Position numbers and translations under genes: made by a program
Assembly (NCBI GenBank): GCA_964036295.1
Contig: OZ038463.1
Location: 31,759,295-31,823,294, forward strand
Direction of reading: 5' to 3'
From: Plumapathes pennacea
Taxonomy: Eukaryota > Cnidaria > Anthozoa > Antipatharia > Myriopathidae
Length of the DNA stretch: 64,000 nt
Part shown: positions 1 to 64,000 of the stretch, piece after piece
Numbering within the stretch: position 1 is the first letter of the stretch
How the letters are laid out: each line of letters opens with the position of its first letter
The notes under the pieces: model-generated
What the model saw: only the letters and a program-made list of their open reading frames with translations
The model's database searches: none
Told to the model about the DNA's origin: nothing

Positions 1-314
1 ACCACCTACCGGAGGAAATCATGTACGCTTGACTGAAAGGTGTCTGAAACTGGTTAAAGACACGTATTGCCACGCATATTTCCGACAATGCCGTATCTCA
101 TCTGATCCTCAGCCAGTTTGCAGAGAGGCCTGCGAGAGAATGAACTTCAAAGTTTGTAAAGAAGTATTTGAGTATGTTAAAAAGTACAACAACGCTACTC
201 GTAAAAATGATTTAAAATGGAGAATACTTGACTGCACCAAGATGCCAACACAGAATTTGTCCAACTCAAAACACCAAGGAGAACAAGAGTGCTATAACCC
301 AGATGAAATTCGAG
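1..314 (+). CDS. Gene 1 CRD exon (3' part)
   Basis: Reading from base 2, this gives the second half of a Frizzled-type cysteine-rich domain, with the motifs YCHAYFRQC, PVCREACERM and VCKEVF. The exon ends at CGAG|GTACGG in phase 1. In genes 2 to 4 the homologous exon is 551-557 nt, so roughly 240 nt of it are missing to the left. Confidence 0.85.
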
Positions 315-3300
315 GTACGGAACATAACTCCCGCGGGGAATGGGAGGGGGTACTCCTTCTAATTTTAAGCTGGGGTGTGCTGCACGGTTCTCCAGACCCT
401 TATCCTATGTTAGACCAAATGACACAAATTTCCATACCCTATTTCACACTTCAAAATGTGTCCCTATTGGCAGCTTGCACAATTTTATTATTCAATTCCC
501 AGACCAGAAAGACAAAATCTAAACTCTAATTCAAACCAAATTGTCAAAATTCTATACCTTTTTCAAACTAAATGCTTAAAAACGATATCCTATTGCGCGG
601 CGCATACCTATATGGTTCATACATGGGAGTACCACCCCCCCCCCCCCCCCTCCCCTTCCCCCAAGGGACGTTACTGTGCAATAGACAATTAGTCCCAACC
701 AGTCAGTCAAGTCAGCTGGTCAGTCAGTATAAACCTGAATCTAGAAAGAAAAACGGTTTACAATTTTCGCACACTGCTAAATCAATCGATTGGTTTATCA
801 AAGTGGGAACAAATTGGAAATTACAAAAAAATGTTTTCGTAAGCTGAACCTTTGCGTTTGGTACTGTAATTATTTTGATTTTGGTGTTTGATATAGTCAT
901 CAGAAACCCTCTCTATACAAATTGTAATTTTGATATCAGAAACAAATAATATACTCAGAGGAATAACTTGGTTATTGTTTTTATTATAATAGATCAACTG
1001 GACAAACTGGCGAGTACAGGTAACATTATTTGTTATTGCCAGTAAATATTGTAATCGCTTTTACTTATTGAATTCTCCTTGGTGTGTCTCTTTTGGCTGA
1101 AAGTTTCCCAAACATCTCGCTCATATCATAAGCTACAGCCCTTGTTGATAACTCAGCCCAGTCCTCTAGATATTTTCAATTCAGGAGTCGTGAATATACT
1201 TTTACTATACATTCAGCCCTAAACAAAGGACAACAGACATGATTTGTGCCTGTCACACAACAATGTTGGAGAGCGGAATACCAAGACAAATTGTGTGTGC
1301 GTTGTCAAATTTATGTTTTTGACGTTGTCAAGCGGGTGAGGAAATAAATCTTCTGAAGCCTAGGATTGTAGTTTACATGTGGAATCTAACGAGTGGGTGC
1401 CATGTGACTCAGTGTTGCGTTAGGCTCTCTGTGTTGAAATACTACACTGTTTATATATTTTGTTACGTTTCGAATATACTTTTAAATAAGAAATGATGTG
1501 CCCCTAGTAAACGCTGAGACGTTTTAACTCCTAAGCTCAGAATGTCAATTATCCCAACGTTACCATAACTATTAGACATTTTACGAGTGATAAAATGAGT
1601 ACTGATGCCTAAATCAACGTTTATATAGCCATAGTGTCAAATGCCAAATTCTCCATACTGTAAAATATATATCTGACCAATGAGAGACTATAACGAGCAA
1701 ATGGATTACTTTTGGGAGGGTTAATTGGTGACGTGATTAACATATCTCACCGAAAAGTTCGATTACTAGTCATTCACTTGTGCATTACCAACTTTTTAAT
1801 TCATAGATTGTTATTTCGGAATCGGGGAAGGATACAGAGGAAACATCAGCGTTACGACCTCGGGTTACACCTGCCAGTCATGGAAGAACCATTTTCCGTA
1901 CAAACACCCAATAAACGTGTCAATGTATCCTGAGCTGGCAGCGTCAAACGCCTCAAATTTATGTCGAAATCCAGGGGGACTGGGGACAAAAGGTCCATGG
2001 TGCCTCACGACAAACCCGAATGTCACGTGGGAATACTGCGCTGTGGAAAAATGTCCAAAGCAAGGTGGGGGGGGACATATTATACGACACATACTGGCCG
2101 CACACAAATTGCCCATGTAAAGCGTTAAAATTATTATGTCGACATAAAACGGCATAACAAAGACTAAAAAGAATGGGTTCTGGTACTGTTATACTTTCTC
2201 TCAGCATAGCTCACAGTTTTTCATGTGTTGCATCGTGAAAGCTGAGGTTACGGAATGGTCTACACAACCATATAATGTTAGTGAAACTTTTGTTATGTTT
2301 TACGCAGGTCCAAGTCGTGCACCAAGACAAATCAAAGCATGGAATACCAGTTCGACAAGTATCCAACTAACCTGGGAAGAAATCCCACAAATTTATCGCC
2401 ATGGTATTCTTCAGGAATATCACGTGACGTGTAGGACGGTTAACAGTTTAGAATGGTTCTTTACTCGGGTACCTTCCACTTCCCACGCTGGTAATTTATC
2501 TGGACTCGAGAGTGGTACTACTTACAACTGCCGTGTCAGGGGCGTTAGTAATTTTGGAAATGGAACTTGGAGTGGCTTCGTAAATGTGTCAACCAGTGAA
2601 CTGAATGGTAAGTATTTATCGGCATTTATTGAGTCGGGTGGAGTGGCTTCGTAAATGTGTCAACCAGTGGTAAGTTTCTACTGGCCTTTATTCAGTCGGG
2701 TGAAGTATTTACGTTTCAAGAGAATGGCAGAATGACAGAATGACTGAATGGCAAAACGTTTTCACTAGTTTAAAAGATTATTCGTACAGCTTCAATACAA
2801 TACAGGTGTTTTAAAAAATATGCTAATTATTTTCGAACTGGTCGACAAAGCTGGAATACTCCCTTATTTTTGTTCTGCTTTGTTTCACGAGTAAAATTGA
2901 AGAATAGATATGGTTGTCGAAATTAAAATGGGTTCTATTTTACAAGTCAAAATCGTTTTATAAGTTAAAATGTAATCATAATAGTTAATTTTCCATTTGA
3001 AAATAAGAAAGACCTGTTGAAATGTGAGTTGAGTATATGCTAGGCTATGAATGTGATAAACGCTACTACTCTTTCATATAATAAGCCCCTCAGTTTCAAA
3101 GGCGAGGCTAGCGTAAACTTAATCCATGAGCTAATTTCATCTATTTAATTTGTCTGCAGAGGAAATGATCGACATTAACAAAGAAAATACTGCAAGTGAA
3201 GAATCATGGATAAAAACAGGTTATGATATGTGTACAGTCAACTCCTTAATGGACATCCCTTTAAGTCGGACACCTCTCTAAGACTTGGTAGTAACCGCTC

Positions 3301-5463
3301 CTACCATTGATTCATGAGTCATTTCCTATAAATAAACTCTCTTTATTGTGAGTGACAATATTAAGTGCTTATGGTATTCCTGACGTCATTTCCGTTGGTC
3401 GGCATTCATCGTATTGAATTGAGTTAAAATATTACAAAGTACATGTGCAAAGCATTTAGTTTCCAGTTGTGCACAACTTGTCTTAGATAAATATTCAACT
3501 AACTTTTGCTTGAGTATGACATTATACTGAAGTTGTATTTTTCCCTGGTATATCCTGTGACGAGTCAAAAAAAATTATGGTGTTTGGAAGGCCCTTGGAA
3601 ATACTCGAATATGCATTCACTCAGATTTATCTTGTCCAGCGGTTTTTAACGAAATCGCGCTTGAGCGCTTGTTATGATTTTATCTGCAGGGTTTAAGGGT
3701 CTCATATACATCACAGCAGTATTGTACAACTGTACATGACGTTTCTGAACAGCGATTTGCTGAATATTTGCTGAATATTTCGAATAACTCCTACCACATT
3801 TTAAAGAAGAATTTCTTTGCAAACATTCATCGGTTTGACCTGAAAATCACTGTGGAGAGTTGACATGCATAGTTCTGTGCAATAATTATGACTTTTGTAT
3901 TTGATCTATAAGTTCTATAGGTCTGTAAGTTGTAGTTAAGCCCTGTCCATATTTCCATGATACTGACATAACTACTTTGTGCTTGATAAAACGATCCATA
4001 ATTGATGTTTCTGCACAGCGATTTCCGGGTGAAACTGATGAACATTTGATCTGAAATTCACTGTGCAAGGCTGATATGCATAGTTCTGTGCAATAATTAT
4101 GGCTTTTGCATAATTAATATAATTAAATACAATATATTTATTTGTATTTGATCTATAAGTTCTATAGGTCTGTAAGTTGTAAAACAGGTTGGATATGTGT
4201 ACAGTCAACTCCTTAATGGACATCCCTTTAAGTCGGACACCTCTCTAAGACGGACACCTGGTAGTAACCGCTCCTACCATTGATTCATGAGTCATTTCCT
4301 ATAAATAGACTCTCTTTAAGGTGTATATCTTTTTAAAACGGACAATCTTTTTTCACAGATGGAATACTGGCAATAATAGCGGGATGTGTTGCAGCTGCTA
4401 TTCTTGCAGGCGTTGCTTTATTAGCATACTATCGCTACCGGAGAAATGGAACAGAAAATCGTGAGTGACATCATTAACTACTTGTAGTATTATCTGACGT
4501 CATTTCCGTTGGCCAGCATTTGTCACATTTAATTGAGTTAGAATTTTACAATGTACATGTGCAAAGCATTTAATTTCCAGATGTGCGCAACTTGTCTTAG
4601 AAAACTATTCAACTAACTTTTGCTTGAGTAGGACATTACTACATCAGTTGTATTTTTCCTTGGTATATCCTATGACAAAAAATATCTTGGTCTATAAGTT
4701 GTAGTTAAACCCTGTCCATATTTCCATGGTATTGACATAACTACTTTGCGCTTGATAAAACGATCCATAATTAATGTTTCTACAAAGCGATTTCCGAGTA
4801 AAATTGATGAAGATTTGATCTGAATTCACTGTGCAAGGCTGATATGCATAGTTCTGTGCAATAACTATGTATTTTGCATAATTAATATAGTTTAATAAAA
4901 TTTATTTCATGTTTACAGAGATTCAACCTGCAGTGGCTCCTTATGCAATCACTCACATAAACGAAATTTTCGAACCCTTCTATGAAGAAATCAATGAAAC
5001 CGCGACTCATCGATTCAAGTCTAGATACGTGAACTTGAAAATCGACGGTACCCTTAACCTCCCTTCGCATCTCCAAGACGCATTTATTGACTTCGAGCAG
5101 CTTTACGAGAACCTGCGCTACGAGCGGCTAAAGGACATCCAACCAAGACGAAGGTCTTTTAGCGGCGCCGTTGATGAACATGGCTATCCCGTCTATGACG
5201 TCTTAACACATCCATTATGTTTCAATCCCAACCAAAAAGTGACAATCCACAACAAACACCCACAAAACCCAAGCCGGCACGAAACCTCAAGAAAGCGATC
5301 GGCATCTGTTGACCTTTGCCAAGTGAGGGCGTTTGCCGAGGCTTTAGAGCGATTTGGAAATAAAGCTGGGGCTACTGGAGAACGTTGTGGCTATGAAAAC
5401 ACGGGAAACAACGGCATCCTCAACCTCTCTCCCCGTTTTCAAGACACATTGCCAAGCAACTAA
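1..5463 (+). CDS. Gene 1: ROR-like CRD-kringle-FN3 single-pass receptor (5' part outside window)
   Basis: Seven exons can be joined: 1-314, 993-1019, 1807-2064, 2308-2607, 3160-3219, 4359-4460 and 4919-5463. They give 534 in-frame residues and a stop. Order: rest of a Frizzled-like CRD, micro-exon, kringle with six Cys, FN3, acidic stalk, TM helix and a cytoplasmic tail without a kinase fold. All internal junctions are phase 1 with GT/AG sites, and the same borders recur in the other copies. Signal exon, exon 2 and the start of the CRD lie before the window. CRD plus kringle is the ROR/MuSK ectodomain order, so a Wnt-type or other secreted ligand is possible (inference). No disabling lesion is seen. 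Its last exon keeps what appears to be the ancestral reading frame at the C terminus. Confidence 0.85.
340..665 (+). repeat. MITE-like repeat in the post-CRD intron, gene 1
   Basis: The block starts at GGGAGGGGGTACTC and ends in a C-rich inverse (GGGAGTACCACCCCC). It contains several degenerate ACCCTATTTCAGACC units. The same block sits at the same place in genes 2, 3 and 4 and elsewhere in the window. Reading frames that run on from the CRD exon into this block are artefacts. Confidence 0.7.
993..1019 (+). CDS. Gene 1 micro-exon (27 nt)
   Basis: It is flanked by TATAATAG and GTAACATT and encodes DQLDKLAST with phase 1 on both sides, so it can be skipped without changing the frame. The peptide and both splice sites recur in genes 2 and 3. 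It joins the CRD to the kringle. Confidence 0.75.
1807..2064 (+). CDS. Gene 1 kringle exon
   Basis: This 258-nt exon is phase 1 on both sides. It encodes a complete kringle with six Cys (CYFGIG, CQSW, CRNPGG, WCLT, YCAV, KCP) and the family signature CRNPGG..GPWC. It is closest to ROR-type kringles by motif. One difference from genes 2 and 3 is WCLT in place of WCFT. Confidence 0.88.
2308..2607 (+). CDS. Gene 1 fibronectin type III exon
   Basis: This 300-nt exon (acceptor TTTTACGCAG, donor AATG|GTAAGT) encodes one FN3 domain. Visible signs are the PSRAPRQIKAW start, the SIQLTWEEIP strand with its core Trp, and the Tyr of TTYNCRVRGVSNFGNGTWS. Several N-glycosylation sequons are present (NLS, NGT, NVS). 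Confidence 0.87.
2575..2672 (+). repeat. Duplicated FN3 exon end with a second splice donor
   Basis: The last part of the FN3 exon (GTGGCTTCGTAAATGTGTCA) is repeated about 66 bp downstream with its own GTAAGT at 2670. Reading on to the second donor meets a TAA at 2652, so using it would truncate the protein. It is probably inert. Confidence 0.7.
3160..3219 (+). CDS. Gene 1 juxtamembrane stalk exon
   Basis: This 60-nt exon lies between TTTGTCTGCAG and GTTATG and encodes an acidic, Thr/Ser-bearing stalk ending EESWIKT. It is phase 1 on both sides, and genes 2, 3 and 4 keep the same exon. Confidence 0.75.
3229..4190 (+). repeat. First half of a ~960-bp tandem duplication, TM exon lost
   Basis: Sequence from GTGTACAGTCAACTCC through the intron that normally follows the TM exon occurs here and again from 4197. 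In this first copy the end of the intron and the whole TM exon are missing: CTCTTTATT runs straight into GTGAGTGACA at about 3350. The second copy keeps the exon. Confidence 0.65.
4359..4460 (+). CDS. Gene 1 transmembrane exon
   Basis: The acceptor is TTTTTTCACAG and the donor AATC|GTGAGT. It encodes a helix of about 22 residues (GILAIIAGCVAAAILAGVAL) followed by the basic stop-transfer YYRYRRN. This fixes a type I single-pass topology with the kringle and FN3 outside. Confidence 0.88.
4919..5463 (+). CDS. Gene 1 cytoplasmic tail exon
   Basis: The final exon has acceptor CATGTTTACAG and stops with TAA at 5461. The roughly 181-residue tail has no kinase motifs. It carries FYEEI, RYVNL, LYENL, RYERL and YPVYDVL, plus the basic serine motifs RRRSFS and RKRSASVD. 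The phrase DGTLNLPSHLQD near the start recurs as NGILNLSPRFQD near the end, which suggests an internal duplication. Confidence 0.88.
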
Positions 5464-6780
5464 ATTTGAAGAAAACCGAAGCAAACTATTTTTGTTAACC
5501 GTGACCTGGATATTTTAGAGCAGATTGGACTGAATCAAAACTAACGGAATAGAAATTACCAATTGATCTACAATTGAAAAAAAACTACGACTTTGACATA
5601 TAATTGCTGATATTTTATCTAGCGGGTTGCAAAAAATTAGAGCAAATCTTCAACTAAAATACTGTATTTTTTGTTACGGAAGAGATTTTGATTAAATATT
5701 AATTGATTAATAGTCACGATTTAATATGATTAATATTCATAATTTTAAGGACGTGGTTTAATATTCTACTTTTCAAATTGATTCTTTTAGTGTTTGTAAG
5801 CATTATTCGTAAGTTAATTAGTTTCCACTTAGTGAAGTCCAGGCTGAAAAAGGTCTAGGTTACTCTCAATCCAAATTATGTCCGCCACAAGTCTAGTTTA
5901 GATTCAGTGTCACTATTGGTGCCAAGTTAGTGCAGTTTTGCACGGTACTTTCGGATATTTCATTATCAGCTGTTTGGCCTAGACGTTGGTTCCCACGGTC
6001 GGAACAATACCTTAGCATTACGGGCATATCTATAAATCCAGTCGGCCAAATCTTACCTGGCCTGACTAATTGAATTTTTAACCTGATCGACCAATGCAGC
6101 CTGGACTGAATTTAATTAAGTGTACTGCCCTTTTGTTGTAGTGTACAATTCTTTTGTTACCAATTATCTGGTTATGTAACTACGTATTGTTCAATGGTCT
6201 CATCGTTCAAACAAAGTACGCTCTCTCTTAATCCCTTAATTAAGTTGTTTACGACAAGTTACGCTTCTTTTCTGAAGGCGGAGTTTAGTTAAAACTCCGT
6301 AAAACATTACGTAATATAATCTGGATAGTTTTGTTGACTACGCAACCTTAGTCGTCAAGTACTTTTTACAGCCTTTACTACTTAAGACTCTATTATTTTT
6401 ACAGCCAGTTGTAACGCGCCCGTAGCTCTGTCGACAAGGGTAATATTTAGTACATTGAGCATCTTTACCTATCTGTAAACTGTTGAAGTCTGAGTTAGTC
6501 AAAAGTGCGCGTCCCTTTTCGTTTAGCTTTTCTGTCGCTAAGTAGTGACGTTCTACCTTATCCTTATTGGTTCCCAGTGCTTGACGGACAGCTTGCTAGT
6601 TTTGCCAGAGAGAATCAAAACCAGACCTGTAACATTATGTGCGAAGACTTGTAATAAAGCATAGAAAAGTGAGAAGAGCTTGACTGGTCAGATCCTGTGT
6701 GTACCTCCGTTGCCCCAGCGAGAAAACCCCTCGTATTATTTTGAACAAACTAAAAATTTTTACATGGTTTTGCTGCCAAT
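5464..6780 (+). other. 3' flank of gene 1, no gene seen
   Basis: AT-rich, with no convincing ORF. The first ~200 bp match the 3' flank of gene 3 (around 53.4-53.9 kb). The AATAAA found 60 bp after the gene 3 stop is changed to an A run here. The next clear AATAAA is at 6653, so the transcript end is uncertain. Confidence 0.4.
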
Positions 6781-6789
6781 AAAATAAAA

Positions 6790-8130
6790 TAAAATACTAG
6801 AAATACGATAATCGCAGATACCACCTCGCTCTGTCATTGATGGGACTTTTACTTTGGTAACTCCCAACAAGAGTAACCTTTGCTTTACCGAAATGTTGAC
6901 TCAATCTTTTCTTCAAACTCAAGTGCTACACGCAAAGGAAGGAGAAAAAGAATGGTGTGTGTTATACATTTGCGTTGAAAAAAGAATCGATTGCGTGACG
7001 AAGTACGTATTTCCCACGGTCGGCACGTCAAATTAATTTATACACTCTGCCAAGCAAGTTCTCAAAATTTAATACTCAAATTTTGAAGTTGGTCGGCCGT
7101 CGTAATACGGGAAGAAAGGAACACTGATTTTCCAATTTTGAATTCATAGGCAGTACAATTAAATAGGCTTCCTGTGCGATTTGTTTTTAATCTAGACTGC
7201 ATGCACCTGACTCAGGCATGCATATTTAATGAACTCGAATTGTTTTGTATGTTAACCCACTCAAAACAGCATGATTTCTCCCAGAATCAAAGCAAAACTT
7301 GAACAGTTTACTTCAAATTATACACGGACTTCAGACCCAGTGATACTTCTAAGGGCCTGTAAACAATTCTCGCTGCAATCACCGCGTGTCAGATTACAGA
7401 AAAACAAGAGACATCTGACTAAATCATTCAAGACTACAAGTTCCGATTGCTCTGAGCGAATACGGTAGCCGAAACTGGTGACAGAAGCGTAGTAAAACAA
7501 TACTTCGAGTGAAAATGATCAACATACAGATTTTAATACATTCTTGAAGTGATCGAGTTTATACAAGCTATACGGGATAGAATATATTTGTCACGGTGAT
7601 TGTTCGATTTTCATTGACTAACCTTTGTTGCTTGTCCTTTCTAAATAAGTATCTGAGTTTAACACAAAACGGCGTCTGAGGCTCCCGATTTGCTTTCAAG
7701 CGCTGTTCCCTTTGCGGAGCCGTTTCTTTGGCACGCTTCCCGTTCATGATGCTGTCCGTTATAACATGTTTGTCATCTTTTCTCTAGACGGATTTGGCGC
7801 TGTTCGATTGTTTCACAATTTCGCCTTGCCCGTGCCTATTTCCTTCTCTTTTGAAGACGAGCTTCGCGAGACTGTTGTGTTTCAAGTTTTCCAGTTTTCC
7901 ATTTTCGTAAACACAGCTACTTTCTCTTACTGCGAGTAAAACTACAGGGCCACACGTGATCGATTCGGCCTTTGTTATTGGTTAAGCAGCGATAGGAACT
8001 GGGGACGAGGTCGCACGACAGACTGACAGACGAACATTAAATTTCGAGATGGCGACACGCTTCGAGTCTTTGAAGGATGCGATACTACTGCATTAGCGTT
8101 GTGATTATTTCCCTCACTTCGTTCGGGGAA
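6790..8130 (+). repeat. Repeat block shared with intron 1 of gene 4
   Basis: It begins TACTAGAAATACGATAATCG and matches 57711-59070 over most of its length. Shorter related parts occur near 21.56 kb and 41.74-42.15 kb. It ends with GTGATTATTTCCCTCACTTC. In gene 4 that end runs into a TTA microsatellite, which resembles the 3' end of a SINE or LINE. The small ORFs inside are not frame-stable between copies. Confidence 0.55.
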
Positions 8131-9080
8131 AATAAGGCAAATGTTTTTCGAAAAAGTATTGTCATAGTCCCAGAAAGGTCTCCTAAAAATTTACAGAGTT
8201 TTAATATTTTGCTCAAAATTGGCCCTTTTTGGCCAAAACCTTGGCCTATAGTCTTATACCATTTTTCAATAATTGGCCACTTTGAGGCTAAAATTGAAAA
8301 CACTCTAAACTTTCAGCAACCTTTCAAAATCTCGTAAAATTTGCAGGAAAACTTCCTGGAACGAATACGGTTTTGATGTGATTATTGTTGATATTTTATC
8401 TAGCGCGGGTTGCGAGAAATTAGAGCAAATCTTCGACTAAACAATTTTATGTGGTTTTGCTGCTATATATTATCAACGGCTGAAATAAAACAAGGCAAAT
8501 GTATTTCAAAAAGTCTTCTTATAGTCTCAGAACAACAAAAATATCACACTTTTAACAAAGGAGCTGATCAATTTTACATGGTTTTGCTGCTCTATCCGTA
8601 TCAACGACTGAAATGAAATAGGGCAAATGTAGTTACGAAAAGTTTCGTTATTGCCCAGGTAGACTTTCCGAAAGTTTTAAGAGGTTTATAATTTTGCTCA
8701 AAATCGAACCTTTGGAAGCTAAACTCCAAAACGTTGCTGAGGTAACTTTCCAGAGAAACTATAGCAAGCTTAGCAAGCTAAGGAAAGCGTAATTAGAATC
8801 TTGACTCATTCAGTTTTGCTATGATCCAGACGGTTGAGCAAACACAGGCCGTTCAGCTATTTTTTCTTTCCTGGTTAGTTCATGCCACGTTCATATTTTA
8901 TCGCGATACAAAGTTACTGAAGTTTACATCATCAAGATTACACAAAGCTTTAGGTTTAGCGAGGTTTCGTAGTTACGTTTCGCCCATGTGTTGTTTTAGT
9001 TTTGAGGCGGTCATTACTGTCGCCTCGCCCAGGGACCCAAACTGTCATCTAGCGCCTCTTGCCTCATTACACTCATCATA
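8131..9080 (+). repeat. Degenerate repeat related to the gene 3 3' flank
   Basis: Phrases such as TTTTGCTGCTATAT, GGCTGAAATAAAACAAGG and GCTCAAAATTGGCCCTTTTT occur two or three times here and again at 53.6-54.2 kb. No gene is seen. Confidence 0.5.
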
Positions 9081-9510
9081 ATTTTGGGTGGGGGTGTGCC
9101 GCCCAGTCTTGAAAGCCCTTACCCTATTTCAGACCAAAATACCTGATTTTCTATACCCTATTTCAGGCCTGACTTCAAAAATGTATACCCTATTTCAGAC
9201 CTGACTTCAAAATTTATACCCTATTTCAGACCATTTTTAGAGATTTCTTTTTCTTTTTTGAGATTTGTTCTTTTGCAGCAATTTCCACTGTGCTTTCTTC
9301 CATTTGCCGTGCAATGTCCGCGGCGACATATTTCTGTTAAAATCATACCTATCCCAGACCAAAAAGACAAAGCGATACCCTATTTCAGATCCCAAAAGGC
9401 AAAATCGATACCTTATTTTTTTTACTAAAAATGCTTGAAAACAATACCCTTTGGGGTGGCAGATACCTAAATGGCTTATATATGGGAGTACCCTCCCCCT
9501 CGTGTCCTCG
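9081..9510 (+). repeat. MITE-like repeat (CCCTATTTCAGACC type)
   Basis: It has the same makeup as the post-CRD repeat: a GGGTGTGCCGCCC start, four or more units of ACCCTATTTCAGACC type, and an end near GGGAGTACCCTCCCCCTC. Here it lies between genes rather than in a receptor intron. Confidence 0.65.
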
Positions 9511-9579
9511 TGACTTGAACATAGATTTCATATCTTTGCGCCGTCGTGTAATATCCCCTGTATATTTATCAACCTATTT

Positions 9580-9860
9580 TATTGCTCGAGAGGGGCACGC
9601 CCCGCGAACTTAAAAATGGAAATTCTTTTTTTTTTTCCGTGTTTTTCTTTTCTGGATCGAGAATCAGCACACGGTGATTGGTTCATATTATCACGTGATA
9701 TGCGATAACTTAAGGTGACTTCGCGAACGACTTGAGATGTGGGCGTCGCGATCGAATTGTACGTTAATACAATTGCGTGTAAAGTTAGCTATATCCCATC
9801 CAAGCTATAGCTCAACACCGTTTGGCTCTGTGAAACATGCATGGGTAAACTGGATTTTAG
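9580..9860 (+). repeat. Dispersed repeat shared with 32.17-32.41 kb
   Basis: CAGCACACGGTGATTGGTTC and the following CATCCCATCCAA..CAACACC..TTTGGCTCTGTG occur here, at 32.2-32.4 kb and, in part, at 32.95-33.01 kb. No intact ORF is present in this copy. Confidence 0.55.
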
Positions 9861-10520
9861 GGAGCTCTTGGAAATAGTCGAACATGCCTTCACTGATTCA
9901 TCTTGTCCAGCAGTTATTGGTAAAATCGTACCGCAGCGCTTCTGATAATTATATAATTTGATCAAATTCTGCAGGATTTAATGGTCTCATATACATGCTT
10001 ACATGACAACAGTGTTGTACAACTGTACATGTCACGTAAATTTTGCACATTGATTTGTAAACAAGGATTTCTTTGCAAGCATTCATCAGTTTGACCTGAA
10101 AATCACTGTGGAGAGTTGACATGCATAGTTCTGTTCAATAATTATGACTTTTGCATTTGATCAGAGTCTATAAGTTGTAGGGACCTTATCCATGATTTCA
10201 TGGAACTGACATAGCACTACTTTGCGACTAATAAAAAATCCACAATTGATGTTTCTGCACAACGATTGCCAGGTGAAATTGATAAACATCTGACCGGAAA
10301 TCATTGTGCAGGGCTGACATGCATGATTCTGTGCAATAATTATAGCTTTTGCAAATTAATCTAATTAAATACAATCTATTTCATGTTTACAGAGATTCGA
10401 CCTGCAGTGGCTCCTTATGTAGTCACTCACATAGACGAAATTTTTGAATCCTTCTATGAAGAAATCAATGAAAAGGCGACTCATCGATTCAAGTCCAGAT
10501 ACATGAACTTAACATATTTT
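9860..10520 (+). pseudogene. Relic of another receptor copy: last intron plus truncated tail exon
   Basis: The sequence aligns with the intron before the tail exon in genes 2 and 3, then with the tail exon itself. An acceptor TTTACAG is followed by codons for IRPAVAPYVVTHIDEIFES and FYEEINEKATHRFKSRYMNL, after which homology stops abruptly at about 10514. No upstream receptor exons precede it. The break is within about 3 codons of the break in the gene 2 tail, and the 3' flanks match as well. Confidence 0.75.
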
Positions 10521-10867
10521 ATATTCTACATATTTTAATATTATAGTCAGTCACAATTCGACAATTGCCGTATTTAGTTGGAGGACTCCCTGTAAACACC
10601 TGGAAAGCTTTCCTGAGTCCACATTTTAAGGTTAAAAACATGTATTGTAATCAAAATATCAATAAGTTATTCTATTCTAAACTATTCTATTCTGAATACC
10701 GAAATCCAATTGGCAGTTTAATATGGCGACAGCTGACACAATGGAACTGGTACACTGCGGTTCACAGGGAACACGCCGCCATACTCCCGACCGGTTCTTT
10801 TTTTATGATTAGTATAATGAAGAAGAAACCTTTAGTCGCTGGAAACCATCATTTTTAAAATAATATA
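10521..10867 (+). other. Spacer shared with the 3' flank of gene 2
   Basis: No gene is seen. The stretch around 10790-10866 (ACCGGTTC, then TATAATGAAGAAG) matches 29285-29350 after gene 2. This supports a common origin of both truncated ends. Confidence 0.5.
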
Positions 10868-11777
10868 CAGTCGAACCTCACTATTTCGAACTCGGTTAAT
10901 TCGAAGTCCCCGTTATTTCGAAGTCAAGTCGAATCCCCTTGGATTTATTCTTTTAGTCATTTACTATTTACTTTTTCGAAACCCCGCTATTTCGACCTCA
11001 TCGCCAGAAATTCCGGACATTTTGCGTCCACGATTGCTTCCGGTCTTTCCCAGCGGCGTGCGGTATGAGCATGCGCCATTCACACATTCAACATTGTTAC
11101 GTACTTTGCCTCAGTGGGGTGGGGGAGGGATGGGTTTCTCCGGTTCAAAAAGAGACTGCTACGTTTAGGAGACGTGCCGCTGAACGACCTAGTTGAAATT
11201 AGCTTTCGTTTGGTACAATTTTCATGCGATTTGGAGCTTTCCAGCCCAAAATATCAACATCCGAAGTCAGCGTATTTCACGGGAGGTATTCGCCATGGCT
11301 GGCTGTGAACTGCAAATTCAAACACAAAAAGTACACATCGAATTTGTTCCAGGGGACTGACTGAGGCTTCACAGGAGATGTTCAATCCTTCGACAATCAG
11401 GTACGGGGTAGACATTTTGCGTTTTACCCAAGGTTATTGTTTTGAGCGTATTCTGCTATCAATCCCTTCTTATGTCGGCCAAAATTTTAAATTCAAAAAA
11501 GTACACATCGAATTTTACCAGAGATAAATATTTTTTGTACTGTTGTGTTTAGGAAGCTTTCCTCTTCCGAATGCTGCCCAGACATTTTTACGAACGTGCT
11601 TCAGTTAAGCGAAAAGCACAATTTATTATCAGATCCCATACATTTCTTTGTTATTTCTTGAGCGGCTGTCAGCGTGAAACCTGATGCCTCTTCCGAGATG
11701 GCGCAACCGGATGTCTGAAATTTCTGGCGATGTTTTTTTCATGTCCCGTGTGACTTCGAAATAGCGGGGTTCGACTG
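10868..11777. mobile_element. Non-autonomous pogo-like (Tc1/mariner) element, ~910 bp
   Basis: The left end is CAGTCGAACCTCACTATTTC and the right end is its imperfect inverse, GAAATAGCGGGGTTCGACTG. Both are flanked by TA, the usual Tc1/mariner target duplication. No transposase ORF is present. It splits the flank shared by the relic and gene 2, so it inserted after that duplication. Confidence 0.75.
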
Positions 11778-11779
11778 TA

Positions 11780-12260
11780 ATTCATTTTAGACACTACTGA
11801 AGCTCAGACTTATACGGATGCCTTGTAGAACGATACTTTGTACACTGCCGAAGAATGGTTTCCGAGGCCCGGTTTCCGGTTCCTGGTTCTTCGTTCCCGA
11901 TTTCTTGTTCTCGGTACACTAGGCAGTTTAAGATTGACACGAGTACTGCAACCCGCAAACCACAAAAAGTCACATGACCTAACAAACATGTCCCGTTTGC
12001 TGAAGGAAGCAAATTCTGAAATAACTGAAGGTTTATGCTACGATATTTTACTTTTTAATACCTAAGGAATGCTTTCTGGTGTTGAAAATGTAACAGAAAT
12101 ACGGTAGACTTGACGTGTTACTTTTTGCGGTTTAAGGTTTGCGTGTTGCTGAATACGGCAATCTTAAACTCTCTATTATTCGGTACATGACGGAGTCAAA
12201 CTGATCCAAGTCGGAAACTGAATCCTTGCTGACGCACGGTTTCAGTTCGGAGTTTATACA
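11780..12260 (+). other. Second part of the flank shared with gene 2
   Basis: It matches 29360-29790 (GAAGCTCAGACTT, CGATACTTTGTACACTGCCG). No gene is called. Both strands carry short open frames that do not keep frame between the copies. Confidence 0.5.
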
Positions 12261-12342
12261 ATGACGAATTTCGTCGTTAATTTTATATACAGACGCGGAT
12301 GAATTATTGCAACAAAGAAGCGGTGAAGACATAAACATTACT

Positions 12343-12745
12343 TCAAACCTTATATACAGACACAAGATTTCGCCGTTAATTAACGGCGAGATTTTCTGTC
12401 TGTATATAGGGACACAAGATTTCGCCGTTAATTAACGGCGAGATTTTCTGTCTGTATATAGGGACACAAGATTTCGCCGTTAATTAACGGCGAGATTTTC
12501 TGTCTGTATATAGGGACACAAGATTTCGCCGTTAATTAACGGCGAGATTTTCTGTCTGTATATAGAGAGACACAAGATTTCGCCGTTATTTAACGGCGAG
12601 ATTTTCTGTCTGTATATAGGGACACAACATTTCGCCGTTAATTAACGGCGAGATTTTCTGTCTGTATATAGAGGGACACAACATTTCGCCGTTATTTAAC
12701 GGCGAGATTTTCTGCCTGTATATAGAGAGACACAACATTTTGCCG
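12343..12745. repeat. Left palindromic array, 7 full units plus 1 partial
   Basis: Palindrome cores begin at 12371, 12423, 12475, 12527, 12581, 12633 and 12687, with a broken one near 12737. The core is CGCCGTTAATTAACGGCG or the near-palindrome with TTATTTAA. Cores are joined by AGATTTTCTGTCTGTATATA and a short GGGACACAA-type link. Confidence 0.9.
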
Positions 12746-12824
12746 TTATTTACTTTGGAATACTTGGGAAGACACTTTTCTGCACACAGAGGAACGCAAC
12801 GTGTTTTTATTTTTGTATACACTG

Positions 12825-12965
12825 CGAGCAGTCCCTCCTTTTCCCTCTAAGATCGTGAGCAAGCGCCGAGAAGAAACGCGAAAGAGGGAGACTCCATTCA
12901 CCATGTTTTTTTTTTCGAGCACTCGCTGCACGATCTTAGAGGTCAAAGGAGGGACTGCTTGCAGT
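12825..12965. repeat. Foldback hairpin inside the Mutator-like element
   Basis: The left arm (GCGAGCAGTCCCTCCTTTTC and on to CTAAGATCGTG) and the right arm (CACGATCTTAGAGG to GGAGGGACTGCTTGC) are inverted copies of about 33 bp around a ~70-bp loop. It lies at the inner edge of the left array and may be a small nested MITE. Confidence 0.7.
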
Positions 12966-13378
12966 AATTCTTTATATAGACTAGATGCACAACATTTTTA
13001 TCTCGAGAACAAAACATTTCGCCGTAAAATTAAATTTGAAATCTTAGCCCGTCAAGTTTGGATGCCTGCGCAACCTTGAAAAATGGTCTATTTAACTATA
13101 TAACTACCATGATACCATGATCTTTACTTCGACTAATTTTGATTCACACGCAGACGCACTTGAGTCGCCCTAAATTCATTCGAGTAAAACGTTGGAACAT
13201 AAAGATAAGTCGTAAATGATTGGGTTCATGGAAAGTTTGAATTATGCACTCTGCCCAGCTGGTTCAGACGACAATCTTTTGACGATAAAAGGTCAGCGTT
13301 TGAACTGGTGCCAACTGTCACCCCTTATTTTGAAAACGGAATGGTAAACTACGCGTAAAAAGACAGTTTTTACATAAT

Positions 13379-14419
13379 TCATTTAACTAGAAGTCTGACG
13401 TCCGGGCTATTTATGGTGGGAATCCAATCTTCTTCTTCGGGTCTTGTTTCTGTCTCATGGAACTTCACTAGATAGCCCTTGTTTCTGTTGTATGCCACTA
13501 TTGTGCCTTTGAACCATCCCAGATAATTTGCCTTTCCGTCTAATTCTTCCTGGTACTCTACCTCCACTGATGCGTTTATCAATGCTCGACCTGTTTTCCT
13601 TTTTGGCCTAAAAAATGTGTCCAACCTGCGCCGCTTGTCGGGAGGTGTTTGGTCCATCACCGGCTCTACTTGAATGAGGCTGGACCGCTTTCTCTTTTTC
13701 CTTTGTGGGTTGCCTGCTTGACTTCGCACAGAGTACTCTGTGCTTATGTTTTGCTCTGTTGCGACCATTTTCACGGCGTGCAATCTGTCCTCAAGATAAA
13801 TGTTCCGCAAAAGGACAGATATGTTGCTGCAACCTTCTTTTATCGATTGCCTGTTCAACGATTCCACTGGATTGTTGGTATTGGGTGCGCTGTCCCACTC
13901 ATCAGTATCTCGCAATGTAAATGCTTTACAAAACATTCGTAGAATCCTCTCTCTGGTCCACCAATTCACCCAGTGTTCTGCTTTGTTCCAGTGAATAATC
14001 ATGACGTTCTGAAAACGATCGAAATTTTCAGCAGCCAGAAGATGTTGTGCTCGGGCTATAGGCTCTTTCCCACATAAGATACTAAACGTTAACATAACGT
14101 CCTCTTTGTTCGTTAGATGTTGAACCTGATATGCCAGGATCTGAAATGCATCAAATTCTTCTTTTGTGTTTGTCACAATGTTGTTCACCCGATTTATGGA
14201 CTGCTTCCAATGAAAACTGCAGCCTCTCAACAGTTTTTTAGTAAGATCTGCACCAATTCCGCTTTCGAAACCATTGTACTCTGCCTGGTCAAAATCAACC
14301 ATTATTTGGCGAAGATGTTTCCCATTTTTAAAGCTTGGGTAGAGTTTGTCCACGTGCTGGAACACCTGGGTAACTGCAGTCGAATACGAGTTTCCATCTT
14401 GTTTATTACAAACGCTGCA
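13379..14419 (-). CDS. Mutator-like (MULE) transposase, C-terminal exon
   Basis: The open frame runs from an acceptor (TATTACAG, minus strand, first base 14419) to a stop at 13379, about 346 codons. Near the start are [11 protein letters not shown] and [13 protein letters not shown], which fit the MULE-domain acidic residue and its C..H..Q block. [11 protein letters not shown] matches the usual late transposase motif. A basic stretch (RKKRKR, DKRRR) looks nuclear. The last ~65 residues ([20 protein letters not shown]) resemble a Tudor/agenet-like barrel. A stop lies just before the acceptor, so this exon cannot start translation from its own ATG. The upstream exons, with the first catalytic Asp, are not in the element. 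Confidence 0.75.
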
Positions 14420-14649
14420 CTGTAATACTTGTTAATTCCTTAGTCCTTATTGTCACGGAAACTGATTCAAATGCTATCATGTCAATGTCGTAATAATGAA
14501 GTCGGAAATTAGTTCATAAACAACAACAAACTTTTTTTTTCTTTTTAGTCAAGGGGTTATTACACGGCAGGGAGTGCAATATGGCGGCGTATTTTTACAA
14601 GTCGGTTTTATTTTTTCGTTTTTTCTCTTTTTCTCATTTGTTCGAGCCT

Positions 14650-15595
14650 GCGGCAAATCTCGCCGTTAAATAACGGCGAAATGTTGTGTCTCTCTATACA
14701 GACAGAAAATCTCGCCGTTAAATAACGGCGAAATGTTGTGTTCCTACCTATACGGACAATAAATCTCGCCGTTAAATAACGGCGAAATCTTGTGTCTCTC
14801 TATACAGACAGAAAATCTCGCCGTTAAATAACGGCGAAATGTTGTGTCTCTCTATATACAGACAGAAAATCTCGCCGTTCAATAACGGCGAAATGTTGTG
14901 TCTCTCTATGTACAGACAGAAAATCTCGCCGTTAATTAACGGCGAAATGTTGTATCTCTCTATATACAGACAGAAAATCTCGCCGTTAATTAACGGCGAA
15001 ATGTTGTGTCCCTATATACAGACAGAAAATCTCGCCGTTAAATAACGGCGAAATCTTGTGTCTCTCTATATACAGACAGAAAATCTCGCCGTTAATTAAC
15101 GGCGAAATCTTGTGTCCCTATATACAGACAGAAAATCTCGCCGTTAAATAACGGCGAAATGTTGTGTCTCCCTATATACAGACAGAAAATCTCGCCGTTA
15201 ATTAACGGCGAAATCTTGTGTCCCTATATACAGACAGAAAATCTCGCCGTTAAATAACGGCGAAATGTTGTGTCTCTCTATATACAGACAGAAAATCTCG
15301 CCGTTAATTAACGGCGAAATGTTGTGTCTCTCTATATACAGACAGAAAATCTCGCCGTTAATTAACGGCGAAATGTTGTGTCCCTATATACAGACAGAAA
15401 ATCTCGCCGTTAAATAACGGCGAAATCTTGTGTCCCTATATACAGACAGAAAATCTCGCCGTTAAATAACGGCGAAATGTTGTGTCTCTCTATATACAGA
15501 CAGGAAATCTCGCCGTTAATTAACGGCGAAATCTTGTGTCCCTATATACAGACAGAAAATCTCGCCGTTAAATAACGGCGAAATGTTTCGTCGGT
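14650..15595. repeat. Right palindromic array, 18 units
   Basis: Eighteen cores were counted, from 14661 to 15563, spaced 52 or 54 bp apart. Cores are CGCCGTTAATTAACGGCG or the near-palindrome with TTAAATAA. Linkers read GAAATGTTGTGTCTCTC or GAAATCTTGTGTCCC plus TATATACAGACAGAAAATCT, the reverse complement of the left array. Short frames across it (reading YRQKISPLINGEML) are repeat artefacts. Confidence 0.92.
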
Positions 15596-15687
15596 ATATA
15601 AGGATCATTCAGAAATATTTTTTGGCGATATTTTGTTTGCGTATGTATATATAGTTTATCACGAAATTCGCCATATTCATAACACCC

Positions 15688-15727
15688 GTTTTGTTCATCT
15701 CTGTTGTCCTGTACGCTGTACAGAAAG
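15688..15727 (+). pseudogene. Gene 2 signal-peptide exon, 5' end lost
   Basis: VLFISVVLYAVQK followed by AAAG|GTACG matches the signal exons of genes 3 and 4. The homology begins abruptly at about 15688. Upstream in frame there is a TAG and no ATG. Confidence 0.7.
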
Positions 15728-18700
15728 GTACGTTTCATACAAACTGTGGCGCTGCAGCTGCGCTAGGTGATGATTTCATTTGTTCCATAGCCCATTATAG
15801 ACGGTCAAGAGAAAAAGGAAACAAAATGTTCAATTCCCTCAGTCATGCTTTTCTTTCTACGGTTCGGACGACGCATGTTTCTCACAGACTTCTATCGTAT
15901 AAAAGCGCTGACTGAAGCTAATGATCGATTCTAAAGACACCTGTAACGTTCAAAAGTGCTGTTTCTAATCTTGAGCTATTTCGAAACTACCACTGAGGCT
16001 ACGAACATGTCCCCTTCGATATTGCCATTTCTCATCTTGTTCAGCATTAATGTGACAGTGATTTTCTTGAATTGTGTGTGACGTCACAAGTTGATCTCAA
16101 AGCCGGTATGCAATGTTAAAGGCCTCTACAGGCTGGTGAGATAACGATTAGTGACTGTAAAAGTTGTTCCAGTCACGAACGCCCACGACGCCAACAAGAA
16201 GTTATAGGAGAGCCACGCAACATTATAAATTTGTCACGAAGACAACACTGGAGCGGAAAGAGTTCGAGACAAAAATCAAACTGTTGTAATTCAACCTGAG
16301 GCAAAACTGCACGCTTCCGTTTGGAGTTTTCCGCGTTCCAATCTGCCCATCAATTTTTTTTTAAATCTTTAACGAAATAGATATCCAAGCAGAGTCCTAA
16401 TTGAACGTTGCCAGGTTTAATGCCCTTTAAAAGCATAGTGCAAACAAAAACAGTAGCGTATTGTATTTCGCATCTCAACGGAAGTCGCAGCTACCGCCAC
16501 GGACAAAACTGTTGACACATTCCCCCCTCCCCCCATTCAATGCTGATGAATTTAATCTTAGCAACCTTGGTCTTCCGTCAAAGTCTTACCGGGACTCTTC
16601 CAGTAAACCTTTCGTACATCTCCCGTGTAGGAAGCGGTTCTTGAATTGCAATTTATGTTGCTTTCCAGGGCACGGAGCGGCACAACACCAATTTAATGTC
16701 GTACAGTTCGCAAAAGGTGCTCCTATTTCTTAATTGTAAACATGTGTACTCACATAACCATCTTTATGAAATGTTGGCAGTCGTCCATTTTCTGAGTATC
16801 AAAATCCGATATAACTGAATAAGGTACTAGCCGTCCTATAAACTAATCTGACTTTTCTGCCTCTGGCATCCCAAAATAGACTAGCTACAACTAGCCTTTA
16901 GAACTGCGTTCAACCCTCGCATTTAACAAAATAGGAGGCTTTATATGACTCTTAGCTTTGACATAATTTACTTCTTGCTATTTTGTACTCGGACAACAAC
17001 GCCGGGACAAAACTGTTGACACACAGTCCCCCCTCTTTGATTTCAATGTTGATAAATTAAATATTTGGCAACGGGTTTCCGTCAAAGTCTTACCGGAAAC
17101 ACAGCATGGTAGTTTTGACAAAAGTACAAAATTTAAAGCATGTGTCAACACATTTTGTCCGCCATTGTTGTCTGCGGCATATTCGAAGGATTCTAATCAC
17201 GGCTGGTAGGCTCAGTTCGTGTCTACACTATTATTGTCTCAATCTTCACTGCGAGAAATGAGCTGCTTAACAGCGGTCTGCTTGGTATGAATGACAGAGG
17301 TGTAAACTCCAAACCATTAGCACAGTCGGTGTGCCGATAATCACTTTGTCCTGAATTAGAAATTGTAATTTTAGCCGGCAATCGTACTCTGGGGTGCCTT
17401 TCTCACTCTACAACAGAAGTCGCGCTTATGTGGCGAAAATTATCAGTCGGCATCTAACGAAAGAGCTTGATGCCCAGTAAAAAAATCTGATTAGTTTCCG
17501 GCAGTCACAAACAATTTCATTGATTTGACTTCACTTCCGTGCAATATTTCCTCACAAAGATTCGCGCCGAAACACGCACTTCCTGAGAACATTACAGTGG
17601 TCAGGTAGTCGCCGAAACACTCAATGAATGGTTTCTATGCACCGCAATCAAAAAGCTATAATATGTCCGTTCAATCTCTTCCCTGTTATGTCACGTTATC
17701 GAGTTTTATGACTGAATCAGCTGCTAGCAGACAATGTGCCGAATCGAAAATCAATTTTTGTAAATCCTAATTTCAAATTAGATACTGAAGCCGTTATCAA
17801 AACCTTACAAAAGACTGTTTCAAGTTTAGTTATCAGTGAAAAATGTCCCGCGGTATTAATTCAATAACAGTCGATTCAATCAAGCTCATCCACATCAGGC
17901 AACTCTCAGCTGTCATGAAATCAGCATGATAGTATCCAGTTCCTGTTTTAGGAATAAAATTACATTCGGGGGGCATTACTATTTTACGCGGGAAGGACAA
18001 GAGGCAGGATTGAGAGGGTTAGCGAATCACTTGTGTAGTGGTATAATCGGTTGAGGGTAAGCTATTGCTATTTCAGTTAATCCGCGAGATTTATTTGGGC
18101 CGAATTCCCGTGTGTACGTTCTGGCCACATGTTTGGTTTTGTGGCGGGATCTTGCTCTGTAATTGTTTAGCTGCAAATTTCAGGATGGGTAGATATATTA
18201 GTTTAGACTTATGTTTCTTGAAGTATGGCTCATAGCTTTAAAAATTATATGTTCAAGTGATTGTGGCTCTTTTTGTGTGACGGCCAGATCCGTTCAATCG
18301 GTGGTTTTGAGCGAACCATATTACTGCGAGATCACCTCGCGAACGAAGGCCAGGGTACTTGTCAAAGGTCTAGCCCTCGGCCCGCGTATAGTATTATCTG
18401 ATCACAACATGGTTACTTGTAAACTCGCGCAGGCCCAAAGGTTTATATAGTCATAGCGAAAGATTAAGTTTAATTTTCAAAAATGATCGATGTTTGGACA
18501 TTGCAGGCAGCTTTATGAAATGTATTTTACTCATTGCGGCAAATGAAATGGTTTAAAGCTAAATTAAGCTTTGTTAGGAGAACACAAGACAAAACTCCGG
18601 GCATACTCACACAGAAAGTACAAGAGCATTAACTCGTACGTGGTCGTTTGAGTCTTTGATCAATTATAGGGCGAAGTATTTATAATTTGATTGAAGTTTT

Positions 18701-21700
18701 GTCGAGAACTCTACTGGTGTTTTTAGTGGTGTTTGGGGGTTTTAAGTTGAACCGCAACCTTGTGCGAAAAAAAGAGAACACTTTGGCTTTCAACCGGCTA
18801 CTATTACTGCGAAATACTATAATTTCGGATACATATTTTACGACTTCGGTTATTACCTGACCTGGCAGAATCTTAGTGCAGCAATGTTCTGAGGAAGTGT
18901 GTGTTTCGGCACGAATCTTTGTGAAGGAACATTGTATGGAAGTGAAGTCAAATTCAGGTAAAATAGCTTGTAGCCGTCCAGTTTCAGCAGTCTTCTTGTC
19001 GTTGCGATTGTAACTCCAACAAAACAAGTAAGATCTCGCCTGTGCGAAGTAAACATCTCGGCTTTTTTTGGACCAAATTTCAGCCATTTGGGATCTTTCT
19101 ATTACTACCTGACTAGACAGAATCTTAGTTGCTGCAATGTTCCCAGGAAGTGGATGTTCCGACACGAATCTTTGGGAGGGAATATTACACGGAAGTGAAG
19201 TCAAAATCAGGTAAAACCGTTTTTGTAGTGATTGGCTTTTTTCCAAGACTGATATACGCTTCAATCTTGCTTATCAGCTTATTTTGGTAGGATAAAAAGT
19301 TGTCAATTTTAATACTCGGCGACGGACGGCTACTTTAAATTTGCGCAATAGCTTAGTGTATCAGCCCATTTGTCGAAGAAAAAATGACAAACTTTGAAGA
19401 GACTCAAAAAATACAGCAAAACAGCCCCAATGCTCAGTGAATTCTTGATATCCGGTTTTCACAAAGCAGCTCAGCAGGCTGGCGTTTGCCCCACGGGAAA
19501 CATTCTCACCCCAAGGATCGAGGCGCTTGCGTGCTGTTTTGCTTACACCTTTGTTCGCCGCAGTTAATTGGGATTAAAACAGCTTGGTTAGCAACGGGTA
19601 CTTACGGCTCAACCCGGCTGCGGCTCCTCATGTCGGGGCTATGTTACTCGAGACTAAAGTTCCGAAATTCAATGACATAGGGGGAATGTTAACAGCTCTC
19701 TTTCAAAGTTTATCGCAAAGCCCCTTGCGAGGTCCCTTAGCAGCCTGATGCTTAGCTTTTCAGTTATACAGCTCACGGTCCATTTGCGTGCAATTTTAAA
19801 TTTAGGAAGAATAGCACCCGAAAAAAGCATTAACCTGCGCAGCTAGTGGTCTTATTGGATGCAAGTGAAACACCGCGCGTTCGGTCGCAACACCTCCCCT
19901 GCCCCCACGTCACTTTGTTGCTAAGTCTCCCTTCCTTCGAAATGCAAAATGGCGGCGTTGCGGCCAAGCGTGTGTTTCACCGGCTTCCATTAAAATCGCA
20001 GGCTAGGAAAAGCACTGCAGCTGATGGTTTTGTCCGCTTAGAAAAGTGTTCCTTCCCCTTTTATAACATAGTCACGATACAAGCCGCGCGCTGATTGGTC
20101 GAAAACCGTGGTTTGCCAGAGTATAAACCACACTTACCCGTGGTTTATAAGTTATAAACCACGCTTACGTCATCCTCTGGCAAAAAAGAGAAAATAATGC
20201 GAGAATGGAGTCACCAATGCCCAACTTCGAGATAAAATTTGGCTTTAAGTGAAGGCACCGTAGTGGTAGTAGTACGGTTCACCGTGAATCGGTAAAGAAC
20301 GTGACCTCATCAAAAAGCACTTCAACAGTTTGGAGAGGGAAAATCTATGTCGAAGAACGGCAAGTTTCTTGTCAGCGTCGTGGAAAGCGACTCGGTTTAA
20401 GCACTGTCCCTAAGTACAGCATACTTGGGAGTCACAATTACATCAGTGGGTTGTTTGAATGAAGTTGAATGCTTCAACAAGGAAGGAGAGAGCAAATCAT
20501 TCAGTTGAAGAAGATCAGCCGTGAGCAATCACTGAACATGAACGGCGAAGACAGACGAACAAACGTGTTTGTAGTGATGCAAGAGAAAGAATTTCCGACG
20601 ATGTGACTGAAAAAAATGATTGAAGAATTTTCGGACGGACTTCAAATGATTGTACTACGAGGTATATGAGTCAAGAAATCGGTAAGTTTTCATTCACACA
20701 AGTTTCGAGTCAGCCGTTGGAGCATTTGTTGATTCCCTTCAAATTTGCATTTGATGCCCTAGCCGACTGTACGATTTCATGTACTTGTAGTCCAAAGTTC
20801 TACAAGAAATATAGTTCTTTACTGTGAGATGTTGTCTAATTTTATAGAACAGACGGCCTGGTTGAAAAATTGAAGCGAAAATGTACTGACTTGGCAATTC
20901 GGACCGCCGAGCCGTTTAGGAGAATCTGTTTTTTCATCGCTGTTAGCATTCCAACATTTTTGATGAATACAGACAGTTTTATTGTGAAAGTTTTGAAGTT
21001 CTAAGTTATAAAACAAATAAACCAGCTTCAAGCGTGCTCCGTTCAGAAATAAAGCACTTAGCAAGTGCCGAGAGCACTCAAGAAGTGGGGAAAAACGCTC
21101 GCCTTCGGCTCGCGTTTCTCCCTACACTTCTTTCGTGCTCTCGTCACTTGCTGCGTGCTTTATTTCTGAACGGAGCACGCCTGAAGCTGGTTTATTTGTT
21201 AATTATTCTTGTTTGTTAATCAGTGTTTCTTGTTTTGATTTTTGCTGTGTTCTTTTTATTAGCGCAAACTGTATCCCAAACGGCAACAGGATGCGGCCAC
21301 GGAACAAAGTAAGAGGAGTTTAATTCTCATGATTGCTGGATGAAGGATGTATAGCTTGCGTAAAACTTTGTTTAGCTCAGTGCTCGAAAAAGTCTGGCCT
21401 ATCCTCGCAAGACTATAACTCTAACTATAACTTTTTAACTATATTTGCTTGTGTATATTTACTTTTGTTTCTTGATGTTCCTTTACCTCTTGATAGGCTG
21501 AAAAGGCTACTTTGATCAGCTGAGCTTTCTTGGGCAACCTTATTTCCATATTAGAAAATAATGCGATAATCACAGATATCCCCTCGACCTGTAGGTGGGT
21601 TTGCGGGATGCGGGATTCTTCTATATTTTCCGGGCGCGTTCCTTTGGGACTGTTCCGTCTATCCCTATTCCGGAGTACACAGTAATTGTACGGTGGCCTA

Positions 21701-24700
21701 CAAGTTCAAAACAAAATACTTACTTTCAAAACAAAATACTTTCCTTCAAAACATTGTCCATCCCGTTCATTTCGTTCACATCCGGGACCTCGCACAAAAA
21801 ATATTTTTGTCTTCAGAAAAAAAAAAAGTATTTTGTTTTCGAAAAGAATAAATTGTTTTAGAAGAAAGTATTTTGTTTTGAAAAATATATATATATTTAT
21901 TTTTTTGCAACTATGGGTCATCGTATAATTGTGTTCTTTTGGGACCCATTCTGATTCCAGAATGAATGGAATTAATAGCATTCCGTCTATTCTGCTCCAC
22001 CTGTCAACAGAATGGACGGAATACGGTTTATTTGGAATGGACAATATTGATGCTTCTGTTTGTGATTTTATTATATAAGTAAGGCTTGCACAGCTAGGCA
22101 AGTGATATTGATCCTGTTTCTCCATATAAACGATGCCTCAGGAAACATATGTACCTCAGCACGAAAATAGTTATGCAAAAATAGCACTAGGATAAAGTTT
22201 TGGAGATTTTTCATGACAAACACACTTGAAATTGGCAAAAATTTCACTATCGGAAATTTGCGTGTTTGACCATTTATTTTTGTGCCCTGCTAGACAATTT
22301 CTGAGAAGAAAGGATCCTCTTTACGACAAAGTTTAACTTCTATGGAGTATGCGCAATATGTATTTAATGCGCACACAAGGCTTCCTTCTCCTCGGAAGTT
22401 TTGTTTAGCAAGGTGGCATGCCTGAGGTTTTGTTTCAACCGGTCATTCTGGGGTGTGCTGTTGTTCTGGAAATACTGGATTTTACAATCTCGTCCTGAAC
22501 TGATTTTGTGACGAAAAGCCAGTTGATGTCACAATTCTTATCGACAAATACATTCATTAAATCAGGTGTGCTTTGACGAGACGAGTTAGAAGCCCCCGTA
22601 TTCTATCATTCCTTGACTGCGTCCCATACACGCAAAAATTTTCGAAGGAAGGATACTGTCAAAAGGTGCTAGGGAACAGGATGGTCTATGGGACTGCGGA
22701 CCGACTGGCTTATAACGAAAATAGTCTTAGAAAATACGAAGCTGCTGTTGCTCTAATAAAAGAGCTGGTTAGTACGCCAATCGAGGGCAGCAAAGATATC
22801 ATGATAGAAACACCTTCAGGTGAAAATCGTGTACGCCTGACTGAAAGATGTGTGAAACTGGTTGATGCCATGTACTGCCACGCATATTTCCCACAATGCC
22901 GTATTTCGTCTAATCCCCAGCCAGTTTGCAGAGAGGCCTGTGAGAGAATGAACTTTCATGTTTGTAAAGAAGTATTTAAGCTTCTTCAAAAGTACCGCAA
23001 CGAAAGGTCTGACAATTATTTAGACTGGAGAGTTCTTAACTGCACCACGATGCCAACACAGAATTTGTCCAACTCAGAACACCAAGGAGAACAAGAGTGC
23101 TATAACCCAGATGAAATCCAAGGTACGAGGCATAACTCCCGGGAAGAATGGGAGGGGGTACTTCTCCCAATTTTAAGCTGGGATGTGCCGCACGGCTCTG
23201 CAAACCCTTACCCTATGTCAGACCAAATGTACAAATTCAGATCTGACTCCAAAATGCGTATCCTATAGGAAGCTTGCATAACTCCATTATCCTATTCCCA
23301 GACCAAAAAGACAAAATGTAAACTCTATTTCAGACCAAATATGTCAAACTAAAATGCTTGAAAACGTTACCGGCCTATATTGCGCGGTGCATACTTATTT
23401 GGTTTATACATAGGAGTACCCCCCTCCCCTCCCCCCAAGGGACGTTACTGTGTAATAGACAATTAGCCCCAAACAGTTAGTCAAATCAGTCAAGTCAGCT
23501 GGTCAGTCAGTATAAACCTGAATCTAGAAAGAAAACGGTTTATAACTCAACCTCTCATAGACTGTTTTCGTAGTGAAGAAGCATGCAAGAAAACAAACTA
23601 ACCATGTTTGTTAGTCAGCGGAACGAAACACCACTTAATTGTGGTGACGCTGGAGTGTTCTTACACACTGCTAAATCAATTGGTCGGTTTATCAAAGTCG
23701 GAACACATTGGAAATTCACCAAAAAATGTTTTCGTATAAATCTTTGCGTTTGGTACTGTAATTACTTTGACTTTGGTTTGTGATATAGTCATCAGAGACC
23801 CGCTCTATATAAATTGTAATTTTGATATCAGAAGCAAATAATGTGGTCAGAGGAATAACTTGCTTATTGTTTTTAATTACAACAGATCAACTGGACAAAC
23901 TGACTAGTACAGGTAACGTTTATTAGTAAATAACGTGATTGCGTTTACTCGCTGAAAATTCTTTTTGATGTGTATCTTTTGGCTGGAAGTTTCCCCAACA
24001 TCTCGCTCATATCATAAGCTACAACTGTTGTTGATAAGTTGGCCCAGTTTTCTTTAAATTTTCAATTCTGGGATAGTAAATATACTTTAATGGTGGAGGA
24101 GGGATACATAACCATTGAATCTGTGAGCTGAGAGCCGTTTGGGATACTGAGTCTCACATAATTTTGTTTAGGATTGTAGTTTATATGTGGACCTTTAATC
24201 TAACGAGTGGGTGCCATGTGACTCACAGTGTTGTATTAGGTTCTCTATATTGAAATACACTGTCTTTATATTTGGTTACGTTTTAAATATACTCTAAATG
24301 AGGAATGATGTACCCATAGTAAACGCTGTTTGAGACGTTTTAACTACTAAGCTCAAAATATCAATTCTCTCAACATTACCATAATTATAAGGTATTTTAC
24401 AAGTGATGAAATGAGAACTGATGCCTAAATCAGCGTTTATGTAACCATAGTGTCAAATGCCAAGTTCCCTGCACTGTATCATTTATTATATTTGGCCAAT
24501 GAGAGACTAGAACGAACAAATTGATTACTTTTGGGAGGATTAATTGGTGACGTGATTGACATTTCTTAGCTCTATGTTTAGAAACTGAAAAGCTCAATTA
24601 AATATACTACAGGGGACTTTAGCCTACAAAATAAAATGTACAAGTCGTTAACTTCTGTACTGTATTACCAACTTTTCATAGACTGCTATTTCGGAATCGG

Positions 24701-27700
24701 AGAAGGATACAATGGAAACATCAGCGTTACAACTTCAGGTTACACCTGCCAGTCATGGAAGAGCCAGTTTCCGCACCAACACCCAATAAACGTGTCAATG
24801 TATCCTGAGCTGGCATCGTCAAACGCCTCGAATTTATGTCGAAATCCAGGGGGACTTGGGACAGAAGGTCCATGGTGCTTCACGACAAATCCGAATGTCA
24901 CTTGGGGATACTGCGCTGTGGAAAAATGTCCAAAGCGAGGTAGGGGGGATATTATACGACGCATGCTGGCAAACAGTGCAAACAGCGTCAAATTTATTAT
25001 TGGAGGTCGACATGAAACTGCATAACAAAAAATAAAATTAAGAAGGGCATTCTGGTATCTTTATATTTTCTCTTAGCATAGTTCGCATTTTTTTCATGTG
25101 TAACATCGTGAAAGCTGAGGTTCAGGAATGGTCTACACAATCATGTTAGTGAGACTTTGTTATGTTTTACGCAGGCCCAAGTCGTGCACCAAGACAAGTC
25201 AAAGCATGGAATACCAGTTCGACAAGTATCCAACTAACCTGGGAAGAAATCCCACAAAAATATCGCCATGGGGTTCTTACAGAATATCACGTGACTTGTA
25301 GGACGGTTAACAGTTTAGAATGGTTCTTTACTCGGGTACATTCCACTTCCAACGCTGGTAATTTGTCTGGACTCGAGAGTGGTACTACTTACAAGTGCCA
25401 TGTCAGGGGCGTTAATAATTTTGGAAATGGAACTTGGAGTGACTTCGTAAATGTGTCAACCATTGAACTGAATGGTAAGTATTTACCGGCCTTTATTAAG
25501 TCGGGTGAAGTATTTACGTTTGGAGAGAATGGCAGGCTTGGATCAATGCGGACCACACACTAATTGTATTGGTAATTATATAAAAGTTATTTTTGATGAT
25601 TGCTGTTAATCGTGTTTCTTCTGCCCCAATTATCTTTTGGTAAAATAAAGTTTTTGCAACAGTTTCCACTAAATGTGGAAGATTAAATCGTTATACACGT
25701 AACTTGCGATAGATAGGTAGTTGCGGATTGCTTTCAAAACTTTTTTTCTTAGCTAAATTTAACTGTTTATTTGTACAGATTTAATAAAATACATGTGTTT
25801 TGAAAAGGCCAGTCCTTTCCGAATTGGTCGACAAAGTTGGTACTTATTTTTGTTTTGTTTTGTTTCACAAATAAAATTGAAAAATGGATGGTTATTCTTC
25901 TTCTACTTCACGAGTCAAAATCGTTTTAAAAGTTAAAATGTATAACTCTAAATCGACATTAAAACCGAAAGCAATCATAATGATCAAATTTCCAATTGAA
26001 AATACAAAGACCTGTTGAAATGTGAATTAAGTATATGCTGGGCTATGAATGTGATAAACACTTCGTAAACATAATCCATGTGCTCATTTAATTTCTTTTA
26101 TTTGTCTGCAGAAGAAATTATCACTACTGACATAGTAAATACTGCAAGTGAAGAATCATGGATAAAAACAGGTTGGATACGTGTACAGTCAACCTTATTA
26201 ATGATATCCCTATAAGTCAGACGCCTCTCTAAGACGGACACTTGGTAGTAACCGCTCCTGCCATTATTTTATTCATGAGTCATTTTTTATAAGTGAACTT
26301 GTTTTTAGACGTACACCTCTATAAAACGGACACTTGGTAGTAACCGTCCCCGCATCTTTAAGGTCTCGACAAAAGTTCTTGCGTCCCTCAAAAATATTCT
26401 GGGAAAAAATCATTGTAGCGCTGCTGTTTAAGATATATACACGTGTTATACATTGTTGTAAAGCCGGTCTGAGACTGAAGAATGCAGATCTGCTATTAAA
26501 TTTTTCATACACGTTTAAGATGGCGTGCGGTCTAGATCAAAGAGACAAAAGATTTCCGCTAAAAATTAGGCTTTTCGGGAACTAAAACTTTGAGTGATTT
26601 GGTCAATATAGCTGAAATTGTCGTGAGGTGTATGTAGAAGTCGAGCTTTTCTCAAATACCTTGTTATCGAGCTTTAATATTTTGTTTCGTTCTTGTTTTA
26701 TTGAACAGTTTGCATAAAAAAAAAACGGGTTCCAAAAAGCTCCCTCCAAATTAAAAGAGAATAAAATCCTTAAAACAAAACGAATCAAAATTCGCTGACA
26801 CTGTATTTTAGTCAATTTCATTGAGTATCGGAAAAGTTATTTTAGTGTTTTTGAATCTTCCGACAAAAGTTTCGAGTCACGTTTCCGAGACAGTCAATTT
26901 TTAAATCGTACTCCACCTCAATGTGCTTAAAAATGATAACATCAGATTTACATTTTAAAGTCCAAGACATTTACAACGATATATATAGTACTTGTATGTA
27001 CGTTACATTGTAACGCTACAATAATATTTTCCGAGAGGGACTCGCAAATCTTTATTGAGACTTTAAAATGGACAGTCGGAGCTGGTCCCAAATGTTCAAT
27101 GTTACTTTAAAGGGAGTTGATTGTATAACTTAGAATGCTCTCAAACATGAAATATTTCCCGTTGGCAAAAGAACAGGTACTTTATCTACCTCATTCATAC
27201 TGAACACTATCATACGAGAAGAGTTGTTTTCCGATGACCATCAAAAATAATCGTTGAAACAATTTGGTTTTTGCAAATATAGCGATAAGGCTGCAATCAG
27301 TTCAGTACACATTTTTACCACAGGTCAATAGTTTTTTGGCTCTCTGATTGGTCGATTTACTGTGGTAAATAAAAGTCCAGACAACGATGCTGACGCCAGC
27401 ATGTCAAGCTTTGCAACGTAATACAACAAAACTATAATATATATTTCTAAGTATTGTAGTAAAAGCAAATTTCCACTGGTTTGCTTTAACGTGGACTCTT
27501 ATATACCACAATTTACTTTATCACATGGTCAAAAAGTTGTAGACTCACGAGACGCTTAGCCAAGTCCACACCACGGTAAACCAGTGGAAATTTGTTATTT
27601 TACCACAACACACTAGTTTCTCGCTCTCTGATTGGTTGATTTACCGTGGTAAATAAGAGTCCAGACAACGATGCCGACGCCAGCATGTCACGTTTTGCAG

Positions 27701-29286
27701 CCAAATACAACGAAAGTTTCCTGTATATTTCTAAATGTTGTAGTAAAAAACAAATTTCCACTGGTTTGCCGTGGTGTGGACTTTTATTTACCACGATTTA
27801 CGTCATCACATGGTCAAAATTAGTTGCGGGCTCACTCGGCGAAGCGCCTCGTGAGTCCACAACATTTTGACCATGTGATGACGTAAATCGTGGTAAATAA
27901 GAGTCCACATCACGGCAAACCAGTGGAAATTTATTTATTTAATTTAATTTAATTTAATTTTTTCACAGCTGGACTGGGAATAATAGTGGGATGTGTTGCA
28001 GCCGCTATTCTTGGAGGCATTGCTTTAATAGCATACTATCGTCATCGAAAAAATGGAGCAGAAAAACGTGAGTTACATCCATTAACTGCTTATAGTAGTC
28101 CTGACGTCGTTTCCGTTGCCCAGCATTCATCGTATTTAATCAAGTTGATATTTTACATTATAAAATAACTATGATACTACGCGCGCCCTGCTTGGCTAAA
28201 TAACCGTGTTAGATGAGAGTATATTACACACTGACGCGATACGCGATGTTTTTTACTTGACTAATTATTTTATAAAAGAAATATACAACGTGTTCCCGTG
28301 TAGTATAGCCTCATCTAAACACTTGGGAAGTTGGGAGAACACTCGAGTAGTGCCGGAAACCACTCAGAGGCCTCGTGGTTTCCTTACGCTACTCTCGTGT
28401 TCTCCCAACTTCCCGCGTGTTTAGATGAGGCTATATTACACGATGACGCGTTATATATTTCTTAAATTTAATTAAAAAATAAATAAAATTATTAAATTAT
28501 TAAACTATTTAACTAACTTTTTGTTGAGTATGACATGAATCTGCAGTTATACTTTTCCTTGGTATATCCTGTATGGCGAGTCAAAACATATTTGTAATGG
28601 TGTTTGGAAGTCTCTTACAAATAGTCGAACATGCCTTCACTGATTCATCTTGTCCAGCGGTTATTGGTGAATTCGTACAGCAGCGCTTCTTATAATTTGA
28701 TCAAATTCTGCAGGATTTAAGGGTCTCATATACATGTTTACATTAGAACAGTATTGTACAACTACATATGTCACGTAATTTCTGCACAGTGATTTGTAAA
28801 CAAGGATTTCTTTGCAAACATTCATCGGTTTGACCTGAAAATCACTGCGGAAAGTTGACATGCATAGTTCTGTTCAATAATTATGGCTTTTGCATTTGAT
28901 CACAGTCTATAAGTTGTAGGGACCCTATCCATGAACCCATGGGACTGACACGGCATTACTAAATGCGACTAATAAAAAATCCACAATTGACGTTTTTGCA
29001 CAGCGATTTCCAGGTGGAATTGATGAACATTTGACCTGAAATCATTGTGCAGGGCTGACATGCATGATCCTGTGCAATAATTATAGCTTTTACATCATTA
29101 ATATAATCAAATGCAATTTATTTCATGTTTTCAGAGATTAGACCTGCAGTGGCTCCTTATGTAGTCACTCACATAAACGAAGTTTTTGAACCCTTCTATG
29201 AAGAAATAAATGAAAAGGCAATTCATCGATTCAAGTCTAGATACGTGAACTTGAAAAGCCACCACTTGCCACCATGTGACTCCTGA
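15688..29286 (+). CDS. Gene 2: CRD-kringle-FN3 receptor with damaged ends
   Basis: Exons: signal remnant about 15688-15727, then 21263-21308, 22566-23122, 23886-23912, 24682-24939, 25175-25474, 26112-26171, 27969-28067 and a truncated tail 29135-29286. From exon 2 the frame stays open for about 499 codons to TGA. CRD, micro-exon, kringle, FN3, stalk and TM are intact. The signal exon has lost its ATG, because the sequence changes just upstream where the Mutator-like element ends. The tail stops after ~50 residues, keeping FYEEI and RYVNL but losing LYENL and YPVYDVL. It may be a pseudogene, or a decoy-like form if a new start exon exists. Confidence 0.7.
18680..19264 (-). other. Repeat-encoded open frame of 194 codons, unknown
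   Basis: The frame is open on the minus strand but spans two copies (18850-18965 and 19100-19215) of a ~115-bp repeat containing GCAATGTTC..AGGAAGTG and GAAGTGAAGTCAAA. This gives two similar peptide blocks. A third piece lies inverted at 17525-17600. I do not recognise a domain. It is more likely a repeat than a gene. Confidence 0.25.
19640..20060 (+). repeat. Conserved block upstream of exon 2, gene 2
   Basis: It matches 42470-42900 (gene 3) and, more loosely, 57430-57660 (gene 4). It includes AAAATGGCGGCGTTGCGGCC, reminiscent of promoter or initiator elements of ATGGCGGC type, followed by a 14-codon open frame (MAALRP..VC) in genes 2 and 3. It may be an internal promoter or part of the duplicated intron. 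Confidence 0.45.
20067..21203. repeat. Insertion in intron 1 of gene 2 with a foldback end
   Basis: Gene 3 lacks this sequence: it reads straight from the CCCTTCCGTTTTC region to CTTGTTTGTTGACCAG. The insert starts with a small hairpin (ACCGTGGTTTGCCAGAG, ATAAACCACGCTTACGTCA) and ends with the large hairpin listed next. No transposase is seen. Confidence 0.5.
21013..21197. repeat. Large foldback hairpin
   Basis: The arm AAATAAACCAGCTTCAAGCG and on is repeated in inverse ending CTGAAGCTGGTTTATTTG. Arms are about 85 bp around a short loop (CTCGCCTTCGGCTCG). It contains GAGCACTCAAGAAGTG, the signature that recurs in other hairpins of the window. Confidence 0.85.
21263..21308 (+). CDS. Gene 2 exon 2 (Cys-containing linker)
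   Basis: This 46-nt exon lies between TCTTTTTATTAG and GTAAGAGG, entered in phase 1 and left in phase 2. It reads QTVSQTATGCGHGTK and joins the signal exon to the CRD exon. The phase match at both ends is what identifies it. Confidence 0.72.
22566..23122 (+). CDS. Gene 2 Frizzled-like CRD exon
   Basis: This 557-nt exon (acceptor AAATCAG, donor CCAAG|GTACGA) encodes the whole CRD. Visible parts are CVPYTQKF, GYCQKVLGNRMVYGTA, RCVKLVD, YCHAYFPQC, PVCREACERM and VCKEVF, followed by LNCTTMPTQNLS. The Cys pattern and the W..LNC..MP end fit the fz family, nearest to ROR-type CRDs. The frame has no stop. Confidence 0.88.
23150..23455 (+). repeat. MITE-like repeat in the post-CRD intron, gene 2
   Basis: It has the same start (GGGAGGGGGTACTTC) and end (AGGAGTACCCCCCTCCCC) as in gene 1, at the same distance from the CRD donor. 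Confidence 0.7.
23886..23912 (+). CDS. Gene 2 micro-exon (27 nt)
   Basis: It encodes DQLDKLTST between ACAACAG and GTAACG, phase 1 on both sides. Confidence 0.75.
24682..24939 (+). CDS. Gene 2 kringle exon
   Basis: This 258-nt exon gives a complete kringle with six Cys: CYFGIGEGYNG, TCQSW, LCRNPGG, GPWCFTT, YCAVEKCP. The acceptor is CTTTTCATAG and the donor CGAG|GTAGGG. Confidence 0.9.
25175..25474 (+). CDS. Gene 2 fibronectin type III exon
   Basis: This 300-nt exon is nearly identical to the FN3 exon of gene 3 (PSRAPRQVKAW, SIQLTWEEIPQKYRHG) and intact. One difference from the other copies is TTYKCHVRG in place of YNCRVRG. Confidence 0.9.
26112..26171 (+). CDS. Gene 2 stalk exon
   Basis: This 60-nt exon (TTTGTCTGCAG / GTTGGATA) encodes EEIITTDIVNTASEESWIKT, acidic and Thr-rich. 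Confidence 0.78.
26186..27125. mobile_element. Pogo-like non-autonomous element in gene 2, ~940 bp
   Basis: The left end is ACAGTCAACCTTATTAATG after GT, and the right end is the inverse TAAAGGGAGTTGATTGTA. TA flanks both. It contains GACGGACACTTGGTAGTAACC units. Related sequence occurs in genes 1, 3 and 4 at the same intron position, so it inserted before the array expanded. Confidence 0.6.
27300..27930. repeat. Nested foldback repeats upstream of the gene 2 TM exon
   Basis: CAAATTTCCACTGGTTTGC and its inverse, and TTTACCGTGGTAAATAAGAG, recur several times in both orientations. The inner part (27775-27909) is a near-perfect hairpin: GATTTACGTCATCACATGG pairs with CCATGTGATGACGTAAATC around CGAAGCGCCTCG. 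No ORF is called. Confidence 0.75.
27969..28067 (+). CDS. Gene 2 transmembrane exon
   Basis: It encodes AGLGIIVGCVAAAILGGIAL then IAYYRHRKNG, a TM helix with basic stop-transfer. The acceptor is TTTTTCACAG and the donor AAAC|GTGAGT. It is phase 1 on both sides. Confidence 0.88.
28190..28465. repeat. Foldback element with TTAGATGAGGCTATATT arms
   Basis: The arms, about 28306-28350 (TAGCCTCATCTAAACACTTG) and about 28391-28436, are inverted copies. They carry GAACACTCGAGTAG and CTACTCTCGTGTTC near the loop. A second, almost identical copy lies at 63.70-63.91 kb in gene 4. Confidence 0.85.
29135..29286 (+). CDS. Gene 2 truncated tail exon
   Basis: After acceptor TGTTTTCAG it reads IRPAVAPYVVTHINEVFEP, FYEEINEKAIHRF and RYVNLK as in genes 1 and 3. 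Homology then stops at about 29262, and foreign codons lead to TGA at 29284. The LYENL and YPVYDVL motifs and all of the C-terminal half are gone. Confidence 0.8.
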
Positions 29287-29850
29287 CCGGTTCCTTTTTT
29301 ATCATTATATAATGAAGAAGGAACCTTGAAACCATCATTCTTAACATAATATAATTCACTTTTGACACAATTGAAGCTCAGACTTGTACGGATACTTTGT
29401 AGAATGATACTTTGTACGCTGCCGAAGAGAGGTTTCCGGTTTCCGGTTCCCGGTTCCTGTTCCGGTACACTAGGCAGTCATGTGACTCTTTGCGGTTTGC
29501 GGGCTGCTGTGACCTAAGAAACACGTCCTGTTTGCTGAAGGAAGCAAATTCTGAAATAACTGGAGCTTTTACAGTATTTGACTTACCTAAGGATTACTTT
29601 CTAGTGTTGAAAGTGTAACAGAAATATGGCAGACTTGACGTGTGACTTTTCCAGTTTAAGGTTTGAGTGTTGCTGAATACGGCAATCTTAAAACTCTCTA
29701 TTATTCGGTACATACGGAGTCAAACTGATGCAAGGACTCGGTTTCAAAGACTATAGCAATAAATACACTATACGGAATGGCTTTGGCTTCGCTTCTATGG
29801 CTGTGCGGCTATCATTTTTGCACGATGTTATTTATCTTTGCGGCATCCAT
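29287..29850 (+). other. 3' flank of gene 2, shared with 10.79-12.26 kb
   Basis: No gene is seen. It parallels the flank of the 9.86-kb relic but lacks the pogo-like and Mutator-like insertions. Confidence 0.5.
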
Positions 29851-29854
29851 TGCC

Positions 29855-30220
29855 CGGGGGCGGGGGTACTCCCCATATATAAGCCATATAGGTATGTGCC
29901 GCCCCAAAGAGTATCGTTTTCAAGCATATTTAGTTTGAAATAGGGTATCGATTTTGCCTTTTGGTCTGAAATAGGGGATTGATTTTGTCTTTTTGGTCTT
30001 GGGTATGAGTTTAACAGAAATATGTCGCCGCGGACATTGCACGGCAAATGGAAGAAAACACAGGACGAACAAAAAATCTCTAAAATAATGTCTGAAATAG
30101 GGTATAAATTTTGAAGTCAAGTCTGAAATAGGGTATACAATTTTGAAGTCAGGTCTGAAATAGGGTATAGAAAATCAGGTATTTTGGTCTGAAATAGGGT
30201 AAGGGTTTTCAGGGCGGCAC

Positions 30221-30260
<40 letters not shown>
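29855..30260 (-). repeat. MITE-like repeat, inverted, with poly-C end
   Basis: It is the reverse orientation of the ACCCTATTTCAGACC block (GGTCTGAAATAGGGTA occurs repeatedly). It is bounded by GGCGGGGGTACTCCCC on the left and a run of about 35 C on the right, where the assembly length is unreliable. Confidence 0.7.
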
Positions 30261-30266
<6 letters not shown>

Positions 30267-30464
30267 ATTATAATGAGTGGACCCCTCGTAGTCCTAATCC
30301 GTAATCAATACCGGAAACAAAACAAAATTCTTTACGCATCCTCTTTACGTATTTCAAATAATTTTTCCCAAATATGGGCATATCCGGGGCTATATCATCC
30401 GGTTTTTTAATAGAGCTCCGTCATAATCGAACGCCAACAAGAAGAAATACTGTTGAGAACCGAC

Positions 30465-30476
30465 ATGGCAATCTGA
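30465..30476 (+). promoter_or_regulatory. Conserved four-codon uORF of gene 3
   Basis: ATGGCAATCTGA (Met-Ala-Ile-stop) ends 10 nt before the main ATG. Gene 4 has ATGGCGATCTGA at the matching place. A role in start choice is inferred, not shown. Confidence 0.5.
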
Positions 30477-30486
30477 CTGAAAGGAT

Positions 30487-30550
30487 ATGATTGGATTCTG
30501 TGGTTGGTCTGTTTTGTTCATCTCTGGTCTCCTGTACGCTGTACAGAAAG
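30487..30550 (+). CDS. Gene 3 signal-peptide exon
   Basis: MIGFCGWSVLFISGLLYAVQ is a short N-region with a hydrophobic core. The exon ends AAAG|GTACG in phase 1 and joins exon 2 as ..QKA HTVSQ. This ATG was chosen because gene 4 has the same start and context. Confidence 0.78.
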
Positions 30551-33500
30551 GTACGTTACAAACAAACTGCGACGCTGCAGCTGCGATACGTGATTATTTC
30601 AATAATTGATAGACGGTCAAATAAGACAAAAGGAAACAAAATGTTCAAATCCTTGGTCATGCTTTCCGTTCTACGGTTTGGATGACACAGATGATTATAT
30701 GTTTCCCACAGACCTCTTTCATATACTAAGCGCTGGCTGAAGCTAATGATCGATATTAAAGACACCCATAACGTTTGAAAGTGCAACTTCAAATCTTGTG
30801 CTCAGTTTGATTGAATCTATCACTGAGGCTAAGAACATGTATCCTTCGATAGTGCTATTTCTTATCTCGTTCAGCACTGATGTGACAGTGATTTTATTAA
30901 GCTATGTGTAACTTCACAAGTTCAACTCAAAGCTATGTATAAAGTACATGCCTCTACATGCCTCATTATAATTTTGGGTGGGGGTGTGCCACCCGGTCCT
31001 AAAAACTCTTACCCTTTTGCAGACCAAAATACCTGATTTTCTATACCATATTTCAGACCTGACTCCAAAAATGTATACCCTATATCAGACCTGACTCCAA
31101 AAAGGTATCAGGAGACGTTCGTGACATGCTCGAGGTAAAACTGCAATAGCGCGCGTTGAATACAAGTAAACTCCACGAACCTAGTGTCTTCTTGTAGCTT
31201 AAGGTGTTAGGACTGGCTCAGGGTCAAAAAATTAACTGCCCATATTACTTAACTACATTGATTATTATTATCATAAAGGATTAAATACGAAAGATGAAGA
31301 CTATCTGATCACCAGATTCTAGATATCTGCCGTTGAAGTTGGTTGCTACGTGTGCTATTTTTATATGCCATGCTGGAGCCAACGGAAATTATGGTCAGTG
31401 GCACTCTCTGGGCATGCGTGGTGGCGTGTTTTCAGTGACGAACACGATATGTGTCCTCGATCATTCGTGTGATACGCGTGTCCACTAAAACAGTGTGGCT
31501 TTCGCCAGCTGAGGCCTTTCCCTACTGCTCCTCTTTCCATCCTCGCTTTGTGAGCTCTTCGCTGGAAATACAAAGAGCATGATCCTTCGCCAGATCCACG
31601 AAATTCATGCGCGGTTGAAGACCTTTGTTTGACATGCTCATATGAAGCTGAAGCATGTACATGATCGCCGCTAGACTAAGTACGTATTCAGAAATAGTAG
31701 CGATCATATAGAAATGTAGCAAGCAGCGACCCTGGCGCTCCTTACGGTCAGAGCAAAGGGAAACCGGCCAAGTGTCGGGAAAAAAAAAGTTGAAACTGTG
31801 TTCTTACTGTTCGGCGCATGTTTTTAATCAGAATTCGTTTAGTTTTCCATCACGGTATTAAAGCTGGAAGGTCGTTTTCATATTTTGAAGCCTGCCGAGA
31901 ATGTGAAGCATCTCTTTTATCTATTCAAGAACTAAATGTGTCCATTGTTGCGGGGGCAAAGGTTATTTCATGATGAACTTCATGCGACTTTAACAACGCG
32001 GCCCCCTGCCGATGTTCCCGATTTCAAATCGGGAACATCGGCAGGGAGTCGAATTTGAGACGCGCAACTAACTTTCAGAAGTTATCACTCTTAGTGTGAA
32101 GAGTTCTGCGAGGTGATTAGATGAGCGACGGGGCCTTGTTGCTCGCGGGGGCCTGGGGCCCACGAGAGCTTAAAAATGGGAATTTTTATTTATTTTTTTT
32201 CCTTTTTGTGGGTCGAGGATCAGCACACGGTGATTGGTTCATATCATCACGTGCTGGGCGATGACGTAATTGACTTCGCTAAACAACTCGAGATGTGGCC
32301 AGTGAATTGCTCGTTACTTGTGTGTAAAAGTTAACTGCATCCCATCCAAACTCAACACCATTTGGCTCTGTGGAATAGGCACGGATAAACTGGATTTTCG
32401 GGAATGATTTTGGCTCGCGTACACCGCGGAAGCTTTGAGAATAGCCGTAAACAAATATTTGATGGTACCGCTGTCGCCGATAAATATTTAGTCCCGACGA
32501 AACTTTCTGTGGCGACACGAAATACTTTTGGGAAGATAACAGGGCGAAAGCAGAAACCAAAGCTACGGTGAGCTTTAGCCGTAAAACAATGACGCTTTAT
32601 GCTTTACTCTGTACATGACATCTGTTGCCTCATAAAATTCTTCTGCGTATCGTACATTGCCTGTTGAAGTGTTTCTTTCATTCGATCATGTAGCCTTTGT
32701 TTCGCAATGGTCAGTGAATACCAGAAATGAAAAATACACCGAAATAATTCTGAGGATTGAGTTTGCAGTCACAAATGACTGAACACACTGTGAACAAAAG
32801 CGCAATAATATTGTAAACATCTCTCGTGTGACATTCCTCGCTTTCAATTTTATATTTGTTACAGAGCACGAATACTCGAAAGCCTGATAGAAAGAAACGT
32901 ATTGAGTTAATAAAAGAAAACATATAAGTAGTGAAGCGAAAAAGTAAACTGCATCCCATTCAAATTCAACGCCATTTGGCTCTGTGGAATAGGCACGGAT
33001 AAACTGGATTTTAGGAAAAGATTTTGGCTCGCGTTCACCGCACAAGCTTTGAGAATAGCCGTAAACAAATGTTTGATGGTACTTCTGGGGTATTGCAAAT
33101 ATCTCTGTCGCCGATAAGTATTTAGTCCCGACGAAACTTTCTGTGGCGACACGAAATACTTTTGGGAAGATAACAGGGCGAAAACAGAAACCAAAGCTAC
33201 GGTGAGCTTTAGCCGTAAAACAATGACGCTTTATGCTTTACTCTGTACATGACATCTGTTGCCTCATAAAATTCTTCTGCGTATCGTACATTGCCTGTTG
33301 AAGTGTTTCTTTCATTCGATCATGTAGTCTTTGTTTCGCAATGTTCATTAAATACCAGAAATGAAAAATACACCGAAATAATTCTGAGGATTGAGTTTGC
33401 AGTCACAAATGGACTGAACACACTGTGAACAAAAGCGCAATAATATTGTAAACATCTCTCGTGTGACATTCCTCGCTTTCAATTTTATATTTGCTACAGA

Positions 33501-36500
33501 GCACGAATACTCGAAAGCCTGATAGAAAGAAACGTATTGAGTTAAGAAAAGAAAACACATAAGTAGTGAAGCGAAGGCTGGATTAATCGTGGCCTCTGAT
33601 TAGAAATATGAGTCAAGGTCAAACTGTCAAAATCGATTGTGCATAAAAAGATATGTCACGCATTCTCAAGATGCAGGGTCGCTCAACCTTTAAGAAGCAA
33701 GTGTATGAGTGTTGTAATAATAATTTTTAGTTTAATCAAGGTGTCAAAAGAGCAAGGTGTCAAAAGCCAAGTTCTCTATACTGTGTGATATTTTTATGGT
33801 GAGAAATTGGAAGTCTCTCTTGGGAGTTCCGCTCTTGTCCCCTACTATCCATTTTATATTCTGGTCTCGACCCAACTCACGCCGCGAGCTCACTGGCAAG
33901 GTCAGTCTAGTTTTTAATTAAAACTGGCCGGAAGGCGTTTCTCTGTGGCATGTTTTTCACCGACTTTGTAAAAACTCGTGTAATACGCAATCGAACAGCA
34001 TGTTCAAATTAAAACCACGTTCTTAAATGCAGGCTCACTAGAAAGACTTTTGCTCAGATCTTCTAATGCTTAACCCTATTCTCTCTTGGGCATGTGGCCG
34101 ACAGTTCTGGCCGTGTAAGGACAGCCGCGCATCACACGAAGAGTACACAAGAATGAAACTTTATTGCTACTACCTCGGACAACTTGCCGTCGTCGACTCG
34201 TCCTTCTTTACAATAATACTAAATAACAATAACAGATATTTCGTCAGAGTAAGTATCAAAAGTAAAGAACAAAAAGTATAAGCCGAAATAGACGAAATTA
34301 CTGGAACGCCAAACTGGAATTCGGTCGTGAAAAAACCGCCGTAATATAGCTAGCGCAGCTATTCGACGCAATTTAGGAAAACTCCAATAGAATTACTGGC
34401 TAAATGTATTCGGTAAGAAAGCGAGCAAGTTCATCGACAGTTGGCCTGTCGTCTGGATTTTCTTTATTTGCCTGGAAAACTAGACATTCCTCTGCTGTTT
34501 CGAGGTGTCCAATTGATTTTAAACACAGATTGTTATAAAAACAAATTCTATCTGAAAAAGATCAAAAACTTCTTATTTTAGTACCCGGTGAAGCATCAAG
34601 AAACAATATAATGTTTCGCAGAGTCACAGCCTTTCAGCCAAGTTCCTCTGCTGCTTCAAGGCGTCCAATTGATTAAACATACAATTCAGTGTTATGAAAA
34701 CGAATTCTATCTGAAAAATATCAAACGCTTTTTAGTACCCAATGAAGCATCAAGAAACAAAAATATGTTTCACAGAGTCACAGCCTTTCAGCCAAGTTCC
34801 TCTGCTGCTTCGAGGTGTCCAATTGGTTGGACATACATCTGTTATGGAAACAAATTTATCTGAAAAACATCAAACGCTTTTTAGTACCTAATGAAGCATC
34901 AAGAAACAAAAATATGTTTCACAGAGTCACAGCCTTTCAGCCAAGTTCCTCTGTTGCTTCAAGGTGTCCAATTGATTAAACATACAATTGTTATGAAAAC
35001 GAATTCTATCTGAAAAAAAAAGAAATCAAACGCTTTTTAGTGCCCAATGAAGCATCAAGAAACAAAAATATGTTACGCAGAGTCACAGCCTTTCAGCCAA
35101 GCTCCTCTGCTGCTTCAAGGTGTTCATTTGATTGAACACACAATTGTTATGAAAAAACCTTTTTATCTGAAAAACATCAAACGCTTTTTAGTACCTAATG
35201 AAGCATCAAGAAACAAAAATATGTTTCACAGAGTCACAGCCTTTCAGCCAAGTTCCTCTGCTGCTTCAAGGTGTCCAATTGATTGAACATGCAATTGTTA
35301 TGAAAACGAATTCTATCTGAAAAAAAAAAAAATCAAACGCTTTTTAGTGCCCAATGAAGCATCAAGAAACAAAAATATGTTTCGCAGAGTCACAGCCTTT
35401 CAGCCAAGTTCCTCTGCTGCTTCAAGGTGTTCATTTGATTGAACATACAATTGTTATGAAAAAACTTTTTATCTGAAAAACATCAAACGCTTTTTAGTAC
35501 CTACTGAAGCATCAAGAAACAAAAATATGTTTCACAGAGTCACAGCCTTTCAGCCAAGTTCCTCTGCTGCTTCAAGGTGTCCAATTGATTTACACAGTCA
35601 CTTGTCATGAAACCCTTGCTACGGTGCAATTTTCTATATCTGGTTAATAAACTACAAAGGTACAGAAATTAATGCAAGAGACTGGTTTTACAAAATATTT
35701 AAAGAAAGGTGACAGAGTATGATATATGTAGGAAAGACACTATGCAAGATCAGGAGCACAGTTTGAATGGCATGACTGAGAGTACATCTGTGCAATGTCG
35801 GAACAACATTTTTAGGGTTGGGGTCAATTCAGGGCAGTTAATATGATGAAAATTCAGTTACAAGATGTTGAGCAAGCGAAACAGAAGAAAACGGCTCAAA
35901 TATAAATACTGCGTAAAGTCAAAGAATCTTGCTCACCCAGGTCTGTCCAGCATTGAAAGCTTTAGCACATTTTGTCAAGCTGCGAGATTGAATTCCACAG
36001 GGCGCTGGTGCCTCTTTGCTGCTGTCTCTGCGATTATGCCTCGTTTTATTCACCAGCGTAAGGCGAAATTGTGTCAATTGCAAGAAGTAAATCCAGATCC
36101 TCCACGGCGGACAGCAGCTCCTTCGATCGATCAGTTCACAAAAATGGCGCGAACATCGCCATCTCATTCCCGCGCTTCGACAAACAAACTCATTGCGCGA
36201 TAGAACGGATCGGAACTTTATGAGGGAAAAATCGTCCATTTCCAGTTTTCTCTTTCTCGATGAGTGTGCCAAAGTCCCAAAAGATGTCGCCACAAGCACT
36301 GTGTCTCTGAATTTCTTTTTGTGACGAGCCGAACAGGCCGATCAGGCTTCGAAGTCTGTTTCCATAAAATCGAAAAGAAATGCACAAAGTTTTCGCTGCG
36401 AGTGACACTGCGAGATTTAACGGCATCGAGAGTTTGACCAAAAACGAACAGCATCACTACTTTCATGGAGAGATTGAACGGAGCGACAACACTTCGATCT

Positions 36501-39500
36501 CCGCGCGTGATAAATAACTAACTGTGCCCTTCTCGGGTTTCATTCTACATGTCAACACTCCAACCGAAGCTGTGTGGGTTGATGGAAACTGTAATTTAAC
36601 TACGCGCGTTTCCATGCTAACACCGGAAATTTGACCAAACTCCCGCAGAGTGCGTTAAAGTCGCATGAAGTTCTTCATGTTCGTGAGATATCCGTAACAT
36701 GGCTTCGTGTTTTAAGCGTGAGATCCTCAATGCGCATGACTTGGAGTCGTTGCTATGCTTGACGTCATTTGTTTACGACGCCATGTTCATTGTCTTTGAC
36801 TGCCGACTAGTTGACAAAGTTGCTCGCTTCCGTTCGTGGTACAATCGACGAAAACTCGTTGAATATGTTGCACAGCGGTCTCTCAACAAAATATAAAGAT
36901 GGCGCTGGTTTGGGACAAGGCGAACGATTGCAATTCGGCGCAATGTTCTCAAAATTCTACTTCCTGTGGGGACTGTCACGGAAGAATGCTACGCCGAAAG
37001 AGTAATATACAACCGATCTCGACAAAACTTGGGGCAATTGTGCAATACATCAATTAAAAAAATATGTAGGCAGCCCGGAGCACGAAGTGTACGGACGACT
37101 GAATTACGGCCGCCGAAAGGTGAGGCTAATGCTGAAAATTTCGGGAACATATTACAAAGCCAGATATTATTTTCTTCTTCGGGCTGCCTACGTTTTTTAG
37201 AGACTAATGTACGTCACACATTGCAATTTGAATAAGCCTTGAAAATTATTTTGCCGAGGAGAAAATCCAGTATAGCTATAATTTGAGCCCGCGATTCAAG
37301 CGGCAATCCTGACGCATTGTTTGTGAAATTTGACACCTCTAATAAAAAATAATAAACTCTAACCTACACCGGTTAATGTAAGCAACACCTTTTTTGTGTG
37401 TGACTAGCCAATAGTGAGTAAATTAGGGTTGAATGCAACCTATTTTAGCCAGTCCTAATACCTTAATAAACACAGATTCAGGACAATACCTTTGTTTTCA
37501 GAAACTTTAAGCGCACACCGAGTTTTAGGGATTATTATGCCAATTGCATGGCCCCAAATGGCGACATTAGAAAAAAAAAATTTTCACCGGAACGTCTCCT
37601 GATACCTTAAACACGAAGACGCGGTATAAAAGGAGAGGTGCCTAAGGTTTCTCGCCTTCATTTGTCAATCAACCGCCGTCTGTGCCGGACGCTCTTATGG
37701 GATCTCTCTGTGAAATAAAAATTGTTCTGTCATTTGCCGTTATACGTGTGAATCTGTAGAGTTCGGGATATACCGTTGTAAATATAAGAATTCAGATGTT
37801 GAAATGATGGAGGAATGTGATGTTGAGGTTATCGGTATACAGAAAAGGTCAACGTCTTGTCACTTCAAAATAAATTGGCGCCCGAGCCGTCGCAAAATGT
37901 ACATGGAAATTTAACAAGACCGCAAGTAAACGGTTTTAATGTATAAAGTAAAGCCTAGATTAACGCTTACCCGGATTACCTGTGTCTCTGGTGGGATTTT
38001 GAAACATTTTAGCCAGCTTTACACGGAAGGGAAGCCGTGTGAAAACAACACGGCTGAAGTTTCCGATTACCAACGGTCTTAGCTCAAAGCCCGATAAATA
38101 CGTTCAGAGTACCATCGAACACATCTAGCGATAAATTCTTGTCGATATTCCGTCTACTGAATTTTAAAATCCGTCAAAAAGTTGCCATGAAATAATTCTC
38201 TTGCGGCTCAGCTTGATGTTGATTGACTGAAAACTGTAACCCGCGGCGTTCTTCAGCCGATCGACGTTTCCTCCCTGCTGTAGAATGATTACTGGTCGCC
38301 ACATCGAGAAAAACAAATCCAAGAAAGCAAAGAGTTGTTGCCGAAGAGAAACGGAAGCAACAACTATCGCTGTAGCGTTGATCGAGCGATAATTGTAACT
38401 CTCGTTGCTCGACACAATGTTATATTATATTTTTGCGCAATTACAATTTAGATGTCCGCGCATAATATCATGAAAACACTGCTTCTTAGCACATCTAGCG
38501 ATAGAAGGCTCAGAAGGCCGAGAAAGAACCCGGAGACGAAGAAGTTCGAAGCGCGAAATTTGAATCGTACAACGGCTGTTCTCCCAGTGATGTAAAAAGT
38601 CAATAAACGGGCGTAAAACTTCACAGATGTTTTATAATCAGTAAAGAGCTTCCATTTCTTTACTCTAAGAGAGGAAATCAAGGCAGATGGTTAGTTTTTA
38701 TTTGAATTTCTCGGAGAGCATTTTGACCGTTGGCAGCCATTTTGGTCAGTTCACATTTAAAATACTAATTAGGGGGCGGAGCATTACCTTTTATAGCGCG
38801 TCTTCGTGTTTAAACTAAAAATAATCATTACAACACTCATAAACTATGGAGGGTGATCACCGCCAAAATTAAACATGACACTTTGCAATGTTAAAGTTAC
38901 ATTTTGTAGTCCGTCAATCTCATGACTGTGTCACATTATGAAATGGCTTAATTACATTCTGACATGTTATCTTTCTTTCTGTTATTACATTATGTGTTGC
39001 TGACATTTTGTTATGACTGCATCGTGTGATGCTTACGTCACATGCTTCCTGACACTCAGTTCACTAGTTTTAGACAAAATTCAAGATTAAAGTGCAACAA
39101 ATTATCAGGCTGGCAAGATTTTTTCCGGTAGCAGTGGGAGGCCGAGATTTATTATCACTGCTGGGCAAATGGAGCTTCTTGTAGAAAAAACATTTTACCG
39201 CGATTGAAATGAGCTAACTGTCGGTGCGATCCCTTTGTGCAACTCATCTGTCAACATGCCTCGGAATGGACTCTCATTTTTAGCTTGCGAATCCCACTTT
39301 GTGGGATTTGCAAGGTAAAGTAATCACTTTCCTTCCCTACTTCCCTCCTTCCCTCTGTTGTCAACAATAGATTTCCAAATAAAGCAGTTGCGGTTTTTCA
39401 AATTTGGACATGATGAAGGTCGCGTAACAGGGGCTTACTGTATTTTGCGAAACGAAACGGGAATTTGCGAAACGATAATTTGCGAAACGGTGTTTTAACA

Positions 39501-42500
39501 CCTAATTGAACGTTTTAAATGCTAACAAAGCCTTCAAAACAAAACAAAACAAAACAAAAGCAGTTTTTGTGTGAGGTCCCTGGAGAATGTTATCCCTGAA
39601 AGTTCTATTGTTGTTTCATTTATTTAATGTCTCTTTTGAAATCAAAGCATACGAAAGGACATATAATTAAAAACTGCGCAATCACTTTAGATGAAGAACA
39701 AAAAGAAAATTAAGCTATAGGTGTTGTAACAGCGGATTTTTACCTGAATCTGGAATTCACCTGACTGCGTTAGAGGAACTCTGTGGGGGATAAAATCTGT
39801 CACACATCTTGCCATGTGAACCCTCCCAAGGCAAAAACAAATCAAAGCAGCGTGGCCGCTGTAAGGTCGCCCATATATGTTTTACTGCCTGATCGGGATT
39901 AATTTTTGCGCCAAAATAAGAGAAATTTGTTTGCGCAAAATCTGAGCAATCTCGTACACAGACTCTCCAATGTGGACGAAACTCGAAGGCCCTGGGAGGA
40001 CGTCCGCAAGGAGGTTAAGTTCACAACATTTTAAGAATTGGATCGCTAGTTGGACCCGTCAAGAGTAATCTAGTTTTAAATATATCTCTGTAGTGCAAAG
40101 ACGACCGGGAAAAGTACCAACGGCCAAAAATGGCGGAGCTTTCTCGAACGATGAAGTTTGCAGTATGTTCATGCCTTAAGACTTTAAAGCAAAATTCTTA
40201 TTCGATACAAAATATCTATCGGGAGCTATGGACGTTTGAATACCGTAACAACAAAGCTGTGTACACGCGCGTGGCCGACTAAATTCGGTCCTTCACGAAA
40301 CATTTTAAAATTGGCACTGCGAAAGATGTGAAGTAACTAAACATCAAGCTGAGTTACAGATCAACTTCATTTCGTGTTTCGAGTTTGACTAACATGCATG
40401 GCGGCCGCATACAAACTCTTACCAAATCTCCAAAAAACAAATTGCCGCTGCTTCGCTAAAATGAAGGCTAGACAATCCAAAATTGGCATGTGGACTAACT
40501 CAGGCATGCTCTTTTTAGTTCTAGAGTCAAAAAAGTACAATCTTTTATTTTAGAGGGTGCTGTGGTCGCGTGACCCGTGAAAACCGCGTCGATAATTATT
40601 TTCTCTAGTTAGTATGAAACACTTTTTGAAGCCCGCGTTCACCACGAAGTGGTGACTTTAGCCAGTTCTATAAATAGCTACTTCCGCAAAAAAAGTCCTT
40701 TTACAAATTCGCAACCTTACAGCTGCCTTGCTGCTTTGATATTCATTATATTCACTTTCGCATTCTTCTTCGTCCAGCTGGTTAAAACTAAGCGAAGGAA
40801 AGGAAACATAATCAAACGATACCATTGCGACAAGCTGAAGTTGCTCCCGGCTGGGTTTTTCAGCTTTAACATACGCTCGTTAAACAACCGCGAACTCATC
40901 AAAACCGCGGTGAAAATAGCTCTGAAATAAAACAGGCAGAATGAAATTTCGAAAGTTTGGTAGAAGAAACGCAATTCAGAAGACAAAAAATAGATAATTA
41001 ATGAACCTCAGGTTAGATTAATTGTGGCCTGTGATTAGAAACAAATGTTCGAAGTCAAACTGTCAAAATCACTTATGCATGAAAATGAGATAGGTCACGC
41101 ATGCTCCCAAGCTCAAAATGTAGACTGTAAATTGTTTAATTTGGAAAGCAGTGGCCCCTGGCCGGGTATTTTCTACTTTAATAGCCTTCAGAAAGCAAGA
41201 GCACCTCAACCCGGTTACATTTCATCCTTGAATACAGTGTGCCAACAAACACGGCGAGAAAACTTCACAGCATTTCCATATGTCAGACTGTCAGCGAAAT
41301 TATGCAAATATGTCAGGAATCGGATGACACAATCTTATTTGTGCACGAAGGCACTCTGAAAAAGCTTTGAAAACTTGCGAAAAGATCACAATATAATCCT
41401 ACTTGGCCTTCATCACAGTTCCCGGGGCATCAAACGACAGAATATACGGCGATTGTTGAAATACCAGAATGATAACACAACTTTAAATAGCATACTAGTA
41501 CTGTACGTTAATTGATGTAATTTTTCAAACTCACCGGTTTCTGAAAGCCATAGCTTTAGCTCTTTTCCAGCAAAGGAAACAAAACCCGAAACACTATTGT
41601 TTACGTCTTCAATTATTTCAAAATACACTGTATAGAGCAGTACAGGTGAAGTACGAAAATTCCACTTGCCGTTGTATTGTGCGTCGTCATCTTGTCAAAG
41701 CTTGGATTCTGAAACTTACAATCCTGTTATTGTAAAAGGTGAAATTTGCCACGGTGATTGTTCGATTTCCACCGACTGTAATTTTGCTATTCCTTTCTGA
41801 AGAAGTGTCTGCGTCAATACTGGCGTCTGGGATTGTGTTCAGGTCGGCCAGTCGATGCCTTAAAAAGTTCGTTTCACGGCTAGCAAGCTTGCCTCCGATA
41901 CACTGGCAAAATGTCCGGGCAATTTAAAGCCGTCAGTCGAACTGCTTGGCCTTTTATCTGCATCTTGTTGTACAAAATCACTTCCGTTCGTACTCTATCG
42001 CATGTCAAAAATGGCGGTTTACAGTTCTGGTCTAAGAGCCTGGGAACGAGGTCGTACGCCAGACTGACTGACAGACGAACATTAAATTTCGAGATGGCGA
42101 CCCGATAAGGCGACACACTGCAATAGCGTTGTGATTATTACCCTCGCTTACGTTCGGGGATCATCTGAATCTTCATTAGGACGAATGAACAGCTGAGAAG
42201 CATCAATGTTTGGTGCAATCAAAGAATACGTGAGCTTCTCAGAGGAGCGGGTAAATGTGACGTCAGTAAAGAAATAGAACCGGATGTTCAGTAAACCACC
42301 AACCAAGTTTCCACAACATTCGAAAACTTCCTCGTTCCCAGGCTCTTTTTTGAAGAAATTTGAAAACACCAGTGTAACAGCAGAGTTTATAGCTTAGCGT
42401 TCACAACAACTTTGTAAAGGCATTCTACTGTAAAGTCTGCATGACTCGATTATGTGTCTGCAGACTCTTGGAATCGGGGCTATGCCGAGACAGAAATTTT

Positions 42501-45500
42501 TGAATATCAGTGACATGGAAAAATATCAACAGCTCTCTTCCATAGTTTATCGCAATGCCCCGTGCGAGGTCTTAGCAGCATTGATGCTTAGCTTCTCAGG
42601 TGTATAACTCACAGTCAATTTGCGTGCAATTTTAAACTTGGGAAGAAAAGCGCCCGGAAAAGTATAACCTGCGTCGCTGGTGGTCTTAGTGGATGCAAGT
42701 GAAACACGCGTTCGGTCACAACAGCCTCCCCTCCCCCACGTTACTTTGTCACTCAGTGTCGATCCCCTCTTTCGAAATACAAAATGGCGGCGTTGCGGCC
42801 GAACGTATGTCTCGCCGGCATGCACTAAAATCGCCAGCGACGCAGACTAGGAAAAGCGTGGCAGCTGGTGGTTTTCTCCCCTTAGTAAAGTGTCCCTTCC
42901 GTTTTCACTCTTGTTTGTTGACCAGTGTTTCTGTTTTTGATTTTTGTTGCTTTCTCTCATCAGCGCACACTGTATCCCAGACGGCAACAGAATGCGGCCA
43001 CAGAACAAAGTAAGACGAGTTTAATTCTCATGATTGTTCGATGAAAAATATGTAGTGCTTGCGTGAAACTTTGTTTAGCTCAGTGCTCGAAAAAATCTGG
43101 CCTATCCTGGATCAATATCGCTGTCTTTGCACATAACCTTACATAAAAAGGAAACACTATAGGCAATATGTATATGCACACGGAGGCTTCCGTCTCCTCT
43201 GAATATTTGTTTAGCAAGGTGGCATGCCTGAGGTTTTGTGTTAAAGGGCCATTCTGGAGTGTGCTGTTCTTCTAGAAATGCTGAATTTTACACTATTTTC
43301 ATGAAATGATTTTGTGACGAAAAGCCAGATGAAGCCACAATTCTTATAGAAAAACATTTATTATATTAGGTGTGTTTTGACGAGACGAGTTAGAAGCCAC
43401 CGTAATTTTACATTGCTTAACTGCGTCCCATACACGCAAATATTTCCGAATGGATACTGCCAAGAGGTGCTAGGGAACAAGATGGTCTATGGGACTGCGT
43501 ACCGACTGGATTATAACGAAGATTCTCTTGAGAAGTACCAAGATGCTTACCGTGTAATAAAACGTTTATTTGGTAAGGCAGTCAACGGCAGCAAAGATAT
43601 GTTGATAAAACCATTTTCCGGAAGAAGTGATGTACTCCTGACTGAAGAGTGTCTGAATCTGGTTGATGACATGTATTGCCACGCATATTTCCCACAATGC
43701 CGTATCTCGTCTGATCCTCAGCCAGTTTGCAGACAGGCCTGCGAGAGAATGAACTTCAATGTTTGTAAAGAAGTATTTGAGTATATTAAAAAGAACAACA
43801 ACGTTACTCAAAGCGATTATTTACCATGGAGAGTTCTTGACTGCACCACGATGCCAACACAGAACTTGTCCAACTCAAAACACCAAGGAGAACAAGAATG
43901 CTATAACCCAGATGAAATTCGAGGTACGGAACATAACTCCCGCGGGGAATGGGAGAGGGTACTCCTTCTAATTTTAAGCTGGGGTGTGCTGCACGGTTCT
44001 CCAAACCCCTATCCTGTGTTAGACCAAATGGTACAAATTTCCATACCCTATTTCAGACCTGACTCCAAAATGTGTACCCTACTGGCTGCTTGCATAAATC
44101 TATTATCCTATTCCCAAACCAAACAGACAAAATCTAAACTCTATTTCAGACCAAAATGTCAAAAATATATACCCTATTTAAGACTAAAATGCTTGAAAAC
44201 GTTACCCTATGGCGCGGCGCATTCCTATATGGTTTATACATGGGAGTACCGCCCCCCTCCCCCCAAGAGATGTTACTGTGCAATAGACAATTAGCCCCAA
44301 CCAGTCAGTCAGTTAATCAGTCAGTCAAGTCAGTCAAGTCAGTCAAGTCAGTCAATCAGTCAAATCAGCTGGTCAGTCAGTATAAACCTGAATCTAAAAG
44401 AAAGAAAACAGTTTATAACTCAACCTCTCATAGACTGTTTTCGTAGTGAAGAAGCATGAAGAAAACAATCTAACCATGTTTGTTAGTCCGTGGAGCAAAA
44501 CATCACTTGACTGTGGTGACGCTGGAGTGTTCTTGCACTGCTAAATCAACATTTGTCGGTTTATCAAAGTCGGAACAAAGTGGAAATTACAAAAAAAGTG
44601 CTTTCGTATGAATCTTTGCGTTTGGCACTGTAATTACTTTGATTTTGGTTTTTAACTCGTGGATACGCGAAGCGTATATACATCTTATTCGATGGTTTAG
44701 CGCGTAATACGGGCCGGTATTTTACGAGTTGCTCGTATTTTTCCGAGCCCCGCCGCGGGGCGAGGAAAAATGCGAGTAACTCGTAAAATGCCGGCCCGTA
44801 TTACGCGCTAAACCATCGAATGAGGGATTTATTATATGACTGTGACGCAGTTTTACCTTTATATAAAATATATTTCAGCAAACACAAAACAGAGACTTCG
44901 AGCAAAACTGTTTTCATTCCGAATGCAATCCCAGGCAAAATGTATGCACACTCATTTACACAAAGATCACTTACAGCTTCCAATCCGGTCATCGATTTAA
45001 AATCTTGACAGAGAAAATTAAAGAAGTTATGCCACCAAATGATCGGAGTTCAATTCAGATTAAATTTGCTGAGATAAATGCGCTGGAGACGAAAATGCTT
45101 GCTTCGACAGAATAAACATTCAGCGAACAAACGTGCTTTGAGCGGTTGAAATCGATCACTTCGCTTAAACTTTTATTGAACCATTTTTGTTCTTCAATAC
45201 AAGCAGCTTTGTACTCAAAACAGGATTTTTATTTTCTCGGAGTAGTTAAGGAATAAACACAAGAACAGGGCAAGCGAATGTGTACGTTGAAGAATCGGAA
45301 ACTTTCATAACACAACTAGGATTTTTACCGCCGACACGTTGTCAAGTTAGATTATTAACAACTCACCGATTTCCTGCCTGGTCGTAGAAAGTTTAAGACC
45401 CCTTCCAGCAAAGGAACCACCCAAAACAGTGTTCGTACACGGCGAAAATCATTTTGCGTTGACGGCATCGTGCGGAAAACTTTACGGAGTCAGAACTGCC

Positions 45501-48500
45501 GTTTGTCCATGGCGATTGTTTGCTTTCCACCAACTGAACTGTGTTTTCTCTTCCTTGACAAATTATCCAGTAACAGTTTCTTTCGATGGAAGGGTCTTGT
45601 ATCTGAAAAGTCATAGACTTTCGTTGCACCGTTTTACCTTGCACTCAGAAAAATCTTTGATTCATTTGTGATACGCGCGTGTCTAAACCGGTCAAACCGG
45701 TTTTCTACAGTGTAATACGGATTTGAAGTGTGTAATACGCTCCCGTACCGGCACTCTGTTGCGACCTTATATGGTAAAACTACGTCACAGTCATATAATA
45801 AAAACGAGTTATTGTGGGGACTCAGATATGCAAATGAGTTACTCGCACACTCACTCACTCACTCACTCACTCACTCGGCTGTTAGCAGATCGGTATCTAA
45901 AGGTCACCGCAACTGAGTTCGAAGTCGCTACGAGAAGGACAGTTCGGGTTTTCACGAACGCTTAACGACTAACCGATTTGATTTTTAATACGCTTCTGTC
46001 GCCAGTTTGGGCTAGCGTATTCGCTCAGCGCAGTTCTGAACTTGGAGTCTTCGAGAAATGCGGCTGAGATTGCAACGAGAATCCTTGACGAGCCCTTCGA
46101 AGGGTGACTAGGTTTGAAGCCCGTACACAACTTGAAGTAAACACTTCGGACCGATTTTTTAAACAAAGTCTAATTTAGACCTGGTTTATCGCTGGTTTTA
46201 CGGACGCCGTAAAACAGGGTTAGCATATTTAGAGCACGGATCGGAGTCTGGTTTATATAAACATGACGTTTAGCCGTTGTCCGATAAGCATGGCTATTCA
46301 GTTTTGACCTTGTTTAGACCAGGACCTGCTTAACCGCGGTCTAAACTTTGTTTAAAAAATCGGCCCTTCAGGTTTTGCTTTGATTGTTGGAGAAATTTAG
46401 GCCCCGTCCACACGTATCCGGATATTTTTGAATCCGCAACTTTCTCAATGCGGATTTACAAAAATTCGCGTCTATATGTAGCGTATTCGAATCGTTTTAG
46501 CCTTGTCCACACGTATCCGGATATTTTTGAATCCGCAACTTTCTCAATGCGGATTTACAAAAATTCGCGTCTACATGTAGCGTATTCGAATCGTTTTAGC
46601 CTTGTCCACACGTATCCGGATATTTTTAAATCCGCAACTTTTTCGTTGCGGATTGGCCTCCCGTCCACGCGTATCCGGTGAATACGGTGGATAAATCCGA
46701 AACTTTTTGATCAGCGTATTAAAAAATATACGGATTCGACCGTCCACACGACGCCGTATTCACAGCGTATTAAAAAAAATCTACTCTGGGAAGCGTTTTT
46801 AAAAAGTTGTGGATTCATCAACCGTATATTCACCGGATACGTGTGGACGGGAGGCCGTTAATCCGCAACGAAAAATTTGCAGATTCAAAAACATCCGGAT
46901 ACCTGTGAACGGGGCCTTAAGCTGGTGTTACACTGGTCGATTTGCAACAATACGATGTTGCACTAAAAATCGTTCAGGTGTAACACCCCATTGCGAATGA
47001 TTTTTCGCGATGTTTGCAGTGCTGCAACGCGTTGCAAGTTCTTGAAAGTGATTCAAAAACCTGCAACACAGTTGCGTGAATTTGGAGCAAATTGGCGTTG
47101 CAAATTGTCGTTGCAAATCGACCAGTGTAACACCACCTTTAGGCCGTTTTGATGTACAAAACAATTTGGTCTCATAAATATGCACGGTTCAGTGTATTTC
47201 AGAGTTAAAATATATCGCACAGGAAGCCCATTTATTTGTACTGCAAATGAACGAATTGAAGACTTGAAAACAAGAAACACGCTTCTTCGTTTGTGTTCAT
47301 TCTTTTCCGTACTAAGGCCGGTCCGGTCAAGCAGACAGCGTAAGTTATCTTGGCGCGACGATGTCCTCAGCATGAAAAAGGCGTGCAGCGTCACGCAAGG
47401 ATTATTTTTCAACACGATAAATTATTTTTTCGCCTTTTTTTGTGTGAAGCACTTGAAAACAAGAAACACGCTTCTTCGTTTGTGTTCATTCTTTTCCGTA
47501 CTACGGCCGGTCCGGTCAAGCAGGCAGCATAAGTTATTTTGGCGCGACGATGTCCTCAGCATGAGAAAGGCGTACAGCGTCACGCAAGGATTATTTTTCA
47601 ACGCGATATTTTTTTCGCCTTTTTTTGTGTGCAGCACTTGACTTCAAGAAGTGTTTGCATCAAAGCTTCAGTAAAACATCCATGCCATAGCGAGGGGGAA
47701 TCTGCAATTATCGTATTTCTAGTATATTATTGTCTATGATTCGCCCGGCTTGCTCGCTCGACACAATCGGACCTTATGTATTATTTAGTGACCGGGTTTG
47801 TTCGCTCAACACAATCGGACTTTGTATTATTTAGTGACTTGATTTCTTTTTTCTGTCAAAGATTTTAAATTTGTCAAACGCGGTTTGAAAAGTTGTTGTG
47901 TTCAAAATTGCATCCTTGCAAAAATTCACACATTTCCAAGACTTCTGAAGCGTGTAAACAATTAGCGACTCTCGCTCTCAGTTCTAAATTTGTTGCACGT
48001 ACTCGAAGAAGCGTATTACATTAATAAAGTAAACCAAGGAATTCAAGGATGAGGAGAGGTAGCTCTCCATTTCATAAAAGTTAACTAGAATATATTTTCA
48101 TGTCATTCCTTGTCATGCTATATCCACGAGTTGGCCCTGGGGACCCTTTGATTGATATAGCCATCCGAAACCCGCTCTATATAAATTGTAATTTTGATAT
48201 CAGAAACAAATTATGTGCTCAGAGGAATAACTTGGTTATTATTTTTCTTATAACAGACCAACTGGACAAACTGCCGAGTACAGGTAACATTATTTATTAT
48301 TGCCAGTAAATATTGTAATTGCGTTTACTCGCTGAAAATTCTCTTTGATGTGTCTCTTTTGGCTGGATGTTTCCCCAACATTCCGCTCATATCATAAGCT
48401 ACAGCTCTTGTTGATAACTCGACCCAGTCTTCTAGAAATTTTCAATTCAGGAGTCGTGAATATACTTTAACTATACACAACCTTAGACAAGGGACAACAG

Positions 48501-51500
48501 ACATGGTTTTTGCCTGTCACACAACAATGTTGGAAAGCGGAGAACCAAAACAAATTGTGTGTGCGTTGTCAAGTTTATGTTTTCGACATTGTGGAGCGGG
48601 TGGGGGCCGTGAAGGTTGTGGTCAGGGGGGATACATAACCAATGAATCTGTGAGCTGAGAGCCGTTCAGGATACTGTGTCCCACACAATTTTGTCTAGGA
48701 TTGTAGTTTATATGTGGAATCTAACAAGTGGGTGCCATGTGACTCACAGAGTTGCGTTAGGTTCTCTGTGTTGAAATACACTTTATAAAATAAAACTTAT
48801 ATAACGAGCGCTCTGATTGGTTCCCAACCGTGTTTACATGAAGCTATGTAACACGGAAAATGTGTTATATTGCTCTGAGGTTGCGCAGTGGGACAAATTT
48901 TTGGACTGCTCGATTTTAGTGAAGTTCCCGATTCTTCATTTGACCTGAGTTTACGAGAAAAACAAGAAATTGTAAGCCTCTAGCAAAGAAACGACAATGG
49001 CTGTTGTGGCAGAAGGAATGACTGATAAAAGATTAATATTTAGTGCTGGGCAGAAACAGTTCGCTAACACTCGAGTTTCTTTGAAATAACAGCGGAAAGG
49101 ATAAGTCCACTGAATTGTAAAACTGAGCAACAGGCAACTTACAGTGAACACTGAAAACCGAACGATAATTTACAGTGCATTTGTACATTCAGTTGTGTTC
49201 TCGTTTGCTCGCGACCCACTAAATACAATTCACTGATGAATTCGGTACCTCTTTAATACACCACAAACGCGAATAAATACAGTAACTGTCGGTTCATCAA
49301 AACTCAGTCCCATTCAGGAATACGTGTAAACAAAAAACGTAAAGTAATTACAAGTACATAAGTGATTACGGCACTGCAAAACATTCATCCGTTCAACTCA
49401 GTCCGGCGAAAAATCGACGTGACTTCTTAAAACATCTTGTGAAAGGTCATCTACTTGTACCACCCCAAAATCAGTTCTGGACGAGACGTCGGACAAGTGG
49501 AGCAGAAAGTAATCATAGCGAAGTAGCTTTCCAAACGTTGTGTTTATATTAATTTTAGTGCAGTTCACATCGCTTACTTCAATCGGCACAGCAGAAGATT
49601 CACTAGCTGCTCGGCCAGTTTAAAACAGCGCTCTGCTTTGGATACTACAGAAGCACCAACCGAGCCTAGGGAAGTTCAATTTGGGAGTCATTGATAAAAT
49701 GACCTTTTGATCATTCATTTCTCCAGCATTTGCAAGTTTGTAGTTTGAAGATTTGAAAACTTGTCTCGTCCGCTCGGCACAACGATCTGTGATTGGTTTC
49801 AGTTTGTGTTGAGAATTTCGACTTTGACAATCACGTAAAACGGTCGTTTTTGCGGTAGTATTGCTGTCAATTTTATAAAAGAAATATAAAACGCTTGCCG
49901 TGTTTAAATATTTTGTTAAGTTTCAAATATACTATAAATAAGGAATTATGTGCCCATAAGCTCAGAATATCAATTCTCCAAACGTTACCATAATTATAAG
50001 GTATTTTACGAGTGATAAATCAGCGTTCATGTAACCATAGTGTCAAATGTCATTTTCCCGTACTGTATAATATTATATATCTGGCCAATGAGAGACTAGA
50101 ACGAGTGAATTGATTACTTTTGGGAGGATTAATTGGTGACGTGATTGACATTTCTCAACTCTATGTTTAGAAACCGAAAAGCTCAGTTACTACCGGGGAC
50201 TTTATCCTGTAAATTATACATGTACCAGTCTTTCACTTCTGTGTTACCAACTTTTCATAGAGTGCTATTTCGGAATCGGAGAAGGGTACAGTGGAAACAT
50301 CAGCGTTACAATTTCAGGCCACACCTGCCAGTCATGGAAGAGTCAGTTTCCGCACCAACACCCAATAAACGTGTCAACGTATCCTGAGCTGGCAGCATCA
50401 ACAAATTTATGTCGAAATCCAGGGGGACTGGGGACAGAAGGTCCATGGTGCTTCACGACAAATCCGAATGTCACGTGGGAATACTGCGCTGTGAAAAAAT
50501 GTCCAAAACGAGGTAGGGGAGTATTATAGGACGCATGCTGGCAAACAGCGTTAAATTTATTATTGGAGGTCGACATAAAACTGCATAACAAAGAATAAAA
50601 TTAAGAAGGGCATTCTGGTAACGTCATACTTTCTTTCAGCACATTTTACAGTTTTTCATGTCACTTACATCGTGAAAGTTGAGGTTGAGGCCATGGTTTA
50701 CACAATCATGTACATGACACTTTGTTATGTTTTACGCAGGCCCAAGTCGTGCACCAAGACAAGTCAAAGCATGGAATACCAGTTCGACAAGTATCCAACT
50801 AACCTGGGCAGAAATCCCACAAAAATATCGCCATGGGGTTCTTACAGAATATCACGTGACTTGTAGGACGGTTAACAGTTTAGAATGGTTCTTTACTCGG
50901 GTACCTTCCACTTCCAACGCTGGTATTTTGCCTGGACTCGAGAGTGGTGCTTACAACTGCCGTGTCAGGGGCGTCAATAATTTTGGAAATGGAACCTGGA
51001 GTGACTTCGTAAATGTGTCAACCACTGAACTGAATAGTAAGTATTTACCGGCCTTTATTGAGTCGGGTGAAGTATTTACCTTTGGAGAGAATGGCGGGCT
51101 TGCATCAAAGGGGACCACTTATTATATTAATAACAGTTTTCTATTGGTAAAATTAAGTTTTACAACAATTTCCGCTAAACCGCGAGAAAAATTAAATCAT
51201 TATACATGTAACTTGCGATAGATCTAGTTTCGAATTGCTTTCAAAACTTGTTCTCTAGTTTAAAAGACTATTCGTACAGCTTCAATATAATACAGGTGTT
51301 TAAAAAAAGGCCAGTTAGTTCCGAATTGTTCGACAAAACTTGAACGCTCACTTACTTTTGTTCTGCTTGGTTTGACGAATAAAATTGAAGAATGGATGGT
51401 TATCGAAATTTAAATGGGTTCTATTTCACGAGTCAAAATCGTTTTAGAAGTTAAAATGTAACTCTAAAGACATTGAAACCGAAAGTAATTACAATAAATA

Positions 51501-53399
51501 ATCTTCCATTTGAAAATAAAAAAGACCCGTTGAAATTTGTGTTGAGTATGCTGGGCCATGAATGTAATAAGCACTACAACTCTTTCAAATAATAAGCCCC
51601 TCATTTTAAGCGAGGCTAGCGTAAGCATAATCCATGTGTTCATTTCATTTCTTTTATTTGTTTGCAGAAGAAATTCTCACTACTGACATACTAGGAAAAA
51701 CTGCAAATGAAGAATCACGGATAAAAACAGGTTGGATACGTGTACAGTCAACTCCTTTTTCTAAGACGGACACTTGGTAGTAACCGCTCCTGCCATTGAT
51801 TCATGAGTCATTTCCTATAACTGAACTCTCTTTAGACGTACACCTCTTTAAAACGGACATTCTTTTTTCACAGCTGGAATACTGGGAATAATAGCGGGAT
51901 GTGTTGCAGCCGCTATTCTTGCAGGCGTTGCTTTAATAGCATACTATCGTCATCGGAGAAGAATACGTGAGTGACATCATTAAGTGCTTATAGTAGTCCT
52001 GACGTCATTTCCGTTGGCCGGCATTCATCGTATTGAATTGAGTTAAAATATTACACTTTACATGTTCAAAGCACTTAATTTCCAGTTGTGCACAACTTGT
52101 CTTAGATAAATATTCAACTAACTTTTGCTTGAGTATGACATTATACTGAAGTTGTATTTTTCCCTGGTATATCCTGTGACGAGTCAAAAAAACATATCTT
52201 ATGGTGTTTGGAAGGCCCTTGGAAATACTCGAACATGCCTTCACTGATTTATCTTGTCCAGTGGTTATTGATGAAATCGTACCGCAAAGCTTCTAATAAC
52301 ATAATTTGATCAAGGTCTATGGTCTTCTATACATGTTTACATGACAACAGTATTGTACAACTGTACATGACGTTTCTGAACAGCGATTTGCTGAATATTT
52401 GCTGAATATTTTCGGATAACTCCTACCACATTTTAAAGAAGAATTTCTTTACAAACATTCATCGGTTTGACCTGAAAATCACTGTGGAGAGTTGACATGC
52501 ATAGTTCTGTGCAATAATTATGACTTTTGTATTTGATCTATAAGTTCTATAGGTCTGTAAGTTGTAGTATAGCCCTGTCCATATTTCCATGGTACTGACA
52601 TAACTACTTTGTGCTTGATAAAACGATCCATAATTGATGTTTCTGCACAGCGATTTCCTGGTGAAACTGATGAACATTTGATCTAAAATTCACTGCGCAA
52701 GGCAGACATGCATAGTTCAGTGCAGTAATTATGGCTTTTGCAGAGTTAATATAATTAAATGCAATTTATTTCATGTTAACAGAGCTTCGACGCACAATGG
52801 CTCCTTATGCAGTCATTCACATAGACGAAATTCATGAACCCTTCTATGAAGAAATAAATGAAAGGGCGACTCATCAATTCAAGTCTAGATACGTGAACTT
52901 GAAAATCGACGGTACCCTCAACCTCCCTCCGCATCTTCAAGACGCATTTATTGACTTCGAGCAGCTTTACGAGAACCTACGCTACAAGCGGCTAGAGGGC
53001 ATCCAACCAAGGCGAAGGTCTTTTAGCGGCGCCCTTGATGAACATGGCTGTCCCGTCTACGACGTCTTAACACATCCATTCTGTTTCAATCGCAACCAAA
53101 AAGCCAAAGTGACAAACATTTGTCCAACAATCCACAAAAAACACCCACAAAACCCAAGCCGACGCGAAGCCTCAAGAAGGCGATCGGCATCTGTTGATCT
53201 TGGCCAAGTGAGGGCGTTTGCTGAGGTTTTAGATTTGGAAATAAAGCCGGGGCCATTGAAGAACGCTGTGGCTATGAAAACACGGGATATGACGGCATCC
53301 TCAACCTCCCTCCCCGTCTTCAAGACACATTGCCAAGCCACTAAACTTGAGGAAAACCAAAGCAAACTAAGTTTGTTAACCTTGACCAAGATATTTTAG
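30487..53399 (+). CDS. Gene 3: complete ROR-like CRD-kringle-FN3 receptor, kinase-less
   Basis: Nine exons: 30487-30550, 42964-43009, 43370-43923, 48257-48283, 50261-50512, 50740-51036, 51668-51730, 51874-51966 and 52783-53399. They sum to 2013 nt, which is 670 aa plus stop, with every junction in phase. Order: signal peptide, short Cys linker, Frizzled CRD, micro-exon, kringle, FN3, stalk, TM, ~205-aa tail. ROR proteins have a kinase after the TM; this one has a tyrosine-motif tail. Intron 1 is 12.4 kb and holds several transposons and an antisense kinase exon. A likely AATAAA follows the stop at 53459. A cell-surface receptor or adaptor role is inferred. One oddity is a 4-nt deletion near the C terminus relative to gene 1. 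Confidence 0.87.
30962..31094 (+). repeat. MITE-like repeat cut by an insertion
   Basis: The CCCTATTTCAGACC block begins as elsewhere but is interrupted at GACTCCAAAAA by GGTATCAGGAGACGTT, the end of the next element. Confidence 0.65.
32004..32046. repeat. Perfect 21-bp-arm palindrome
   Basis: CCCTGCCGATGTTCCCGATT and on, with its exact inverse, is separated by a single base. No role is known. Confidence 0.85.
32330..33570 (-). repeat. ~630-bp tandem duplication
   Basis: The unit at 32330-32938 is repeated at 32948-33567 with few changes. On the minus strand each unit has an open frame beginning MVS.FALLSSQKYFVSPQ and containing TEPNGVEF. Part of the unit also occurs at 9.78-9.86 kb. I do not recognise the peptide, and repeat origin is most likely. 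Confidence 0.75.
34145..34523 (-). CDS. Protein kinase C-terminal exon and 3' UTR (minus strand)
   Basis: Reading minus from about 34523: SIGHLETAEECLVFQANKEN then PDDRPTVDELARFLTEYI and a stop at 34403. NPDDRPTVDEL is the kinase subdomain XI motif with its invariant Arg, and the length to the stop suits the end of the C-lobe. The exon probably starts at the acceptor-like CGAAACAG. A polyadenylation signal AATAAA (minus strand) lies at about 34160. Upstream kinase exons were not found in the window. It lies antisense in intron 1 of gene 3. Tyr versus Ser/Thr type cannot be told. Confidence 0.55.
34530..35600. repeat. ~150-bp tandem array next to the kinase exon, about 7 units
   Basis: CAGAGTCACAGCCTTTCAGC recurs at about 34619, 34773, 34920, 35078, 35228, 35383 and 35534. 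Each unit also includes TGAAGCATCAAGAAACAA and, on the minus strand, the first codons of the kinase exon (SIGHLEAAEEL). The array therefore arose by duplication across that exon's start. Confidence 0.88.
35601..37430. other. Segment without a supported gene
   Basis: Several open frames of 60-126 codons occur on both strands (for example 35919-36299 minus) but none has a recognisable domain. AAAATGGCGCGAACATCGCC at about 36140 looks promoter-like. It may hold further exons of the antisense kinase gene. Confidence 0.3.
37609..38816. repeat. 1.2-kb segment with inverted TATA-containing ends
   Basis: TTAAACACGAAGACGCGGTA followed by TAAAAGG on the left is mirrored by CCTTTTATAGCGCGTCTTCG..TTTAA on the right. 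Each end carries a TATA-box-like TATAAAAGG pointing inwards. AATAAA and TTGGCGCCCGAG occur inside (37710-37890), which recalls an LTR and primer site. No ORF is recognised. Confidence 0.45.
38817..42140. other. Rest of gene 3 intron 1, mostly repeats
   Basis: No gene is supported. 41010-41120 matches 33580-33670. 41740-42150 resembles 7590-8130 and 58530-59075. The 40649-40930 frame (hydrophobic IFIIFTFAFFFVQL segment) is overlapped by an equal-sized frame on the other strand and has no known domain. Confidence 0.35.
42148..42369 (-). other. Minus-strand peptide conserved in gene 4, possible exon
   Basis: FRFYFFTDVTFTRSSEKLTY-type sequence (LNIRFYFFTDVTFTRSSEKL, then TYSLIAPNIDASQLFIRP) is repeated at 57135-57310. 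There it reads LNIRFYLFVDVTFNRSSEKL and TYSLFAPTSDALQLFIRP, with changes mostly conservative, but flanking parts are frameshifted. It could be an old exon or a repeat-encoded peptide. Not recognised. Confidence 0.3.
42470..42900 (+). repeat. Conserved block upstream of exon 2, gene 3
   Basis: It is the counterpart of 19640-20060, including AAAATGGCGGCGTTGCGGCC at about 42780. It ends about 60 bp before exon 2. Confidence 0.45.
42964..43009 (+). CDS. Gene 3 exon 2 (Cys-containing linker)
   Basis: This 46-nt exon (CTCTCATCAG / GTAAGACG) reads AHTVSQTATECGHRTK once joined to the signal exon. Phase 1 in and phase 2 out match the neighbours exactly. Confidence 0.78.
43370..43923 (+). CDS. Gene 3 Frizzled-like CRD exon
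   Basis: This 554-nt exon (acceptor TTATATTAG, donor CGAG|GTACGG) encodes the complete CRD: CVPYTQIF, GYCQEVLGNKMVYGTA, ECLNLVDDMYCHAYFPQC, PVCRQACERM, VCKEVF, LDCTTMPTQNLS. Sequons NGS, NVT and NLS are present. Confidence 0.9.
43950..44275 (+). repeat. MITE-like repeat in the post-CRD intron, gene 3
   Basis: It has the same start, units and C-rich end as in genes 1, 2 and 4. A run of about ten AGTCAGTC-type units follows at 44300-44370. Confidence 0.7.
44686..44823. repeat. ~136-bp near-perfect palindrome
   Basis: TTCGATGGTTTAGCGCGTAA to CCCCGCCG is followed directly by its inverse, with almost no loop. It is probably a foldback element. Such DNA is unstable in cloning and assembly. Confidence 0.88.
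45850..45878. repeat. CACT microsatellite
   Basis: About seven CACT units (ACTCACTCACTCACTCACTC). It is simple sequence and the length is not reliable. Confidence 0.85.
46400..46917. mobile_element. MITE with GGCCCCGTCCACACGTATCC ends
   Basis: Inverted ends GGCCCCGTCCACACGTATCC and GGATACCTGTGAACGGGGCC enclose three ~98-bp direct units (GTCCACACGTATCCGG at about 46407, 46505 and 46604) and inverted pieces of the same. No transposase is present. Confidence 0.75.
46919..47140. mobile_element. MITE with GGTGTTACACTGGTCGATTT ends
   Basis: GCTGGTGTTACACTGGTCGA on the left and TCGACCAGTGTAACACCACC on the right are inverted copies. It directly abuts the previous MITE, with TTAA/TTTA at the outer edges. 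Confidence 0.75.
47263..47642. repeat. ~190-bp tandem duplication
   Basis: TTGAAAACAAGAAACACGCT to CGCCTTTTTTTGTGTG occurs twice in a row. The 153-codon frame spanning it repeats itself and is not a gene. Confidence 0.85.
48257..48283 (+). CDS. Gene 3 micro-exon (27 nt)
   Basis: It encodes DQLDKLPST between CTTATAACAG and GTAACATT, phase 1 on both sides. Confidence 0.77.
48785..49915. repeat. 1.1-kb insertion in the micro-exon to kringle intron, gene 3
   Basis: The other copies run directly from GTTGAAATACACTGTCT to the AAATATTTTGTTA region. The insert begins ATAAAATAAAACTTATATAA and ends TTTTATAAAAGAAATATAAA, imperfect inverted ends like those of the foldback elements at 54.77 and 28.27 kb. 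The minus-strand frame 49398-49589 is not recognised. Confidence 0.55.
50261..50512 (+). CDS. Gene 3 kringle exon
   Basis: This 252-nt exon is two codons shorter than in genes 1 and 2 (AASTNLCRNPGG) but in frame, with all six kringle Cys present. The acceptor is CTTTTCATAG and the donor CGAG|GTAGGG. Confidence 0.9.
50740..51036 (+). CDS. Gene 3 fibronectin type III exon
   Basis: This 297-nt exon is one codon shorter than its paralogues (SGAYNC for SGTTYNC). It keeps PSRAPRQVKAW, LTWAEIP and FGNGTWSDF. The donor is AATA|GTAAGT, which makes the next codon Lys. Confidence 0.9.
51668..51730 (+). CDS. Gene 3 stalk exon
   Basis: This 63-nt exon (TTTGTTTGCAG / GTTGGATA) encodes EILTTDILGKTANEESRIKT, one codon longer than in the other copies. 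Confidence 0.78.
51874..51966 (+). CDS. Gene 3 transmembrane exon
   Basis: It encodes AGILGIIAGCVAAAILAGVA, LIAYYRHRRRI: a TM helix plus basic stop-transfer. The acceptor is TTTTTTCACAG and the donor ATAC|GTGAGT. Confidence 0.9.
52783..53399 (+). CDS. Gene 3 cytoplasmic tail exon
   Basis: This ~205-residue tail has no kinase domain. It contains FYEEI, RYVNL, LYENLRY, CPVYDVL, RRRSFS and RRRSASVD. After AEVLD a 4-nt deletion relative to gene 1 shifts the frame, so the last ~45 residues (from LEIKPG to LTLTKIF) differ from gene 1. In the unshifted frame a second DGILNLPPRLQD would appear. It stops with TAG at 53397. Confidence 0.87.
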
Positions 53400-54760
53400 A
53401 GCAGATTGGAGTGAATCAAACTAACGGAATAGAAATTACCAATTAATCTACAATCGAAAATAAACGCTGTTTAGATACCTTTTTTTTTTATGTTTAGAAA
53501 TTATAGAGCAATGGTTAGTAGTTTCTAAATTTACGTAATATCAGAATATATGTGTCCAGTACTGTCAGAATGTTTGTAATATTGAGTCATTCCCGGATCC
53601 TGGGAAACGAGACTCGTAAGCATGATTACGTGGTTTTGCTGCTGTATATTGATCTCATCATTGGCTGAAATAAAAGTAAAGGCAAATGTATTGCAAAAAT
53701 TGACGTTCCGGGCGAAAATTGAGCTCTCTCCAAACTTCCAGAAACCCTTTCAGAATCGCATTACATTTTTAGGAAACATTCCTGTGACAATAACGACGAC
53801 TTTGACATATAATTGTTGATATTTTATTCAGCGGGTCGCGAAAATTGGAGTAAATCTTCAACTAAAATATTGTATTTTTTGAACAAAGGAGCCTCAAAGT
53901 TTACGTAGTTTTGCTGCTATATCTCATCAACGGCTGAAATAAAACAAGGGAAATGTATTCGGAAAAGTCTTGTTATAGTCTCAGAAGGTCTCCTGAAAAT
54001 TTAAAGAGTTTTAAAAATTTGCTCAAAATCGGCCCTTTTTGGCAGAAACGAGATGGGCTGTAGCTTATCATTTTTAAAAAATTGGCCATTTTGAGGCTAA
54101 AATTGAAAACTTTCCAAACTTTCAGGAACCTTTCAAAATCGCGTGAAATTTTCAGGAAACATTCCTGGAGCAAATACATAGATCTTATTAACCGAGCGCG
54201 ATCAGGCATGAATTACGCACGTTTGTTTTCACAACAAATTCAGTTAACAGCTTACAATTTTACCGATTTGAAAATCTTGAAAGAAAATAAGCGTGTGCCG
54301 AACCAACTGCCTAGATAAATACTAATTTGTTCTGAGCTGAATGAAATGGCCCATAGCGTGTGTCAAACAACGACACTGCAGTGAACTTTATTCGGTGAAC
54401 GACTCGAACTCGCCCTTGCTCGCTCACTAAAGATTTAAAAAACTGCAGTCTTATCTCTTTCCAGAAGAAACTGCTTTGTAACTTAGAGTATTTTCTATTC
54501 TTTTGAATAAGTTTCTTACACATGCAATAATGTAGAAGGCAAAATGGCACTAAAAAAAAATCATTTCATCACAAACTGCGACCGACACATCGTTGAAAGT
54601 TATTGATTTTTGTGATTAATATATAAAACTGTGTTCGGATATTGTCAATAAACAGCGACAGTTCGCCAGACGGGGGTTATTCGGTCATGTGTCACGATTT
54701 CACGAATTACGTGTGGGAGGAAATATTTGATGGGTCATAAATAAGCAATAACGCACGCTG
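53400..54760 (+). other. 3' flank of gene 3, repeats
   Basis: AATAAA at 53459 is the probable polyadenylation signal. 53600-54180 resembles 8.1-8.7 kb. No gene is supported in the rest. Confidence 0.5.
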
Positions 54761-54764
54761 ACGC

Positions 54765-54965
54765 GTGCTTTATTTCTTTTTATAAGATAAGATGGATAGT
54801 ACGCGCAATCTGATTGGCAAACGCGCGTGCATTATAACTCAACATACGCACTTGCGCGTCAATTTGACGTCAGCTTGCATCAAATTTGTTCAATTTACAA
54901 AATTCGTTTGCCTTATCTTATAAAAGAAATAAAGCACTTGTCAGCGTACGTATATTGAGTTATAG
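54765..54965. repeat. Foldback element with TTTATAAGATAAG ends
   Basis: CTTTATTTCTTTTTATAAGA on the left and TCTTATAAAAGAAATAAAGC on the right are inverted. The middle has GCGCAATCTGATTGGC. Confidence 0.75.
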
Positions 54966-55035
54966 ATACACTTGGGAATTTGAACGAACACTCGAGAAAC
55001 TTCTCTCGTGTTCGTTCAAATACCCTCGTGAGAAA
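54966..55035. repeat. Short hairpin with the GAACACTCGAGAA signature
   Basis: TTTGAACGAACACTCGAGAA and TTCTCTCGTGTTCGTTCAAA form a stem with almost no loop. Its centre matches those of the 28.3 and 63.8 kb foldbacks. Confidence 0.8.
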
Positions 55036-55654
55036 GAGGCAGCGAATCAGAGCTCGACATGAAATTCAAACGCCATTTCCGTGGACCAAGAGTGGGTCAC
55101 ACGGCTTGTCAGAAACCATTTTGACGGGCCGATTTCGGCAATTTCTTCGGACTCAACTGGCGTTTTCGAAATGTTTTTGCGAGAGTCTTATGGGAAAAGG
55201 ATTCAACTCGATATATGTCTGGGTTTTGTGGCCATACGGAGGTTGAAAGGCCGCATTTGAGAGACTTTCCTGGAGCCATTCTGGATGCCAGATCGACCGA
55301 GTTGCCAGCCTTGAAATTCTTTCTGTTAGAAAGCAAAAATTCAGCGAAACATGCTGATATCGCTACAGCAGCAAGAAAACCACCACAACAACAAGGTTAG
55401 CAAGTCTAAGCTCTATTCTCGCAATATTTTTCGAGTTATCGATCGACTAAAATCTCCCATACATTTTCTTATAAAACCCAACCGTGACGTCACACAGTCA
55501 ATCAGCTTGGGCCGCCTGTGCTATAATTGGTTAGTAATTGTGCAAAGTTTCAAAACAAAATCACCGCAGCTTTCTTTTCAATGGAATGACCTTAAGGCGT
55601 TATTCTAGAAGCTTTTATAAACTACATTGTTATGCTGCTATATTTATGTTATGT

Positions 55655-55785
55655 GTGGGAACCTTTGTCAAAGAGTCTATCAAAACAGTCACAACATTTG
55701 TCTCAACATCTTTCAACATGTCTCAACAATGTTGAGAGAATGTTAGACAAATGTTATGACTGTTTGACAAGGGCCAAAAGGAAAC
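55655..55785. repeat. Imperfect palindrome with AACATTTGTCTCAACAT arms
   Basis: TTTGTCAAAGAGT..CAGTCACAACATTTGTCTCAA faces TTAGACAAATGTTATGACTG..TTTGACAAGG. It is probably a small MITE. Confidence 0.7.
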
Positions 55786-56397
55786 AAACAGAAACAGACA
55801 AACAAACAGTTTCCTAGTGCATCAACATAATAGTCATTAAGTCAGCACAATAAAGTTGTAATACCTCTGTTATGTTGCTTCTGATTGGACCAAGTAAAAG
55901 TATAAAGCACGCAAACCTCCAAACAACAACGCAAAAAAGACTAAAGACATGCTGGTTGCTTGAAGTTTCGGTAAGTAACTTAAGGATCAGGACCAATAAC
56001 CGCTAACGGGAACTTAAACGTACTAGACCAACAACGGCCAACAACCAACAAATATTTTCACGGCCGCAGTTCCAAGGCTTTAGCATGGATACTTGCATGT
56101 TGCATGTCTTCGGATTTTGTTTTAAAGTTCACCAACATGCGAAGCAGCTAATACCTACCCTCTTTATGAGTACAAAAGAAATAATTTCAAACCTGTAATT
56201 ATGCACATTCACATTGTTTCCTATTGCATCAACAGTCCCTACCGATGGTTTATACACACTCATACCGATCGCTTTAATCATTGACATAGTTGACAAAAGA
56301 AGCCTGAGTGGTCAAATTTGTCATTAATCGGTAGCAACCAGGAGGCCCTGCTGCAAGGTAAAAATGTGCACTTCTGGCTCGTGATGTGAGGGTCGAC

Positions 56398-56409
56398 ATG
56401 GCGATCTGA
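56398..56409 (+). promoter_or_regulatory. Conserved four-codon uORF of gene 4
   Basis: ATGGCGATCTGA, 14 nt before the signal-exon ATG. It is the same peptide (Met-Ala-Ile) as at gene 3. Confidence 0.5.
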
Positions 56410-56423
56410 CTAAAAGGATCGAT

Positions 56424-56487
56424 ATGACTGTATTCTGCGGTTGGTCTGTTTTGTTCATCTCTGCTCTCCTGTACGCTGTACAGAAAG
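56424..56487 (+). CDS. Gene 4 signal-peptide exon
   Basis: MTVFCGWSVLFISALLYAVQ then K, ending AAAG|GTGCG in phase 1. It is 64 nt like its counterpart in gene 3, with conserved upstream sequence. Confidence 0.72.
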
Positions 56488-56559
56488 GTGCGTTATAAAC
56501 AAACTGCGACGCTGCAGCTGCGCTATGTGAGGATTTTTATTGTTGCTTATTCCTCGTCC

Positions 56560-56965
56560 AAGACAAGACAAGACAACTTTTATTAGAGAACCATGTGACT
56601 GACTGCACGTAGGTTTTTTTTCTCTAATAGTATAGGTAGTATTACGTAACATTAGGTATGTGTATGATGATAAATTTGTAAAAACTATATGTTTTTCCTA
56701 ATTTGAAAACACTCGTATATATATTTTGCTATTTCCGTTTTGTGGTTTTGGGGTGAAATATTAAAAGTTCTTTGTAGTTGGTCACTGACTTGTTAATTTC
56801 TTGAAAAAGAGCGTTACGTTTGTCGGCATATATTTGACACTTGAGGAGGAAATGTTTTTCGTCTTCCATGTGTTGACAACGTGGGAATTTTCTTAACTCT
56901 GGGTTTACGTAATTTCTTTTATAACGACCACGCTCAATTTCTAGTATGTGATCACTAATTCTCAA
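56560..56965 (-). mobile_element. Non-LTR retrotransposon 3' fragment
   Basis: The minus-strand frame 56965-56729 reads LEIERGRYKRNYVN and then FPRCQHMEDEKHFLLKCQIY. This is the C-x2-C-like/H/C zinc motif found after the reverse transcriptase in many LINEs. The fragment continues to AATAAAAGTTG and GTCTTGTCTTG repeats at its 3' end (56565-56595), which look like a simple tail. 5' truncated. Confidence 0.65.
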
Positions 56966-57002
56966 TTTAGTTAGTCCGCGTTCGCTCGTTCATTCGAAAC
57001 CA

Positions 57003-57400
57003 GTAGCGTATTGTATGTCGCATCTCAACGGAAGTCGCAGCGATTAGTCTGTGGCATGTTCGAAGGACTCTGATAACGGCTGGTTGTTATTAGGCTCAGT
57101 TCGTGCCTATACTATTATTATCTTAATCTTCAAGAGGACGAATGAACAGCTGAAGAGCATCACTGGTCGGTGCAAACAAAGAATACGTGAGCTTCTCAGA
57201 GGAGCGGTTGAATGTGACGTCAACAAAGAGATAGAACCGGATGTTCAGTAAACCACGAACCAAGGTTCACAACATTCGAAAGCATCCTCATTTCCAGGCT
57301 CTTTTTTTAAGAAATTGGAAAACACCAGTGTATTAGCAGAGTTTGTAGCTTAGCGTTCACAACAACTTTGTAAAATGGATTCTACTGTAAAGTTCGGCAT
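57003..57400. repeat. Intron 1 blocks of gene 4 shared with genes 2 and 3
   Basis: 57003-57130 matches 16.44-16.49 plus 17.16-17.23 kb. 57135-57400 matches 42170-42430 (the conserved minus-strand peptide). Confidence 0.5.
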
Positions 57401-57710
57401 AACTCAATGTGTCTGTATGTCACTCGAGACACGGTCCATTTGCGTGAAATTTTAAACTCAGGAAGAATAGCACTCGGAAAAGCATAACCTGCGAAGCTGG
57501 TGGTCTTAGTAGATGCAAGCGAAACATCGTGCGTTCGGTAGCAACAACCTCCCCTCCCCTCACGTCACTTTGTTGCTCAGTGTCTCCTTTTTCACCGACA
57601 TCTACTGACTGCTACTGGCGGTTTTTTTTTGCTTAGTAAATTGTCCCTTCGGTTTTTATTCTTGTTTGTAAATTTTCTTTTCTTTTTTGATTTTTGTTGT
57701 GTTTATTGTT

Positions 57711-58965
57711 ACTAGAAATACGATAATCGCAGATACCCCCTCGCTCTGCCATTGATGGGACTTTTACAGTGGTACTCCCAACAAGAGTAGCCTTTGTTTT
57801 ACAGAAATTTTGACTCAATTTTTTCTTCGAAACCAAGTGTACCCGCAAAGGAAGGAGAAAAAGAATGGTGTGTGTTATACTTTTGCGTTGAAAAAAGAGT
57901 CCATTGTGTGACGATCGCGAAGTAAGTATTTCCCACGGTCAGCACATCAAATGTCAAACTAATTCATACAGTCTGCCAAGCACGTTCTCAATATTTAAAT
58001 TTTGCTGGTCGGCCGTCGTAGTACGCGAAAAAAGGAACACTGATTTTCCAATTTTGAATTCATAGGCAGTACAATTAAATAGGCTTCCTGTGCGATTTGT
58101 TTTACTTGGACTCCATGCACCAGACTCAGGCATGCATATTTAATAGGCTTGAATTGTTTTGTATGTGAACCTGCTCAAAACAGCTGCATAATTTCTCCCA
58201 AAATCAAAGCAAAACGTGAACGGCTTACTTTAAATTATACACGGGCTTCAGACCTTGTCATACTTCTAAGGGCTTGTGAACGATTCTTGCTGCAATCACC
58301 GCATGTAAGATTACTGCATTTGCTACAGTTTTAGTCTTGAAAGAAAAAAGACATGTGACTAAATTATTCAAGACTCCAAGTTCCGATTGCTCTGAGCAAA
58401 TACTGTAGCCGAAACTGGTGACAGAAGCGTAATAAAACAATACTTCGAAAGGAAATGATCAGCATACAGATTTTAATACGTTTTTGAAGTGATCGAGTTA
58501 CAAGATACGGGTAGAATATATTTGTGACGGTGATTGTTCGATTTCCACTGACTAACCTTTGTTGCTTGTCCTTTCTGAATAAGTAAATAAGTTTAACACA
58601 AAACGGCGTCTGAAGCTCCCGAATTGCTTTCAAGCGCTGTTCCCTTTGCGGAGCCGTTTCTTTGGTACGCTTCCTTTCATGATGCTGTGGGTTATAACAT
58701 GTTTGTCGTCTTTTCTCTAGACTTATTTGGCGCTTTTCGTTTGTTTCACATTTTCGCCTTGCCCGTGCCTGTTCCCTTCTCTATTGAAGACGAGCTTCAC
58801 GAGACCGTTCTGTTTCAAGTTTTCCAATTTTCAAATCATTTTTGTGAACGCAGTTAAGTACAATTGTTCCTTCGTTCAAACCTTTTTTGACCTCGCTTTG
58901 ACGCTAATCGATAATTATTATTACGTCATTGCCTTAGGCACCTGGCCTAAAAAGTCGTACCACAG

Positions 58966-58996
<31 letters not shown>

Positions 58997-59075
58997 TTAA
59001 ATTTCGAGATGGAGTCTTCAAATAAGGCGATTTTGCTGCATTAGCGTCGTAATTATTACCCTCACTTCGCTCGGG
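57711..59075 (+). repeat. Repeat block shared with 6790-8130
   Basis: Long colinear similarity to the block after gene 1. It ends GTAATTATTACCCTCACTTC then GCTCGGGGA and a TTA run. The frame with YNMF..FSLD..GA.RLFH is kept in part between both copies but needs an indel at its start. Confidence 0.55.
58966..58992. repeat. CA microsatellite
   Basis: About 13 CA units inside the repeat block. Confidence 0.9.
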
Positions 59076-59076
59076 G

Positions 59077-59117
<41 letters not shown>
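59077..59117. repeat. TTA microsatellite tail
   Basis: About 13 TTA units directly after CTCGGGGA, as expected for a retroposon tail. Confidence 0.9.
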
Positions 59118-59126
59118 CATCATTAG

Positions 59127-59152
59127 CACACACTGTATCCCAGACAGCAACA
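59127..59152 (+). pseudogene. Gene 4 exon 2 remnant
   Basis: Acceptor ATTAG and HTVSQTATE are kept. Then about 26 nt, including the donor, are deleted and the frame reads LI then TAA. Confidence 0.7.
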
Positions 59153-59303
59153 GAATTAATTTAATTCTCATGATTGTTTGATGAAAAATATGTAGTGCTT
59201 ACGTAAAACTTTGTTTAGCTCAGTGCTCTAAAGAGTCTGGCCTATCTTGTATCATCACCGCTGTCTTTGCAGAGAACCTTACATAAAAAGCAAACACTAT
59301 AGG

Positions 59304-59421
<118 letters not shown>

Positions 59422-59610
59422 AGGCTTCCGTCTCCTCTGAATGTTTCTTTAGCAAGGTGGCATGCCTGAGGTTTTGTGTTAAAGGGCCATTCTGGAGTGT
59501 GCTGTTCTTCAGGAAATATTGCTTTTTAAGAATATTTTCATGAAATGATTTTGTGACGAAAAGCCAGTTGAAGCCACAATTCTTATAGACAAATATATTT
59601 ATTATGTCAG

Positions 59611-60161
59611 GTGTGTTTTGACGAGACCAGTTAGAAGTCCCCGTAATTTTCCATTGCTTAACTGCGTCCCATACACGCATAAATTTCCGAATGGACACTG
59701 TCGAGAGGTGCTAGGGAACAAGATGATCTATGGGACTGCGGACCGACTGGAAGCTGACGAAGAGTCTCTTACAAAGTACAGAGCTGTTTACCATCTAATG
59801 ATAACGCTGTTTGGTATGCCAATCAACGGCAGCAAAGATACCATGATAAAATCAACTTCTGGAGGAAATCCTGTACGCCTGACTAAAAGATGTCTGAAAC
59901 TGGTTGATGACATGTATTGCCACGCATATTTCCCACAATGCCGTATCTCGTCTGATCCTCAGCAAGTTTGTAGAGAGGCCTGCGAGAGAATGAACTTTAA
60001 AGTTTGTAAAGAAGTACTTGAGTCTATTGAAAAGTACAACAGCGATACTAACGTTGATTCAAAATTTAGACTTCTAGACTGCACCAAGATGCCAACACAA
60101 AATTTGTCCAACTCAAAACACCAAGTAGAACAAGAGTGCTACAAGCCAGATGAAATCCGAG
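59611..60161 (+). CDS. Gene 4 Frizzled-like CRD exon
   Basis: This 551-nt exon has acceptor TTATGTCAG and donor CGAG|GTACGG. It keeps an open frame with CVPYTHKF, GHCREVLGNKM, RCLKLVDDMYCHAYFPQC, QVCREACERM, VCKEVL and LDCTKMPTQNLS. All the Cys present in gene 3 are kept. Confidence 0.82.
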
Positions 60162-60179
60162 GTACGGGACATAACTTCC

Positions 60180-60510
60180 AGGGGGAAGGGGAGAGGGTAC
60201 TTTTCCTAGTTTTAATCTGGAGTGTGCCGCACGGTTCTCCAAACCCTTACCCTATGTCAGAACAAATGTACAAATGTCCAAACCCTATTTCAGATCTGAC
60301 TCCAATATGTGTACCCTACTGGCAGCTTGCATAAATCTATTATCCGGTTCCCAGACAAGAAAGACAAAATCTAAACTCTATTTCAGACCAAATTGTCCAA
60401 ATTCGATACCTCTTTCAGACTAAAATGCTTAAAAACTTTATCCTATGGCGCGCATACCTATATCGTTTATAGATGGGAGTACCGCTCCCTCCCTTCAAGG
60501 GACGTTACTG
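60180..60510 (+). repeat. MITE-like repeat in the post-CRD intron, gene 4
   Basis: Same position and make-up as in genes 1 to 3, more degenerate at its 3' end. Confidence 0.65.
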
Positions 60511-60924
60511 TTCAGTAGACAATTAGCCCCAACCAGTCAGTCAAGTCAATCAGCTAGTCAAGTCAGCTGGTCAGTCAGTATAAACCTGAATCTAGAAAGA
60601 AAACCGGTTTATAACTGAACCTCTCATAAACAGTTCCCGTAGTGAAAACAAACTAACCATGTTTGTTGGTCCGTGGAGCAAAATACCGTTTAGTGTGGCG
60701 ACGCTGTAGTGTTCTCGCACTGCTAAATCAATTGATCAGATAGTCGCAACACATTGAAAATTACAAAAAGATGTTTTCGTATGAACCTTTGTGTTTGGTA
60801 ATGTAATTACTTTGATTTTGGTGTTTAATATAGCCATCCGAAACCCTCTCTATATAAATTGTAATTTTGATATTAGAAACAAATAATGTAGTCAGAGAAA
60901 TAACTTGGTTTTTGTTTTTTTCTT

Positions 60925-60949
60925 ATGGACAAATTGACTAGTACAGGTA
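60925..60949 (+). pseudogene. Gene 4 micro-exon without acceptor
   Basis: TTTTTCTTAT runs straight into GGACAAATTGACTAGTACAG and GTAACATT. Compared with gene 3, 12 nt carrying the AG acceptor and first codons are deleted. Confidence 0.75.
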
Positions 60950-61252
60950 ACATTATTTATTATTGCCAGTAAATATTGTAATTGCGTTTACTCACTGAAA
61001 ATTCTCTGTCTCTTTTGGTTGAAAGTCCCCCAACATCTCGCTCATATCATAAGCTACAGTTCTTGTTGATAACTCGGCCAATCTTCTAGAAACTTTCAAT
61101 TCAGGAGTCGTCAATATACTTCAACTATACACAACCCTAGACAAAGGACAACAGACATGATTTTCACCTGTCACACAACAATGTTGGAAAGCGGAGAACC
61201 AAGACAAATTGTGTGTTCGTTGTCAAATTTATGTTTTCGACATTGTCGAGGG

Positions 61253-61276
61253 AGGGGGGGGGGGGGGGGGGGGGGG
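61253..61276. repeat. Poly-G run
   Basis: About 23 G in a row between GAGGGAGG and TTGGGGCGG in the gene 4 intron. Only the other copies' shorter G-rich stretch is present at this site elsewhere. The length is unreliable. Confidence 0.85.
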
Positions 61277-61862
61277 TTGGGGCGGAGTGGTGGAGGGGGG
61301 ATACATAACCATTGAATCTGTGAGCCGAGAGCCGCTCGGGAGACTGAGTCCCACACAATTTTGTTTAGGATTGTAGTTTTTATGTGGAATCTAACGAGTG
61401 GGTGCTATGTGACTCACGGTATTGCGTTAGGTTCTCTGTGTTGAAATACACTGTCTAAATATTTTGTTACGTTTCAAATATACTCTAAATAAGGAATGAT
61501 GTGCCCCTGGTAAACCCTGTTTGAGACGTTTAACTCCTTAGCTCAGAATATCAATTCTCCAATCGTTACCATAATTATAAGACATTTTACGAGTGATAAA
61601 ATGAGAATTGATGCCTCAATCAGTGTTTATGTAACCATAGTGTCAAATGCCAAGTTCCCCGTACTGCATAATATATATCTGGCCAACGAGAGAATAGAAA
61701 GAGCAAATTTATTATTTTTGGGAGGGTTAATTGGTGACGTGAATGACATTTCTCAGCTCTATGTTTCGAAACCGAAAAGCTCAATTACTGCAGGGAACTT
61801 TAGCCTGTAAATTATACTGACATGCACAAGTCATTCACTTGTGTATTACCAACTTTTCATAG

Positions 61863-62077
61863 ACTGCTATTTCGGAATCGGAGAAGGATACAATGGAAAC
61901 ATCAGCGTTACAACTTCAGGTTACACCTGCCAGTCATGGAAGAGCCAGTTTCCGCACCAACACCAAATAAACGTGTCCATAATCCAGGAGGAGTGGGGAC
62001 AGGAGGTCCATGGTGCTTCACGACAAATCGGAATGTCACGTGGGAATACTGCGCTGTGGAAAAATGTCCAAAACGAG
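61863..62077 (+). pseudogene. Gene 4 kringle exon with frameshift
   Basis: Splice sites are normal, but the exon is 215 nt against 258. The 43 missing nt, after AACGTGTC, remove the third kringle Cys region and shift the frame, leading to a stop within the downstream intron. Confidence 0.85.
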
Positions 62078-62195
62078 GTAGGGGAGTATTATAGGACGCA
62101 TGCTGGCAAACAGCTTTAAATTTATTATTGGAAGTCGACATAAAACTGTATAACAAAGGATAAAATAAAGAAGGGCATTCTGGTAACGTCATTTA

Positions 62196-62400
62196 ACAAA
62201 CTGACGTCAGTTTTTTATGTGTCTGTCCTCTTATTGATCATGAAACGCGTCATAACATTGTCAAAAAGTTGTGGATCCACGAGCCGCTTCGCCGAGTGGA
62301 TCCGCAACTTTTTGACAATGTTATGACGCGTTTCATGATCAATAAGAGGACAGACACATAAAAAACTGGCGTCAATTTGTTTTTTACAATAACAAAACTC
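62196..62400. repeat. Foldback hairpin that replaced the FN3 exon of gene 4
   Basis: Arms of about 80 bp (CTTATTGATCATGAAACGCG and its inverse) flank CCGCTTCGCCGAGTGG. It stands where the intron end and first ~260 nt of the FN3 exon should be. Confidence 0.85.
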
Positions 62401-62440
62401 AAGCGAAGACGCGGAGAAAACACGCAAGAAAACTGGATTT

Positions 62441-62477
62441 TGTGACTTCGTAAATGTGTCAACCATTGAACTGAATG
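62441..62477 (+). pseudogene. Gene 4 FN3 exon remnant
   Basis: Only the last 37 nt (GTGACTTCGTAAATGTGTCA to CTGAATG) and the donor GTAAGT survive. They are nearly identical to gene 2. Confidence 0.85.
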
Positions 62478-63570
62478 GTAAGTATCGGGTGAAGTATTTA
62501 CGTTTGGAGAGAATGGCAGGCTTGGATTAATGCGGACCACACACTAATTGTATTGGTAATTATATAAAAGTTATTTTTGATGATTGCTGTTAATCGTGTT
62601 TCTTCTGCCCCAATTATCTTTTGGTAAAATAAAGTTTTTGCAACAGTTTCCACTAAATGTGGAAGATTAAATTGTTATACACGTAACTTGCGATAGATCT
62701 GTAGTTGCGAATTGCTTTCAAAACTTTTTTCTTAGCTTAATTTAACTGTTTATTCGTACAGATTTAATAAAATACATGTGTTTTGAAAAGGCCAGTCCTT
62801 TCCGAATTGGTAGACAAAGTTGGTACTTGTTTTTGTTTTGTTTTGTTTCACAAATAAAATTGAAAAATGGATGGTTATTGAAATTGAATAGGTTCTACTT
62901 CACGAGTCAAAATCGTTTTAAAAGTTAAATGTATAACTCTAAATCGACATTAAAACCGAAAGCAATCATAATGATCAAATTTCCAATTGAAAATACAAAG
63001 ACCTGTTGAAATGTGAATTAAGTATATGCTGGGCTATGAATGTGATAAACACTTCGTAAACATAATCCATGTACTCATTTAATTTCTTTTATTTGTCTGC
63101 AGAAAAAATTATCACTACTGACATAGTAAATACTGCAAGTGAAGAATCATGGATAAAAACAGGTTGGATACGTGTACAGTCAACCTTCTTAATGCTATCC
63201 CTTTAAGTCAGACGCCTCTCTAAGACGGACACTTGGTAGTAACCGCTCCTGCCATTATCTTATTCATGAGTCATTTTCTGTAAGTGAACTTGTTTTTAGA
63301 CGTATACCTCTATAAAACGGACACTTGGTATAGTAACCGTCCCCGCCTCTTTAAGGCGGTCTCGACAAAGGTTCTTGTGTCCCTCAAAAATATTCTGGGA
63401 AAAAATCATTGTAGCGCTGCTGTTTAAGATATATACACGTGTTATACATTGTTGTAAAGCCGGTCTGAGACTGAAGAATGCAGATCCGCTATTAAATTTT
63501 TCATACACGTTTAAGATAGCGTGCGGTCTAGATCAGAGAGACAAAAGATTTCCGCTAAAAATTAGGCTTT
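62478..63570 (+). repeat. Segment nearly identical to gene 2 25475-26580
   Basis: The intron, stalk exon and start of the pogo-like element match gene 2 almost base for base, much closer than to genes 1 or 3. This points to a recent duplication or gene conversion. Confidence 0.75.
63103..63162 (+). CDS. Gene 4 stalk exon
   Basis: 60 nt, TTTGTCTGCAG / GTTGGATA. Reads KIITTDIVNTASEESWIKT and is intact in itself. Confidence 0.6.
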
Positions 63571-63574
63571 GCCG

Positions 63575-63915
63575 AAGCGGCTCGTGATTTTGAACTTTTT
63601 CTCGTGTTCTCCCAACATCCCGCGTGTTTATATAAGAGTACATAGACATGGAAACTCGTGTTATATTGCTTAAATATTACACGCTGACGCGATACGCGAT
63701 GTTTTTTACTTGATTAATTATTTTATAAAAGAAATATATAACGTGTTCCCGTGTAATATAGCCTCATCTAAACACTTGGGAAGTTGGGAGAACACTCGAG
63801 TAGTGCCGGAAACCACTCGGCGGCCTCGTGGTTTCCTTACGCTACTCTCGTGTTCTCCCAACTTCCCGCGTGTTTAGATGAGGCTATATTACACGGTGAC
63901 GCGTTATATATTTCT
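63575..63915. repeat. Second copy of the 28.3-kb foldback element
   Basis: Arms at about 63756-63801 and 63842-63888 match the gene 2 copy closely. Here it has cut into the pogo-like element after TAAAAATTAGGC. Confidence 0.8.
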
Positions 63916-64000
63916 TAAACTTAATTAGAAAATAAATAAAATTATTAAACTATTAAACTATTTAACTAACTTTTTCTTGAGTATGACATGAATCTGCAGT

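Follow-up and report, generated by a model that had tools for sequence, protein, structure and literature searches.

A tandem array of predicted kinase-less CRD-kringle-FN3 receptors with a conserved multi-tyrosine tail in Plumapathes pennacea

Receptor-like genes in the window

The window, that is, the whole 64,000-nt stretch analysed here (Plumapathes pennacea assembly GCA_964036295.1, contig OZ038463.1, here C2, positions 31,759,295 to 31,823,294), carries four units arranged head to tail on the + strand, with matching stretches about 78-96% alike as DNA. In genes 1, 2 and 3 the splice models give open chains of a cysteine-rich domain (CRD), a kringle, a fibronectin type III domain (FN3), a stalk, a transmembrane segment (TM) and a tail, with AG/GT at every internal junction, the 27-nt micro-exon included. 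A Pfam search recovered the kringle at E 4.1e-21, 1.1e-21 and 4.7e-24 and fn3 at E 1.8e-14, 6.2e-15 and 2e-11 in genes 1, 2 and 3, respectively; Fz scored above the cut-off of 32.1 bits in gene 3 (36.8 bits) and gene 4 (37.4 bits) and slightly under it in gene 1 (31.4 bits) and gene 2 (31.1 bits). The preliminary description of this DNA had named these three domains and read them as a CRD and kringle of ROR/MuSK type with an extra FN3, and both statements are borne out by the Pfam matches and splice models. Scanning the window with Rfam and for tRNA genes gave no matches.

The window starts inside the CRD exon of gene 1 (2..314, ending in a GT donor), the full CRD of which starts upstream at C2:31759107. 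It is followed on the + strand by the micro-exon (993..1019, DQLDKLAST, in frame between AG and GT), the kringle (1807..2064), FN3 (2308..2607) and stalk (3160..3219) exons, a TM exon placed also by hydrophobicity (4359..4460) and a tail exon with a stop (4919..5463), which on comparison with other tails is a full multi-tyrosine tail. Further along the same strand, sequence matching located an orphan tail fragment of 39 aa with its own acceptor and 5' flank (10393..10511). Gene 2, likewise on the + strand, begins with a short exon preceding the CRD, part of a Cys linker and recognized by comparing copies (21263..21308), and continues with the CRD (22566..23122), micro-exon (23886..23912), kringle (24682..24939), FN3 (25175..25474), stalk (26112..26171) and TM (27969..28067) exons. 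Its tail exon is truncated (29135..29287), with 41 residues of the module, which keep the docking motifs YEEI and YVNL, and then a short novel end.

Gene 3 (+) is composed of the short exon (42964..43009), the CRD (43370..43923, Pfam Fz 6.4e-9, top PDB match ROR2 9fse), the micro-exon (48257..48283, DQLDKLPST), and the kringle (50261..50512), FN3 (50740..51036), stalk (51668..51730), TM (51874..51966) and tail (52783..53399) exons, the C-terminal end of the tail being in a frame different from that of genes 1, 6 and 7. Copy 4, also on the + strand, is decayed. Its CRD exon is open (59611..60161, Pfam Fz 4.1e-9) and its stalk exon is matched by sequence (63103..63162), and the acceptor of the micro-exon is altered. 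The kringle remnant (61863..62077) has an internal deletion and a frame change, and the FN3 is reduced to its last ~35 bases and donor (62442..62477), adjoining a palindromic insert. There is no credible match to a TM (best E 3.4), and the tail starts beyond the window, 587 bases past its end, at C2:31823881. At least four copies with the full set of parts had been proposed beforehand; genes 1-3 stand as open chains, gene 1 being incomplete at the start of the window and gene 2 having a short tail, and the decayed copy 4 does not qualify.

In the gene 3 model a single stretch, the TM, is strongly hydrophobic (KD mean 2.63, as against 0.71 for the runner-up), so that the model does not have the seven-TM architecture of Frizzled, and no charged residue able to pair with an adaptor was seen in the receptor TM. 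The 46-nt exon preceding the CRD is conserved between copies, and no signal-peptide exon was identified within the window. In gene 3 the ORF that precedes 42964 offered a candidate signal peptide, which was rejected because its hydrophobic stretch, just upstream of the 46-nt exon, is not conserved: two other copies have an ATT repeat in its place. The shared signal of the preliminary description was not recovered. As judged from the gene models, the family almost certainly encodes kinase-less, single-pass surface receptors with an RTK-type CRD, a kringle, one FN3 (three in a second type, described below) and one TM.

Family members in the genome and the relation to ROR and MuSK

Genome-wide, 13 CRD/kringle family loci were found, 11 on C2, where they form a 289-kb array with loci on both strands, and 2 on C4, which together with the four head-to-tail units agrees with the tandem expansion suggested earlier. 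A second type with three FN3s and otherwise the same domain order occurs on C4 as well as on C2, there on the other strand. The tail module is also present on three C7 genes, which carry FN3s, the membrane-proximal one resembling that of the insulin receptor, and a C10 gene joins a CRD-kringle-FN3-FN3-TM chain to a TIR domain. Several tails have no assigned ectodomain, and the B3 tail is disrupted by a frame change and by a stop within it. C5 carries two kinase-bearing ROR-type genes, separate from the family, and one open frame on C6 (C6:12236606-12237706) couples a tyrosine kinase to an SH2 domain in a Src-like arrangement. As a side observation, the mitochondrial cox1 is read with TGA as Trp and has an intron bearing an ORF, features that agree with a hexacoral, though also with some sponges, and thereby support a cnidarian origin without proving it. 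A search for GFP as a marker of the taxon gave no match, which does not show the gene to be absent.

Passages of PMC6938638 give seven residues between C7 and C8 of RTK CRDs. All 9 of the family CRDs that were checked show this spacing, as do both C5 RORs; it is six in the C10 TIR gene and in the gene at C2:24.01. Of the CRDs inspected for cysteines, the five complete type-A ones have ten Cys columns, and B1, C4a and C4b have eight. The top PDB match covering CRD and kringle together is human ROR2 9fse (E 6.8e-29), with kringle-only chains (plasminogen, HGF) ranking above it. In the unrooted CRD-plus-kringle tree of 12 sequences, a ROR clade (100/100) excludes the family, the split being supported at 97.7/97; a kringle-only tree does not hold even the RORs together. 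Since the former tree places the family apart from the ROR clade, we regard it as ROR-like and not as a ROR minus its kinase. A CRD-plus-kringle tree had been called for in the preliminary description, and the one obtained speaks against membership of the ROR clade. A ROR that simply lost its kinase was rejected as a likely history on the same ground, kinase-bearing RORs also being present in this genome.

With the C5 ROR-type kinase as tblastn query, the window gave no match with an E value of 10 or less. Among the genome-wide Pfam kinase matches listed, for which 140 of 1166 candidates were scored, none falls in C2:31.1-32.1 Mb. Genes 1-3 each run in frame from the TM into a tail exon that closes with a stop, and no kinase or pseudokinase feature was found in them, in keeping with the non-kinase tail described before. 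A missed kinase exon was rejected after the search with the C5 kinase, which covered the window and the loci, and the genome-wide Pfam search with its 140 scored candidates. Neither kinase-less CRD-kringle-FN3 receptors nor CRD-kringle-TIR receptors were described among the matches listed from open-licence PMC (title and start of abstract), and a term check found the word 'kringle' absent from the main text of PMC12549020, PMC8260672, PMC5094078, PMC4632063 and PMC13319465; the earlier statement that this domain order is not one known as a described family holds within the literature so listed.

The tail module and selection on the domains

The tail is a conserved module, a character that the term 'non-kinase tail' had missed. 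Six tyrosine columns are invariant in 17 copies, in the contexts YEEI, YxNL, YENL and YDV/A/T, usually accompanied by two basic-serine sites, RRRSxSG and RxRSxSVDL. Invariance extends to 6 of 6 tyrosine columns versus 28 of the 88 covered core columns (hypergeometric 0.0007, a value in which relatedness is not modelled). A pair of the form YxxI/L-x(6-12)-YxxI/L occurs in 15 of the 17 tails, compared with 2.5-3.6% of 5000 shuffles for each of four tails, and the two C7 tails counted lack even this pair. The strict ITAM, YxxL/I-x(6-8)-YxxL/I, is present in just 2 of the 17, both from C4, and on this spacing count types A, B and C7 were not accepted as strict ITAMs.

The tail core is strongly constrained across classes (omega 0.19; 9 sequences, LRT 84, p 5e-20). 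No Pfam or NCBIfam family matched the tail above cut-off and no PDB match was better than E 1.7; a sub-threshold Pfam match of the gene 3 tail to DTX3L (E 0.055) was taken as chance. AlphaFold models of the CRD and the tail, with mean pLDDT of 43 and 40, were too poor for use. Judging from its conserved motifs, the tail is probably an SH2-docking module.

Among the type-A sequences, omega is 1.26 in the CRD, which for the whole domain is not significantly above 1 (p 0.29), and 0.50 in the kringle, which across types gives 0.25. The first 75 CRD columns reach 1.90 (p 0.044, without correction, for a partition chosen post hoc in a set of 16 tests), and the value for columns 76-168 is 0.94; the LRTs for FN3 (p 0.46) and the type-A tail (p 0.053) were not significant. 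Positive selection on the CRD is not claimed, just one post hoc partition being nominally above 1. The CRD is the fastest-evolving part, which suggests a recognition role without proving it.

Possible functions and known receptors

Our best explanation, held tentatively and at slightly less than even confidence for the chain as a whole, is that these are kinase-less receptors whose CRD recognizes a cue and whose tail is phosphorylated in trans and docks SH2 proteins in an ITAM-like manner. Ligand binding or clustering would allow a Src-type kinase to phosphorylate the tail in trans, and the resulting pYEEI, pYxN and paired YxxI/L sites would recruit SH2 proteins, as in an ITAM-type or adaptor-type receptor. 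The recognition role taken by itself is given the same near-even standing. Because a fast CRD stands beside a constrained kringle and tail in a tandem array with copy birth and death, we read the CRD as a variable recognition surface, which suggests that it is likelier to serve non-self or self cues than one fixed developmental ligand; the Wnt sensing, self-recognition and microbe recognition offered in the preliminary description are candidate functions.

The alternative that survives best, itself unlikely, is that the family, ROR-like and kinase-less, serves as co-receptor or decoy for a developmental ligand, be it Wnt or a different one, with the CRD-kringle part presenting the ligand to Frizzled and the tail merely a scaffold. 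The RTK-like seven residues between C7 and C8 and the ROR2 match over CRD and kringle are what such a co-receptor would share with RORs; however, the family does not group with the RORs, and copy birth and death, an omega close to 1 or higher in the CRD and stronger constraint on the tail core than on the ectodomain would be unusual for it. Moreover, Wnt binding cannot be assumed, since ROR2 and MuSK CRDs are described as having no lipid groove. A still less probable reading is allorecognition in an animal of colonial or encrusting habit, for which the CRDs would be polymorphic and the tail activating: paralogues that lie in a cluster and change fast but keep their signalling tail under constraint fit it, but the known cnidarian allorecognition genes (Alr) have Ig-like ectodomains, unlike CRD-kringle-FN3. 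Little probability is also left for an array that is mostly decaying, does little and persists through duplication and gene conversion; the broken copy 4, the cut tail of gene 2, the damaged B3 tail and the tails lacking an ectodomain do look like decay, whereas the three open models in the window with all internal splice dinucleotides intact, and the low omega of tail core and kringle across classes and types, respectively, indicate constraint. Ordinary ROR receptor tyrosine kinases with overlooked kinase exons are very improbable even with 140 of 1166 kinase candidates scored genome-wide, given the in-frame tails with stops, the C5 kinase query without a window match and the separate kinase-bearing genes on C5.

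A broader version of the trans-phosphorylated docking receptor is possible and, taken whole, rather unlikely: a non-bilaterian animal would have expanded a set of activating, ITAM-like receptors for immunity or self-recognition, with an RTK-type CRD-kringle-FN3 chain as their ectodomain. With the tail on at least two ectodomain types and a TIR cousin, they would represent RTK ectodomains re-used without a kinase and candidate ITAM receptors upstream of Syk and the CBM complex. A tandem-SH2 kinase (Syk) was not established in the genome. In the passages of PMC5978004 considered here, ITAM receptors upstream of Syk are inferred but not named, on the ground that Syk and the CARD-CC/Bcl10/paracaspase complex occur together, and cnidarians are listed among Bcl10-bearing animals. 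If the tail works as read, the present family would be a candidate for these tyrosine-motif receptors. The family also presents ROR-type ectodomains that stand apart from a kinase, have multiplied in tandem and are combined with other outputs (a tyrosine tail, TIR), and such reshuffling of ectodomain and output bears on the origin of recognition receptors.

Compared with known systems, the family shares with ROR1/ROR2 and MuSK an RTK-type CRD followed by a kringle and a single TM, but differs in having no kinase or pseudokinase, an FN3 between kringle and TM and an unrelated tail. No exon for an Ig domain, which ROR has at its N-terminus, was noticed upstream of the CRDs in gene models that start at the 46-nt exon or the CRD. 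An Fz-type CRD is common to Frizzled and secreted Frizzled-related proteins, whereas the family has a kringle, an FN3 and one TM and no 7TM domain. Kremen (kringle-WSC-CUB) is likewise a kinase-less kringle membrane protein, but has neither CRD nor FN3. Toll/IL-1 receptor-type proteins are approached by the C10 relative, in which the family ectodomain order, with two FN3s, is joined to TIR; its ectodomain is CRD-kringle-FN3-FN3 instead of LRR or Ig, and the window family has no TIR. ITAM and hemITAM immunoreceptors include CD3, FcR gamma, DAP12, Dectin-1 and Draper. Like them, the family is kinase-less and has paired YxxI/L and other SH2-type tyrosines in its tail, but its spacing is mostly 11 versus 6-8, its conserved tyrosines, putatively phosphorylated, number six, and its ectodomain is CRD-kringle-FN3.

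Domain anatomy of the tandem units

Profile searches bore out the domain content proposed in the preliminary description. Pfam recognized kringle (E 4.1e-21 to 4.7e-24) and fn3 (E 2e-11 to 6.2e-15) in genes 1-3, and an Fz match marked the CRD in all four units; genes 3 and 4 scored above the Fz cut-off, genes 1 and 2 about 1 bit below it. The top solved-structure match of the CRD alone was human ROR2 (9fse), a weak one (E 0.00094), and CRD plus kringle matched this chain strongly (E 6.8e-29, residues 71-249 of 252); the multi-kringle chains plasminogen and HGF outscored it in the latter search via the kringle only. Scripted splicing gave open frames of 535 letters including the stop for gene 1 (counted from the window edge), 499 for gene 2 and 649 for gene 3, each internal exon being flanked by AG (5') and GT (3'). 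A short Cys-bearing exon comes first, then the CRD exon, the micro-exon and the exons for kringle, FN3, stalk, TM and tail; as read from the sequence, the junction preceding the CRD is in phase 2, and those downstream of it, among them the two that bound the 27-nt micro-exon, are in phase 1. Apart from the TM, no part of the gene 3 model is strongly hydrophobic.

At least four copies with the full shared set had been proposed. The order from CRD to tail is indeed open in the splice models of genes 1-3, but the tail exon of gene 2 retains only its first 41 residues, no signal exon was found upstream of the CRD in the window genes, and copy 4 is decayed. Directly 5' of the 46-nt exon, gene 3 has a hydrophobic stretch, but two other copies carry an ATT repeat at this place, and the stretch was not accepted as the signal. 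In copy 4 the kringle is split across two frames, a search for the TM gave no credible match, the tail is situated outside the window, and the last ~35 bases of the FN3 remain, adjoining a palindromic (foldback) insert, read by eye, at the expected place of the FN3 exon (window 62195-62385).

More self-complementary stretches were read by eye near window 28300-28445 and 63750-63890. The window also holds two oppositely oriented, satellite-like arrays (12351-12752 and 14655-15587) whose 52-54-bp units are mostly 91-97% alike, a 350-aa open frame of transposon-like look on the minus strand (13379-14431) with a weak Agenet match below the cut-off (E 0.00064), a tandem array of about seven copies of a 156-bp unit (34487-35612) and a 0.6-kb tandem duplication of 94% identity (32326-33575). 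The mitochondrial cox1 reads TGA as Trp and is interrupted by an ORF-bearing intron, which fits the cnidarian origin supposed earlier; the combination is typical of hexacorals and is found in some sponges.

A kinase-less family expanded in tandem

The kinase is absent from this architecture, as had been claimed. The ROR-type kinase from contig C5 found no match in the window by tblastn at E up to 10, and the kinase profile PF07714 gave no row in C2:31.1-32.1 Mb (the window being C2:31759295-31823294) among the matches listed (best 140 of 1166 candidates scored). Contig C5 carries two genes combining Fz, kringle and kinase; for one of them the top named matches of the kinase, after one EGFR-labelled chain, are ROR2, ROR1 and MuSK.

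In the 290-Mb genome (24 contigs), the family accounts for 14 of at least 20 kringle rows, at 13 loci: seven with one FN3 on the plus strand of C2 (type A), four with three FN3s on its minus strand (type B) and two on contig C4. The CRD search was concordant (14 of at least 21 rows, 13 loci), the first FN3 was detected at 12 of the 13, and each of the six genes examined in type B and on C4 had three FN3s. The C2 loci cover 31.759-32.048 Mb. The tail query returned at least 24 rows, from 22 places. By position, 13 of these places belong to family genes, four others lie in the array but have no ectodomain assigned to them, and the rest are C2:31.125 Mb, C2:31.204 Mb and three genes on contig C7. 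These counts are lower bounds, because the genome searches score best candidates only. The proposed tandem expansion stands, and copies turn over in tandem.

The cytoplasmic tail and its constraint

The part formerly called merely a non-kinase tail is a conserved multi-tyrosine module. Pfam gave no match to the gene 1 tail at E <= 1, only a sub-threshold DTX3L match to that of gene 3 (E 0.055), and none to a C7 tail at E <= 0.1; the gene 1 tail had no NCBIfam match, and a PDB search with the tail gave nothing better than E 1.7. Six tyrosine columns, one of them covered by 16 tails, were all invariant when 17 tails were aligned (types A and B, C4, C7 and two additional loci on C2), whereas only 28 of the 88 covered core columns as a whole were invariant. 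The tyrosines lie in YA, Y(E/D)E(I/V), YxNL, YENL, RYxxL/F and PxYD(V/A/T) contexts; we take YEEI and YxN to be preferences of Src-SH2 and Grb2-SH2, respectively. Most copies also have the basic-serine sites RRRSxSG and RxRSxSVDL, which are absent from some.

Maximum-likelihood M0 fits (custom code; 16 fits, p per fit, uncorrected) gave cross-class omega values of 0.19 for the tail core (p 5e-20), 0.25 for the kringle (p 6e-13), 0.50 for the first FN3 (p 7e-5) and 0.66 for the CRD (p 5e-4). Within type A the values were 0.50 for the kringle (p 0.025), 0.67 for the tail (p 0.053), 0.76 for the FN3 (p 0.46) and 1.26 for the CRD (p 0.29 against 1), the last dividing into 1.90 for the first 75 columns (p 0.044, post hoc partition) and 0.94 for columns 76-168. 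Constraint therefore acts on the tail and the kringle, and the CRD evolves fastest; the fits do not demonstrate diversifying selection on the CRD.

Relation to RORs, Frizzleds, TIR and ITAM receptors

According to PMC6938638, seven residues separate C7 and C8 in the CRDs of RTKs and six in those of Frizzleds, and the disulphides are C1-C5, C2-C4, C3-C8, C6-C10 and C7-C9. The spacing is seven in all nine family CRDs examined and in both contig C5 RORs, and six in the CRDs of genes on C10 and at C2:24.01. Cysteines C1 and C5 are jointly missing from one type B gene and both C4 loci (L063, L064, L004), which fits the pairing and therefore supports the fold assignment. The ROR-like reading holds for the CRD spacing and the kringle, but in the CRD-plus-kringle tree (12 sequences, WAG+G4, model fixed, unrooted) the RORs, human ROR2 among them, group in one clade (100/100), the genes on C10 and at C2:24.01 pair (86.4/86), and these together are separated from the family (97.7/97). 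A kringle-only tree also sets the family apart (97.8/99) and does not hold the RORs together. Type B and C4 kringles have an extra Cys within a QCPH/KCPH motif, common to the C10 and C2:24.01 kringles. The C2:24.01 gene (C2:24011500-24019000, L065) is an additional CRD-kringle gene with Frizzled-like spacing; its C-terminal part was looked for and not found, a downstream kinase lying on the opposite strand. A single 646-aa open frame at C1:39894199-39895959 holds four Fz domains.

The C10 gene (C10:514919-518704; L001 516-3108 and L066 1-1061), a clean gene model, has the ectodomain order of the family with two FN3s, but its output is a TIR (CRD-kringle-FN3-FN3-TM-TIR; TIR_2 E 2.7e-29; a Toll-receptor-related TIR ranks first in the PDB, E 1.3e-30). 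As read from the sequence, its successive exons are joined by splice sites that match in phase 1, and a stop closes the TIR exon. The three C7 tail genes (C7:18.27-18.37 Mb; L025, L026, L027, L069), ~48.4 kb apart and with identical tail translations in two, carry FN3 pieces upstream of the tail, and the genome-wide profile searches gave no CRD or kringle row there among the matches listed. Across 32 residues their membrane-proximal FN3 resembles that of the insulin receptor (E 1.7e-6), a lead to a possible related output. A SEFIR domain (IL-17-receptor-type, E 1.1e-11; L070 3674-4213, minus strand) is a positional neighbour, upstream of the C2:31.125 Mb tail copy on the same strand.

A Src-type kinase may phosphorylate the tail in trans, and the phosphorylated tail would then dock SH2 proteins; SH2 and kinase occur within one frame on contig C6. 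On the basis of co-occurrence, PMC5978004 makes a case for ITAM receptors acting upstream of Syk and the CARD-CC/Bcl10 complex, and it counts cnidarians among the animals that have Bcl10; the family would be a candidate for such receptors. A YxxI/L pair, as in ITAM receptors, is present in 15 of the 17 aligned tails at a spacing of 6-12, but the strict 6-8 spacing occurs in two of the 17, both from C4.
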